Shown here piece by piece: positions 1 through 64,000 of a stretch of DNA of 64,000 bases. Source of the DNA: Branchiostoma floridae. Lineage: Eukaryota > Chordata > Leptocardii > Amphioxiformes > Branchiostomatidae. The notes under the pieces were generated by a model. The model was not told the origin of the DNA. It worked only from the letters and a program-made list of their open reading frames with translations, and made no database searches. Each line of letters begins with the position of its first letter. Position 1 is the stretch's first letter. The stretch spans positions 29,224,600-29,288,599 of the forward strand of contig NC_049980.1 in the NCBI RefSeq assembly GCF_000003815.2. The letters run 5' to 3'. A program made the position numbers and the translations under genes.

Positions 1-1533
1 ATATAACCTCATTGACTATATATCAGGTACAGTGCAGGTTTGCTGCGTTTGGACAAACTGCAACACACTTAGTCTAATGGTGTGTTATTATGCCTGACCA
101 TTCATTTGTTAACATAAGGGCAAACCAAAAACAAAGTCTATAACAAAATTTTCATGTATCGAGACCCGTTAGAATGGAGCAGTGTAATATCTAGTGTAAA
201 ACGTAGCTAACTGAAGATTCTGGCAGGCCTGTAAAACTTGACACACTGGATACAAAACTACCGATGCCTTTTTCTACACTGTTGTAAAGATTACAAAACT
301 TACAACCTACAAGTTTCCACATGTGTATGTGCCTAGAACTAGGATGGTCTCAAATGCCTAAGGGAATTTTCTTTGTCATTGAGCCTGTAGGCTCGTTCTC
401 ATTTAAATGTCGAAATGATGTCGCCTGACTTTACGCCTTGATATGGAGCAAATTATAGACAACATTACTGGTTCCTTCACTTTTCCACAACCCCTGTAAT
501 GTTTTACAAATGATGCACAACAACATTCGTATTGGTTGATGGCTTAGAAGATTATTATAGCCACGGGTGGGATTTCACCCCCTAAAATATGACTGTCGCC
601 TGAGAAGAAACGAAGAATTCAAATAGTAGCCAAAAATGTAACAATTCAGTTCCCAGAATGATAGTTCGGTAGGTGAAACTAGCTGTCCAGGCCCTCTGAC
701 CGATCACGTCAGATCGCCTGTCACTGATCTTGGAGGCTGTGTGAGGTGGTTCATGCCTGTCGCCAGATTCTGTAACAAACGTTACCACCACGAGTACGAT
801 GGTTGACACGGTTATATTATCCACGTATAAGACTAGAAATGATCGTTTTTGTGACGCTGTACAGTTTTTCTGACTTTTTAAAGAAACAAGAAAGGGTTGT
901 TGACTGTCATTTGTATCCCACCTTGCTTAACAAAATGTTGTACAGAAATGACTGTAACAAACCTTACCATTGTTCGATGCTGTCTAAGCTTTCTTTTTGA
1001 CCTGGTGTAGAAAAGCTGCCCACTTTTTAAATGTTCCTCTGAGGGACGTTCACTTATACCTAAATGATGTAGTCAATAAGGTGAGAAATGTTGCTGTAAC
1101 TGTTATATCTTGCCCCGTTAACAAACGTTACCGGTAACGTTTGTTACATGCCCTGTAATGCATTACCAATGGGGCCGAAAATAATAAGTTCAACTTGCCA
1201 TTTTTGGTTAAAGGAGGAATTTTCCTGAACAACCACGTAGTTTTCACTGAAAATAAAGCCGATTTATTTTTCGACCAAAAAAATGCCATATTCGATATTT
1301 CAATGAGAACAAGTGTGTAACGGGCATATGAAAATAGTCTGATATACGTTTTAGTTGCCTTTAATAGCTTTGAGGCCTTAGGTTTTTGCCAGTTCGCAAA
1401 AATTGAAGTCTTCAAACATTAAAACAAGATGACTGTAGTCAATATGTTAGTGTATACATATTTCACAGTGCCTGCCATGCAAGAACATAACGTCCTTGGT
1501 CGGAATGAACTGACATTTTGAATCAAGTGTGGA

Positions 1534-2004
1534 NNNNNNNNNNNNNNNNNNNNNNNNNNNNNNNNNNNNNNNNNNNNNNNNNNNNNNNNNNNNNNNNNNN
1601 NNNNNNNNNNNNNNNNNNNNNNNNNNNNNNNNNNNNNNNNNNNNNNNNNNNNNNNNNNNNNNNNNNNNNNNNNNNNNNNNNNNNNNNNNNNNNNNNNNNN
1701 NNNNNNNNNNNNNNNNNNNNNNNNNNNNNNNNNNNNNNNNNNNNNNNNNNNNNNNNNNNNNNNNNNNNNNNNNNNNNNNNNNNNNNNNNNNNNNNNNNNN
1801 NNNNNNNNNNNNNNNNNNNNNNNNNNNNNNNNNNNNNNNNNNNNNNNNNNNNNNNNNNNNNNNNNNNNNNNNNNNNNNNNNNNNNNNNNNNNNNNNNNNN
1901 NNNNNNNNNNNNNNNNNNNNNNNNNNNNNNNNNNNNNNNNNNNNNNNNNNNNNNNNNNNNNNNNNNNNNNNNNNNNNNNNNNNNNNNNNNNNNNNNNNNN
2001 NNNN
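1534..2004. other. Assembly gap (N run)
   Basis: A run of N. Open frames drawn through it are artefacts. Confidence 0.99.
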
Positions 2005-2178
2005 GAATTGTTTTGTCTGTTGGGCTATTCTACAGCCCTTATGCCTCCATATGACTGTATGCCTTCAATGGTTTAGACTCCATGTTTTTCATAACATACT
2101 GTCTTATGTGAGTCTTCATTGATGCTATCAATTTTGCAGCAGTTGGAACACTGCTTTTCCCCACCATTTATAAAGGCT

Positions 2179-2342
2179 ACAGTAGAAGCCAGTTAATCGT
2201 ACAATGTGTTACCGCACACTTCTGTTAATTGCACGGAATCCCAAAATCCAGAACTGACGCGGTCCAGTTGGATAACTTCGCATATCACTGCACCACACGG
2301 TTAATTGGCAAATGGGGTGTGCAATTAAGCGGCTTCTACTGT
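2179..2342. mobile_element. MITE, family A copy 1 (terminal inverted repeats)
   Basis: The left end acagtagaagccagttaat is matched in inverted form by the right end attaagcggcttctactgt, enclosing about 164 bp with no coding capacity. A second copy lies at 31965-32130 in the opposite internal orientation: the internal phrase gcggtccagttggataactt reappears there as its reverse complement. Two copies with shared ends and interior support a non-autonomous DNA transposon family; I cannot name the superfamily. Confidence 0.8.
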
Positions 2343-4979
2343 ATTTCACAGTCCTTGCTTGATTTCCAATGATGTATTTGCATCTGTAAGTAGCAACGAC
2401 TATAGCTGCAGTACAGTGCACCAGTCAGAATTGCCCTGAGGATTGTGACAGACGATCACCGAAACGGGGTGAAAATAAAACAAGGGTTGTGAAATAAAAG
2501 ATCTGTATCTTATATGTCCATACAGAGCCCTTCTCATTATTGTGACCATATTAAGTTTACACGATGGTTTATGTGTGGTTTTCACTGCTATACCAAAAGT
2601 CTCCATAACTTACCTCCTCTCAGTACCCGATTTATCATGGTCCCAAACCCCCAAAAGCCGCCAATACCCTGATCTGGCTCGTCTTCTGTGTGGCCCAATA
2701 AGACAAGTAATATTTCTTCATTAAGTAGATTTTCCTTTTTCCATCAACAATAATACATACACCAGGTGCATTACCTTCAATGTAAAGAGGAAGCATGGGA
2801 GGTATTACGCCTTAGAAATGACTAAAATTCTGAGAGATTAAAACTCTGCTTTTAGTCAACCAGGTAACCCCCTATTACATCCTCTCAAATCCAATCAAAT
2901 CCTCTTTATCCTCACCTGTTGGACTGTAAAAGAAAGGATCCCATTTCCTATGTGGAAATACAAAACTTCTTCACATCTTCATTTATTATATTAATTTAGA
3001 TCTATGAGGGTAGCCATCGTAATTTTAGTAATTTTCGGCAATAAATTGTTTGATTTTTAAGGGCCTCTTAGGGCGGCCCAGGCCTCAATAACGGAAACAC
3101 TCGAGGGTTTATCATATGGCTGTTCATAGTTCCACATACCTATCACAAAGGATTACTCAATTTGGCCGACTTCGATCTTCCGACCTCAGCATAGTATGCC
3201 TGGTTTCTCATACAATCATATTTTTGAAGGTGCTCATATGTACAAATTAAAGTGAAAAAGACTGTCACAGTTCTATCAAGATAAGAGTAGCAAAATTGTG
3301 TGTCAAAGAACTTGATCAAGAAAAGTACAATATACTTGTGTTCATCCCAGAGTAGCCCTGTTCTTGACCTTTTTTTGTGGTCTTGTTTCTAGATAAATTT
3401 TCAATATGCATGACACAGTCCTGCAGCTACTTCACACGGGAGTGTTATTTTCCGATAGATATTAGTTTTAGGAAGTAATAAATGCATACGTCTTCACATT
3501 ATATGATCAAGTACCCAGTTGCTTCATGTGCCTCAAAAGCATTCAGTCTTCTACCAAACTCCCCAAGTACCCTCTAATTGAATTAATCCTATGGCTGAAT
3601 ACAATGCAAAACTTTTAGGTGAGGTAACAAAACTAATTTCAGGATCGCAAAGAAATCTCGTCTTGTTATGTGTTCTTTGCTATATTATGAGCAATTTGCC
3701 TTCTCGGTGTGCTTAGCGATCCTCATTTATTCCGAAAATATGCACGATAAACAAAGTGTCTATGCGTATAGGGAATGCATGTGTAGTGTCTGCATGGGTT
3801 TACTGAGTGTCATATTGTTTTCCAAAACACATATCGCGCAATTCATCCCAAGGTGAATTCCACAAAATTCGGCTGATTATACTATTCATTGACACATTAT
3901 CTAATTGAAAACACCACCCCCTTTTGGAGTGGAATGCCCCTTTAAACGGTGTCACATATGTGGTGCCCTGGTAACCCCCATGCAGAGCCTATTTCATTGT
4001 GTACGACATACTAGATATACGCTGTGAATTTTAGTAAGGTATCTACTAAATGACGAAAAAGAGCAAAAGATTTGTAAAAAAATGTGTGAAATCAAGGTAA
4101 TTCATTTTCAGGTATCCTTATAACCCCCATGTAGAGCCCAAATTAACATTTCCAATCAATTATGATATTTTTCACAGTTAAGTATGATTTACGAGATGAC
4201 AGGAGCAAAATCACGCGTCAGAGAACTTGACTCTCTGCTGTTTTGGCTTGAAACATGACTGAGTACACCCTTAGCAACGGCCTTAGCAACAGTTTTGCTA
4301 ACGATTCTGAAAGAAATGACGTACAAAAAGCACATATCTCCGGATTTCATTGATGGATTTCGATCATTTCAAGCTTAATATGCAGAGAAGGATAGGTACG
4401 GTAAGTCTAACTCATCAGGCAAGGCCCCATAGGTAATGTGAATAAATGAACGATATTGGAAAGTAAAGTATATATTTTTCACCAGAAAATCACCAAAAAA
4501 TATCATTTTAGGCAGTCATAATTTCGTGCTGAACCACAATATCAAAAATCAATTGATATTTTTATGATCCTCTTAGCAGGTTCTACCAGCCTGTGAATTT
4601 TTGTGGAAAAATATTGATGTTTAATTTTTTGCCCCTCCCCCTTGTTGAAGACACGAAATTTCCAGATCATTTAGGTGGTGATAGGTTTGAAGGGTGATAG
4701 CCGGTAGAAAGCTACCATACCAGAATGGCTATCACGTCAAAATATATGCCACAGGCCTTCTACTATTCAAAAATAACAAGGAGAATTTGCCACCCCGGAG
4801 GTACTGATTTTTCCTCTGGCCCACGGACTAATTAGCATAATCTTTGCGAAGGTATTAATAGAAAAAAGATCACAGTGACAGTACAAAACGTCGGCAAAAA
4901 CTGTCCCGCCCAACAACTGAAAATTGTTTGCTACAAGTTACACAAAGGAGGTTAATACCATTAAGATTAGTACAGTAAT

Positions 4980-5275
4980 ACCCATTTTGCAGACACGCCC
5001 TGGGGCCGTCACGTGACGAAAAGAACGACCGCCCTTTGGTCAGCGCCTGGCAACACCTGAAACCACTCGGGTTGGGTTCGTGCACGTTGGAACGGATGAT
5101 TGACAGACCTGCAGACGACATAACGTTGAAATGTTGTTCGTGGCTGAATATTTGCTCTCGTTTTCTTCAAACCTTCTGTAAACATTGTCTACGGCTATAT
5201 CTAGACCTACGTTTGTGAATTAGAACGCAATGGTGCTACAAATGTTACTTAATGCCAGAATTCATGTCATTTCAG
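4980..5275 (+). promoter_or_regulatory. Candidate promoter and 5' exon upstream of the hydrolase gene
   Basis: This stretch is richer in G+C than its surroundings. It carries the perfect palindrome gtcacgtgac at 5008-5017, an E-box/CLEAR-type site of the kind bound by USF/TFE-class bHLH-ZIP factors in animals. At 5230 an ATG opens a 15-codon frame that runs into a good donor (ttcag/gtaaga) at 5274/5275. This could be a leader exon spliced toward the gene at 5866, or chance. It rests on sequence features only, with no transcript support. Confidence 0.3.
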
Positions 5276-5865
5276 GTAAGACACACCTTCTACCATTTTT
5301 TTAGCTTACAAGTGAACGTTTAAACGAAAGAACTGTAACGTTAAATGACTGATACGTCAACAGCGAACTGTGGAATGTCACTAAAAGGGCTATCCACAAA
5401 CCGAACATTCTTATTCTGCAATTAAGATATTTTTTCGTGAAATGTTTACTATAACCAAAGTCCTGAAACGACTGTAATGCTTTCGTGATCCGATAATTTC
5501 ACTATCAAAGCCACGATGGTGTTTATGTATCATTTTATTGCAGTTCATCACGTTTTTAGTACAACAGAATAACGTATACGATATCGACTATGTTTTTGAT
5601 ATGTTTATTTGTCGAACTAAGTAGAGATAATCGTCACAATCCCCAACTTGCCCCACCGGTTCTCTAATCGTTTTCTTGCCGCTCGACCATTGTGAGCCTT
5701 CTTCAAACATAATAAACGGGCAAAAGTAAACCGTGACAACATTAACATGGTACAAACTGTTCTGTAGATATGTCAATCATTAATGAAGCGTCGTTATAGA
5801 AACACCCGTCATTTCCAACCCTGCACATACAGTAGCGCGGTGTTAGACTCGGTATAGCACACACC

Positions 5866-8800
5866 ATGGCAGCGGCTGCCGTAGTGAGGGACCGGCTGTA
5901 CGGGACTGTCTACGGGCAGTGTATCGGGGACGCCGTCGGGCTGCTGACCGAGTTTATGACCAGGACTCAGGCGGCACAGGTACGACGTTCTTGTATAACA
6001 CACGGCACCGCAGTAATCTCCAAGCAGGTCCTACAATGGCATAAGATAGTACCAAACTGGCCAAGGAGTGTAGTCAGCCAAGAGGTGTCCATTTCCCTGG
6101 TAGCGAAACACACTCCTAAGCCAGCTTCACTCCTTTGCCAGCTTTTCAATGCTATCTTATGCTACCGTAGGATATTGGACATAGTTGAACAAGGGGCATT
6201 TCCAACCCTAACAGAAAACCTTACAAAACTACAAGATATCAATTCAAATAGCTAACAAATTTTGTTTTCATAATAAACTATCTACAATTCTCCTATATCC
6301 AATTTCCTGCCATATTACTAGATTGCCATGCAGGATTACTAGAAGCGAACAAAGTACAAAAGTTCACGGTACGTACGAAAAATTATAAAACAACTAATGT
6401 TAGTAGAGAGAGAGGTCTAAGTTCAAACACGCAAGCTAGAGATTGAGATATAGATAAATCAATGAGCTTTTATAAAAGCCTGTACAAAAGCTCCTTGGAT
6501 AAATCAAACATATGCGGAACAAGAATCCATGAAAAATATTTGCTGATATCTAAAGCATAACTTGAAGAAAGAAACACAATATACATGTAAGGTAGTCTGG
6601 TTCATCCCTGTAGATCTATATCTATGTCGCGGTAGAGATTGCGAGTAGATTACCGTATAGAGATCCATAGAAATCGATCAATTTTTGTTATTCTTGTCAC
6701 TTTGCGTCACTGGATCGACTTGAAGTTCATGATTTACAGTTAAAATCCAAATACATTCATAAGATCAGACTCTACTAATATAGAGATTCATACCGGAACC
6801 TTTTACGGGTAGAACCGGCGATATCTATACCGTAAAATTATAATCTACTCGTAATCTCTACCGTGACATAGATTTTTATATAAATTTGTATCTACAGGGA
6901 TGAACAACAGACTAACCAGACTATATTCTACTGTGTTTCTTTTTTAAAGTTGTGCTCAGATATCTGTAAATGTTTAATTTGATATGCATGGATTCTTGTT
7001 CTGCATATTTTGGACTTCTCGAGTATAGGCAATCCCTTGCTAGATAGGTAGATAGTCCCGTAGTTATAGAGTGTTTACATGTGACGGTCCGCCTCAGCAC
7101 GTACAAGCACTGATGGCTATGTGACGTCACAGTCACCATTTTGGATGGTTAAACCTGTAAGTTGCCATGTACTTCACCTTTGACACTACACATGATGCGT
7201 ACCTGGAAATCGTGAACCTCCTAACTGTAGTCACAACTGCAAATGGGAACATGGCGGACTTAAACTAAATATTACACACTTCTACAGTATCATACCCCCC
7301 TATCCCCTCCAGGTCTACCCCCACCCCCTGGAATACCACATGAAGGTACCGGATGGACACAGGGACAACTGGACAGTCGGAGACTGGACAGACGACAGCG
7401 ATCAGATGATCCTCATCATGCAAACACTGACCAGCGCGAAGGGAAGGGTGAGCTGTCAGTCATACACAATCCGAAGACGCAGTATTTATTTACATATTAC
7501 CATTTATTCATGTATATTAGATAAACAATGGATGCCATTTCACTTCATATTGTTTTGGCAATAAGAGATGTATTTCTTGAAGCATCATTATTGACAGCAA
7601 AGTTTTCAAACAATTGTATACATACTTCACAAATTTCACGTGTCATAAGAGCATAACACTGAAGCTAAACAATCAACGCTCATCATGTTTAGATTCTTAA
7701 AATTTGTATTGATACTTGGCAACATCTCTGTATATGTGACAATACTTCTGGAACCGCATTTCTGACACTACAGCAGCAACAGCTAGCTGTAGTGTGAAGT
7801 AGAATCAGTCATTATTACCCTAACTTAAGGAAGGTGACAGACGGTCACCGAAATGTCAGCTTCTGTCAATTTCTGGTTTTAACTTAAGGTGTTTGTTATC
7901 ATAAACATTCTACAGTAGCCCCAAAGTACCGATATGAGTAACAACATGATGCCAATAAAAATGTAAAAAAAAAAATTAACTCTGCTCGTTACAGGTGGAC
8001 AAGTCCACGATTTGCCATTTTGCCCAGCGATTGTACCAGTGGACGGTAGAGGGGTTTCCCGAGCTGGGTGACAAGGGCGGCTGTGTCTTGGAGCAAACGA
8101 CTCAAAGGGTCCTGAAACAGAAGAATTTTATACAGAACCCGCATTACGTAGGTCACACAGGCTTCTTTCGTCTCAACGCGGGTAGTGCAGGTGTTGTACC
8201 AGCAGCATTTAGACCTACCTGCACCCAAAGACATTATGATATACATGTATTTGATGCACCTAACCTGTGCACTTTTAATGTTCTAATCATGAGTTGCTGA
8301 CTACGCATGCGTGTTGGGATGCATTGTGGGTAATGTGTCATTGAAGGCCCATGAGACATAAACAAAACACGCCAGTGCATGTATCAAGCATACCAAAAAG
8401 CAGTTACTCAGGCAACTGGATATGGTTTTGGAAACGGTCAGGCGTTTCAGATAGCATCCGATGTCTTTCGACAGTGTCACTGACGATAGGCATCGGACAT
8501 CGGAGGGTGTCGCAAATGTCTGACCGTTTCCAAAATCATATCCAGTTGGTTGAGTAGCTGCTTTTTTTGGCGTACATGTGTATCTTATTACCTGAATGTC
8601 TAACCTTCATCGACGTATATCAAGCGTGAGCTGTTTATAAGTTAATTGGACCTTCACTTCGAGCTAGCGCATTTGCATTTGAAACAGCGAACTGCCTTAT
8701 ACAGTGGAATCCAGCTAATTGCATTACGCCCTATCGCATAGTTCGGGGATCTGCATAGAATTCTGAAATCTCAAACCATTTCCTATTCACCCCATTATAA

Positions 8801-11800
8801 ATGTAATGGCATAATCGCATAAGCCATTATGGCATAATTCGGGGATCAGCATAAAATAATCAGCCGAAAACCCCTGTGCCACAGGCAGCCCTGCAGGTTT
8901 GGCAGAAGAGCGGCGGGACCTCAGCGCCAAACGGAGCCGTCATGAGGACCTCTATCCTCGGTGTGCAGAACTACACAGACCTGCCGACTGTCGTCAGCAA
9001 CACTCGAGCTTTCTGCCTCACCACGCATGCGGATCCAAGGTAACAAGGGACTTCGTAGTTTTGTGTGCGCATGTGCTGTGTGGTGCATCGTAACTGTCAC
9101 ATTTTTACTGTTATAACTCATGGTGCTACGTTTGTGACTGGAACCTCAACCAAACTTAAATTGTGTTGTATTATGTTGCTCTTGTGTTGAGTTGTGTTGT
9201 TTATGTGTTGTGTTGTTTATGTGTTGTGTTATTTATGTTGTGATGAGTTGTATATATTTTGCGTTTTGTTAACGCCCTATATACTTGTTTTGTTGTGTTG
9301 TCTTGTGTTGTGTTGTGTTGTGTTGTAGATTCTAGCAACTACGTATAAACTTGCACATTTCTTTGCACGGCTACTTCACTGACCACGACAAATGGAATGT
9401 GTACTTTTCTTCAAACTAGCTGATAAGGAAAGCTCGTTTTTAGCTAACATAAAAAAAAATCACGGGTCTCAGTGGCAAGTGTCACACTGGCAACACCATA
9501 TCCGTAGGTGTTTTTGGCACCTTTAGACAGATTAGCCGTAAGGCTCGGTGGGCGTCACTCCACCGTCATAACTCTAACATACATCCAACATTAACAACAT
9601 TAACAACACCAGAAAAATAGTCAAAATAAATAATACAAATGAGTGACAAGCCACAGCAAACATAGTTTAACCCTACCACGTCTACTTGGACAGGTGTGTG
9701 GCGTCTTGCGTTGCCATGACGACGGCCATCGCGCTGATGCTGCAGGGGTGGCGGGACGTGTCGGACATCGCCCGGGAGAGCTTTGAGCATGCGCAGGCGC
9801 AGCTGCCGACGGGAAGAGATGCGATGGTACGTAAAAAAAAACCATCCCCTTCCCTAGCCTGGGTACCATCCGGGTAGCACGTTTGTGAAGATTAGTCATC
9901 CAGGGTGTTTAAATATGTAGTAAATTAAGTAGGAAAATAAGTTACTACGGGATATGAATATACAATACGTCCGGGTAGTAGTTCGCTCCTATGTTAGCTT
10001 CTAACAGCAGAAAAGCGAATGTATATAGTGTATAATGAATGTCACAGCATTCAGCAAGAAGAGACTGTATATAGTGTATAGTGTGTAATGAACGCCGGAT
10101 GGTACACAGGCTGCCCATTCCCCGGCCCCCAATAAACACACACATACATGCATAGAAAGTGATACCTTTTATCGATTATAGGAAGTATGCATTCCAAACG
10201 TACATATTTTCCAGCGATGTAATAGTGTGCTGCAATTTGATACGCGTATTGTTCCTTGCCGTAAGAGAAGTCTCAATTAATTTTTGAAAAATGAAAGAAT
10301 TTCTGAATCTTGACCCTGTACTGCAATACTTATTTCATGCTATAAATGGAAGTTATGCCTTATACATAACAAATTAATTGCACTCAAATTTGCAGTGACC
10401 GTTTCATTTTGTGTACAGAGGCAAGAGCTGATGGGGTATATGCAGGTGCGTGATCTGCGCATGCTCCAACTGGACGAGAGGGACACAATTGGTTACACGT
10501 ACAAGGCGTTAGGAGCCGGGTTCTGGGCACTCAGGCAGCGGAGCTTCAGGGACACCATCGTGAAAATTGCTATGGAGGTTAGCTCGTTACTTATCATAAT
10601 CAATTTGTGGAAGGTGGAACTTGATATTGACACAGAGCAAGGGAGCTGAAACCAAGAGAAGCAATACTGATGCGCAGCGCAGACGATCTAAAAGCGAATC
10701 CAGAGAAAAATATGTGTCCTATGTAGCAGAGACTGTCATACTCTGTTTAGCCATAGCCGAAGCTGTACGGCTGACAGCAAATAGAATTTTATCATAGACG
10801 GTCAATACTCACCGAAGAAGGCCATACACTATGGGAAGGGGGTCTATTAGATTAATCAACAAAATTTCATAACGAACCTCCCACTTTCACCACAACGTAA
10901 TGAGATAGATCAGACTGCTTTTACTGTGTTCTGCTTAATTTTTTTTAGTTTAAAAAAAATGATAAGTCAGTGAGTATACTACTTCAGTACGGTTGATGAT
11001 GTTCAACTACCTTTCTGGGCTTCGTTGAGACCAGTTTTCTCAAAGATTTGAGAACATTAATGTTGCAACCTTGATGTTCAGTGCATGTTTGAACCGCAGG
11101 GAGGCAATGCTGCCACCAACACCGCTGTGGCCGGTGCGCTGCTGGGCTGCCGGCTGGGGATGGACAAACTGCGGGGACCCTGGCTGTACGGGCTGCGGCA
11201 TAAGCACTGGCTGGACGATCAGATACAGACGTAAGACAGGAATATCTGTATACGCATACCATTAAGTTTATGATTGAACCACTTTGCTCCTTACGTTTAA
11301 AGTCGTATTTCTATCTCTTAGTGTCTATCTTCCTTATCATTTGGCTGGATGATCAGATACAAACGTGGGGCAGGAAATATCTTTCACACAAAAATCTAAC
11401 TCTTATTCTACTCCTTATTACTTCTTATGCTTTTCATTCGGTTTACGTTTGAACCGCTTTGCTTATTTCGTTTAAAATTTAATTTCTATCTCTTAGTGTT
11501 TATCATTTGCTCGCCGCTATGACTGTCTCCATGCTCTAACGCCATTCTTACTGTCTATTCATTTGGGTGTTTATCCTTTATTTCTCTTCGAATTCCTTCT
11601 TGATGACGTCAGCTATCTATCGTAAGTATTCAACGTGAAAAATACATTTATAAAGGCTGTTTTGTTTCCCAGTTTCTCTAATGGAATGAACTTGGTTTCC
11701 GGCTACGCCCCTGTCCTTGGTGCTGAACCTTCCGATGGAACTGCATTTGTTATTACCTCTGCGTAGCGTTTATCGTAATACTAAATCAAAGTAAAACATC

Positions 11801-13026
11801 TTAATTAAAGCTTCAAAATCACTATTTGGAGTACACATTGTTGTTCATACATGGTTCGGATCATGAGCGCTTCGGTTGCCTACTAACGTTGTAACTTTTG
11901 ACGTCTTTCCAGGTATCTCCGAGCTGTCAACGTCCTGCCAAAGCTGCTAGGGGGCGTGAAGCAACACAAACAACTGCCTGAAGTAGACCAATGGCTGACG
12001 GACATCATAAACAGAGAAAGGCGGGACAAAGATGCTGGAAAAGAACGGACTGACGGAGAACCACACGGGCAAACTCACGGTAATGACACAATATCGCGTG
12101 GCGAAAACGGATCTGAGTTGCCAACACCATCTTGGCGTCCACAGATGGTAATAGGTCACCCCACGGAAAACCAAAACGATAGAGACAGCCCGCCATCTGA
12201 TGTAGAAAGACCTTCATTGGAAAGAGTGTCCACAACAGAATGGGAGGGAGACGGTACAAATTTACCGGAGAGACAGAAGGGGCCCGTCGGGCAGCAATTA
12301 CACCTAGGTCCGCTTGAAAGAGACGGAACGGACGGTAGAACGGGATCGGTTTTTAATGGGGACCAGCGGGTACGGAACAGAAACACAGACGGCAAGCCTA
12401 CCGGCCCTCGGCTGGGTCCACTGCCAGAGTACACTGGTAGCGTTCACCCTGGAAACTTCAACTTGAAAAGACCAAGCGGTGATTTAAGCTACAGCAGGCC
12501 ACCGCTAACAAGTGGGCCATCGCAGGGCAGAAGAGATGTGACCCTGTACAGAAAACTGACGAACAGTCCTCTGCAAAACTTTGACATGAACAGTCCTAAA
12601 ACAATGCCACCTCGGAAAGCTATCTCCCCTCAATACCCAGAAGAGTTAACTCCCATAGCTGGAGATGTCAGAACTACTGACAGCCTTTCCCGCCACAGTA
12701 GACACTCCCTCCCGTCCGATATCACGTCGTTACTGCAGCAAAGCGAAAAGGGAGTTCACAAACTGAACTCGACTCGGATGAATCGTGAAGAACATGGAAG
12801 TAGCGTTCGACGTGCTAGCTCGCTTCCTTCTGACTCAGAGTACGCTTTTGACACGGCACAGAGTGGGCGGGAAAGGTTCAAACATTTTCACCCGAGATTG
12901 AGTTTAAGTTTGAGTTACCCCGGACAGGGGACTGACAGAAGGAAAGCACGATCGGATGATGGTTATGTGAGACAGGGGCGTTCTGTATCTCCAGTACGGC
13001 ATGTGAGGTTTTCTAGTCACAGGTGA
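5866..13026 (+). CDS. ADP-ribosylglycohydrolase (ARH/DraG-type) family protein with long disordered tail, eight exons
   Basis: Exons: 5866-5979, 7313-7447, 7995-8147, 8885-9039, 9694-9826, 10419-10577, 11100-11230 and 11913-13026. All junctions are GT-AG and the phases sum to 697 residues plus stop. The family removes ADP-ribose from proteins or small molecules using two Mg2+ ions. Family signatures seen are an N-terminal GTVYGQCIGDAVG segment (residues about 13-25), the metal motif WTDDSDQM (63-70, Asp65/Asp66), NGAVMR (150-155), and a C-terminal GGNAATNTAVAGALLG segment (284-299). In active family members that last motif reads G-G-D-x-D-T; here both aspartates are replaced (Asn286, Ala288), so activity is doubtful. 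The ATG at 5866 has a good context (caccATGG) and the first residues lead straight into the domain. Exon 3/4 could also join one base later in phase (donor 8148, acceptor 8887). The domain ends near residue 345; the rest is a low-complexity tail. The gene converges on the kinase gene. Confidence 0.88.
6511..7007. mobile_element. Long foldback element in intron 1 of the hydrolase gene
   Basis: About 500 bp with extended, imperfect inverted arms. The left arm carries gaacaagaatccatg, gatatct, agaaacacaat, tagtctggtt, ttcatccctgtagat and gtagagattgcgagtagatt; the right arm has the same phrases inverted in reverse order, ending in catggattcttgttc. There is no coding capacity. The structure fits a foldback/MITE element. 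Confidence 0.75.
7122..7129. promoter_or_regulatory. Full CRE palindrome in intron 1
   Basis: The sequence tgacgtca is the consensus cyclic-AMP response element bound by CREB/ATF factors. It lies in the first intron of the hydrolase gene. A single 8-mer can occur by chance, so this is only a candidate site. Confidence 0.25.
8388..8575. mobile_element. MITE, family B copy 1 (about 60-bp terminal inverted repeats)
   Basis: The left arm (accaaaaagcag, then actcaggcaactggatatg, then ttttggaaacggtcag) is mirrored by the right arm (ctgaccgtttccaaaat, catatccagttggttgag, then ctgctttttttggcgt). The centre is short, with catccgatg/catcggac repeats. It lies in the intron between hydrolase exons 3 and 4. 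A diverged copy lies at 22262-22381. Confidence 0.85.
8700..8850. mobile_element. Possible degraded MITE
   Basis: It begins acagtggaatccagctaattg, resembling the family A end, and contains two copies of ttcggggatc followed by gcata. The right end is not clear, so boundaries and identity are uncertain. Confidence 0.3.
9165..9327. repeat. TGTTG-type microsatellite
   Basis: Degenerate runs of ttgtg/tgttg pentamers, cleanest at about 9296-9325, lie in the intron between hydrolase exons 4 and 5. Confidence 0.8.
11205..11510 (+). repeat. Tandem duplication of hydrolase exon 7 end and donor
   Basis: The end of exon 7 with its donor (ggctggacgatcagatac, from 11209) recurs 134 bp downstream as ggctggatgatcagatac (from 11343), followed by a weaker donor, gtgggg instead of gtaaga. 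The following intron phrase tttctatctcttagtgt also appears twice (near 11308 and 11481). The second copy is an exon relic with a damaged donor. Confidence 0.8.
11913..13026 (+). CDS. Terminal exon of the hydrolase gene: disordered Ser/Arg/Pro-rich tail
   Basis: The exon starts in phase 2 after an acceptor tctttccag. It encodes the last helix of the hydrolase domain (TYLRAVNVLPKLLGGV) and then about 350 residues rich in Ser, Arg, Pro, Asp, Gly and Thr with no recognisable domain, ending FSSHR-stop. Basic phosphosite-like motifs are visible (VRRASSLPSD, RQGRSVSPVRHVRF). Typical family members end soon after the hydrolase domain, so this tail is an addition. The open frame of over 1.1 kb in otherwise stop-rich DNA, plus the phase match to exon 7, makes it coding rather than read-through. 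The function is unknown; a scaffold or localisation role is only a guess. Confidence 0.85.
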
Positions 13027-13499
13027 CGTGGAGAGGTGCACACGTGCCTAAGCTGCATACATAAATGAAATTAGCATTCATTTGCATATTTTAGATACAG
13101 ATGACTTGGAGAGGGGTATGTCTGTACATGAAGTAGATGATTATATTCATATACAGTAGAAGCTAACTATTTATATCAAGTCTTATTGGATACTGTGATT
13201 AGGGTAATTTGAAAGAATAACGAAATCCGAAACTGCCATTTATTCTATTTTAATTGTATAGTAACACGTATTTCTAAATACAACGACTATTTATGATATC
13301 AAGTATCCAATGTTGTGATTGAACATACATTTAAGCCAAAATAGTCTTTTGATACCACTTACACTGCACTTTATGAGTTCGACTGTAACCACACCCGAGT
13401 AGACAAGAAACAGGTACTTCATCGTGTTCCATTGATTATAAAAACAGGTGAAGTAGGGAGAGTTTTATCCATCAGAAGACTTATGGTTTAAAGATAGAA

Positions 13500-13505
13500 A
13501 ATAAA
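13500..13505 (+). terminator. Polyadenylation signal of the hydrolase gene
   Basis: AATAAA lies about 475 bases after the stop codon and just before an AT palindrome. It is the first canonical plus-strand hexamer I noted downstream of the stop. Confidence 0.5.
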
Positions 13506-13538
13506 ATGACACTGTTTACATAGTTTCATTACATTATT

Positions 13539-13643
13539 GACGGAAGCTATATATATATATATAGCTTCCGTCCAATTCATATATAACTATAACTATAACT
13601 ATAACTATATATATTTAGATATATGTATATATATATATTTAGA

Positions 13644-13716
<73 letters not shown>

Positions 13717-13736
13717 CTTCCGTCCAATTCATCCGT
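13539..13736. repeat. AT microsatellite with inverted and direct flanks
   Basis: An inverted repeat, gacggaagct(AT)nagcttccgtc, occupies 13539-13572. A longer (AT)n tract follows at about 13650-13713. The phrase agcttccgtccaattcat is then repeated directly at its far side. It lies between the 3' ends of two convergent genes. The Ile/Tyr-rich open frame across it is a repeat artefact. Confidence 0.9.
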
Positions 13737-13920
13737 CAAGAACCTGTCCATCCAACAACGAATCATCTTAAGCATCGTCTACAAAGCTTATACTTTCATA
13801 TCTAGCATATGAGTTCTGTGATAACCACTTATTGAATCGATCGCGACATGTACATACTAGCTATTTTCAATTATTTTATACGTCCTGTTGTCCCATTATG
13901 TTTAGAAACGAGGGGTCATT

Positions 13921-16900
13921 TCAAGTACAGGGAGTTGGTGTAGCGTACTCGGGTCCGTAGAAGGCGAGCTGCTTGTCCAGGTCGAGCTCCAGTGTGCGGA
14001 AGGACGGCCGCTCAGCCGGCTGCCAGCGCCAGCACTGCAGCATCAGGTCGTACCTGGGGAGCAAGGGGAAAGCAACATCTAGCGATCATGTCATCATTAA
14101 CAATATTTAACAGGAGGAGAGGAACGTATAACCATAACTGCGTAGTCTTTGGAAACTTCCGCACCGCTGCGAAGCGTGGTATTAACGTTAGGTCGGTCCC
14201 AGAGGGGCAAGAGTGTGTGGGAATCTTTCGGAACGAAATTTAGTGCACCTCCCCCATCAATTTTATAAAGATGATTTTTATTTCTTTTCTATTTTATATG
14301 AATAGTATTATATCTTACAAGCTCCTGAATAATCATGCCTTGTTATTCAAATACATCGATATCCCTACTATCACATCAGATAGAAAATGTCCTATGATGT
14401 TGCAGTTTTGACCATCAATTAACGTTATAACAGTACTAGTTGCTGGCGAACAGGATAACATAAAATCCACTAATGCATTTTCATCATATTTGGTGTTTAT
14501 TGATGTTTTGTTTTTATCTTGGTAGAAGTGCACGTCTATTTTGCCCTACGTTTACTACATGTTTCCATGAAACAAAGTTGTTTTACGTTAATGCCAGCTA
14601 TCAGGGTGTAGAAACATTGAAACTTACATGCCGGCGGGGCAGCCCTCAGGTTTGGACATCCTGAATCCAGTCTGTAGGCGTTCTTGCAGGTGGGCAATTG
14701 CCACGTCAGGGTAAGGATCGCCCCCTAGCGTACTTATCTCATACAGCACGATCCCGAAGGACCACCTGTTGGGAGGAGTTGATACAAGGACATGAAATGG
14801 AATGTATGTAAGACATCATCTGTCCAACTCTATTCTGATGCGAGACGGAAACGCTGCCATGTTGCCCATCTTAGAATATAAGATTGACTCATACATCGCT
14901 CTACGTGGTGCAAGATTAGAGTTAGGGTTTGCCTGAGTATCAGAGTTGCACTGAGGATGTGACAAAGCTACTCACACGTCGCTCTGTGCGGTGCAGTATT
15001 AGAGTTAGGGTTTGAGTATCAGTGTTGCACTGCGGATGTTGTAACAAAACTACTCACACGTCGCTCTGTGCGGTGTAGGCTTCCCCACCCTGCAGCCGCT
15101 CGGGCGCCATCCATTTCCACGGTACCTTCTGGAGGTGGTCCTGCCGACGGTAGCCTCGGCTGTAGATGTCTTCCGCCAGCCCGAAGTCGGAAATCTTCAC
15201 GGTCAGCTTCTCCCCGACCAGGACGTTCCGGGCGGCCAGGTCACCGTGGATGTAACGGGATCGGGCGATGTGGTCCTGAAACATAAGCATCATTTCATTT
15301 CATTTATTTATCAATATTACGAAACCTTTTAGCCCAATTAGGATAATATTACAAGGTTCACAACAATTCTTAACTACAAACATTTGAAAAGATACAGAGT
15401 GTAACAATACAATCAGAGTATCAACTATCAGAGTATTGACAATTAAAGCACAATGTTTGAGATAGCTTGGTTTAAACTGGACACTTTATCAAAGCATCAA
15501 CACAAAGGTTGTGACTACTCTTAGACTACTACGTCGCATCGTCTGTTGAAGCATCTGGTAGATATGCCGTTCTTGGTACGTCTGCATACATGATAGATCT
15601 TTAAATAGCGCTGGTGTGGCGTAATTGGTAGAGCTTTCGGCTCGGAATCTATAGGTCCTGAGATCGATTCCCGCCGTGCCCCCGACGATGTGCCCTTGGG
15701 AAAGGCACTTTACACGACCTTCCTCACTTCACCCAGGTGTAAAAATTGGTACCCGACTTCGGTCGGGGAAGTGAAAGACTATCTTTACCTTCTGTCTGTA
15801 CCGTGTATGTGGCACTGTTAATATTAGTTACTGTTAATATAAGTTACAAAACTTGAGTGCAGTGCCACATTGTCCTCGTCTATCCAGAAGCAAAATAGAA
15901 ATAGCGCTGCACTCACACTGCCTTAACTGATCTGTCAGGTCTCTTAAAGCATCTGTGAACACCTCTAAAAACAAGCACGTGTGCAGCCCAGCTGGTGCAT
16001 CTGAAGGATGCGGAACACCTGCAGAAACGGACTGGCATATTTGCACACCAGCTGAATATTCAACACCTGGTAACTGTACTCACCATGCCTCTAGCGATCT
16101 GCCGGCCCACCTGGTACATTTGCATCACCTCAAAGTTGTAGATGTCGTCTCGAGGACCGTCAGAGATCCCTTCCTGTACAAACACACTTCAAGTGACTTG
16201 ATAGCATTTGAAATTCAGAAATTGGAATCTTTTCAAAATACCCAAATTTAAAACATAAAACACTCTCAACGTCCGGATCTACAGGGCACTTCATCAGTGC
16301 TAGAATTAGTGCCCTCTCTTTCTGTTCTTTTAGAAGCCTTTGCAATTGGATTTCACGATTGTTCACCCCGTTGAATTTTGATGAATGTTCCTCAGATACC
16401 TTACGTCCCTTTGGTCTACAAGCCAGTTTACTCACTTACTTTCATAAGACGACACCAATGTGGCTCACCTGACATTTCCTTAGAAAGCCCTTCAGGTCTC
16501 CGTACGGCATGAACTCCGTGATGAGATACAGATGGTCTCGCACCACCGTACAGCAGCCGATCAGACCCAGCAGGTTCTTCTGAACCCCCAGGTCCACAAC
16601 TGCGCGGATTTCCTGCAGGAAACTCAGCTTGTCTTCCTCACTGGCGTTGTCTGTGGATGGTCAGAGAGGAACATTTGAAATGGCGTGAATTTGTGAAATC
16701 TTGTGCCCCAAATGGCTACAAATGGGAAAAGAAATGGGTGGAAATCTAGCGTCAGTCGTTGACATTTCGACCTAAGAGCATATTTCTGTAAATGCAGAAA
16801 CTTTCGCGGTGGTTTAATGTTCGCGGTTTTCGCGGTGGCCGCTTCACCGCGAACTTAAAACCACCGCGAACATTTTTCAGTAAGAGACTACAGTACAGGG

Positions 16901-17215
16901 AATGGTGTTACCGCGAAATTAAAACCACCGCGAAAAGTCCTTTTCCCCGCTACCGCGAAATTAAATCCCCGCGAACGTAAATGCATTTACAGTATATACT
17001 AGTATATGCACTAGTTCAGACAGAATCGGAATACACCTTTAACAGTTTTTACGACAACGTCCTCCGACTCCTCATCTGTCGTCAGGGTTGCCCGGTAAGC
17101 TAGGCCGAACGCCCCGCTGCCAATCCGCTCGCCAAGCGTCACCCGGCTGGGGTCGACCTCGAACCCCGGGAACTCTGGCCGGGCAGGAACCAGTGGGACC
17201 ATCTCCTGCATTCTC
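13921..17215 (-). CDS. Receptor-type tyrosine kinase, kinase-domain half, six exons (5' part not found)
   Basis: Exons in order: 17215-17037, 16650-16469, 16173-16084, 15275-15058, 14765-14628 and 14053-13921, ending in TGA, all GT-AG and phase-consistent (about 313 residues). Kinase motifs seen: Gly loop GERIGSGAFG, ATP-site Lys in VVVKTVK, helix-C Glu in SFLQEIR, hinge ITEFMPYGDL, catalytic loop IHGDLAARN, SDFGLAEDIY, VPWKWMAPE, SDVWSFGIVLYEI and CWRWQPAERPSF. The AARN and KWMAPE forms mark a tyrosine kinase of receptor class. The HRD arginine is Gly, so it is a non-RD kinase by sequence. The first exon begins in phase 2 with HNRRMQEMVPLVPARPEFPGFEVD, a juxtamembrane-like stretch, so transmembrane and extracellular exons should lie at higher coordinates, possibly in the gap at 19248-19760. 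It ends 12 residues after ...FYGPEYATPTP. It converges on the hydrolase gene. Confidence 0.9.
14880..15085 (-). repeat. Triplicated donor junction of kinase exon 4
   Basis: The last exon bases plus donor (plus-strand phrase tactcacacgtcgctctgtg) occur at the true junction (tcgctct at 15061) and again at 14979 and 14896 with 82-83 bp spacing. Each copy is followed by attagagttagggttt in the first two copies and by gttgcactg...gatg. All copies keep a GT. Using either distal copy would add GTG TGA to the frame, an immediate stop. Confidence 0.85.
15610..15800 (+). mobile_element. tRNA-derived SINE, copy 1
   Basis: The head resembles a tRNA: an A-box-like tggcgtaattggtagagc and a B-box-like gagatcgattcc about 40 bases later. 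The body contains cccttgggaaaggcacttta and cacccaggtgtaaaaattgg, a phrase shared with a second copy at 47390-47670. It lies in the kinase intron between exons 3 and 4. The conserved body phrase is typical of metazoan tRNA-SINE central domains; I do not assign a named family. Confidence 0.8.
16786..16992. mobile_element. MITE with 'cgcggt' interior
   Basis: The ends ctgtaaatgca / tgcatttacag are inverted. The interior has repeated ttcgcggtggttt and its complement, and accgcgaa modules. About 207 bp without coding capacity, in a kinase intron. The 62-codon frame across it is a chance frame. Confidence 0.85.
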
Positions 17216-17327
17216 CTGTTGTGGACTGTACAAAACATGGACCCTTAAAATAGATAAAATTGTATTTCTACAAGACATTTTGGAAAATGTACAATGGCAT
17301 AAAATAAAGCATAGTTTGCTAGTCTCT

Positions 17328-17460
17328 ACCAGACTCCGGATCGCTAGAAAATCGTAGAAATGGACCAAATAGAGAGGAATATCACCGGCCAGGGAACAGC
17401 ACTACCAGACTCCGGATCGCTGGAAAATCGTAGAAATGGAACAAATAGAGAGGAATATAA
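17328..17460. repeat. Direct repeat, 76-bp period, two copies
   Basis: The block ctaccagactccggatcg...gaaaatcgtagaaatgga...aaatagagaggaatat occurs at 17326 and 17402 with few differences. It lies just upstream of kinase exon 1. Confidence 0.85.
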
Positions 17461-19247
17461 CCGTNAGACCCATAATAAAAAGATTAGGGTTAACGACGTT
17501 GTGGATGACATGCCAGTATTCCTGAACAAGTGGTTGCGATTTTGTTTTGGTTCATAAATCCTATGGCCCAGAGGCAGAGAGGTGACGATGATGAATTGCT
17601 TGAATTGCTTGAACTATGACTTCTTCCACCAGTTTGGAACAATGCCTGTTCAGCTGTAAATCACGTTCTAATCCTAACATGGCCCTAGGACAGAAAACAA
17701 ACAGAGAGAAAAAACGTTTCCTCTCCATGATATGACTGACTGAAGGTACCACACGTTTTACTAGCTAATTCTAGAAGTACAAACTTAAAAGTTTACGGTA
17801 GTGTCGAGACTGGAGGAAATACTTTCATCGAGGGTAGCCATGCACTAAAAGATCGACGCACGCTCAGGCATTGTTTACGCCTGTTTGACTCAGGCCCCAT
17901 TATGTCACCCAGTTTACATATAGCAGAACATGGCTTCCCAATCACATCCGACCCATGGTTGAGAGTCAGTTGGGTGGAAGGGGCGGTTGTGGTGGGCAGC
18001 TGGTTGGTGTGATTGGCTACTGGTGGGCTGTGCACAGGGGATCTGGACTTGGTTGACTGACGGTTGGCAGTCAGTGTTTGGCTGGTGGTTGTGAGCAAGT
18101 CAGCAATGCTCTCATTGTGGCTGAGAGCCAAATTTGATTCCCAGCTACGCGGGTTAAACCACTGCTCACCTTACTACCGACTTGTCCCAAATTGGCTTCC
18201 CATGACTCTCCCCCGATCGTTAAACATGTCTCTGCTAACTCATTCCCAATCGTACCATGGTTACTACTACCAGAATGTGTGCCAACCATTCCCGACCTTC
18301 ACACAACCGACGAGCAACTAACCTGAAACACAGAAGAACCCTGGAAACCGTATTGAATCTAATTGCCGTTCTACGTTGGTCTCCTGGTGATGTTAACAAT
18401 ATAGAAAATATGTTTTTTTATTAGAAAATGAAAATGACCCGTCTTTAAAATCAAAACAATTAATTTAATCCATGGAAGGGTTGGCAATCGGTTGGGAATC
18501 AGTCGGGAGAGACTCGGGGGTCTGCGGTTAGATGTCAGGATGGTTTAGGAGTGATATAGAAAGCACTCGCGATCGGGGCTTGGTAGAGATTGCGTCATTT
18601 ACTGGGAAATGGGAAATTATTCAGACATGATTATCGCTGGAAGATAGGTGTGATCTAAAACGACTCAGACTTCTCTCAACCTACCGCCAAGCTTGGTTGG
18701 CTACTGGTCGGGGAAAGGTTTTTGATGCGTTACCGGGGCTTTATTTAGACGAAGTTACGCTGCATAGGTGAAACTTTATACCTTGTTGATCTGCTCAGGT
18801 CATGTTAACATTCAAGGTTATTCAAGTACTTGTATGGCGTGCGAACAGCGCTAATTACATTGTGCAGAGGTGTGCGCAAGTTGGCGGACATGCAGGGGGG
18901 TGGAGAGTGAGGAATCGGCGTGCACATGACATGTTTTGGACATGTTTTTGCACGGCTGCTGGACGCTTTAATGTAGTCTGCAAGAGTCACACATAGTGCT
19001 TGCATGATAAGGTGTTTGCACATGTCGTCTGCATTGTATATCACCAGTATGTTTGTAGCGGCCAGCTAATTAATTATTGATTGATTTAAATAAAGGTTGA
19101 ACTTCAAACAAACGTGATACGTTACACTCCGCTATTGGCTACGACAAGAAGGTTAACATATTGGTTACTGACCCTGTACAATCGCACGATCAAGGGCCGG
19201 AAGCACGCTCCCTTTTCCGAGAATGAACCCAACTTCCGTTTGATAAT

Positions 19248-19760
19248 NNNNNNNNNNNNNNNNNNNNNNNNNNNNNNNNNNNNNNNNNNNNNNNNNNNNN
19301 NNNNNNNNNNNNNNNNNNNNNNNNNNNNNNNNNNNNNNNNNNNNNNNNNNNNNNNNNNNNNNNNNNNNNNNNNNNNNNNNNNNNNNNNNNNNNNNNNNNN
19401 NNNNNNNNNNNNNNNNNNNNNNNNNNNNNNNNNNNNNNNNNNNNNNNNNNNNNNNNNNNNNNNNNNNNNNNNNNNNNNNNNNNNNNNNNNNNNNNNNNNN
19501 NNNNNNNNNNNNNNNNNNNNNNNNNNNNNNNNNNNNNNNNNNNNNNNNNNNNNNNNNNNNNNNNNNNNNNNNNNNNNNNNNNNNNNNNNNNNNNNNNNNN
19601 NNNNNNNNNNNNNNNNNNNNNNNNNNNNNNNNNNNNNNNNNNNNNNNNNNNNNNNNNNNNNNNNNNNNNNNNNNNNNNNNNNNNNNNNNNNNNNNNNNNN
19701 NNNNNNNNNNNNNNNNNNNNNNNNNNNNNNNNNNNNNNNNNNNNNNNNNNNNNNNNNNNN
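19248..19760. other. Assembly gap (N run)
   Basis: A run of N between the kinase and TIR genes. Upstream exons of either gene could be hidden here. Confidence 0.99.
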
Positions 19761-20540
19761 TAGTTTCATTCACCAAATGTTCGTGAAGGAAAAGTTAAAC
19801 TGTTCTTTTGGACCACATTTTGCCGATATGCTGATAGATTCTCTAGCCTTACGTACAAGATGGCCACACTACTCGAACTCTGTGGACCTTCGCTACGGTC
19901 TATTGCATCCCTGGCGTCAAGTCAACATTGCGAGCACCAAAAACATCTCTCTTACTGCTGTCAGGCAAAAATCATCACGTCTACTTGAGCGTGACACTTC
20001 TGTCATCAATTTGCCATTTTCTACGACTTGATTGAAGCTGTTTTTATGAAGGTTTTGATAAGTTTAGAGTATTTGTTTTGTGTACCGTCCACACTGAGTA
20101 TTTTATGCATCAGGTGAAGTCGAAATGCGTTTGAACATCCATGAATTAGTCTCCTGTTTCGTGTGTTTTACAGTTTTATGTTCTATACCTTGTTCTGAAC
20201 AGATGAATCATTGAATAGTGCACAATCAGTTCGCTATGGAAGTGTCTTTCAACAGGCTCAATCACAATATTGAGCTTTGTTTTCGAAGGTGTGTACGTAG
20301 CCTGAATGTCAAACTGTTTCCAAGGCCTATACGGGCCATATCCTCAGCCCAAGGTCCAACATGCCCTCAAGGAAATCTTACCACAGAGAACTTTTGACAC
20401 TTGTGAACCTGTGGTCTAGCTTAACCGGGGTGGAGATGTAAAAGTTCCTTGGAGTCACATTGGCCTACGACCGAGGAGCTGACCCTGGAAACATTCTCTA
20501 CTTCTAGATACGATCTCAATCAGTGGCCTTGGGGTGCACA

Positions 20541-20665
20541 TTAGCCTGACTAAAATCGCGCTCCTAGCGGCCGACTCTATAGTTTTAGCCTATAGTATTG
20601 CCGCCGCCCTAGGGGAGGGGGTCATTAACCCCAGCCAGCGAGAGATCGTGTAAACACAGGCTAGG
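20541..20665. mobile_element. Possible short MITE
   Basis: It starts ttagcctgactaaaatcgcg and ends with acacaggctag, giving a short inverted tagcctg end; the interior is GC-rich. The evidence is only the ends and the composition. Confidence 0.3.
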
Positions 20666-21914
20666 GTGCACATTGGTACAATTCTATTTATAACCTGGAC
20701 TATCCACTTTTCTTCGTATCAGGAGATCGCGAGTGTCGGGATGGAAGTGTGTTGAAACAAAGCAGCTTTGTCTCTTCTTCTGTCACTTTGCATCCAGGAT
20801 TATGGCGCTTACGGACAAATGCGTTGATTGATACGATTATTGTTTTTGTTGATGCCAAGCTAACCAAAGGTCCCGGAAACAACTTAATTTTTGTGGGTTA
20901 TGCTTGTTTTATGCTATTTTTCTATGAAATCTACGGCATATATTTTGGAAACGGACAAAACTTTGCAATTCATTTGCAGCTTGCAGATTAAGTCTGACCT
21001 ACAAAAAGTTACCACACAGGGCACAAAACATAAATTGGACACGACGTGCTACTCTTAAAAAAACAATCTACGGAGGTCTCCTCCCAAGGGTGCGTATCTC
21101 AAAGATTTTGTCGAGTAAAATTTGCTGGGCATTGCTGTGGAGCCGAACAAGAGATAGTTTTTGTCGGTCCTCTAGGGAAACCAAGAGGTCTAGCGTATTG
21201 CAGAAGTTTGACTTTTAAGATACTTTTATCGTTGAAGTTACTGGAATTGAATCTAAGAGCACAAAGAAATAATGCTTGACAGGGCTATGTGAGGTGAAAT
21301 AGTACTTAGTCTAGTACTAGCTTGCCAATTTGTCTCGACAGATACAGGTCAATAGATGATGATACAGTAGAACACTCCCCCCTCCCCATCCATACACAGA
21401 TGAGGTGCTAGGTCTTCCATGCTGCCACCTTCGTGGAATGGTGATACATCATCTTGCCAGTTAGCATTGAGTTGTACAGGTGTAGTGTGACCGCCGCCAT
21501 GGCAACCATCTTTGTTCGCTCTGGTCTTTGTCTGCAAATTAAGCCGTCTGTATGCTTTCTGTCCTGTGCGTGACGTTTGCAAAAAGAAAACCGCGAACAG
21601 ATGTCATTCAGGTCACGTATTTTGGTCCCTTTTCAAATTGTCAAAAAATCAGCTCTGGCCGTTGGTATAGACAACGATGTAAAGTCATCTGCTGTTCTTC
21701 AAGTTTGTCAGTGGATTGTCCTCATACAGCCAACGCATGGATGGCGTCCACTTATTGAACTGTGTAAACTTTCTGTGGGGTTACAGAATGCCACAAATCC
21801 ACAATGTGTGAGATTGATTACTCAAACCAGTGAACCCGACATGTTGACAGAAAGTCTCAATTCAAGTTCAGGTCAAGTTCAGAGTCTTTAGAATCCTGTA
21901 GTTCCGTCAGGAAG

Positions 21915-22130
21915 ATAGAGAGAGAGAGAGAGGGAGAGAGAGGGAGAGAGAGAGAGAGAGAGAGAGGGAGAAAGAGAGAGAGGGGGGGAGAGAGAGAGAG
22001 AGAGGGAGGGAGAGAGAGGGAGAGAGAAAGAGAGAGAGAGGGGGAGAGAAAGAGAGAGAGGGAGGGAGAGAGAGAGAGAGAGGGAGAAAGACAGAGAGAG
22101 GGAGAAAGAGAGAGAGAGAGAGGGAGACGA
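21915..22130. repeat. GA-rich polypurine tract
   Basis: About 215 bp of gagaga/gggaga with no pyrimidine interruptions except near the right end. It may form triplex or other non-B structures. The Ser/Leu-rich frame on the other strand is an artefact. Confidence 0.95.
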
Positions 22131-22261
22131 CAGGAGGTAATTGACTCATTTGCAATCCAAATTCTCTTCAGCTTGACTTCGTCTTACAATTTCCTATTGG
22201 ACAGCCAAAACTGTCTTCCGCTCTTTTTCATTTTTTTCATTTCGAGTTAGGATACAAAAAC

Positions 22262-22381
22262 CAGTTCTCCCAGATCACTTCAGTGTCACTGGCGAAAACA
22301 AGTGGATGCTAGTTGAAACGTTCGATAGTTTCCAAAATCATGTCAAGTTGCTTGAGTTAACGTTAGCACTTTTTGGCGCGT
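22262..22381. mobile_element. Diverged MITE, family B copy 2, abutting a TIR-gene exon
   Basis: It shares the phrases cagtgtcact, tttccaaaatcat, caagttgcttgag and ctttttggcg with the element at 8388-8575. It ends about 26 bases before the acceptor at 22407, so the intron's 3' end lies next to the element. Confidence 0.55.
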
Positions 22382-22407
22382 CTTGATTTTGTTCCTTTGC
22401 ACGCCAG

Positions 22408-25400
22408 ACTTGTTACGCAGCTGTGTGGAGGAGACACCACCGCCATCATGATTCGACAGGGGAACGTCACATGGACGACGACCACAACTGTGACCAAAAA
22501 TGGGAAAACCGTCAAAACCAAAGGTTTGTTCACCTGAAATATCTTGAGCAACAACTCGGGATACACATACATAGATCTATGTAAATGAATGAATAGATAT
22601 ATGTGAGATATCCAGGTGTTCGAGGTTTAAAATATCTTGAACAACAACTTAGAATGTACATATACAAATCTACAGTGCGTAAATATAGTTTAGACATCCA
22701 GGTGTTCGATATTCACACTTTGATTTAACAATAGATATGAATGCTAATCAGCCGTGGTAATGGTTGTTCTGGTATTTAGGCGGCCATGTCAGACTTGCCA
22801 GGCAACTTTTTTGGCATGCCAGACGTGCAGAGCAGAATGTATCGCTCTCGACAAAGTCAATATTTTGCTGTGTGACCACTGCATATCCAACCTTAGGAGT
22901 TTGTTATAAATTTATATTTGTCTCAATCTCTCAGCCCGACTCGTACAAGGCAAAGAAAGAAACTACACTAGAGAAAATGATTAAAATGGTAACAACGTTG
23001 TCAATGATATTCGCAAAGAACAGAATTAGGTCATAACAAATGTCTACATGTAACAGTGAAGCATACGTTAGTGTCGACAAACCTTAATTCGTATATTTTG
23101 CAATCATTACTTCTCTATCTAATTTAGTTTGGGAGTATTGTAGCCATTTTATTTCTAACTAAAACATTCCTGTGATAACTACCGCTTATGGCTAATCTAA
23201 CAATGCTATTCAAATATAGTTCGTTTGAATTGCTATTATGTTGATTATAGATGTGTATCTGATGTTTTACTGTACTACTAGTATCTATTAAAAATGATAA
23301 CACATCGTATTATGGTATGAAGCTGTAATGTACGTACATTGATTTAGAATAGTAACTTACTGTGGGACAGTGAGTCGAAAGTCTGTGGCAGAGTAATAGT
23401 CGGTATAGACTGACTGACAGAAGAAGTAGTAGTAGTAGTGTGGGGCAATTGTTTTTAACGATCACATAAACACCTTCTCACTGCAAGTGTACCTTTCCTT
23501 GCCAGACAGCGGAACCGGAATCCCTGGTGGGGGTCGGGCTGGGCGGGCTTCTGACCCCATGTTTGACAGTTTCCTATCTGTCAACCCGCAGGTATGGTAT
23601 TGGTAAACAAGAGTTCAAAGGTTTCATGCCTAATTGTTTTTTTTGTGTAGTTTTTCGTATGTCTTCTTGAATTATAGCAGCAGAGGTATCCAAATATCAA
23701 AAAGCAATAACATTACGTCTTCGCCTATTAGCGCATTACTAATGTTATGTCTTATTTGACTTTTTTTAGCACCACAGCAATCATTCTATTTGACCAATGG
23801 ATCGCAGTACCGTTTTAGTCTATAACTAAGACTGTATTGTGGATTATATCAATTCCACCGCCGGAAATTTTAGATGATTCATGCAACGTCAACAAACTTT
23901 TTTTCATATTTCCGTTCTGTAGCCGAGACGGGCCTCGTCCCCATCTTTGTTTGTACATGACCCCACCATGGGATGTAAGTACCAATCATGTCCTTTTTGT
24001 TTAGGACCACCACCGAAATAAGACGAAAGCAAATTTTGACTTTGGTCAGGAAGCCTTAGCTATAACCAAGTAACACTCTGGACAAAAGCTACTAACAGGA
24101 ATAAAGAGGACACTTAGTTTAAGGGTTTCCGTAGATGATGATGTTCTTGTGTTTGTATAGTCAATGTAACTTTATAACTTTAACAAATGCAGTAGTTATA
24201 ATGCATGTAAAATAAAATCATGTTGTGCATGTAAAAATAAAAATCCTGTCGGCCCTTTTGAACGTGAAACAATGCAGTAGTCAAAGATCGTACAAATGGC
24301 TGCTAGATGACACCCAGAAGAGCACATGGGCCAACAGAAGGTCGTCTGCCTCCTTGAGTTGGCTTTAGATTTATAGTACATCATTTCATTGGTCAAAGTG
24401 GGAGTGTCTTACTGATTGAGCGCCAGTATTTGCCTTTTTTGTGTTAAAAACCTTACAACCGAGGTAGATAAAAAGGACTGACTTTCTTATCCTTGCACAG
24501 TTGGTACGACCACGTTCCACACGGAAGTGAAGAAGTCAGGAACTCTTGACAAGAAAAAGAAGAAAGAGAAAGACGCAGATGGCGATAGCAAAGAGAAGAA
24601 GCCAGGAATTAAAGGTAATATCTAATCTTTTTATCCCAATTGAAGAAGACACTGTGACGTTGTTTGCTCTCAGTCCGTAACAATGCAAAATCGATGTAAA
24701 CCTACCCGTTTGGACCTACTAGACTTCTTACAGCAATATTGAAAAAGAAGCTAAAACTTAGTTAGCTGATGTTACGTAGCATAACTGCGCATCCTATCAT
24801 TTATACGTATATCAGCACCAGCAGTCGTATTGAGGTCACCTGAGTCGCCGAATGGCAGGCGCTCCAGCTCCAGACCCTTGCGATGTAGCCCCGCTTTTTG
24901 TAACCTCCTCACAATTCAGCCCCTGGCTGCGAAGAGAGAGTAGTCGACCTACCCAATAATCAATAACCGGTTTGAAGTTGAGAAATTGGCTGAGTTCGAA
25001 TGAAAGTTAGTCGTAATACCCCTGTCACATTATTTATCGATATTCGAGCCATATTTAAGATCGACAGAGGGTTGCGCGTGTTTTTCACCTGAAAACCGTC
25101 CCTGTCACATATAAGCCATACTTTGTACCTTGTACAATTGTCACGGTGCAATAAAGTTATCATTATAAGCGAGGCTCGGGCGATTGCCGCAGAATCGTCG
25201 TCCGATTGATTTTCGCCAAATGTGACAGGGGTATAACTAACGTTATGTGTGTTTTTCTCTATGTAGATAAGGTGAAGGGGTTCGTCTCATCATTGACAGC
25301 AAAGTCTCCGACTCCCGAGGAAGACGTGACCCAGAAGATGAAGAAAACCTCCGTTAGCGACCTCGGGCCGGTGGAAGTGTTCATTTCCTACCAGTGGGAC

Positions 25401-26921
25401 CACCAGAAACAGGTAGGGCAGAGTACTCTCCAAGCAGAGGTCTTAAGAGGAGCGGCTCTGTAATTTTTCCGACAACTACTATATCTACGCGACTCAACCT
25501 CTGCTTGGACGGTAGGGCAGAGGGCATTTGAAGAGGCCGGCAAAACCCTCAAAAATTTCCAAACCTTTACTGACGAAAACAAAACTATAACCTTCTTAAC
25601 GTCACATAACCCACTCATTATAGAAAAAGTAGGACACTTCGTCTTCCACTGCTTCCAGAAAATAAGTCAAACCCAAAATGCTTAGGTTGTAGCTCTCAGC
25701 AGTACATATCATTCCTAGAATAGCCAATTGTCACTACTTGTCACCACTGTTATCTATACCAAAGTCTTTTATTTTCTGTACGTTTACAATATATTCTGTA
25801 TGTTCCATGTTGCAATTAGCCCTCGGGCAAGAACTTGCACTCACAAGTGTTTGTGTGAAAAAAATGCAGACGAAGATTTACTTTGAAGAACGTTAAAGCT
25901 GCCAAGGAGTAACATTACACGTTACATCTAATATTCTACATAATTATGTACATTAGGTGATCCAGCTCCATGACACGTTGGAGGAGAAGGGCCACAGCTG
26001 CTGGATGGACATTAAGGAGATGGGCGGGGGAGACCAGCTGTACGCCGCCATAGACAGGGGCATGAGGCAGGCCAAGGTTAGACATTCAATGTTCTATAGC
26101 TTACAAAGTGAGTAGTAATATACAGGCTGGGCAAGGATTATAGCCGACCAAAGGGAGTCAGTCGGGCAGTGGCCAGCTGACTCCCTTTGGCCGGCTATAC
26201 TCAGTGGTCAGCTTTAATGTTATCTTATGCCACAAACAAACTAAATCTTACTGGAGATTACGTGAGTGGTGCCTTTAGAGGTATAGGGATTAGTACAAGT
26301 CGCAACCTTTCACGATGTGAGTCTTAATTGTTATTTGTCTATATTAAGGAACCATTCAGAAAAGGCCAGCTAGGCTAGCGTCACATTTCCAAACCGGGGC
26401 CCGGCCGAGCTGTTTGTGGAAACGAAAAACAGAATTGCATACGTAAAAATATTCACAATTAATACTCATGACTATTCTCTTTACGTCTTGTGTAGTTTGT
26501 TGTCTTTTATATCATACTTTTCGTTCCCGAATGCTGTCCGGCCAGGCCCCGGTTTGGAAATGTGACGTAGGCCTTAACGTTACATCCCGCCTGACCTTAA
26601 CACAACCTTCTTAAATTAGTTACATACTTTTCTGCTGACATGTTATGTGTCCATCCTCCTTAGGTCGTCATCAGCTGCGTCACTCCGAAGTACACTGAGT
26701 CTGCCAACTGTAGGAACGAAGTCGCGCTTGCGCACAGCCTGCAGAAGACAATCGTGCCCGTCCTGCTGGAGAAAACGGCCTGGCCGCCAGAGGGCCCCAT
26801 GGCCATGCCGTTCGCACAGCTCCTGTACATCGACTTTTCAAAAGAATCCAAGCGGAACCCTTGGCAGGGGCCGCACTTTGACGAACTTATGACAAGCGTT
26901 GAGCACTGTCTGAAGAAATAG
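22408..26921 (+). CDS. TIR-domain protein, seven 3' exons (5' end not found)
   Basis: Exons: 22408-22523, 23506-23591, 23923-23974, 24501-24614, 25267-25412, 25957-26076 and 26664-26921 (TAG stop), all GT-AG with consistent phases, about 296 residues. The first exon starts in phase 2, so the start codon lies upstream; ATG at 22449 is only a fallback start. The N-terminal part is low complexity: a Thr run (WTTTTTVTKNGK), a Gly/Pro linker, and a Lys-rich block (LDKKKKKEKDADGDSKEKK). The C-terminal 150 residues form a TIR domain: strand A VEVFISYQWDHQKQ, then LEEKGHSCWMDIKEMGGG, AIDRGMRQAKVVISCVTPKY, CRNEVALAHSL and IVPVLLEKTAWPPEG. TIR domains serve in innate immune signalling as adaptors, or as NAD+-cleaving enzymes. 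The position that holds the NADase glutamate in SARM1-like TIRs appears to be Leu or Tyr (GGGDQLYAAI), so an adaptor role seems likelier; this alignment is by eye. Confidence 0.85.
22535..22720. repeat. Intronic direct repeat, about 90-bp period
   Basis: The phrase aatatcttgagcaacaac and the following atacacatacatagatct recur with changes from about 22630, and ccaggtgttcga also occurs twice. It lies just after the first TIR-gene exon and includes no exon bases. Confidence 0.7.
25017..25233. mobile_element. MITE with 'tacccctgtcacat' ends
   Basis: The terminal inverted repeat tacccctgtcacat is matched at the right by atgtgacaggggta, and taa flanks both sides. About 217 bp, non-coding, inserted 33 bases before the acceptor of the TIR-gene exon at 25267. 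Confidence 0.85.
25424..25510. mobile_element. Small MITE inserted at a splice donor, with donor duplication
   Basis: Inverted ends (tccaagcagaggt / acctctgcttgga) enclose about 87 bp. The 12-bp phrase ggtagggcagag flanks it on both sides (25412-25423 and 25511-25522). The left copy contains the last exon base and the donor of the TIR-gene exon 25267-25412, so the event duplicated the 5' splice site. A 12-bp target duplication would be longer than usual, so microhomology repair is an alternative. Confidence 0.75.
26140..26199. repeat. Inverted repeat (hairpin) in a TIR-gene intron
   Basis: tatagccgaccaaagggagt is matched by its near-perfect complement ending at 26199 (actccctttggccggctata), with a short loop. 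Confidence 0.9.
26373..26573. mobile_element. MITE with 'cgtcacatttccaaaccgg' ends
   Basis: The left end gcgtcacatttccaaaccgg is inverted at the right as ccggtttggaaatgtgacg. About 200 bp, non-coding, in the last TIR-gene intron, 91 bases before the final exon. Confidence 0.88.
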
Positions 26922-29696
26922 TTCTCGTTCCTTCATGTTTTCTCGAACTTAAAGGCACAAATACTAGTATGTGATAATGTCCAGTCGGAGAAAACCCAAA
27001 ACCATGGACCTATTGCTATGCTGTCTTGACAGTGTATTTTCGATCTACCTGCTCAATTGTAACGTTACTGGTAACGACTGTAATAGGATTTTAGTCGTTT
27101 CCCTATGCTCAGTGTCTGATATATACATGTTTAAGGATTAAACGGTGTGTTAGTATAGAAAAGGGAAAGAATTGGATAGCAGTATAGAAACATTGAAGCA
27201 AGAGGGAAATGATTGTACATGTACAATCATTTATTTCTGAACGCCTCAAGAGAAAAAAATTAAACAACGGCAAGACATGCCAATAATTTTGAATAAAAGT
27301 TCGATGCGTTAGATAGAGATTAGCAGGCTTGCACTGACTTGCGGTGAGAACTCATGAACCCAAATAGCAAATCTTACAAGCGCAGATAAAGAATTTTATC
27401 GTACTACATCTGCAAGATTTGATATGCACTGTCTGTCTCTACGGTGTGTACAGTATTACTTGTTCTGGTATTCAGGTATTGATTTGAAATAAGGATCATG
27501 TTTGTTGGTCTGTTACAGGTTTGAATAGAGTGTACATGGATTTTATATACTAGTACGCACAGGTATCTAGAAGAAGATTAAATGTGTTTTCTTGCAAATA
27601 TATCTGGTTGACCACCGTGAATGCAAAATTACGTTTTATCATGAATGAGGATTTTTTAAAGCTTTTCAAAATTACAGCATCTTCTACTCATGCAGCGTTC
27701 GTTAAACGTCAGACATAAACCAGGATGACTCGATACATTCGTCAGTTTGTAAGATACATGTTTATCCGAAGTGCTGGCAGAAACACAGTCATGTAAATAA
27801 ACAGTCAAAAGAATGGTCGTAATGGCCAGGTGCTTGTTTGGGCAGGTTTGACTATATTGTCTTTGGGAACCTGTCTATATGTCATCGTTATCTGCAGCTC
27901 GTTTGCAAAGGTTTCTCCATCAGATGTATTTCATATACTAGTACTTGCTTTACCGCAGGATATTCTTTTTTCATGGAGCCCTTGGTACAGTGCCGAAGCT
28001 ACAAAACGTCTTGAAATTCTCAGTCAAGAATAAACTTAACGTAACCAACAAATTTTGGGCTGACTCCATCAACATTATTCATGGTATAGACTCATCTTTT
28101 GCTACCTCCGGGACGTGACATTATAGCCACGTGACTGCAGCAACCGGACGTGCCAGATAAACTGTGTCGCCCCCCGTCTCTGTTTCGTCCTCACTCATTG
28201 TCATACTAAGTCTTGAAATCTATTTTGCCAAGGATAAAGTTATTGAATAAGGATGGTTCTCGGGTAGATCGTTCTCAAGCCTGTTTTTTTTTAGCTGGCC
28301 TTATGAGTTTTAGTGCTGTAAAAATTTCCCAGAGTAGCCTAATACTCTGGGCTGTAATATAAAGAAATACAGACAAAGTATCGAATCAATCACCCTGACA
28401 AATATCAATATCAATAACAGAATGCAAAGACAGGGTTTGAAGTATTTCTTATAGCTTGCAGAAGCTTATCGGTCCATTCGACCATGTACAAAAAGTACCA
28501 AATGAAAGTAAAAATGCGAGTTTTAAAGCAAGCATAGTCATAAACTGTCCCACATTTACATTATCAGCATGTCAAACACACCCTCTAAGCAACAACTACC
28601 AACACATCTGTAACCTAACGTAGTTTACAGTTACAGTTACATTCTTTTCCACCACTTGAAATAGAACCAAGTATTCTATAAGAGCCTGAAACGTACACAA
28701 AATCTTATCTACCTAGTCATATCAAAATAAAGATATTTTCCCATAAAAGATCTCCCATAATCTCACATGGCCCAAAGTTGCTAGTTTTCATCCCAGCATG
28801 AAAAAATTTTTTTTAAATTTTGACTTCCCTTCTTTGGTACTGCATCAAGTCAATATACTGATCTGTAACAGCCACATATATATACTACAATGGAGGTTAA
28901 CCTCCTTGATACTACTGGTACATAATCATATAAAAGTATGTCCACATGCAAGGCCATTAAGAAAAGTAAAAACGTTATTTGCACAGATGTAAACATAATT
29001 TCCACTTATCAAACAAAGTTTTTTAGAACAGTATGACACATACAGATTACCTTTAAATCAGTCTATGAAGCCAAGGGTGGCTTTACACGCAGTAAGGTAA
29101 CAAAGTGTCTGCAAACAAAACAATAGTCTGAAAGTGATCCTAAACAATGTTACCATCTACTGGTCACCATCTTGAATCTCTCAAAGTTTGCAAGTTGTCC
29201 CACATTTGCAACAATGGAATCAAAAGGAGTTTTAAATTAAACATAACATAATAATATATATATACTCAAATGTACCTCTCATGGCTTAGCTCCATTGAAT
29301 GAATGGCATATTGGCTTTACTTTGTACATTCACTGCTAAGTAAATCTTGAAATATTCACACTGGTCTTACCAGTATTTTCCCCGTTTCACCACGAATTCT
29401 TGACACACCAAGTATGCCTTTCCAATTACTACTTTACCAAAGAATCGTTACAACTGCAAACTCAAACATCATGAAATCCTTCTTTCCCTTTCTGCTGCGA
29501 TATCAAGCTGCTGTGAAAATAGATTAGTTCAGTGTTCTCACCAGGATTTTTTCACAGCATAGGGGCATCTTAGTGCCCCAAAGCCATGTGGAATGTGATG
29601 CAGGCGTGAGCATTGCAAGGGGCCTCCTAATTTTTAACCCCCTGAAACACAATTTCCTGCATTTTGAGGGCCAAAACGTAGGGAAATAGAACTAAC
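26922..29696. other. Intergenic between TIR and coiled-coil genes
   Basis: No exon recognised. The TIR-gene 3' UTR probably occupies the first 400 bases. A cluster of acgtg words near 28110-28160 (cacgtgac) may be regulatory. The rest is AT-rich unique sequence. Confidence 0.5.
27292..27297 (+). terminator. Polyadenylation signal of the TIR gene
   Basis: AATAAA lies about 370 bases after the TAG stop at 26921. It is the first canonical plus-strand hexamer I noted there. Confidence 0.5.
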
Positions 29697-29702
29697 TTTA
29701 TT
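29697..29702 (-). terminator. Polyadenylation signal of the coiled-coil gene
   Basis: On the minus strand AATAAA lies about 145 bases after the stop at 29845. This gives a short 3' UTR; a longer alternative is possible. Confidence 0.45.
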
Positions 29703-29844
29703 TTACCTTTGGTACAAAACTACAGAAAACTCCCCTTCGTTGGTTAAAACGCAGGATGGGGGACCAAATCACAGCATAGGGGATCCAAACCAAACCCCCC
29801 TATGCTGAAAAGGCCTGGCAAGAACATTGGAGTTCACAGTTGTA

Positions 29845-32495
29845 TCATTTCCGTTCTGGTGACAAGCTGCGAGATGTGGACCCAGGTCTCCTGACGGGAA
29901 GCCTGGATTTGGCGTGGGCTGCGAGGATTGGCGTGGACGGATACCGTGACAGCCCCGCCCCCGCGGACTTGGACGTGGACGGAATCTGACTGGACTGCTT
30001 GGGCTTCAGAACTTCTGTTGACCTTGACCTGGAAATGAGAAATCCTTCATTTAAAGAATGCACAGTTATTCTATAATAAATAAATTAGTCAATCTAATCA
30101 ACTACTCTTTGATAAATGTACAGTGTATGATTGGAAGAAACAATAAGACTGAAAATTAAGACATAAACTATGTTCAAAAGATTAGGGGTCATCAGAGGCA
30201 TAACATTGTACAGTCAAACATTATCAGCCCCCCTCCAAAAAAAAAACAGGAGGAGGAAGTTTCAAACTGCTATGATCATCAGCAGTGCTCATGTTGTTCT
30301 TACCTGACAAGCATAGTACATGATTGCAACACACACACCAAAATCACTGAGTCTTTCTCTCCTATTTAGTCTTGTGTTTCTGATCATTCAATACACACTG
30401 AAAATCACACAGCAGAAGCACTCTTGTTTTGTATTGTAAACCATCACCTTGCTTTGCCACCTCAACTAAAAAGCTGGGAACCAACACCTCTGAGAAAGGG
30501 ATGTTGGACGTTTTGGCCCTTTACCAACTCAGCCCATGGCTGTTCAGACCAATCGGACACCCTGGTCAACTCAGCCCAACATCCTAACCCTAACAAAACC
30601 GCATCCCTAACCCTAACCTTAACCCTAACCCTAACCTATATCATTATCATAACCCTCACCTTAAACCATTATAATAACCCTAACCATAACCCTTATCCTA
30701 TTACCCTATCCAGTAACCTTATTACCCTAACCCTAACCCTATCCCTAACCCTGGTCAACTTAGCCCAACATCCTAGCCCTAACCAAACCGCATCCCTAAC
30801 CCTAACCCTAACCCTAACCCTGGTCAACTTAGCCCAACATCCTAGCCCTAACCAAACCGCATCCCTAACCCTAACCCTAACCCTAACCCTGGTCAACTTA
30901 GCCCAACATCCTAGCCCTAACCAAACCGCATCCCTAACCATAACCCTAACCCTTATCCTAACCCTCATCCTAACCCTAACCCTAGCCCTAGCCCTAACCC
31001 TAGCCCTAGCCCTAGCCCTAGCCCTAATCCTAACCCTATCCCTAACCAATACCCCAACCCCAACCCTAACACTGATCAAATTGACCAGTGAGTTGGACCG
31101 AGTTGCCAGAAGTGAGTTAGTAAAGAGCCAAATCATCCTGATCCCCTGAGAAACCATCTGCATGACTTACCGCAGCATCCCCGTGTGTCTGGGTGTTGGT
31201 TTAGCTCCATTGATGAGAGTAGTCAGCCTTTAGAGGAACAGACAACACACTTGTTCTCACACAGGCATCAGGGTTAGTCACTCACCACCACCACATTACT
31301 TATAGTAGTGTTAGTGCATGGGAATATACAGCAACCAACATACCCTCACCACACTACAAACTTTAGATAGTACACCGTAATTCCTAATCTTTTCAATGTA
31401 CTTTTATGGTCACGATTTTCATTACCGATAACAAAAATATTAATGACAATAACAAATAATTTAATTCAAGGACAAAATAAATTTTCTCAGACTGTGAAAG
31501 TTTGGTACCGAGAAGACAATTGAAAGCGAATTACAGTAGCAACCAACACGGGTTAGTCTGAAGAAAACTTGGGTGTAGGGAAAGATTCTTACTCTTATCT
31601 GAATTGTCTGGTCCTTGTCCTGTCCTTTTATAACAGTTTTATACACCATATTGCATCATCTTGTTAGAAATTTATCAAAAGTCATTGTTAAAATGTCAAA
31701 TTAGCCTTGTGCTGCCAAAGATGTTTAATCAATACACTTTTTCTCCTTCTCTCTAAGTGTACTGATAATCAAATGTCTTGCAGTTGGGCATATGAGATTA
31801 AAGTCTTCTAGTATAAACTGTGATCATACGAAATTAAGCATGCAGTAAGGCAATCTATTTTAGCCTGGTATTCAGCCATACTATAGCTCCATAATCTCTT
31901 CAGTCCTCTCAAGACTCGGGAGCTACAATACGGCTGGATACCAGGCTAAATCTATTTTCAGTATACAGTAGAAGCCGTTTAATTGCATTTGCCAGCATAT
32001 TTCATGCAATTATCTGGCTAGTGCAATAATGTGAAGTTATCCAGCTGGACCGCATTGGTTTGGGATTTTGGTACCCCGTGCAGTTGAAAGTGTGCGTTAA
32101 TCTGTTGTGCAATTAACTGGCTTCTACTGTACTGTTTTAATCAACAGTTAACCTCCCAAAATACTTTTGAATACCTGGGAATGCCACTGCTCCTCCGAGG
32201 TGACCTGGGACTTGTCTCCTCCTCCTCCCCCCCTGGGGTTCTGGGGAGGCTTCTTCGACCCCCCTCGGGAGAACCTGGCCCCCCCTCTCTGCTGCCCCCT
32301 GGACTGGTCTGCCCTGTCTGGCTCTTCCCAACTCCGTCTGGCCTGCCAAAGATTTTCCTCCAATCAGGAGTGCTGGTAGAAGTTCTGCCATGGGGCACGC
32401 CATTTGGAGCATCAGTCTTCTTTGGGCTGATTGGTGCAGAGCTGGTGTGTGGCGGAGCAGTGTCATCAGAGAATGGTTCCTTCTTTGAAGAGTCA
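29845..32495 (-). CDS. Coiled-coil gene, Ser/Pro/Gly-rich tail (three exons)
   Basis: Exons: 32495-32175, 31227-31171 and 30028-29845. The tail leaves the coil at TQRILG and becomes rich in Ser, Pro, Gly, Arg and Thr (APISPKKTDAP, DWRKIFGRPDG, RRSLPRTPGGEEEE, RSPRRSSG), ending in a basic stretch and SLSPERK-stop. The composition resembles the disordered, basic tails of cytoskeletal coiled-coil proteins. No domain was recognised. Confidence 0.82.
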
Positions 32496-35400
32496 CTGTA
32501 AAATACAGAGAAGATACCATAGCACAGCATTCTTATATTCCAATCTTATCACCAAATACATTTTTCATGTCAAATGGGCATCAAGTATGCAGTGCATTAT
32601 TGCGATCTTGAACTATTTGTCAGGAAAACTGTACTTATAACTTATACAAGCACTGCAGATGTTTTTCAGACACACAGTTCAAAGGATCTCCTTATGCTTT
32701 GGGAGCCTAAGCAATGCACCAACCCACCCCAGGACATTTCTTTTCAGAGGGTGCAGGCATTTGATGAGGGGTGGGAAAAAGTATTAAACGATAGTTCATC
32801 TAATAATAATCACTGAAAGTCACTTACCCGAGTATCCTCTGTGTTAGGACTCTTCTTAGTTTCTCCTCTAGTTCATCATTTTCTGTCTGCAGGTTCTCAA
32901 CCTTAGCTTCGAGACCTCTCTTCTCTGCAAAACACCATTGAGAAAGTTGACCAGATTAGTTATACATGTAGACAGTGTCCTCTCAAAAATAAGTAACATT
33001 AAAAAACTGACAATTACAGTTAATCCATAGAGAACATTATATGGTTGATCCATCATTGAAACAGACACTGGTCTCCTTGGTGAATGCCTTCAGTTAGAGA
33101 ATACTTTGAAGGACAAAAAGTACTAGATGGAAAAACTTTATCTAACTTCATTGGATTAATTTGGATGAACAATAAACAATGATTATGGGGGCACACCCCA
33201 GTTTATTTGGGGTTTCAAATGGAGGTGACACACCCTCAAGTCTAGCGACCATCTCTTCCAGGGAATTACCCTGAAGCAAAATAACTGGTTATGGGGTGAG
33301 AGGATATTCCTTCAGCTACAAGACCAACTGAGTTCCGATCCTTCAGGAACTTTGGATCTTTTTAGCCATGTAATCGTTTAATATCATTTTGTAGGAAATA
33401 ATGAGAAATCTCAACTCAAACATAGACCCTCGGAAGCCTTTCGTCACTTTTTTGTCGCGCACTACCTCGGACCCCTGTCGCGGAAGAACTGGGGTGTGCA
33501 CCGTTATAATGATGGAGATCAGGACCCAAACAAAGTACATGTGAATTGAGTGAATTGAGTTGTTGTATACATACCTTCTTTTACTCTTTGAAGCTGCTCT
33601 TGTGAATTCTGTAACCTTTTTTCTAAAGATGACACCTGGAATTCAAAATGGAAAGCATTTTGTAAATATTCTGTATGGATCTGGCCATGTGATCAAGTCA
33701 ATTATGGCACCACAAACAGTGTATCGTCTATTACTACTCCACAATTGTTTCAACCACTCCTCATCCTGCAAAATTAAGTGACCGTGAAAATAAGCTCTCT
33801 ATCTTCATAACTACATGTACCTTGTCCCCCCAACAACCTGAAGGTCAATGGACTAGGTAGGCGGGTAGGAAAATAAACGAATCTACAGTACAGCTAAAAT
33901 AATGTACCTGTTTTGTCTTCTCCTCCAACTCAAGGGCACTGATGTCCAACTCATCAGTCAGCCGTGTACACTCCACCCCCAGCCGCCTCCTCTCATCATC
34001 GGAACCGCTTCCTTCTGCTATACTACTTCTCAAGCTGCTGATCTCCTTGTCTGCACTAGCTTTGTCTTTGGACACTGTCTCAAACTTTCTTGAAAGATCT
34101 GGAAGCAGAAATTGAGGGAAATTTTCTTTTTGACGAAAGAATACTGTTTGAATGATACAAATTGTTGGGCAAAATGCAGTTTACTATCGCAAAAGGTTAT
34201 GATGAATCTGTGAAAAATTTCAACAGGTTGGTAAGTCATTGAATAACAAGATTCTTCATATAACAGCCAAGTGTTTTGTTCAATTGATGTTTCCGTGACA
34301 TTCTGTCACTTGTACCTTCCTCGAGGCAAGAAGGTGATAAATAGTCACCGAAACATTGTTTGAATTGGCTGTGAACAAAGAATCTTCTTGTTCAGGCTAT
34401 AATAAAGGAAAAACAAGCTTACAATATGAAGTAAGAATGAAAGAATTAACGTTACCTTTGTTAGCGACTTCTAACTCAGCAATCGTCCTTCCAAGGTCAT
34501 GGCACTTGTCCTTTAATGTTTGATTCTCAGTTTCCAGACTGGAAGAGAGGACATGACGTTATTACATTAACTCCTGATGTTCTGTGAATTTGGTTTGGTC
34601 AGACATAACCAATTGCCAGTTAAATAACAGTAGAATAACAATCATTTCAAAAGCAAAAATATGAATACTCACCATTCCAGTTTCTCTGCTAATGTTCCTG
34701 AGCCTCTACGTTGCCCCTGTAAGCTGTTCTTTTCATTTCTTAGTTCTGTGATGGTTTCCTCCCTTCAAAAGAGAATTTTCAGAAAATGAGAGTCAGTCAT
34801 CATACAATTTACCCTGTGATTTAAGCTTTTCCACAACGACCAGGTTATCACAATCAATAGTAGTGACTTCATTTTGAATGATTAGCACACCTTTCATTTG
34901 CTTTTTGACACACAACATTTTTGATAATGCATTAAGCACAGGATCTACCTCCATATTGCCATCACAGTATATGAAATAACACATCTATGAGTTACTCACT
35001 TGCTGAGGACTTGTCTCTGTAGGCTGTCTACTTTCTGCTGCAATCTGTCCTTGTCTAGCTGCACCTCTGCTAGCTGTAACAAGAATTTTAGAATCTAAGA
35101 TACAGAATGTTCTGGACAGGGTGATATCTTACATTATGTCATACATGACCCCTGATTACATTTGATACGTGTTCTGATATTCTCGGTTATCCTGGCTTCT
35201 ACTTGTATCACATGCATCAAATTATTCAACGTACTTTGCATGCATGGCGTATACTTTGCATTGAAATGTATCCAGAAGCCAGAACTAGTTCATTCGATCA
35301 AACATTTCTGAATAACAAGATTATACAATAATGAACCTATTCTATTGAAGATATGACGACTTTTTGGAGCCATTGGTCCTCCTCTAGCCTGATTAAAACT

Positions 35401-38400
35401 CGCTTATAGCAGCCCACCAAACAACACCCGGCCAACCTCCTGGGGGGGGGGGGGGGACTGTTCCTCTGGACAGCAGAGTTTGTGTTACACAGACTAGTCC
35501 TCCCCAGCCCTACCTTTGCCCGTGCCTCCTCCAGGTGTTTGCTGTGCTGCTCTATCTCCCCATCCTTGACGTGGATCATGTCCCACACCTTCTGTAGCTC
35601 CCCCTTCTGTACTGTTACTCTGCCCTGGACAGCAGAGTTTGTATTACACAGATTTGAGTCCTCCCCAGCCTTACCTTTGCTCGTGCCTCCTCCAGGTGTC
35701 TGCTGTGCTGCTCTATTTCCCCATCCTTGACGTGGATCATGTCCCACACCTTCTGTAGCTCCCCTCGGACGTGCAGCAGTTCTGCACCCACCTCATCCAT
35801 CGACTCCTGCAACACAGAACACATCAGTCAGGGAACAATGTTTAATAGGGTAGGGGGAGCTGCAGTCAAACCTGTGCAATGAGACCACCTCTGGATAAGG
35901 ACCACCTGGCCAATGTTTTGGTAGTCACTTAGATACCTGGCATAAGCAGGCATTAAGAGTCCTGTCTTGACCACTCATTCACATTAGGGCTCAGCCACAT
36001 ATGCAGTGCAATTGTTGTACAATTGAAACTTAGATCCTTATCTTCGGCTGGTTCTCTCACAGCTTGCTTGGAAATTCTTTGGCATCAAAATGATGACCTA
36101 TGCCTCATGTGACCGCGCCATAACCAGATTTTGTTGGTCCTTTGAGTGGTCTCCTTGGGCAGGTTCGACTGCACTCCACCAGAGGATAGGGTAGTAGTAC
36201 ATTATTTGTCAGAAAGGACTCAGTATGATTTAAGTATGGCAGTCTCAATGTAATGGTAAATTAAGCCCTATCAAAAGAACTTCATGAGGTCACCAAGGAA
36301 TATGTTTCATAACTCTTTCAATCTTATCTCTCTGTCTGATATAACCATGCAAGTCTACCATTTCATGCAGAGTTAGTTGCAAGAGTTAGAAACAATTCTT
36401 CTGAAATAGAAGTGTTCGACATAGAATGCATGCAAGGAATAGTCTAGCATGCAAACGTGATGCGCATTGTAGTATCAAGTATCTCCCTTGTTTCCTAACT
36501 GCATATACCTGGGGGTCTTTGTTTTACCATACATTTCTAGCATTAAAGAATAGACCAAGTCCCCTTAGCCTTACTACCATTACACCATACATGTTTTGCT
36601 ACGGCCTTTACCTGTGCTGGTTGCAACTCGTCCAAGAACTATTGCAGAGAAAGGGAAAAGCAATGTCTATTGGATTTCTGATTGGTCAAATCAAATCAAA
36701 TCAAATTAAATCATAATATGAATAATAAAGTAAGGAAAAGGAGTAAAGAATCGTAAAAAGGCTTCTAACCGGATAAATTATAAAAAGTATTTGATGGGAT
36801 AAAGCAAGCATTAAGAGAAAAAATGTATGAGAAATAGCCATATCCAACTTAATGAAACTTTGCTATATTAAAATAAACGCGTTCCTACATTGTGCATTTT
36901 GTTACAATATAATTCACTATTACATCACATTATTATATAGTTCTACTGAGGGGAAAAGGGAAAGTTTCACGTGTAGTTATGACATCAAAATAAAGACTTA
37001 CCCTTATCTTTTTGGGCTTGCGCATCTTCTCATCTTCAAGTTCCTACAAAACACCAATATGTCAATCATTTTCAAATTGGTCTCTCATATGCTTCGTGTC
37101 TTGTTTGATTGTAGATCACTGATGATGAAAATAATTTTCTGATTAACATTACTTTACTATGAATGTGACTGAAATGATATAGAACTGTACAAATGCATAC
37201 AGACCAAAAACAATACCTCCCTATGCCAGTGAATAAGTTTTCTCTTCCATCGACCCCATTCCCTTATGTCTGATGTTTCTTTTTGTTACTTCTGCATTGC
37301 TAACATTTGTGGTAACATCATCTTCCCATTCACTTCCTACCACTCTACTGACAGCGCATTTAAGGCTAGTTCACCTTAATCCATGGGGTAACCTATATCT
37401 GTTGTACTTAAAAACAGGGTATATAGGGATATGAAGTTTTCATATTGCAATATTCTTAAAATAGTGCAGTTTGAAAACACAACCCGTCAACTTGACATCC
37501 ATTAACACTATGTAGCTTACCCCATGGACAAAGGCGAACTAGCATTGAATAACTATGAACACAAGCCAGTACAACAGACAGACATGTCGAGAACAAAACC
37601 TCCATATGAAGAGGTAATAAGGTTATACAAAGTACTAGTATGCATCATACCTCCTTCATGCTCTTGATGACTTTCTCCTGTTTGTCCTGGATGGTCTCAG
37701 CATCCTTCAGCTGTGAGGACAGGGACTCCACCTCACGACGGAACTTCTCCTTTTCCCCCTTCAGCCTCTCTATTAGCACTGTCCTCTCCTCGTCTGCAGC
37801 ACCACTGCTATGGAAACACACATCGGGTAGTTAGAAACTTTAACCCTTTCAGCCTCTCTATCAGCACTGTCCTCTCCTCCTCTGCAGCACCACTGCTATG
37901 GAAACACACACCAGGTAGTTAGAAACTTTAACCCTTTCAGCCTCTCTATCAGCACTGTCCTCTCCTCCTCTGCAGCACCACTGCTATGGAAACACACACC
38001 AGGTACTTAGAAACACACATCAGGTAGTTAGAAACTTTAACCCCTTCAGCCTCTCTGTCAGCACTGTCCTCTCCTCGTCTGCAACACCACTGCTATGGAA
38101 ACACACATCGGGTAGTTAGAAACTTTAACCCCTTCAGCCTCTCTGTCAGCACTGTCCTCTCCTCGTCTGCAACACCACTGCTATGGAAACACACATCGGG
38201 TAGTTAGAAACTTTAACCCCTTCAGCCTCTCTGTCAGCACTGTCCTCTCCTCGTCTGCAACACCACTGCTATGGAAACACACATCGGGTAGTTAGAAACT
38301 TTAACCCTTTCAGCCTCTCTGTCAGCACTGTCCTCTCCTCGTCTGCAACACCACTGCTATGGAAACACACATCGGGTAGTTAGAAACTTTAACCCCTTCA

Positions 38401-41400
38401 GCCTCTCTGTCAGCACTGTCCTCTCCTCGTCTGCAACACCACTGCTATGGAAACACACATCGGGTAGTTAGAAACTTTAACCCTTTCAGCCTCTCTGTCA
38501 GCACTATCTTCTCATCTGCAGTGCCACTGATATGGAAACACACATCAGGTAGCTGGAAAAAAATCACAAACTCACAATACAAATGTACCAGCACAAGGCA
38601 GTGCCAAGTAGATTTTATGGATTACATCCCTGTGTATAGTGGTGCGTACCGAAGCTCACGTTCCGGTTCAGGTCCGGACTCGAGTCCAAAGATTCCGGTT
38701 CAGGTCCGGACTTATAAGTCCGGTTTTTGACGGTCGCTAATTTTCCCATATAGACACAAGCATAAAGCGACTTTCTCTAGGCGACACGTAATTTGCGTCT
38801 CCGGCGCCCGCAACCACATTCGACCGGGCCGCATGCTATCAAAATATTGCCAAAGACGACTGCATCATTTTCAAAGTTGTAGAAACATCGACTTTTAATG
38901 AAAACTATCGGGAAATCACGGCAAAATCCGACCTTTTCCGCTTGTTTTTTGACGGCCGAAATTTCGAAATGGCGCTTGCGAGGTCATAGGGGTCAATAGG
39001 ATAGCCTACTGTAATGTGGGTAGAACTGATGCGTGCGGTGTTTTTATACTCTACATTCAACCTTACAAATTAATTGTAACTTAATTCGTTACAAAGATAA
39101 AGACAGGAGGTATAAAATAGTTTATGAACTTCAACTTTTTTTTAATAAAACGTGTCGGTGTTTCTTTTTAACAAGCTGCTCACCCATGCTTTCAGTGAAG
39201 TATCCCGGCAAGCGGCAAATGTCAACAGTCGCCGGAGATTTGTTTTAGCTTGTTTATCTCGGAAAGTTTCTTCATTTTCAGAAGATATGGGACTTAAAAC
39301 CCATACCAGGAGATAAACAAATCCACATACTTTATTTTCATGGGTAATATTGCTAAAGTGAACCTGTCATTTTTGCCGCGTTGCCGGATTTTGAAAGAAG
39401 GTTCCCGTGGCGCGACCATGTGCTTGGCCCGCTTATGGCGGTAGCCCGGTAGGACAATTCATTTTCGCAGAAATACGTTATTTTCTGGCCCGTTGGCTGC
39501 GATTAATAAAGTTACACAGGTATCTATCGTTGTTTTTAGATGATACTAATAGTATACAACAAGAAAGAGATTTCCGGTTTTCCAGAAAACCGGTTTTCGA
39601 CGTTCCGGTTTTAACCGGACTTGAACCGAAAGTTATAGCAAGTCCAAGTCCGGTTCGGCGAACCGGTACGCACCACTACCTGTGTACATTGATTTTTGCC
39701 AGATTTAGGAAAAAAAAACAACTTTTGTTCCAGCCAACATGACAAGAAAATGTCTGTTATCTGCAATATCATATTTTGTCTCTTCAATTCTTGTTGCAAT
39801 GCCTAAGGTCTCTAGATTGAAAATTTAGATCCCTAGTTTCTTTTTGCCTATCAGAAACCTAGTTCTTCATGCTTTGTGCATTAGATTTTGAGTCAGTGGA
39901 TGTTGTCTCTAAAATTTACTTGCTGTGGCCTAGGGACATAATTCTACAGCAGCAAAAATAGTGTCAATTCTTTCTCATTTTGAGAACAGCTAAAGAGGCT
40001 TTACAGAAGAAGCAGGTAGACAGGGCTCACCTTCCATCTCCACTGGAGCGGCTGTGTGTTCTCTGGCTACTCCCTTCCTGTATACTTCTACGTCATAAAG
40101 AAGGACTCATTACAAATGATACAGGTTTAGTATCAAGCAATAACCAAAAAGCTTACATTTATGATAATATTATATACATGGCGATTCTCAAGAAGACACA
40201 ACCATGACAAGTTGTATTGTAAATATCAGTTTGATTATGTGCTTACTGCAGACAGACATACAAAATGATAGTTTTGCTTTCTTGTGACTATTGCAGAACT
40301 GTATTCTTTATGTAAAAGGCACTCAATACTTAAAAAGTGGGGATGTCACAATTACCTCTTGTCACTACATCTACATGTTGTTAATTCTTTATGAGAAATC
40401 TCCTTTTTCCCAAATGAAAGTATTCAAGGTGAAATACAGGCACAAACAAATAAACAAACAAACAACTATGCATAGTTTCCTGAGCATAGGTATTATAAAC
40501 TTGAGATGAGCTAGAATGACTCACTTTCCCGGGAAGGATTCGTTGTATTCTCTTTCCTCTAGCTCCTGCACCTTTGCCTCTAGTTTTTCTGAAATAGGTT
40601 GATTTTCAACTGATGAAGCAGTCACAAATGCCAAGGAAATATCATCAGTTCAAAAAATTTCAATACAGAAAAACAAATCAGATGTTGAAGCAAGTTGACA
40701 CAAACAAAATGTGCTACAAAGTAGCGAATGAATATATTTTTGATAGACTTACTGTTTTGGTCCTCTAGCCTTCTCTTGGAGTTTTCTAGCAATACTATCT
40801 GGCCTCTCTGTAGAGACACCTGGGAAAAGATCAACAGTATTTGAAACAGAGAAACTAGGGAATCTGACTTTGATGCTTATTTTGTAAATGCTACTCTTCT
40901 GGTTCTGTCTCTGACATCCATACCACCAATTTCAAACCTGACCCTGTCCTTGGTGCTGAATTTCTCACAATACCGAATTTCTCATGATATGTTTAGCCCT
41001 GTCCATGGTGCTGAAAATCTCATAAGACTCTGGTCCTGTACTCAGTGCTGAATTTCTTATGAGAAGTTCTATCACCGTCCCTGGCGCTAATTTTCTCATA
41101 ATAGGCTCTAGACCTGTCCTTGCTGCTGAATTTCTAACAGAAACTCTTGCCCCATCCTTCATGCTGAAGCTCTAACAAAAAAAATTGACCCTGTCCTCGG
41201 TGCTGAATTTTTATAGTAGGTTCTGACCCTGAGATGAATCTCTCATTCAAATCTCTGGCCCTTTACTTGGACATGAATTACTAAAAAAAACACTGGCCCT
41301 GTCCTTCCTGCTGAATTTTTAAGGCATTTTTAAACAAGATCTGAATCTGTGCTTGGTGCTGAATTTCTCAAAAAGACTGGTCTTCTCCTTTCTGACAGCC

Positions 41401-44400
41401 TTTCGATGGTTAAAACACACACCTGGCTCTCTAATCTCGTTATTTCTTTCTTCATCTGTTTTGAGTCGTCACCTGAAATAAATTTTACCAAAAACATCTC
41501 AATATGATGAAACATAAGACATAGAGAAATTGACTGAAACTACAAATGAGAAGTCTATCATTACATAAAACTTTTCAAATACTCACTTCTATCTCCTGGA
41601 CTCTCTGGACTGGATATTAATCTGAAAAAAAAATGCAAATTCAATGATAAGTTATTGTGGGATTTCATTGTGTGCAGTACTAAATTCCAAAGGAGGGAAA
41701 AGAGTTCATACAGTATGCTGACACCATTTCTACTGTGACTGCTGAGCACCCAAACAATTTTGAAGACAGACAACAATTTCTTTTTATCTTTCTCGTGTTT
41801 CCTTGTCTTGTAAATCATACTTTTGCATCATGCATCTTATTCTAATCATGAAACCAAGGCCACACACAAATCCAATTTGGTTGCTTTAATGGTCGATCAC
41901 TCAGTAATCTAAACCAAAGTTGGCCTGACCAATCTACCCACCTGAGGTGTCTGTTCTCTAGCTCATTGTATGAGGCCTTCAAGCGCCTGTAATCTTCCTG
42001 AAATCTCTCGTTTTCTCGCTGCAACCTGAGGATCATGGGCATGATTGTCAGAACCACTGCAACAAGTTGTGAAGTCTTGTGATAAAGGACATGCACATAC
42101 CAAAGACTGATGAACAGAAAACATCGCTACATAATGCTGCCTCTTTTAGAAGTGAAAAGACATTGAGAGGCTTTTCAAACTTTATCCACCAAATGAAACA
42201 CCACACCTTGATCCTACTATTGTATAACTTTTTGATAATCACAAAGAAACAACAGCGCATGCAAGCTGGAGGAATTTTGACCATCAATTGACGTCATCAA
42301 GTATCATGCCACCAAGCATGCAGCACAGAATGCAATTTAATGTCAATCAAATCACCACACGATGTCCTTGAATCAAAACATTTCCGGCATGATTAGTGAT
42401 GATCGGCACATGTTAGTACAGCTGTTGCCGTGCACTCCACACACTCAGGTGGACTTACTGTAACACTCCACACACTCAGGTGGACTTACTGTAACACTCC
42501 ACACACTCAGGTGGACTTACTGTAACAAGGCTGGGTTGGTGTCTGTTCCACTGGGAGAATCGGCGGCAGACAGCCTCTGCCGCAATACCTCATTCTCCTA
42601 GCGAGACAGCAAAAACCACAGGGTATGCATGACAAGTCTGATTTTTGACTTGTCCTAACAATGTCAATCACAAGCCTTCCTTCAATAAAGCTTGCCATTT
42701 AAGTCATACATGTTCTTCTCTATATACATGAGAAAAATCACACAATGGAAAAATATCCAGGAAAATATCACATCTAGTGCATACATTGTTCTTGTATAGA
42801 TAAAAGGCATACAGAAAACATACCTAAAACTTAGAATGCATTATGTGGATTATGCTTTCTGTATGGCAAATAAAATGCACGTTGCTTTACACTCTATGAT
42901 TGAAAACTGGAAAGCTTCTGCATAAGACAAATTTCACAATAGGAGCAGTCTGCTACCAGCATTGCAGACGACTGGGCATCCTAGAATTTTAGCAGAGAAG
43001 TTGTTGTTGGTTCTGTAACAAAGTGAATGGTTAAAACATATCAATTCTGGCATGCAATTCATAATGCAATACCTCTACACATTGCTGGGTATAGAATCTC
43101 ATGGAAACATACAGTGATGGAATAGTCCACAGACATGGCAGCCAAGTACAGACCTTCTCCAGCCTGGTGAGCTGATGTTTGATGTCATCGTTGACCCCCT
43201 GCAGGTTCAGCCTCTCCCTCTCCAGAGCCTGGCAGCGCTCGTCCAGCTCGGCTGTGCGGATGGTCGGGTGGTTGATCAGGATCTCCGACATCTTGGTGCG
43301 ATCCATGGACAGGCTGGAGTCTTTTTCCGCCTGAGTAGACCAGTAATATTATCAGTGAATTTGGTCACTTGAGGCCACAGAAAAAATACATTATTTTGAC
43401 TATTTCATTTGTTAAAATTCCCTTGCACAATCAAAGTTCTCACAAACTACAATTTCTATTTGAAGCATTCAGGAAAGAGGCTGTGTGAATGTGTCACATT
43501 TTGCTTTCAAGCAAGGTTATTATTCTAAAGGAATTATAGATTATGGAAAGGGAAGAACCATTTGACTGCTTTATAACATGCAAACATAAAGCATTTCCCT
43601 GAATTCTAAAACTATTCTTCAAGAAGACAAGGTGTAAATAAATACACAGACCATTAACTCTTCTATCTGTTGTATCAGCTGAGTCCTATCTCGCTGTAGC
43701 TCTTCTAGTTTGTCCCTAAAGGAAAAAAAGACAAAAAATCAAAATATTGCATTTTGACTACAATCAGCAAAGCAGATGCTGAAACAAACTTACACGATAA
43801 TAGCTAAAGGGATTCAAAATTGACCTCATGGTGTTTCTATATTGTATTCATTATACAATACATTGTATATTATTCAAGAACAAGAGACAAACAAAGAAAA
43901 TTGTACCTGTTAACTTGACTTTTCTAACAGAAAGACCAGATACTAGAAAATACTCTCAACTACAAGAGAAAGAAACCCACTGGTTCAGTGTCAGTTCTGC
44001 CTTCATCCTGTCCACCTCTGCCTGGAGCTGCTCATAAGGCTCTGAGCCTGGCTGGGGCTGGAGAAACATTGTATGTATGGGTATAGCATCAGGAGATAAT
44101 AGCATTCTGTGTACACATAACCAGATGTTCACACCTAGTACCTAGCGACATGTTGGTGACGTGTCTGTCACCTTCCTCATTGCGGCTAGAACAAGTCAAA
44201 GGATTATCTCTTTGCTTGTGAGACCTTTGTCATCTAGTTTCATCAATCTGATGAAACTATTTGCTGAGTAGATGAAGTAGGCATGAAGTAAAACCATCTA
44301 AAGTTTGGACTAGTATACCAAATAACCCTTTGCTCACACAAAATATAGATACAATTGGCTACATAATACAGAGTATTAGCAAAATACACTATTTGTTGGT

Positions 44401-47400
44401 GAAAAATGACTGGTATGAACCACCATAACAAAAGCTTGGACTGAAAGGATTCATTTCTTAACTTAAACGCTGTTCTTTAGAAACCCACAAATATTGCTTG
44501 TGCCTACATAAGGCCTGGTTGTAATACACAAATTAGAAAGGAACCTGATATTTTACGAAGGACCAGGCATAGATTGTGGGTGTTATGCATGGTGGTGTCT
44601 ACCTTAGTGAGGATGTTTTTCTGCATCTCTAACAGCCTGATGACCTGCTGGTTCTCCGCATTCTCCTGCTGCAGTCTCTGCTTCTCTTCACCCAGCCTGT
44701 GCAACACAGGTGCTTCATGTCAGTTTGTGCAATATTGTTACCATCAAATAGCTATATTATAGTACTGTAGTCTATACTTGTTGGAATGGGAAAAAAAGCT
44801 ATTAGCTGAAAAGTCTATGCTACACAATCTCTTGCTGCTTAGGACCTCCTCCTTGAGAGCTTGTGGCCGTACACATCTAACATAAGGGAGCCCGTTAAAT
44901 TCCTAGAATTATCAATAGCTCAGGATTCTCTGTTTTGTCACCATGGAAACCAGTGACCACACCTCTATCACCATGGTAAAGGACAGTTCTCAGTCTGACT
45001 ATACATTTAAAAAGACAGTTAGTTAGCACATATGGATAAGTCAACTAGGATGTTCCCAATTTTCCCTGTTGGGTATCAAGTTTCCAGAGGCCTAACCAGT
45101 AGAAGGGCTGCTAGAAGTAGAGCTGTGTACCAATTGGTGGTGTTGAGGAATTATAGCTCCTATGCAATTGGCTTGTGTCTAGTGCAATTTAACTCTGTAG
45201 GTATCAGTTCAAACATGCTTTTGTCATCATCTAAAATCGACCATTATTTGAACAAGTAGTCCAGGTACAGATGCAGGTCTTAACCTGTACCTAAGCCAAT
45301 GTACTAGTACCTGTACCTAAAATTTACTTAGGAGGTACACAGCTCTAGCTAGAAGGTTGATTTAAGGCTAGCTTGCTACCATGTCAGAGACTTTTACCCA
45401 TCATGCTTGCTCACCTGTCCATCTCCTGCTGGGCTTCCGTCAGCTCTGCCTCCTTCATGGTCCTCAGCTGCTGCTCCATTCTCAGGGCAGAGTTCTGAAA
45501 CAAGGGTCACCAAGAGGTAAATAGTTTTTGCATGTCGGTGAATCAATTGAACATAGTTTTCCTGTGTACATAACATGCTACTCAGCCAGTTGACAGTCTG
45601 TCTGCTCTCTTCTTGGCAGGGATGTAGTCAAAATGTTGCAAGGACATTACAGTCGGATTTGGGACTGCATCCTTGCCGTTTGGTCACAAAGCAGTAGTAA
45701 CGCTGATGTCCAAGAACAAATTGTCAGAACAATTATGTTCCACAGGTCACATTTTGTGTGCACTTTATTCATTTATTTATCAATCTTGTGTACTGACTAC
45801 ACTTCACTTAGCACTTTCAGCACAAATATTATTTTTGCATTGACAAAAACAGCAGACAGACTGTTAAAACATTTGTATAGTAGAATAATAAGTCTGTGTT
45901 CAGAAAAAACTATGTTCAAAGGGTCACCAATGTTTACCAAAGAACAGTACCTCATATCACACACCATTTCCTTCATGCAGAACTACAGCTAACAAGATGT
46001 GCAACAAGGGACTTCCAATGGAAAGCCCTTCAGCACTAATTGACCCGCAGTGCAATTTTGTTTTCAGCACCAAGGACAGGACCATCAGCTTGCCTGCTCC
46101 ACATCCATAGTTTTGGTTCCCTACTTTACTAAGGTGTTTCTGTGTTTTTAAAGTAAAAGACCGATCCTGGCTGTCCATCACAATTAGCTATGCAGCCAAT
46201 GATAGCATGGTAATTATCAGTTCCACTAATGAGACAGGCTGCATGTCTGTTAAAGATCTGCATTTCTGGGTTTTCATTTTTACGTTTTGATGAAGGTGGA
46301 CTGGACTATGGGATTGGACTTAAGGACATGATAGTGACGGGTTCAGAAGTGCCATCTTGCAACACAGTGAATTACTGCAGCAACACGTCCTCTCAGTCCT
46401 CCCTACCTTCTCCTGTATGTCCTGCAACTTTTGCTGCAGATTTCTGCTATGGGATCGGGCTTAAGGACATGATAGTTCGGGCAAGCAAATTTTTTATGTG
46501 GTGAATTTTCGAAAACTTGTGCAACCCTGAACCCGTCTTCTCAGTCCTCCCTATCTTCTCCTGTATGTCCTGTAACTTTTGCTGCAAGCAAAACGTTGGT
46601 TTGGGCAGGCAAAGTTTTGTGTAGTGAACTTTAGAAAATTTGTGCAACCCTGAACACCTCTTTTCAATCCTCCCTACCATCTCCTGTATGTCCTGTAACT
46701 TTTGCTGCAAGCAAATTTTTTATGTAGTGAATTGTAGCAAACTTGTGCAACCCTGAACACCTCCTTTCAATCCTCCCTACCTTCTCCTGTATGTCCTGTA
46801 ACTTTTGCTGCAGATTTCTGCTATGCAATTGGGCTTAAGGACATGCTAGTGATGGGTCCAAAAGAGCCATCTAGCAACACAGTGAAGTACTGCAGCAACA
46901 TGTCTTCTAAGTCTTCCTTACCTTCTCCTGAATGTCCTGTAGCTTTTGCTGCAAGCAAAACGTTGCTTCGGGCAAGCAATTTTTTTAAGGTAATGAACTC
47001 TAGAAAACCTGTGCAACCCTGAACGCATCTTCCAAGTCCTCCCTACCTTCTTCTGTATGTCCTGTAACTTTTGCTGCAGGATTTCTGCTATGGGATTGGG
47101 CTTAAGGACATGATAGTGATAGGTCCAAAAGAGCCACCTAGCAACACAGTGCAGTACTGCAGCAACATGTCCTCTATAAGTCCTCCCTACCTTCTCCTGA
47201 ATGTCCTGTAACTTTTGCTGCAGATTCCGCGCCTCGTCCTCCTTCCTCTCAAACATGCCCGTCAGCCGCTCGCACGTGTCTCTCCACTCCGCACACTCCG
47301 CCTGCACCTGGCCCATGGTGTACTGGTGCTCCTCATTTGCAAGGGACAGTTTCTGAAAAGGCAATTTGCATTGTCAACTTTTATACATTTGTGGGATCAT

Positions 47401-50400
47401 GCAGGGTGTTTGGTCTAGAAATCAGAGATCCTGTCCTGGGTTTGAATCCTGTCATACTAGCAATCTTATGCCCTTAAGAGAGGCACTTAACGTGACTTTC
47501 TTTACTCCATCCAGGTGTAAAAATGGTTACCTGACTTTGGTTCGTGAGGTAAAAGTGGTAGAAGGTGAGAGCCCTCCAATAGCCTGCCCTACACACTGTG
47601 GATAACAACCTACTGCCCCTACGGCCTTATAAAAGGCTATTTTATCTACATACATACATACAACATGTATACATATGTACATGTTTGTTGGCCAAAAAGT
47701 ACTCTATGTTTTTGTCTTATGTTACAATGAGTACGATGATTTCTCAGACTGCTGCAATCACACCCACCTTCTCAAGCTCCCTTGTTCTTGTGTCCAGCTG
47801 TTGTTTGTTGTCTCTCAGCTCCTGTAATGTTTCCTAAACAAAACAAGCATGAACAAAAACAGGCTCATCAAAGTTTCTCCTAGTATGTTTTATTTCATGT
47901 AGCTAATTTTAGTGTTGACATCAATTATGAAAATAAGGTTTTGATTAACCAAGGAGGTGTCTTTTTTAACCTCCTTGGATTAACATTACATTTGTCCATT
48001 GATCACTCTCATCATAACGATGATGATGATCATAGTGGTAAGCGTACAGAAAAATGCTACTGGAAAAACACAAACAGACCAAAAACTACACATCTTCCAT
48101 AAATTAGTGGCCCGGCCTTCCGTTAATATGACTGTCAGTGTCATGTCTATTTCTCTACAAAATGTGCTCTCTCCATTCACTTACCCTGAGGTTCCTTTGC
48201 TGCTCATCCCACCTTTCTCTGTCTGTCTCTTGCTCCTTCTTCAACCTCTCAAAAGACTACAGTGAAAAGCACGTGAAGAAACTCAGTAGATGACAGAATC
48301 ATAAAAGATCTATTTATTCAGGGCCACTTGAGATATGTTATGTGAATTAGGTCACACACATTGTGAGATGAAATCATTCTAGTTGTAGTTAGGGGTCAAG
48401 TCGTTCCCTATTTAGTTGTAGCCATGCTCTCTGGAGTGATTACACAATCATGGATAATCAGCTTCGAACACTCCACCCAGAAGGTCTCAACTTAGAATCA
48501 CTGGAAATAATCAGGTTATGATGAGGGAACTAGAGATATAGTACTCGTCGTAACCAGCACTAACATTTGTAATCACAACTCTCTGAAGTGGTGGTCATGT
48601 TGTGAATGAAATGTAGTGTCTTGGACCTCAAAAAGACAGGTTAAACCTGAGCCATGTTGACACAACATAATGAAGGATGTACTAGAGACTCCTCTTTAGT
48701 CTATCAGCAGCACTACATACCTTGTTCAGTAGGTCCTTGTCCTGTGTGACCCTCTTCAGCTCCCCCTCCAACATCAACTGCTGTTGTGCTGCCAGGCGTT
48801 TGCTGTTCTCTAGCTGTTTGTTCAGCTCTTGGGCCTTCTCCAAGTTGTGCTTGACCATCGACAGCTCGCTGGACAGGTCTTCACTCACCTGTGGGGGGCA
48901 CAAATGGTTTTTAGAGTTTTATTTATTGATTTTCTATCTAACAAGTGACAGCCTTTTTCAGTCTAGGGAATTCATTACCGAGAGTGTAGTGAGTTCAACA
49001 ATAATGCCATTTTGGATGCTTTAATATGTATGTTGCAGATGTAATGATTGTAATTGATGGCATTGCTACCCCTACAAGCGGTGAGGCTATGGGACCGGTT
49101 AGGTGAGGTTAGGTGAGGTGAGGTGAGGTGAGATGTAATCGTACACAGTTTGACTATGGCTATGTGTAAAACACAGGCTATGTCAGAACCACAAAAATGT
49201 ACAGTATTGTAGAGTTTGTAAGGATTCAAGTCCCCTACAAAAAAAATCAAAGCCCAAAGTGAAACAAAGACATAAATTATATTCATGACATATAAATCAT
49301 AAGCCAACAGCTCTAGATGTTACCTTTTTGACAGCATTGAGCTCCTGTTCTACCCGGAGTTTCTCCTGGTTGTTCTTGTCTGCAGACAGCTTGGCCTGTG
49401 CCAGGTCCACGTGTAGCTCTGTACACTGTTCTTCTACCGCATGTTTGGCCTAAGTGAAACATCAATTAACATGATATTACATTCCTTCAGTAAAGGAAAA
49501 CAAAGAATTAACAGTGAGATAAAAGACTCAAAGATTGGACCAATAAACTTTCTTGCAGTCAAAACTACCCTAAAATCATTCTGGAGGCCAGTAAAACTTC
49601 TAAGAGGTTTAAGAGGTCTATGTGCTTGTGTCAATAGATAGATTATCTAGTAAGTGACCACCAAAATATGGCCACACTGGCCAGGTGGCCCTTATGTAGA
49701 GGTGCCTACTTGTACAGGTTTGAGTGTATCTTTCTGTGCATTCTGTACCACATTTATTGTCTTAGAAAGTTGAAACATTATTTTTCCAATAAGGATGTAG
49801 AACTAGATGATGCAAACATCTAATACTAGTCTTGTTGAATTTACAAAACTAAAAGGTACACAAATTGAGACATAGTCAAATCCCATTTGATCTCGAACCT
49901 TCTGAAGCTGTTCCTTGTCCACCGTCATCTTCTGCACCTTCTGATGAAGGTCAATCTTCTCCTGAAACAGTCTGTCCTTCTCTGCCGTCACGCTGGCTAG
50001 TTTGGACTTTGCATCGGCCAACACGTCCTCTAGTCTGGTCGTCCGGGTAAACAAGCTGTCTCTCTCCTAGAGGTGGGATAAATACCATCATAATATCTTA
50101 TGTGTTATGTTGACAATAAGAATATTCTAGATTCATCCATTCCCCTGTGCCTGAGTCCAGACCTTTGCAATGCTAGTTATATGTTCCAAAAATTCAATTC
50201 TCAAAATGTATTGTGTATCATGTTATGATGGTATTCATATTTTACGTGATATAAATCCTGACATGTTTGCAATGGTTCTATTTTCACATTTTTGCAGGGA
50301 CCTCTTACTGAAAAATACTGTGAGCTTTGTCTTTTCAACTATAGAAAAATCTGTTTCCAAGAAGATAAAATGTCACATATACCTCCTTTCCCCTCCTGCC

Positions 50401-53400
50401 ATGGAGTTAAGTCCCATAAAAATAGATTAATTCATAGTATATGTATTTGTTGACTTGAGATGCCTTTAAGGAGCGATAATTCCTCAGTCAAATTCTTACC
50501 TGCTTGACCCTGCTGAACTCATCTCCGATGTTGGACCAGTCATCCTTCAGGTGTGCGTATGACGTGGTGACTTCTGCCAGCTTCTGGGTAACCTCGCTGT
50601 TCTGTGTGATCAAGGCTTGCTGTTTCTGTAGGAAAAGTTCAGGCATGGAATCTTATATCGTGGAAAGGGTATCAAAATCTATTTAAGATGACTGGATGCC
50701 ACTACAGCCAGTGAGGCGATTGGACCGGTGAGGTGAGGTGAGGATGCCACTACTGATAGCCAGTTACAAGCTACAGGACAAAGATGAATACCCAAATACT
50801 GTCAATACAATAACATTTAAGTCAGCAAGTCTGCAGTGCTTAACATACTAGTAATCATGGCCAAATTGATTTACTTTAAATGCATTGTTTTGTGAAGGAG
50901 TCACTGCAATAGCCTTAGACATGCCCAAGGCTGACAGCGCATGGTTGGAGAGAGAATGGAGGAGAGAAACGAAGGAGATATGGAGGAGAGAAACGAAGAA
51001 GGCGGAAGTGTGAAATCGAAAACAACATTGTCGGTCTATCTTCTGTTAACAGAATTATAGATCTGCATCAAAATACAAGTATGAAGTATAATAACAGTGG
51101 GAAAGTTTTCAGACCTCCCTAAGACTGTTCGCCTCCTGCTGTGAGACTTGTTTCTCTGCCTCCAGCTTGTCCGCCCGCAGCTTGGCCAGCTGGAGAGACT
51201 CTTTCAGAGCAGTCATCTCCCGACCCATGGTGTCTTTGGTCTGGGGAGAAAACATGTTACAGCCGTGAGAAACGTGGTGTCTTTGGTCTGGGGGAGAAAA
51301 TACATTAACTATGTTACAGCCATGAGAAACATGGAAACACAGACTCAAGGGTGGGTCCAAGAAATTCTGATGAGGCACTGGTGGACTAAAGCAAACAAGG
51401 CTGGACTCCATGGTAACTTTTCATTCTTTAAACATCTTCAACACAAACGAGAATCCCTTATTAATTCTACCTACATTATCGGAAAATATTTCTTTCCCTC
51501 ACATGTTGTTTAGACTTATAAACAGGATTAGAGATTACTATAATCATCCCTGCTCCCAAACCTTCTGAAAGTTGTTGTTTTCCTGCTCCATCATGTTGAG
51601 TGCAGTACTGGTCTGGTCCACTAGGGCCTGTCTCTGCCTGTACTCTGCCTGTAAGGTGCTGTAGGAGGCCTGTAAGCCATGCAGTTCAGCATCCAGCTGA
51701 CCAATTCTGTAAAATAGGAACAAGGAACAAGTTGCTGTGCTGAGAAGCAAATGTCTGGTGTGTATCACTGCATGACTTCCATTTCATTAAAGAATGGCTA
51801 ATGGTAATAGGAATTAAAGGTTTTATGAAAAAATTGCTGTACTATTGCCATTATGAAAAATGATCATTGGTAACAAATGGTTTATTCAAAGAACAAGAAG
51901 AAAAGCCATGCAATTGATAAAGAAGGGTGCTGAAGATATATCTTATATAATATTATACTGTTCAGTTTGTTGCAGTCAGTAATATTCTATGTCCTCTCTA
52001 TATAAGGATAAAATTATGTTTACCATTCACGATTAATTTTCGACAACCTATCAGTGAGAAATGCACTACTATATTGCAGTCATCTGATGAGACTTCTAAG
52101 GCCTCTGTTGAGCAACTAAATTTGGATTTATGTAACCCTTCAAATATGATAATAGACAACAATTGAAAATAGTTAAAGAATCCATAAACTCTGTTGGGCG
52201 ATCTGTCAAATTTTCGTCACTCCTTGAGGGCTAACATGTCAATGGGGTGTAAGTACAGTAAACACAGTTCCCCACCCACCTGTCATGAAGCTCATCCCTC
52301 CTCTGGATGCCTTCAATCTGTGTCGCCTCCAGCTCAGCCTTATCCTTCTCCAGCGTGTTCACTCGGAACTCCAGTTGCTGTAGCAAAGTGTACAAAGTTA
52401 TAAAAGTTTATGACAAGTCAGAAAGAAAGTAAAATTGTCCGTCGATCCCTAAGTCAACTTTGATATAATGCATTCAGTTTTGTTATCCTTTGAGCACAAT
52501 TTTTCAATTTTCTTACGTCTACTAAAGAAAAATTCATGAAATCTACAAAATTTCAATCACAATCTTTTAAATACATTTTATAAAAAGAGCATTCACAGAA
52601 GCGGCAGCAGAGTTCTGTAACCAATAACTTGTACCGTGCGGTAATAGCAGATGTAGCATGAGTCATACATGCTTTAGTTACCTGTTGGTGAGACTTCATG
52701 TTAGCTACGGTCATCTTGCTCTCGCTTAGCTTCCCCTCAGCCTCGGTTAGCCTCTCCGTCTGCAGCTGCAGAGTCTCCTGCGCCTCCCGCAGTTTGTCCA
52801 CCAGGTTGAGCCTCCTGGACTCGCTCTCCTGCAGACTGTCCTGTAGTACCTTCTCCGGCGACATCCCGCTTGGCGTGGCGTAGAAGGAAGAGTCTTGGGA
52901 CTGCTGTCTGCTTGGAGAGGGACTTCTGAACAGGGAGTCCTGGGGCCTGTGTAGAGACTCGTGGGACTGTGCCCTGTAGATGGAGTTCTGAGGTCTGTTT
53001 TTGCTGTAGGAGTGAGGTTTGGACCAGGACGGACTTCTGTGGACGGGACGGCCCAGCTCCTCTTTCCTTCGGTCGTATGTTTCACCGAGAAGGGACAAAG
53101 CTCTGGCGATGACGGGGGACTTTGTCTTCAGAGAAGACATGGACAGGCTGTGGCTGCAAAGGTTTCACAAAGTAATGTTACTTCCAACAGCTAGGGGAAT
53201 GAAAAATCTTAATAATTCATTTTCCTGAAGTGAAATTCAACATTATGAAAGAAAACTACACTTTATCTAACCAACACTTGCTTGAGGCACCTCCTTCAAC
53301 GTGGGACCACCTGCCACCACTGTTCTACGTCCCTTTCAAAAGATGAATGCTATCCCTTACAACATGTCCGGGTTGAGTTTACACATGAATTTTTTCTTAA

Positions 53401-53562
53401 TAATTTTTAACCATATCAGTTGTACCTTATTCCACTGTCGGAGTCGTGTGTGGGAGAGTGGGGGCGGGACCCCTCGCTGCCGTTTCCTCGCGGACCCGCC
53501 AGGTCCAGGGACGTCTGGATGGCATCAGCCAGCTCCTGGTTCCGAGACTGCTGTAGAAGGGT
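29845..53562 (-). CDS. Long coiled-coil protein, about 36 exons, 1444 residues visible (family unassigned)
   Basis: I built 36 exons on GT-AG junctions; phases close exactly from 53562 to the TGA at 29845 (4335 nt by my count), strong evidence for one transcript. The layout is a Ser/Arg/Pro-rich head (exons 1-2), about 1000 residues of heptad-patterned Glu/Lys/Gln/Leu-rich coiled coil broken by short Ser/Pro linkers, then a Ser/Pro/Gly-rich tail ending in a basic stretch (SRLPVRRPGS, SLSPERK-stop). No enzymatic domain is visible. Such proteins are usually structural: ciliary rootlet, centrosome, Golgi or junction scaffolds. Rootletin-like is a guess from overall layout only; I saw no diagnostic block. 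The first exon begins in phase 0 without a start codon, so the N terminus lies at higher coordinates, probably beyond 53.6 kb. Exon details are given in the block entries. It converges on the TIR gene. Confidence 0.85.
30583..31075. repeat. Interstitial telomeric repeat with 69-bp higher-order unit
   Basis: Runs of CCCTAA and variants (ccctag, ccttat, ccataa) fill nearly 500 bp in an intron of the coiled-coil gene. Embedded is a higher-order unit starting ctggtcaacttagcccaac at 30751, 30820 and 30889 (period 69), with an older copy at 30562. Long open frames on both strands here are artefacts of the repeat. Confidence 0.95.
31861..31948. repeat. Inverted repeat (88-bp hairpin)
   Basis: tagcctggtattcagcc at the left is the inverse of ggctggataccaggcta at the right. 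It lies immediately beside MITE family A copy 2, in an intron. Confidence 0.85.
31965..32130. mobile_element. MITE, family A copy 2
   Basis: Ends acagtagaagccgtttaatt / aattaactggcttctactgt. The interior phrase aagttatccagctggaccgc is the reverse complement of the copy at 2179-2342. It ends 45 bases before coiled-coil exon 32175-32495 (on its downstream side). Confidence 0.85.
32828..37807 (-). CDS. Coiled-coil gene, coil block 3 (ten exons, one tandemly duplicated)
   Basis: Exons: 37807-37651, 37043-37002, 35806-35675, 35624-35514, 35073-35000, 34762-34673, 34538-34457 (one end uncertain by a base), 34098-33908, 33635-33575 and 32924-32828. Content includes VLIERLKGEKEKFRREVES, LAEVQLDKDRLQQKVDSLQ and KVENLQTENDELEEKLRRV, and a linker with AEGSGSDDERR. 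Exons 35806-35675 and 35624-35514 are near-identical over GELQKVWDMIHVKDGEIEQH and following residues. Both are phase 0, so either or both can be used. Confidence 0.82.
35443..35806 (-). repeat. 171-bp tandem duplication of a whole exon and flanks
   Basis: The unit including exon 35806-35675 and its downstream intron repeats with a 171-bp shift (cgtgcctcctccaggtgt at 35521 and 35692). A third acceptor copy (ctggacagcagagtttgtg) follows near 35468, next to a poly-G run at about 35443-35456. Confidence 0.88.
37757..38545 (-). repeat. Nine-copy 88-bp array of an exon start and its acceptor
   Basis: The first 50 or so bases of exon 37807-37651 with its acceptor (tttccatag/cagtggtg) are repeated upstream in the intron. 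The anchor tggaaaca recurs at 37811, 37899, 37987, 38096, 38184, 38272, 38360, 38448 and about 38532. Spacing is 88 bp except one 109-bp unit with a 21-bp internal insertion and a shorter last unit. In the reading phase of the true exon each decoy unit stays open and then meets TAG exactly at the next unit's acceptor. Confidence 0.9.
38637..39678. mobile_element. Non-autonomous hAT-like DNA transposon with 8-bp target duplication
   Basis: The inverted ends tagtggtgcgtacc / ggtacgcaccacta enclose 1042 bp. The element is flanked by the direct repeat cctgtgta at 38629-38636 and 39679-39686. An 8-bp duplication and ends of this type are hallmarks of the hAT superfamily. The inner flanks repeat ccggttcaggtccggac and its variants. 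No transposase frame is present. It lies in the intron between coiled-coil exons 40588-40525 and 37807-37651. Confidence 0.88.
40525..45494 (-). CDS. Coiled-coil gene, coil block 2 (eleven exons)
   Basis: Exons: 45494-45415, 44696-44603, 44057-43981, 43715-43652, 43330-43154, 42597-42521, 42025-41942, 41621-41587, 41472-41423, 40819-40753 and 40588-40525. All have GT-AG ends and compatible phases. Examples of content: RLLEMQKNILTK, DKLEELQRDRTQLIQQ, ELDERCQALERERLNLQG and NERFQEDYRRLKASYNELE. Non-coil linkers interrupt it: PQPGSEPYEQ, SAADSPSGTDTNPALL and ISSPESPGDRS. A 47-nt candidate at 40077-40031 has splice ends but breaks the phase; skipping it keeps the frame open, so I left it out. Confidence 0.82.
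40935..41390. repeat. Degenerate minisatellite, about 45-50-bp unit
   Basis: Around nine imperfect copies of a unit built on ccctgtccttggtgctgaat followed by ttctca. It fills an intron of the coiled-coil gene. The frame running through it on the minus strand is repeat-derived. Confidence 0.85.
42431..42527 (-). repeat. Three-copy 31-bp array of a donor junction
   Basis: The donor of exon 42597-42521 (minus strand ttaca/gtaagtcc) is repeated twice further downstream at 31-bp spacing (tactgtaac at 42518, 42487 and 42456). Use of a distal donor would read CAG TAA, an immediate stop. Confidence 0.88.
46407..47217 (-). repeat. Array of 27-nt microexon-like units (seven copies)
   Basis: The last 27 nt of exon 47352-47191 (QKLQDIQEK) recur in the following intron at 47073-47047, 46948-46922, 46807-46781, 46704-46678, 46581-46555 and 46433-46407. 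Each copy is preceded by AG (ctgcag or cttgcag). Five of the six are followed by GT (gtaggg/gtaagg); the copy at 46581-46555 has AT instead. Each is 27 nt, phase-neutral and stop-free, so each could be spliced in as nine extra residues. Spacing is 103-148 bp. Two flank types occur: 'atttctgctat' and 'aacgttttgcttg'. The second carries fragments of the foldback family seen at 54130-54433. Confidence 0.85.
47191..52377 (-). CDS. Coiled-coil gene, coil block 1 (ten exons)
   Basis: Exons: 52377-52280, 51706-51562, 51240-51115, 50625-50500, 50066-49899, 49449-49324, 48888-48721, 48256-48185, 47833-47768 and 47352-47191. All are Glu/Lys/Gln/Leu-rich with a heptad pattern, for example LTGMFERKEDEARNLQQK and AKLSADKNNQEKLRVEQEL. 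Five consecutive exons are 126, 126, 168, 126 and 168 nt long, phase 0, which is exactly 6 or 8 heptads. This suggests growth by heptad-preserving exon duplication. Confidence 0.85.
47390..47670 (+). mobile_element. tRNA-derived SINE, copy 2
   Basis: A B-box-like ggtttgaatcc, then gcccttaagagaggcactta and catccaggtgtaaaaatgg, match the element at 15610-15800. The 3' end is a (tacatacata)-type tail. It lies in an intron of the coiled-coil gene. The A-box is degraded. Confidence 0.75.
49060..50750. repeat. Pair of GGTGA-rich short repeats
   Basis: Two related phrases, tgaggctatgggaccggtta followed by ggtgaggtgag near 49080-49130, and tgaggcgattggaccggtga near 50710-50745, lie in different introns of the coiled-coil gene. 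Between them are ordinary exons. Confidence 0.6.
51241..51335 (-). repeat. 47-bp duplication of an acceptor and exon start
   Basis: Upstream of exon 51240-51115 the acceptor and first exon bases (ctccccag/accaaagacacca) occur again, displaced by 47 bp, with a second polypyrimidine tract. 47 is not a multiple of three, so use of the outer acceptor shifts the frame. Confidence 0.85.
52682..53562 (-). CDS. Coiled-coil gene, head: exons 53562-53426 and 53153-52682
   Basis: The first visible exon encodes TLLQQSRNQELADAIQTSLD followed by a Gly/Ser/His linker (EGSRPHSPTHDSDSGI). The second (472 nt) encodes a Ser/Arg/Pro/Gln-rich head with repeated RSPS, HRPQ and SQDS motifs, then enters the coil at SPEKVLQDSLQESESRR. 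The basic, phosphosite-rich composition suggests a regulated, perhaps microtubule- or membrane-facing head. The acceptor ttggttccag at 53563 is good. Confidence 0.82.
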
Positions 53563-54129
53563 CTGGAACCAATAATCAATAAACAGACCATGAAACATGT
53601 TCAGCAAACTTCGCATCTATCGGTAATGAAAAGAATACCTCTATCTCTATCTAAATATTCAGGTAAAACCTTTTTCGAAAAAACTTCCAGTCTAGTTGTC
53701 AACATATACAAGTTAGGCATTGAATGAGTGGAACTTCCTAAAACAGTACACTCATAACCAGTACAATCAGAGGAAGGCTTTGTTGTTGTACTAGTTTGCA
53801 TGTGGGTTCAACATTGGTGGCTGACAAGCTATCAGACCACTCAGCTCTATTTGCACTGTTTGAAGTGGCCACACAGGGAGTGTACGGATAAAGGTGACTT
53901 GTCCGACAGTGTACAATATAGTCATAACTTGCCAGGGAGACCGAACAACCAATGCTATGATCAAAAACTAAATGAACTTTCTTTGAACTCAATGTTAGGA
54001 ACTTGTCAGTTGCTGTGAAATGACTTAAGTTGACTTTTTGAGCATCATAGAGGCACTCTAATGTTCTGACTGTTTTCAAGTCAGATCCTTTATACCTTAC
54101 CGGTAGTAATAAAACTACAAAATGCCTCG

Positions 54130-54433
54130 GGGTTGGACAAGTCCACTAGCCCTATTGTCCCAGGCAAGTGAAAATACCAATCGGGCAAGTAAGATTTTTT
54201 GTTAAGTGATATTTTGATACATATGTACTTGATACTTTTTACAAGCATTGTTCAACTCAGAAAAATAGAGCCAATAGTAAAAGAATTTCATTACTGAAAG
54301 TGAAAATATAAAGAAAAAATTGTTTTAAATTATCTAAAAGATTTCAGGCAAGTGAAATGTTACTTCGGGCTAGTAATTTGTTTATGTACTTGCCCGATAG
54401 GACAAGTGAATTTTAGAAAACTTGTCCAACCCT
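54130..54433. mobile_element. Foldback/MITE element with 'gggttggacaagt' ends
   Basis: The left end ggttggacaagtcc is inverted at the right as acttgtccaacc. Inner modules atcgggcaagta, ggcaagtgaaa and their complements also mirror each other. Pieces of the same family (gaaaacttgtgcaaccctga, gggcaagcaa) are embedded in the microexon array at 46.4-47.0 kb. Confidence 0.82.
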
Positions 54434-56997
54434 GTTGCCTACCTAACCTCTTTCCCTCTAGTATACAATTGTATCAAATATCCTCTGCTTAAAATCACAA
54501 CCTTATCCTACCTACCTTACTTTGTATATATTGCAGCTGGTTGTAACGTCAACCTCAGATAAAATGCAGCAACCTTTGTGAACCAAATATTTTGTAAGCT
54601 GTTGTTATCAGTAATAATAGTAAATTCTTCACACTGCCTCCCATATTACTGACTACTTTGAATTAATGAGTATCAATTTTTAAGTGACTGTGTAAGTGGC
54701 CTTAAGGTCAGTAGCCCATGACTTTCCCAAAACATTGAGATCAAATTGAGTGGTAAATTATTGTGCAGTCAAAGAATTAAACAAACGTAAAGATCCTACT
54801 GGTACCATACTCTTCATCCTTTGCTATCTTCCTTTCTCGCTATTTCAACAATTTTAATGGTTGACACTGTTATCTACAGGTGTTCATTAGCCTGGCATAA
54901 ATGAGTACTAATGACATCATTATCTGTTTCTTCTGTTCACACATAACAAGGAAACTAAGAACACCTGTAGGTTAACTTAACCATTGCACAATTGTCAGGA
55001 GCTGGTTCTGGTATCCAATCCTATCTAACGCTAGTTCTCTTTAACAATGACTTCTCTGCAGTATAGCCTGGTCCTGTCCCCATTTAATGCTTCGGGTCCT
55101 CTACTCTTTTGGGAGACTAATATTTCTCAGAAGTATTATGATGGGCATCAAACTCCCGAAAGCCTCTTCAAACCCTATTACCATGCTGTTATACTGTTAC
55201 CGTAATCGTGTATCTCGGAGCCTCTCAGAACTGACCCCGCCAATATTCTAGGTGAATATTCAAATGCCAATTGTATACAGATGTATACTTTAGTACAGAA
55301 AATAGTGATAGAAATCAAAGCCCCAGACTGTACCTTCGTATATATAGAGTTACCATTTTTGCAAGAAAGTAATGTGGACAGCATTACTTGAATTACAAGC
55401 ACCCATAATGCATTGCGATAGCAAAGACATTCCGGCTTGACACAAACATCTGATCTAACAATTTGCGGTACTTCCCCAGTACATTCTTTTTCTCCCTTCA
55501 ACCAAGGAGTTTCAACTTGATTCTTTGAGAGTTGGACAGGTGTCATTTCCTGGTACATGCATCTGCCCTAATCTCTTAAAACAAAATATAAACTAGAAGC
55601 AAGATGATTGTGATCTGGCGATGAACGCAAATAGCTTCAAACTAACTATAACGTTAACTTGAATATCCCCTTTTCTCACGGCTTTGTGTCCAATCAATAT
55701 GTCTACGGTTTCAGACCTTATTTCAGACAATGCCTTTTGTGTTGCAGCTTCACAATTCTTTTCAATTGTAACATCATCAAACAGGTCATGATCAAGCTTA
55801 CCAAACAGATAGTTCCTCGAGTTCAGTGCACAACATTCAAGCCAAAGACTCTCGTCTGCTCGGGTCGGTTAAAGAAATGAATACATTGCAGTTTTGTCAA
55901 CAAGAAACCATAATGGTCAGCCAGGCATTCCTCGCTTCGGCACCTTTTGAAGTGGTTATTTTAGATCCCACCTTCAAAAAGGACTCTGTTGGGGTTTGGG
56001 GGATTTTCTTTCTTCCTCTAAAGAATATCTTGAGCCTTACTTCTGATCAGCACTGAATTTCACAACATAACTTACATGAATGACATTTTCAACTGGATCT
56101 GTCACATTGAAATAGTCAGCATAATGTTCCAAAACAGACTACAACAGCACAAGACTGTGCGAGATATTTTGAAACTGCCTTCAGACCCTTGCCACTTTAG
56201 AAGAGGCAACGAAGTCCTGGTATTGAATGTCTCTTGAGAACAATAACAAACAATGGAGAAGCCAGAGGAGTTCTGTATCATCCTGGTCAAAACATGATCC
56301 TAATGAATTGAAGAAGGTGCTTGAGGGCTGAAGGATGGATATTTCCTTCACAGCGACGACATACAATATCTCTTGATTATTATCATTTCAAGCACAAAAA
56401 TAACTGGGTCAAAGTCCTTGATGGTCTGCCGTTTTTTTCACAACTGTATCAGTGACAACAACGCCAGGTAATCCAATCACAAATCTTGTTATTTTTGTGA
56501 TTGACCTCGGATTTAAGGCATGAATGCACCGACTGCTTCTCTTTCTGTGCAGCTAATTGGAGAGTGAATGTGTCAATTTGAGTGGCATTGTGACACTGTT
56601 AGTTTTGGTGTCCTTGGTAACGTGTCTTTGACGGAAATTGAATAGATGTCTTGTCAGTGGACAACAATTTTCTCACAGAGGAGGGTCTGCATGCTCTTTT
56701 CCTTAGCTTAAGGCAGACTATTTTTTATCTGTAGGGAAAGCTGACTTGGTCATGTAATTTGTAGCAAGGTGACCAAATTTGCCATCATTGCCTTCCTTGG
56801 TTTTAGCACAGTACAATTTTTTAAATTCAGCATAAACCACTGTCAGGACCCCATGTTAAACTCTCTTTGATAACTCTGGCTGATCAGAAGTTAAAGTCTT
56901 TCAAGAGCCAGTTCCTCTTATAATGTGCCTCGACCACGTTAATCAGCCTCATTACTCATAATGGGTACCTACTGGCTGGCAAAATACACCTGGTGAT

Positions 56998-57022
56998 TAT
57001 TATTATTATTATTATTATTATA
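56998..57022. repeat. ATT microsatellite
   Basis: An uninterrupted run of about eight att units. Confidence 0.95.
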
Positions 57023-57599
57023 ATAAAAGATCATGGGCTAACGGTTTTAGTACACTTTTTCCCTCCCCATCAATGCCAATGCCCAGGTGGTTGTGTTCTC
57101 CTTACTTTATGTATTGGTAATCTGATTAACAGCAACTTGTCTGTCTAGCCTGGTCTAGCCATGTGACTCATTTGAAAGTGAGCCTCTAATGCTAAATGTC
57201 TACTTGAATATCCTAAAAACAACTTCTGTTATAGTCAGCTAAGACAATGGTCACCACCCTTCAGTACATCAATCCAAGTTTGCAGGTGTGTGGCGGCTAC
57301 AGCTTATTATGCTTCTGATACCACTTCAGATCAAAGGCCGACCGTACTGATACATGGCACACATACCGCCAGGGCTCCTTCAGGTCCCTTAGGGATGAAA
57401 AGCCGGGTGATAATCGTGTCTCTTCAGGTGTAAGTCAGCCGTCACAGGTGAGCTGCATACCTGAGGGGCTTGTTTCACCTGGACACAAAGGTGCGTCGCC
57501 CCCGCGTCCTTCCCCGGCTATTGTCCACACGCAGTGTTTGGGGAGGATTAGGATGTCAAACAGGTCAGGGGACTAAGTGTCTGGAATAATCAGATATCC

Positions 57600-58600
57600 C
57601 CCTAGTTTAACCCTGATACTGGCAGGTATCTGGCAATGATCTGAGGTCACATTCCTCTGATTCCAATGATGCTGTATTACTTCCTGTTCTACTGTGTCAA
57701 TTACAGATATCAAAAATTCTTTTGCAATAACCAAATGATACTGTTGAGGTAGAGGGCAATGATCTGGATGGTACGAGGTCACACTTCTCTGATTCAAATA
57801 CTTCTGTATTACTTCCTGTTCTACTTTCTAATTCTTCTACAATAGCAAAATGAGTTGAGCAACACACAGACATATGTACCAGGTTAAAGGAGCATTACCT
57901 TACTGTTGGAAAACAATAAAGGCATTTGATGAACAAGATTAATGACAAGGCTTAAAGTTAATGAGACTTTCCGCATCAGACATCCCCAGAGTTAACCCTG
58001 ATACTGGCAAGTGGAGGGCAGTGATCTGGGGTCACATTTCTCTGATTCCAATGGTGCCCTATTGCTTCCTGTTCTACTGTGTCAATTATGGATAAAATTC
58101 TTTTGCAATATCAAACCAAATGATACTGTCAAGTGGAGGGCAATGATCTGGATAGAACGAGGTCACATTTCTCTGATTCAAATAGTTCTGTATTACTTCC
58201 TGTTCTACTTTCTAATTCTTCTACACTACCAAAATGAGTTGAGCAACACACAATTATATGTACCAGGTTAAATGAGCATTACCTTACTGTTGGAAAACAA
58301 TAAAGGCATTTGATGGACAAGATTAATGACAAGGCTTAAAGTTAATGAGTTAACCCTGATACTAGCAGGTGGAGGGCAGTGATCTGAGGTCACATTTCTC
58401 TGATTCCAATGGTGCCGTATTACTTCCTGTTTTATTGTGTCAATTACAGACAAAGTTCTTTTACAATAACCAAACGAGTTGAGATCGCCTATCAGCAATA
58501 CACAATCACACGCACCAGTTTAAGAGAACATTACCTTAAAGTTGTGGGACAATAAAGGCATTCGATGAACAAGATTAATGACGAGGCTTAAAGTTAATTA
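57600..58600. repeat. Three-copy tandem repeat, unit 358-384 bp, itself dimeric
   Basis: ttaaccctgatact starts units at 57608, 57992 and 58350. Within a unit the phrase ggtcacatttctctgattc...tattacttcctgttctac occurs twice, so the unit is an older duplication. Confidence 0.88.
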
Positions 58601-61600
58601 CACTTTTCGGAGTTCCAACCTGCAAGCCTGGAGTAAAGCCTTGTTTAGTTGTTAGCTTTAGCCTGCTCCCAACGGTCACTAACCGACCAGCCACAAAACT
58701 GCCTTCCCGAGTTTGAAAAAGGCCAGAATTGACACTTGTGATTATCTTCAAATAGCCGACAACACCTACTAAACGTGCTTGAAAACAGACGCCAGACTGA
58801 TTACAGCTTTGCAACATAATTTAGCCCAGCTACCCTGTAATCACCATGCAGCAAACGCCCCGCTCTAACAGCTTAATGAAGATTTATTACACCTGTCGTC
58901 CATACCTGCCACAAAGTCAAACAAATATCCACTGGGCTACATTATTAATCAGATCCCAAGCTAATTTTGATATGAAGAATAAACAATTACATAACAGTGA
59001 TATACAATCATGTCACCATTGTTGTTGGAAGCTTCCAAGGTTGATATGACTCATGTGTACCATATTACCACTATTGTATGTTACAAAATCCATTCATTCT
59101 AAACAGTTGATCACTTGTACCTTGCTAGTCAACATCAAAGCTTCTGTGTCACCACAGTAGTACTGTATAGCAGTTTGTTCTTCAACAAGTGACCTGTATA
59201 ACTCGCACCTGGTTTACCACTTCCTTCCAAATGAGTAAGCATCCATGGAAAGTTTTTGTTGTGAAGCTTAACACCTAAGCCAACATAATGATACCACTTG
59301 CACAACGGGTACTTAATGACAATCCATACAAATGTCTTCCCATTCCACCTCTTCTACGTGTAGGAGGTCGCAACGACCTTTCAAGAAAAGGTCATAATAT
59401 TGTTATTTAGGTGCTCTTGGCTATTTTTTAATTTTATTTCTATTTCTATGGTGACTCTAGAAGGGTGAAGTACATGTACCATGTATGTAACACAGTGTCA
59501 TCTGTGTATGAAGAGGGTGCAGATTATGTTCCCATCTCCAACATACCAACAGGCATCTCATGCATTTCATCCACTGATTATCTCTACTTTCATCATTTCT
59601 CCTTTTTTTTCCAACCCTGCTTACACGTAATAAGCACTGCTGGAATAGAAGAGCTGACAAACCTAATTTTGTAAATTGACAACTTGCACTTCTTTCTTTC
59701 TACACACTGCCAAAAAACAAAAAAAACGGTGTTGCTGTTAACAGGTGGTTGTTTTACCTTGTGGGTCCTCCACAACCTAATAATTGACACTAAATAGTCC
59801 CATTTACATTCCTAAGAGAAGATAGCGTATTATCTAGGTCACCACATGCCATTATGTTCTGAACTGGCATCCCAAACTTTAGAAGAACAATCTTTTTGTC
59901 CAGTTGAAACAAGAACTTAAACATTTACCTGTATCACAGCACTGGCAGAAATTCAAACCTCTTTGTTCTTGTCTGCTTAGACTGCCAAAACTCCACGAGC
60001 CTGATATATAGATCCATATACACATCGGACACAGCCCTGTTATGTCTGGAGCAGATAACTTCTTGAGCTGTATGTTTAGACATCACAAGAAATAGTCTTG
60101 TCTATACAGTAGTTGATAGTCCTGGCAGCAGTTCAGGAAAAAAAATACCCAGGCCAAAAAATTTTACTGAGAGATTCTGTTTTGGGCCTAAATCAATCTG
60201 TCTAGACATGTAGCATTACTAAATATATATATATACAGCGCTTTGGCAATACATTTTACTGTGTTGACACACCATTTGACATGGATATTTACTGATAAGA
60301 CATCCTTCATTAGGCAAGACTACCCCCTGCCTTAACACAGACAATACAAGACTGAAGCAAAAGATTAGTCCTGACAGATAATCATCTCGGTAGATAGCTC
60401 CAAGGCAAGTACAGTTACCCCCATGGGAGAACCAATAGGCCAGTGTTCAATCATATCTATGAATGCCTTTGGGTCAAACAGTAACAGTCGCACATCTTCT
60501 TCTTTCGTACTGCCAAGCCTCTAATTCTAGAGATTAACGGCAGATAGCGCGATACATCGGTATCCTACTTTCTGTATCTGTATAGTTATTGTCCGTACAA
60601 CTATCCATTGTACATCTGCTTATTATAAAGCACCCATCTACACAAAATAGAGGATAATCTATGGTAACAGACTGGGGTACTTTGTTTCCTACTTTTCTCC
60701 CAGAACTAGAAATAGAAATGTTGTCCAACAGAGGAAACGTTCTTGTTATATGACCCATGCAGAAGCAAAATAACACTTAAGACAAGTATACAGCTCTGTG
60801 TACATTTAAGATGAACTTGGAGTGAGTGTCGACATCGCATGTGATGGACAGGTGACTAACACCTTTGGAAAACAAGGGCACATTGTTCAGTGCTTTCTCC
60901 GTTCACATTGCAGTTTGTACTAATTGAGCATTGAACTTTGCCCCAATGCTTTCACTTATATATCCTGGACTTGCTGTTTGCATAATTGTTATGTTCACTC
61001 TCCACGCACTGGGTTCAAAAACTACGTATACTGTTTGTTGGAGCTTTCCCCCTAAAAGGTGGCTACATGCTATCTTTGTAATTGTACCAAATGTGTTCTA
61101 AGTGCAATGACTGCGCTGAATGCCGCAACTTAAGTTCTTACATGCCATAAGAAGCAGACAATGCTTGCTAAATAGCTACTACTAGTAGAAATGTGAAGCA
61201 GTGTGCCTTTTAGACGGTAAGTCCAGAAGGATTGCACTGCGTGTCAAATGCTGGGCACCAAGGTTCTTATCCTTCCTAAGAAGTTTGCCTTCCTTTGGTG
61301 TGGCTTGTTTTTTTGCACCACTTAATCATGCTTAGCTCCAGGCCCAGGCTCATACCCCACCCAAAGCAAACACTTGTACTTGAGCTTGGATCCCACATAC
61401 TTAGGTCCTCACTACTGTCGAGAGAAAACCTTTGGCCAGAAATGTGACTTTTTATCTGGGACAAGCAGCTGTAACAGACAAGGGGTAGTGGAATGCAAAC
61501 AGTTCCAAAGGAATTTAAGAGAATTACTCGACCCTGAGATTGTTACCTAGGCAGTGGCAGAACTGTTCCAAGCAATAATGTGGCCTTCCTAACTGAATGC

Positions 61601-64000
61601 TTCAGATCTGTTAAAAAGGGGGAGGCTTGTGGACATTTCTTAAAAATTCATTAAAATGGCTTTGCAATATAAAAATGGCACATTACTTATTAATAAATGT
61701 GTGAGATATCTCAAAAACAAATCATTTAAGTTCCTAATAAAGTCTCAAAGTCTCCATAGACCTGAGATGCCAGGAATAAGAACCTAGCAAAAGCCCAATG
61801 TTTGTGTTTTCACTCATTGATGATGATTATGATCATCCCCATTAATTATTAAAGTTAAAGCAACTGCACAACATTTTTCACAGAGAATCAAGACTAAGAT
61901 AAAATTTTTACTGTTCAGGAAGTTGACAAAACAAAAATACAGCAAAAACATGAGGATTAGTAACTGTTTTATGATATCAAAAAGCTTGTTTAACCACATA
62001 CCTTTCCTGCTCTCTGTCTCAGATGCTATATAAAGTTATTTCAACATTATAAACCAGTGTCAGACCAAATCAAGCTGCATACAGATCATCTCAGGCATGG
62101 ATTTTGTTCTCCTATCAACTAAGGTTCTATAAAGACGGTCAAACAAAAACCACTGCTGAAGGTAAGAAACTAAATAGACTATAAATAAGTCCTGGTGACA
62201 TCAACATAAAAAAGTCTGGGTACTTTGTATGCACAGGTGACAATACCAGCCACCAGGAATATAAAAAAAAATGTCTAGGGGCTTTTGTCATTTTAAAGTT
62301 CAATCAAAGAGTAATTTTAGTAATATCATCTGCAAGAAATGTGTCACAACCAATGCACTACAGCTTTATCTCAATATGGAAAATTTTGGGTTTCACTTCT
62401 ATTTGTGATTGTAAAACTATGAACAGTCATCATATTGATGTTCATTTTCATATTATGCGCCATAATGCTATACACATTGGCTTTACAATGTCAAGAAAGG
62501 TTTGGCTATACATGTATCATATATCAAACTTATATTAAAGCCAATATCAAAGAGTTGATAACCAAGATTCCATGTACATCTTGTCCTTTCAAGACTTGAC
62601 AGATAAAACTTCTAAAACAATCTGTCTTTACCACTGTAAAATACTGCAATTGCCCTCCTTTTCCCTGCCTCAACAGTATCACATTCAAACTGTTGGTATT
62701 GCAATAAAAATCTTGCTTTCCCTCCTTACTAGTTTGGGAACCAGTCTCAGTTGGCCCAGGGTTGACAACATGTGTGATTGATAGTTCAGCCATTAAAATA
62801 CCTGCGTGTGCAGGTACAGAGTTACCAGGGCACATGCACCTAGAGGGTGCAGGCAGTCAGGCAAGGAACCTAAACAAACAGTTGCTAGGTTACCAGGAGA
62901 TCAATTTAATTTACCAAGCAGGCTTTCCTCGATTGAACAAGGTTTACCTTTGTAGCACACATGGTATAAGGATAGCATTACTAGTACTATCTTGCAGAGG
63001 TTTTGAGCAAGCCTCTTTCTTGTATGTTGTGCAAAAACGAGGAAGGAGGGCCAAGCACCCTAATGTTAAATATGTAGAACAGAAAGGAGGAAAATCTCTT
63101 AACATACAAAAGTGTTACAGAACAAAGCATACTAATCTTATAAAAAGACTTGATGGTTCAAACACAGCATGTTGCATTCCTAGTGGAATCATATACTCCA
63201 ATGTTAACTATATGCTGCACAGGGGAGGTTTGCCTTACTATATAAATATATATGCATGCCTTTGTGTATAGCCTTAGGCAAAGTGTCTGCATGGACATCA
63301 TTTTTTAACTCATCAATGTCCATCTCAGAACAGGCACCTTACTGTAAAATATCCGACTGTTTGTTGCCAAACACTCACCTGACATGCTGACGCTGTTATG
63401 GAATGTTAGGACGCCAGGCCTCCAGTATACTAGTAACAAATTATTTCAACAAGGCTGGCCCTGACTGACTGCTTATAGTAACAACTGTCGGATCTATCTT
63501 AGCATAAGTAGGATCAGTTAGGAATGTTGACACACAGGAGGGCACTGACCTTACGTTTAAGCACCTATGATTTCTTCTTGACACACTCTTCTTTGTTTCT
63601 TCAATCTTGACACTCTCCTCAACAAACCTGAATTCTAGCTACATCATAGCTTTGGCTGCAACCCAACCTGACTGTGGCAACTAGATTCAAGGCTACTGAC
63701 CCCAACAGAATTGGGCAGATTATCTCTCCCTTAAACTCAAACAACAAACAGCTTATCCTTACTTTTCTCACTTGCAATAGAAGTAATGAATGGATAAAAA
63801 AGCATAACATACTGGTAATCTGATGCCCTTCTAAGTTCTAACTAAGCAGAGCATAATCAGTGGTTTAAATCCCACATCATTGGTAGCCGTAATTGGTGCA
63901 TTATAGGTATAGCAAAGTAGACACCCTAATTTAGCTAAATTTAACTTTGAATAGTGCCCCTCTCTTCTAAGTTAAGTGGAGAGCATAATATCATGAAGAA

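Follow-up and report, generated by a model that had tools for sequence, protein, structure and literature searches.

The window analysed here, a stretch of 64,000 nucleotides from Branchiostoma floridae, holds three neighbouring genes for which exon-intron models were rebuilt. An ADP-ribosylglycohydrolase-like (ADP-ribosylhydrolase) gene of eight exons (5866..13026, plus strand; Pfam PF03747) is followed by a protein tyrosine/serine-threonine kinase gene (13921..17225, minus strand; Pfam PF07714), for which six exons were found and the model is 5'-incomplete, and by a coiled-coil gene of 37 exons (29845..53562, minus strand) with a single open frame of 1441 amino acids from the first exon found to the stop. 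No start codon was located for the coiled-coil model (53562..29845), and its protein matched no Pfam family above the family's cut-off. A tRNA scan and an Rfam scan at gathering cut-offs returned nothing. Together the three models contain 96 junctions, a density of one per ~295-490 bp.

Packed into about 40 kb of these neighbouring genes are seven tandem arrays, all confirmed to be real and each containing a splice junction of the rebuilt models. Both kinds of boundary are affected, with five arrays on the donor side and two on the acceptor side. The initial annotation had described them as seven independent duplications across junctions; alignments and a tandem-repeat search bear this out, as unit period and sequence differ between arrays. 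When the 88-bp region described below was used as a query, a single further location was listed, in another copy of the coiled-coil gene.

In the hydrolase gene, the exon 7 donor region is present as two diverged copies (11208-11334 and 11342-11511, plus strand), with the real donor after 11230 and the copied one after 11364. Pairwise alignment gave 102 identical columns out of 170 and a score of 57.5, whereas none of 200 letter shuffles scored above 21; the duplication was missed by TRF and by an exon-blind local-duplication finder. The kinase exon 4 donor occurs in three copies of 82-83 bp (14887..15078, minus strand; TRF, self-BLAST, donor scores and relatives), comprising the real donor at 15058, a copy at 14976 and a copy without GT at 14893.

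The other arrays lie in the coiled-coil gene, on the minus strand. At 35466..35764, an exon end with its donor is duplicated (35625-35764 and 35466-35603; 132 of 140 positions identical, 21 bp apart), as found by tandem-repeat search, self-BLAST and alignment. The unit comprises the final 90 of 132 exon nucleotides, the donor and ~50 nt of intron, and is thus not the whole exon that had been reported. Splicing-in of the second copy (35514-35624, 111 nt) would preserve the frame in a frame test. An 88-bp acceptor array with nine AG sites (37750..38559; tandem-repeat search, self-BLAST) belongs to exon 37651-37804; its last AG (37804) preserves the frame, and four of the eight upstream AGs were tried, all four of which break it. 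Three identical donors, the real one at 42521 and copies at 42490 and 42459, make up a 31-bp array (42433..42527). Further along, self-BLAST and site scoring revealed seven units, from 47217 to 46407 (array 46306..47223), each of which repeats the final 27 nt of exon 47191-47352 (QKLQDIQEK or near). GT is intact in six of the seven, and their acceptors rank no higher than the bottom 2% of the genes' real sites, with one exception, a unit whose acceptor stands at 14% but whose own donor lacks GT. The proposal that these units are microexon-like was set aside as weak because of the poor acceptor scores, although the frame would be kept if one unit (+27 nt) were spliced in. Finally, an acceptor pair 47 bp apart (sites 51287 and 51240; 51228..51325) was detected at exon 51115-51240 by the local finder and alignment.

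Use of an extra site would truncate the protein in the hydrolase, kinase, 31-bp, 47-bp and 88-bp arrays (for the last, at the four of eight upstream sites tried), so that, among the sites tried, the exon-proximal one alone leaves an open frame in these five arrays. Units within each array differ by substitutions, the 31-bp array excepted. A telomere-like, (CCCTAA)n-derived intron array (30559..31082) and a diverged 38-bp intron array (40938..41348), both without a junction, served as controls.

Arrays in related gene copies

The coiled-coil gene has a second copy, allelic or duplicated, at C2:7.56 Mb, which is on the same contig at a distance of 21.7 Mb. Across the 17 exons compared the two copies are 98.2% identical; of the codon changes, 24 are silent and 4 replace the amino acid. 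Collinear stretches of at least 200 bp are 84-94% identical. Unit number is nevertheless unequal in all four arrays compared: relative to the window, the second copy has five donors instead of three in the 31-bp array, one unit instead of nine in the 88-bp acceptor array, one copy of the exon end instead of two, and three 27-nt-array units instead of seven. Such differences between near-identical genes indicate that the arrays change quickly, and the earlier suspicion of instability was right. Where the second copy has a single unit (88-bp acceptor, exon end), intron positions are unchanged. The 38-bp control array, too, has another arrangement in the second gene copy. A stretch fetched as a counterpart of the telomere-like array matches window positions 33150-34926 instead, and one fetched for the 47-bp acceptor array has no match to the window.

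For the kinase, 13 related loci were taken from among the top matches of a search whose query included the array, and arrays are consequently over-represented among them. Within the stretches fetched, an exon 4 donor array was present at 8 of these 13 loci, with 2 to 18 donor copies. GT was kept in 18/18, 16/16, 10/10, 7/7, 7/7, 4/4 and 2/2 donors of the relatives, and in 2/3 in the window. By eye, the arrays at C2, C5, C8 and C183 have a common intron sequence and breakpoint, so that one origin can cover seven of the eight arrays. The C18 array has different breakpoints (exon part of 23-31 bp versus 9-24 bp in the other kinase arrays) and an intron part that fails to align with theirs, which makes it probably a second origin. 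A tree of exon 4 from the kinase loci was without resolution, the exon being too short, and exon 4 was absent from the stretch fetched around an array of 31 copies at C8:25.253 Mb. Both the unit-number differences between the coiled-coil copies and the kinase exon 4 donor arrays across related loci are new here.

A far-reaching interpretation of the kinase family would be that single junctions are heritable duplication hot spots, such that exon 4 donor arrays arose at least twice in one family, persist through gene duplication and grow to 18 GT-keeping donors next to the exon, and that the spliceosome must pick the exon-proximal copy out of nearly identical sites. We offer this as a tentative proposal that is unlikely as it stands.

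Junction arrays expected by chance

The argument that repeated duplication at junctions is unexpected had assumed that junctions are a tiny target. This premise was wrong: the coiled-coil gene has one junction per 295 bp, and a random unit of 31-226 bp within it contains a junction with a probability of 0.09-0.55. Against this background, a by-eye list placed 7 of 11 arrays at junctions compared with 2.40 expected (P 0.0015), and the exon-blind finder placed 6 of 8 compared with 1.94 at a score of at least 22 (P 0.0026) and 5 of 7 compared with 1.79 at a score of at least 25 (P 0.012), all of these P values being optimistic because the window was chosen for the pattern seen in it. At a score of at least 22 the finder returned zero matches in two dinucleotide shuffles; it assigns a 62-bp unit to the 31-bp array, which is conservative. 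Arrays with a dinucleotide entropy below 3.0 bits were removed before counting, in the window and in the sample described next alike. The window thus shows an excess of about threefold that is nominally significant.

Predicted exons were used to analyse six 40-kb blocks (240 kb) elsewhere in the genome, placed at round coordinates. There, 3 of 30 arrays touched a predicted junction compared with 5.46 expected (P(≥3) 0.94), and with looser predicted exons 4 of 30 compared with 7.11, showing no excess in either case; a twofold genome-wide excess would yield 3/30 or fewer with P 0.0007. Window and sample differ (6/8 versus 3/30, Fisher P 0.0007) in a comparison of true with predicted junctions. 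Two of the three junction-touching sample arrays are, by eye, arms of one inverted repeat, where the predicted exons are probably false. As raw counts, the 126 kb genic subset of the sample holds 17 arrays, of which two touch a predicted junction (the inverted-repeat arms) and three are fully exonic.

Exons were predicted with a home-made finder. Trained on the coiled-coil gene alone it recovered 24 of 24 junctions of the hydrolase and kinase genes, and trained on sample exons alone it recovered 69 of 96 window junctions. The version used was trained on the window plus 76 sample exons, with a cut-off of 13; when checked in the window, it found 85 of 102 exon ends at a cut-off of 12 and 73 of 102 at 14.

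Given the absence of an excess in the 240-kb sample, junction targeting was rejected as a genome-wide rule, and within this small sample with predicted exons no general mechanism aiming duplications at splice sites is seen. The roughly threefold excess in the window looks local.

Origin of the arrays

We consider that the arrays are probably what have been termed 'mirages' in amphioxus: ordinary, unstable tandem duplications resembling minisatellites, in which a splice site has been caught by chance. Individual junctions may in addition act as hot spots. On this view, some 30-170 bp of DNA would first be duplicated in place by slippage or error-prone repair, and unequal exchange, which we infer from the unit-number differences observed between gene copies, would then add or remove units. 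If the duplicated DNA carried a donor or acceptor, the additional copies would fall inside the intron, leaving the copy that adjoins the exon body as the one that keeps the frame open, as in five of the seven arrays for the sites tried. A duplication across a junction would be tolerated because it is spliced out together with the intron, and, with a spacing of one per 300-490 bp in these genes, junctions would be struck frequently.

Some observations sit less comfortably with mirages, namely the nominal excess in the window, a kinase donor array seemingly born twice at the same junction, and exon-end and 27-nt copies that may be spliced in without loss of frame. One alternative holds that certain junctions are hot spots, where the sequence of the site, or its transcription or splicing, provokes repeated local duplication. 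The threefold window excess would follow, but it is not matched across the 240-kb sample; likewise, the kinase array at 8 of 13 loci with a probable second origin at C18 is suggestive, but a single origin can account for seven of the eight, the choice of loci favours arrays and the exon 4 tree is without resolution. We judge this alternative decidedly unlikely as an account of the arrays, while some single junctions, for instance the kinase exon 4 donor, may be hot spots.

It is also conceivable, if very unlikely, that the copies are used and add protein variants, whether as alternative exons in tandem, as microexons that preserve the frame or as redundant splice sites. In favour of this, the exon-end copy (+111 nt) and a 27-nt unit (+27 nt) preserve the frame, and copied donors of the kinase relatives retain GT, which is predicted by unit turnover alone as well. 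Against it, donor and acceptor arrays would truncate the protein, the 27-nt units have poor acceptors, and the exon-end duplicate is absent from the second gene copy. An assembly artefact, with repeats collapsed or stretched at allelic joins, is exceedingly improbable. It would be favoured by the runs of N in the window, either gaps or withheld sequence, and by the second gene copy, 21.7 Mb off on the same contig, which might represent a misplaced haplotype. Against it, both gene copies carry the 31-bp and 27-nt arrays, the kinase array recurs at eight loci with diverged sequence, and substitutions separate the units within all arrays save the 31-bp one.

How a splice site is chosen is an old question, usually approached with purpose-built minigenes. 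The arrays amount to natural competition assays, in which between 3 and 18 donors, or nine acceptors, all nearly identical, stand at fixed spacing. The frame seems to permit one site per such array, and candidate rules for the choice are the site nearest the exon, the first one met or the one with the best neighbours. The two coiled-coil gene copies, in turn, offer a direct view of array gain and loss.

Comparison with known systems

Intron gain through tandem duplication of AG/GT stretches, an idea cited in PMC3087553 (see also PMC4974935), resembles the present case in that a local duplication creates extra splice sites in a gene. The outcome here differs: existing introns lengthen, and no new intron position arises within a former exon. 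Ordinary intronic minisatellites are the same kind of array, in the same genes (30559-31082 and 40938-41348), without a junction.

The closest parallel is provided by the amphioxus mirages described for Adh3, the globins BflGb6 and BflGb9, troponin C and PGBD5 (PMC3087553, PMC3902484). The first of these papers reports both kinds of boundary, units of 10-160 bp and haplotypes with six and three units, and describes the extra copies in Adh3 and the globins as spliced out with the intron. Our literature search found no genome-wide survey of mirages. Undisturbed regular splicing and somatic instability of length also count among the features of amphioxus mirages. All seven arrays share with these described examples the tandem repetition over an exon-intron boundary, on the donor or acceptor side; unit length is likewise specific to the locus, unit number is unequal between two gene copies in the four arrays compared, and the extra sites are intronic. 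The analysis here covers DNA sequence. Relative to the published examples, as those reports present them, the present locus is distinguished by seven arrays in about 40 kb of neighbouring genes, by one array that copies most of an exon with the frame kept, and by a kinase array that is common to a gene family and reaches up to 18 copies beside the exon.

Arrays at splice junctions in three genes

Gene models were rebuilt from the sequence for a protein kinase, an ADP-ribosylhydrolase and a coiled-coil gene, giving 96 junctions in total. The hydrolase (5866-13026, + strand; Pfam ADP_ribosyl_GH) has 8 exons and reads through, as does the kinase (17225-13921, - strand; 6 exons; Pfam PK_Tyr_Ser-Thr), the 5' end of which is missing. 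The coiled-coil gene (53562 to 29845, - strand) comprises 37 exons in one open frame of 1441 aa, for which no start codon was located; each of the 36 introns in the rebuilt model is GT-AG, and the protein matched no Pfam family above cut-off. The initial annotation had described seven local tandem duplications in these neighbouring genes, each lying across a splice junction, and this description was borne out, as all seven are present and all seven hold junctions of the rebuilt models. Some details required correction. The supposed copy of a whole coiled-coil exon includes only the last 90 of its 132 nt, the donor and ∼50 nt of intron, leaving the acceptor outside the copy (the exon-end copies are 21 bp apart); and of the 27-nt microexon-like units, all seven were found and six carry GT, while their acceptors are poor. 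The hydrolase exon 7 donor copy has diverged (102 of 170 columns identical in a pairwise alignment) and was undetected by TRF and by a local-duplication finder blind to exon positions. Within the kinase exon 4 donor array, the GT is gone from the third donor.

Frame tests indicated a truncated product if the extra sites were used in the hydrolase, kinase, 31-bp donor, 47-bp acceptor and 88-bp acceptor arrays (4 of 8 upstream sites tried in the last). Among the sites tried in these arrays, only the one adjoining the exon body works, so that the extra copies are in effect added intron. The frame is kept by the exon-end copy (+111 nt) and by a 27-nt unit (+27 nt).

Other features were observed nearby. 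A coiled-coil gene intron holds, at 30559-31082, an interstitial telomere-like (CCCTAA) array whose higher-order unit measures 69 bp. Outside the three genes lie a tandem duplication of 384-386 bp (57589-58598) and, on the + strand at ∼23506-26907, predicted exons of a further gene, one of which (26664-26907) appears TIR domain-like by eye.

Junction arrays in the window and elsewhere in the genome

The argument that junctions are rare targets, from which the initial annotation judged the pattern not to be expected by chance, did not survive, as junctions are dense in all three genes (every 295 bp in the coiled-coil gene, every 320 bp in the kinase and every 491 bp in the hydrolase). Chance was modelled by reducing every array to one unit and positioning it randomly. 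The by-eye list placed 7 of 11 arrays on junctions against 2.40 expected (P = 0.0015); the exon-blind finder placed 6 of 8 (1.94 expected, P = 0.0026), and 5 of 7 at a stricter score (1.79 expected, P = 0.012). Junction arrays are thus approximately threefold above chance in this window, which was chosen since the pattern had already been noticed.

The sample from elsewhere consisted of six 40-kb blocks at round coordinates (240 kb from 513 Mb in 431 contigs). Its exons were predicted by a finder whose training set was the window and, later, the sample too; this finder recovered 24/24 and 69/96 junctions out of sample; the version used recovered 73/102 (cut-off 14) and 85/102 (cut-off 12) exon ends of the window. 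The anticipated enrichment of tandem repeats at junctions did not appear in this small sample: 3 of 30 arrays touched a predicted junction versus 5.46 expected (P(≥3) = 0.94), and 4 of 30 with looser exons (7.11 expected). Two of the first three were judged by eye to be arms of an inverted repeat. Under a twofold excess, three or fewer junction arrays would have a probability of 0.0007, and window and sample differ (6/8 versus 3/30, Fisher P = 0.0007). Within the limits of a small sample, predicted exons and a null that takes in intergenic DNA, a general junction excess is absent. Separately, a dispersed family containing GGTAAGTTTGGAGAAACGTAAGGTAAGT and close variants, a donor-like motif repeated at 21 bp spacing, was seen on contigs C3 (4.9-5.8 Mb), C7 (mostly 16-18 Mb) and C154.

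Unit numbers in a second gene copy and a kinase family

A search with the 88-bp region identified, 21.7 Mb away on the window's contig, a near-identical second copy of the coiled-coil gene (C2:7.56 Mb; pieces L033, L047, L048, L050 and L051 within C2:7.556-7.573 Mb). Over 17 exons (1617 bp) there are 29 differences between the two, with 24 codon changes silent and 4 replacing, and collinear stretches of ≥200 bp are 84-94% identical, introns included. This is either a misplaced allele or haplotype or a recent duplicate. Unit counts differed in all four arrays compared: relative to the window, the second copy (allele or duplicate) has five versus three 31-bp donor units, one versus nine 88-bp acceptor units, one versus two exon ends and three versus seven 27-nt units. 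A 1-kb inverted-repeat element (38637-39678; 15-bp terminal inverted repeats, TAGTGGTGCGTACCG), which shares its intron with the 88-bp array, is missing from the second copy and is therefore probably a recent insertion. A nearby stretch (C2:7575300-7577400) holds ∼4.4 copies of a 183-bp unit that has no match in the window.

At least 162 matches to the kinase exon 4 donor region occur in the genome. Thirteen loci were examined, comprising the window, C12:2.35 Mb and eleven others whose exon 4 was readable, and 8 of the 13 have an array at this donor, a share biased upward because loci were taken from the best matches to an array-holding query. Donor motifs in the fetched stretches, lower bounds where the array continues, number 3 in the window, 2 on C5, 4, 7, 18 and 16 on C8 (1.52, 24.97, 25.06 and 25.26 Mb), 10 on C183 and 7 on C18; a single donor is found on C4, C6, C12, C15 and at C8:24.43 Mb. 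By eye, the C2, C5, C8 and C183 units have intron sequence in common, and C15 has a matching intron start without an array. The C18 array is probably of separate origin, given its different breakpoints (exon part 23-31 versus 9-24 bp) and an intron part unalignable with the others; a tree of exon 4 did not resolve the array origins.

In the kinase donor arrays (L036, L037, L038, L040, L041 and L046), spacings in the long arrays are mostly multiples of three (69, 72, 75), and those in the short arrays are not (79, 82, 83, 86). Coding was rejected as the cause, there being a stop just beyond the donor in the exon frame (read by eye), and the divisibility may be chance. One stretch (L046, C8:25253000-25255600) contains 31 donor units with no exon 4 within it, and similar matches lie near it at C8:25.249-25.251 and 25.257-25.260 Mb.

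Relation to known amphioxus repeats

In summary, the observation stands, rarity as a premise does not, and the phenomenon is already known. It is worth asking if an individual junction, for example that at the kinase donor, is a hot spot, and what makes splicing choose one among many near-identical sites. The literature searched yielded no genome-wide survey of mirages, the published amphioxus tandem repeats across exon-intron boundaries. Passages of one report describe them in Adh3 and the globins BflGb6 and BflGb9, with BflGb6 haplotypes of 6 versus 3 units, splicing undisturbed by RT-PCR and a mechanism that is unclear (PMC3087553); a passage of another adds troponin C and PGBD5 (PMC3902484). 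The window arrays fit the description in these passages. Relative to the same passages, our analysis adds the density of arrays in one window, a copy-number comparison over several arrays of one gene, a kinase donor array followed across a family, and a small test of junction enrichment.
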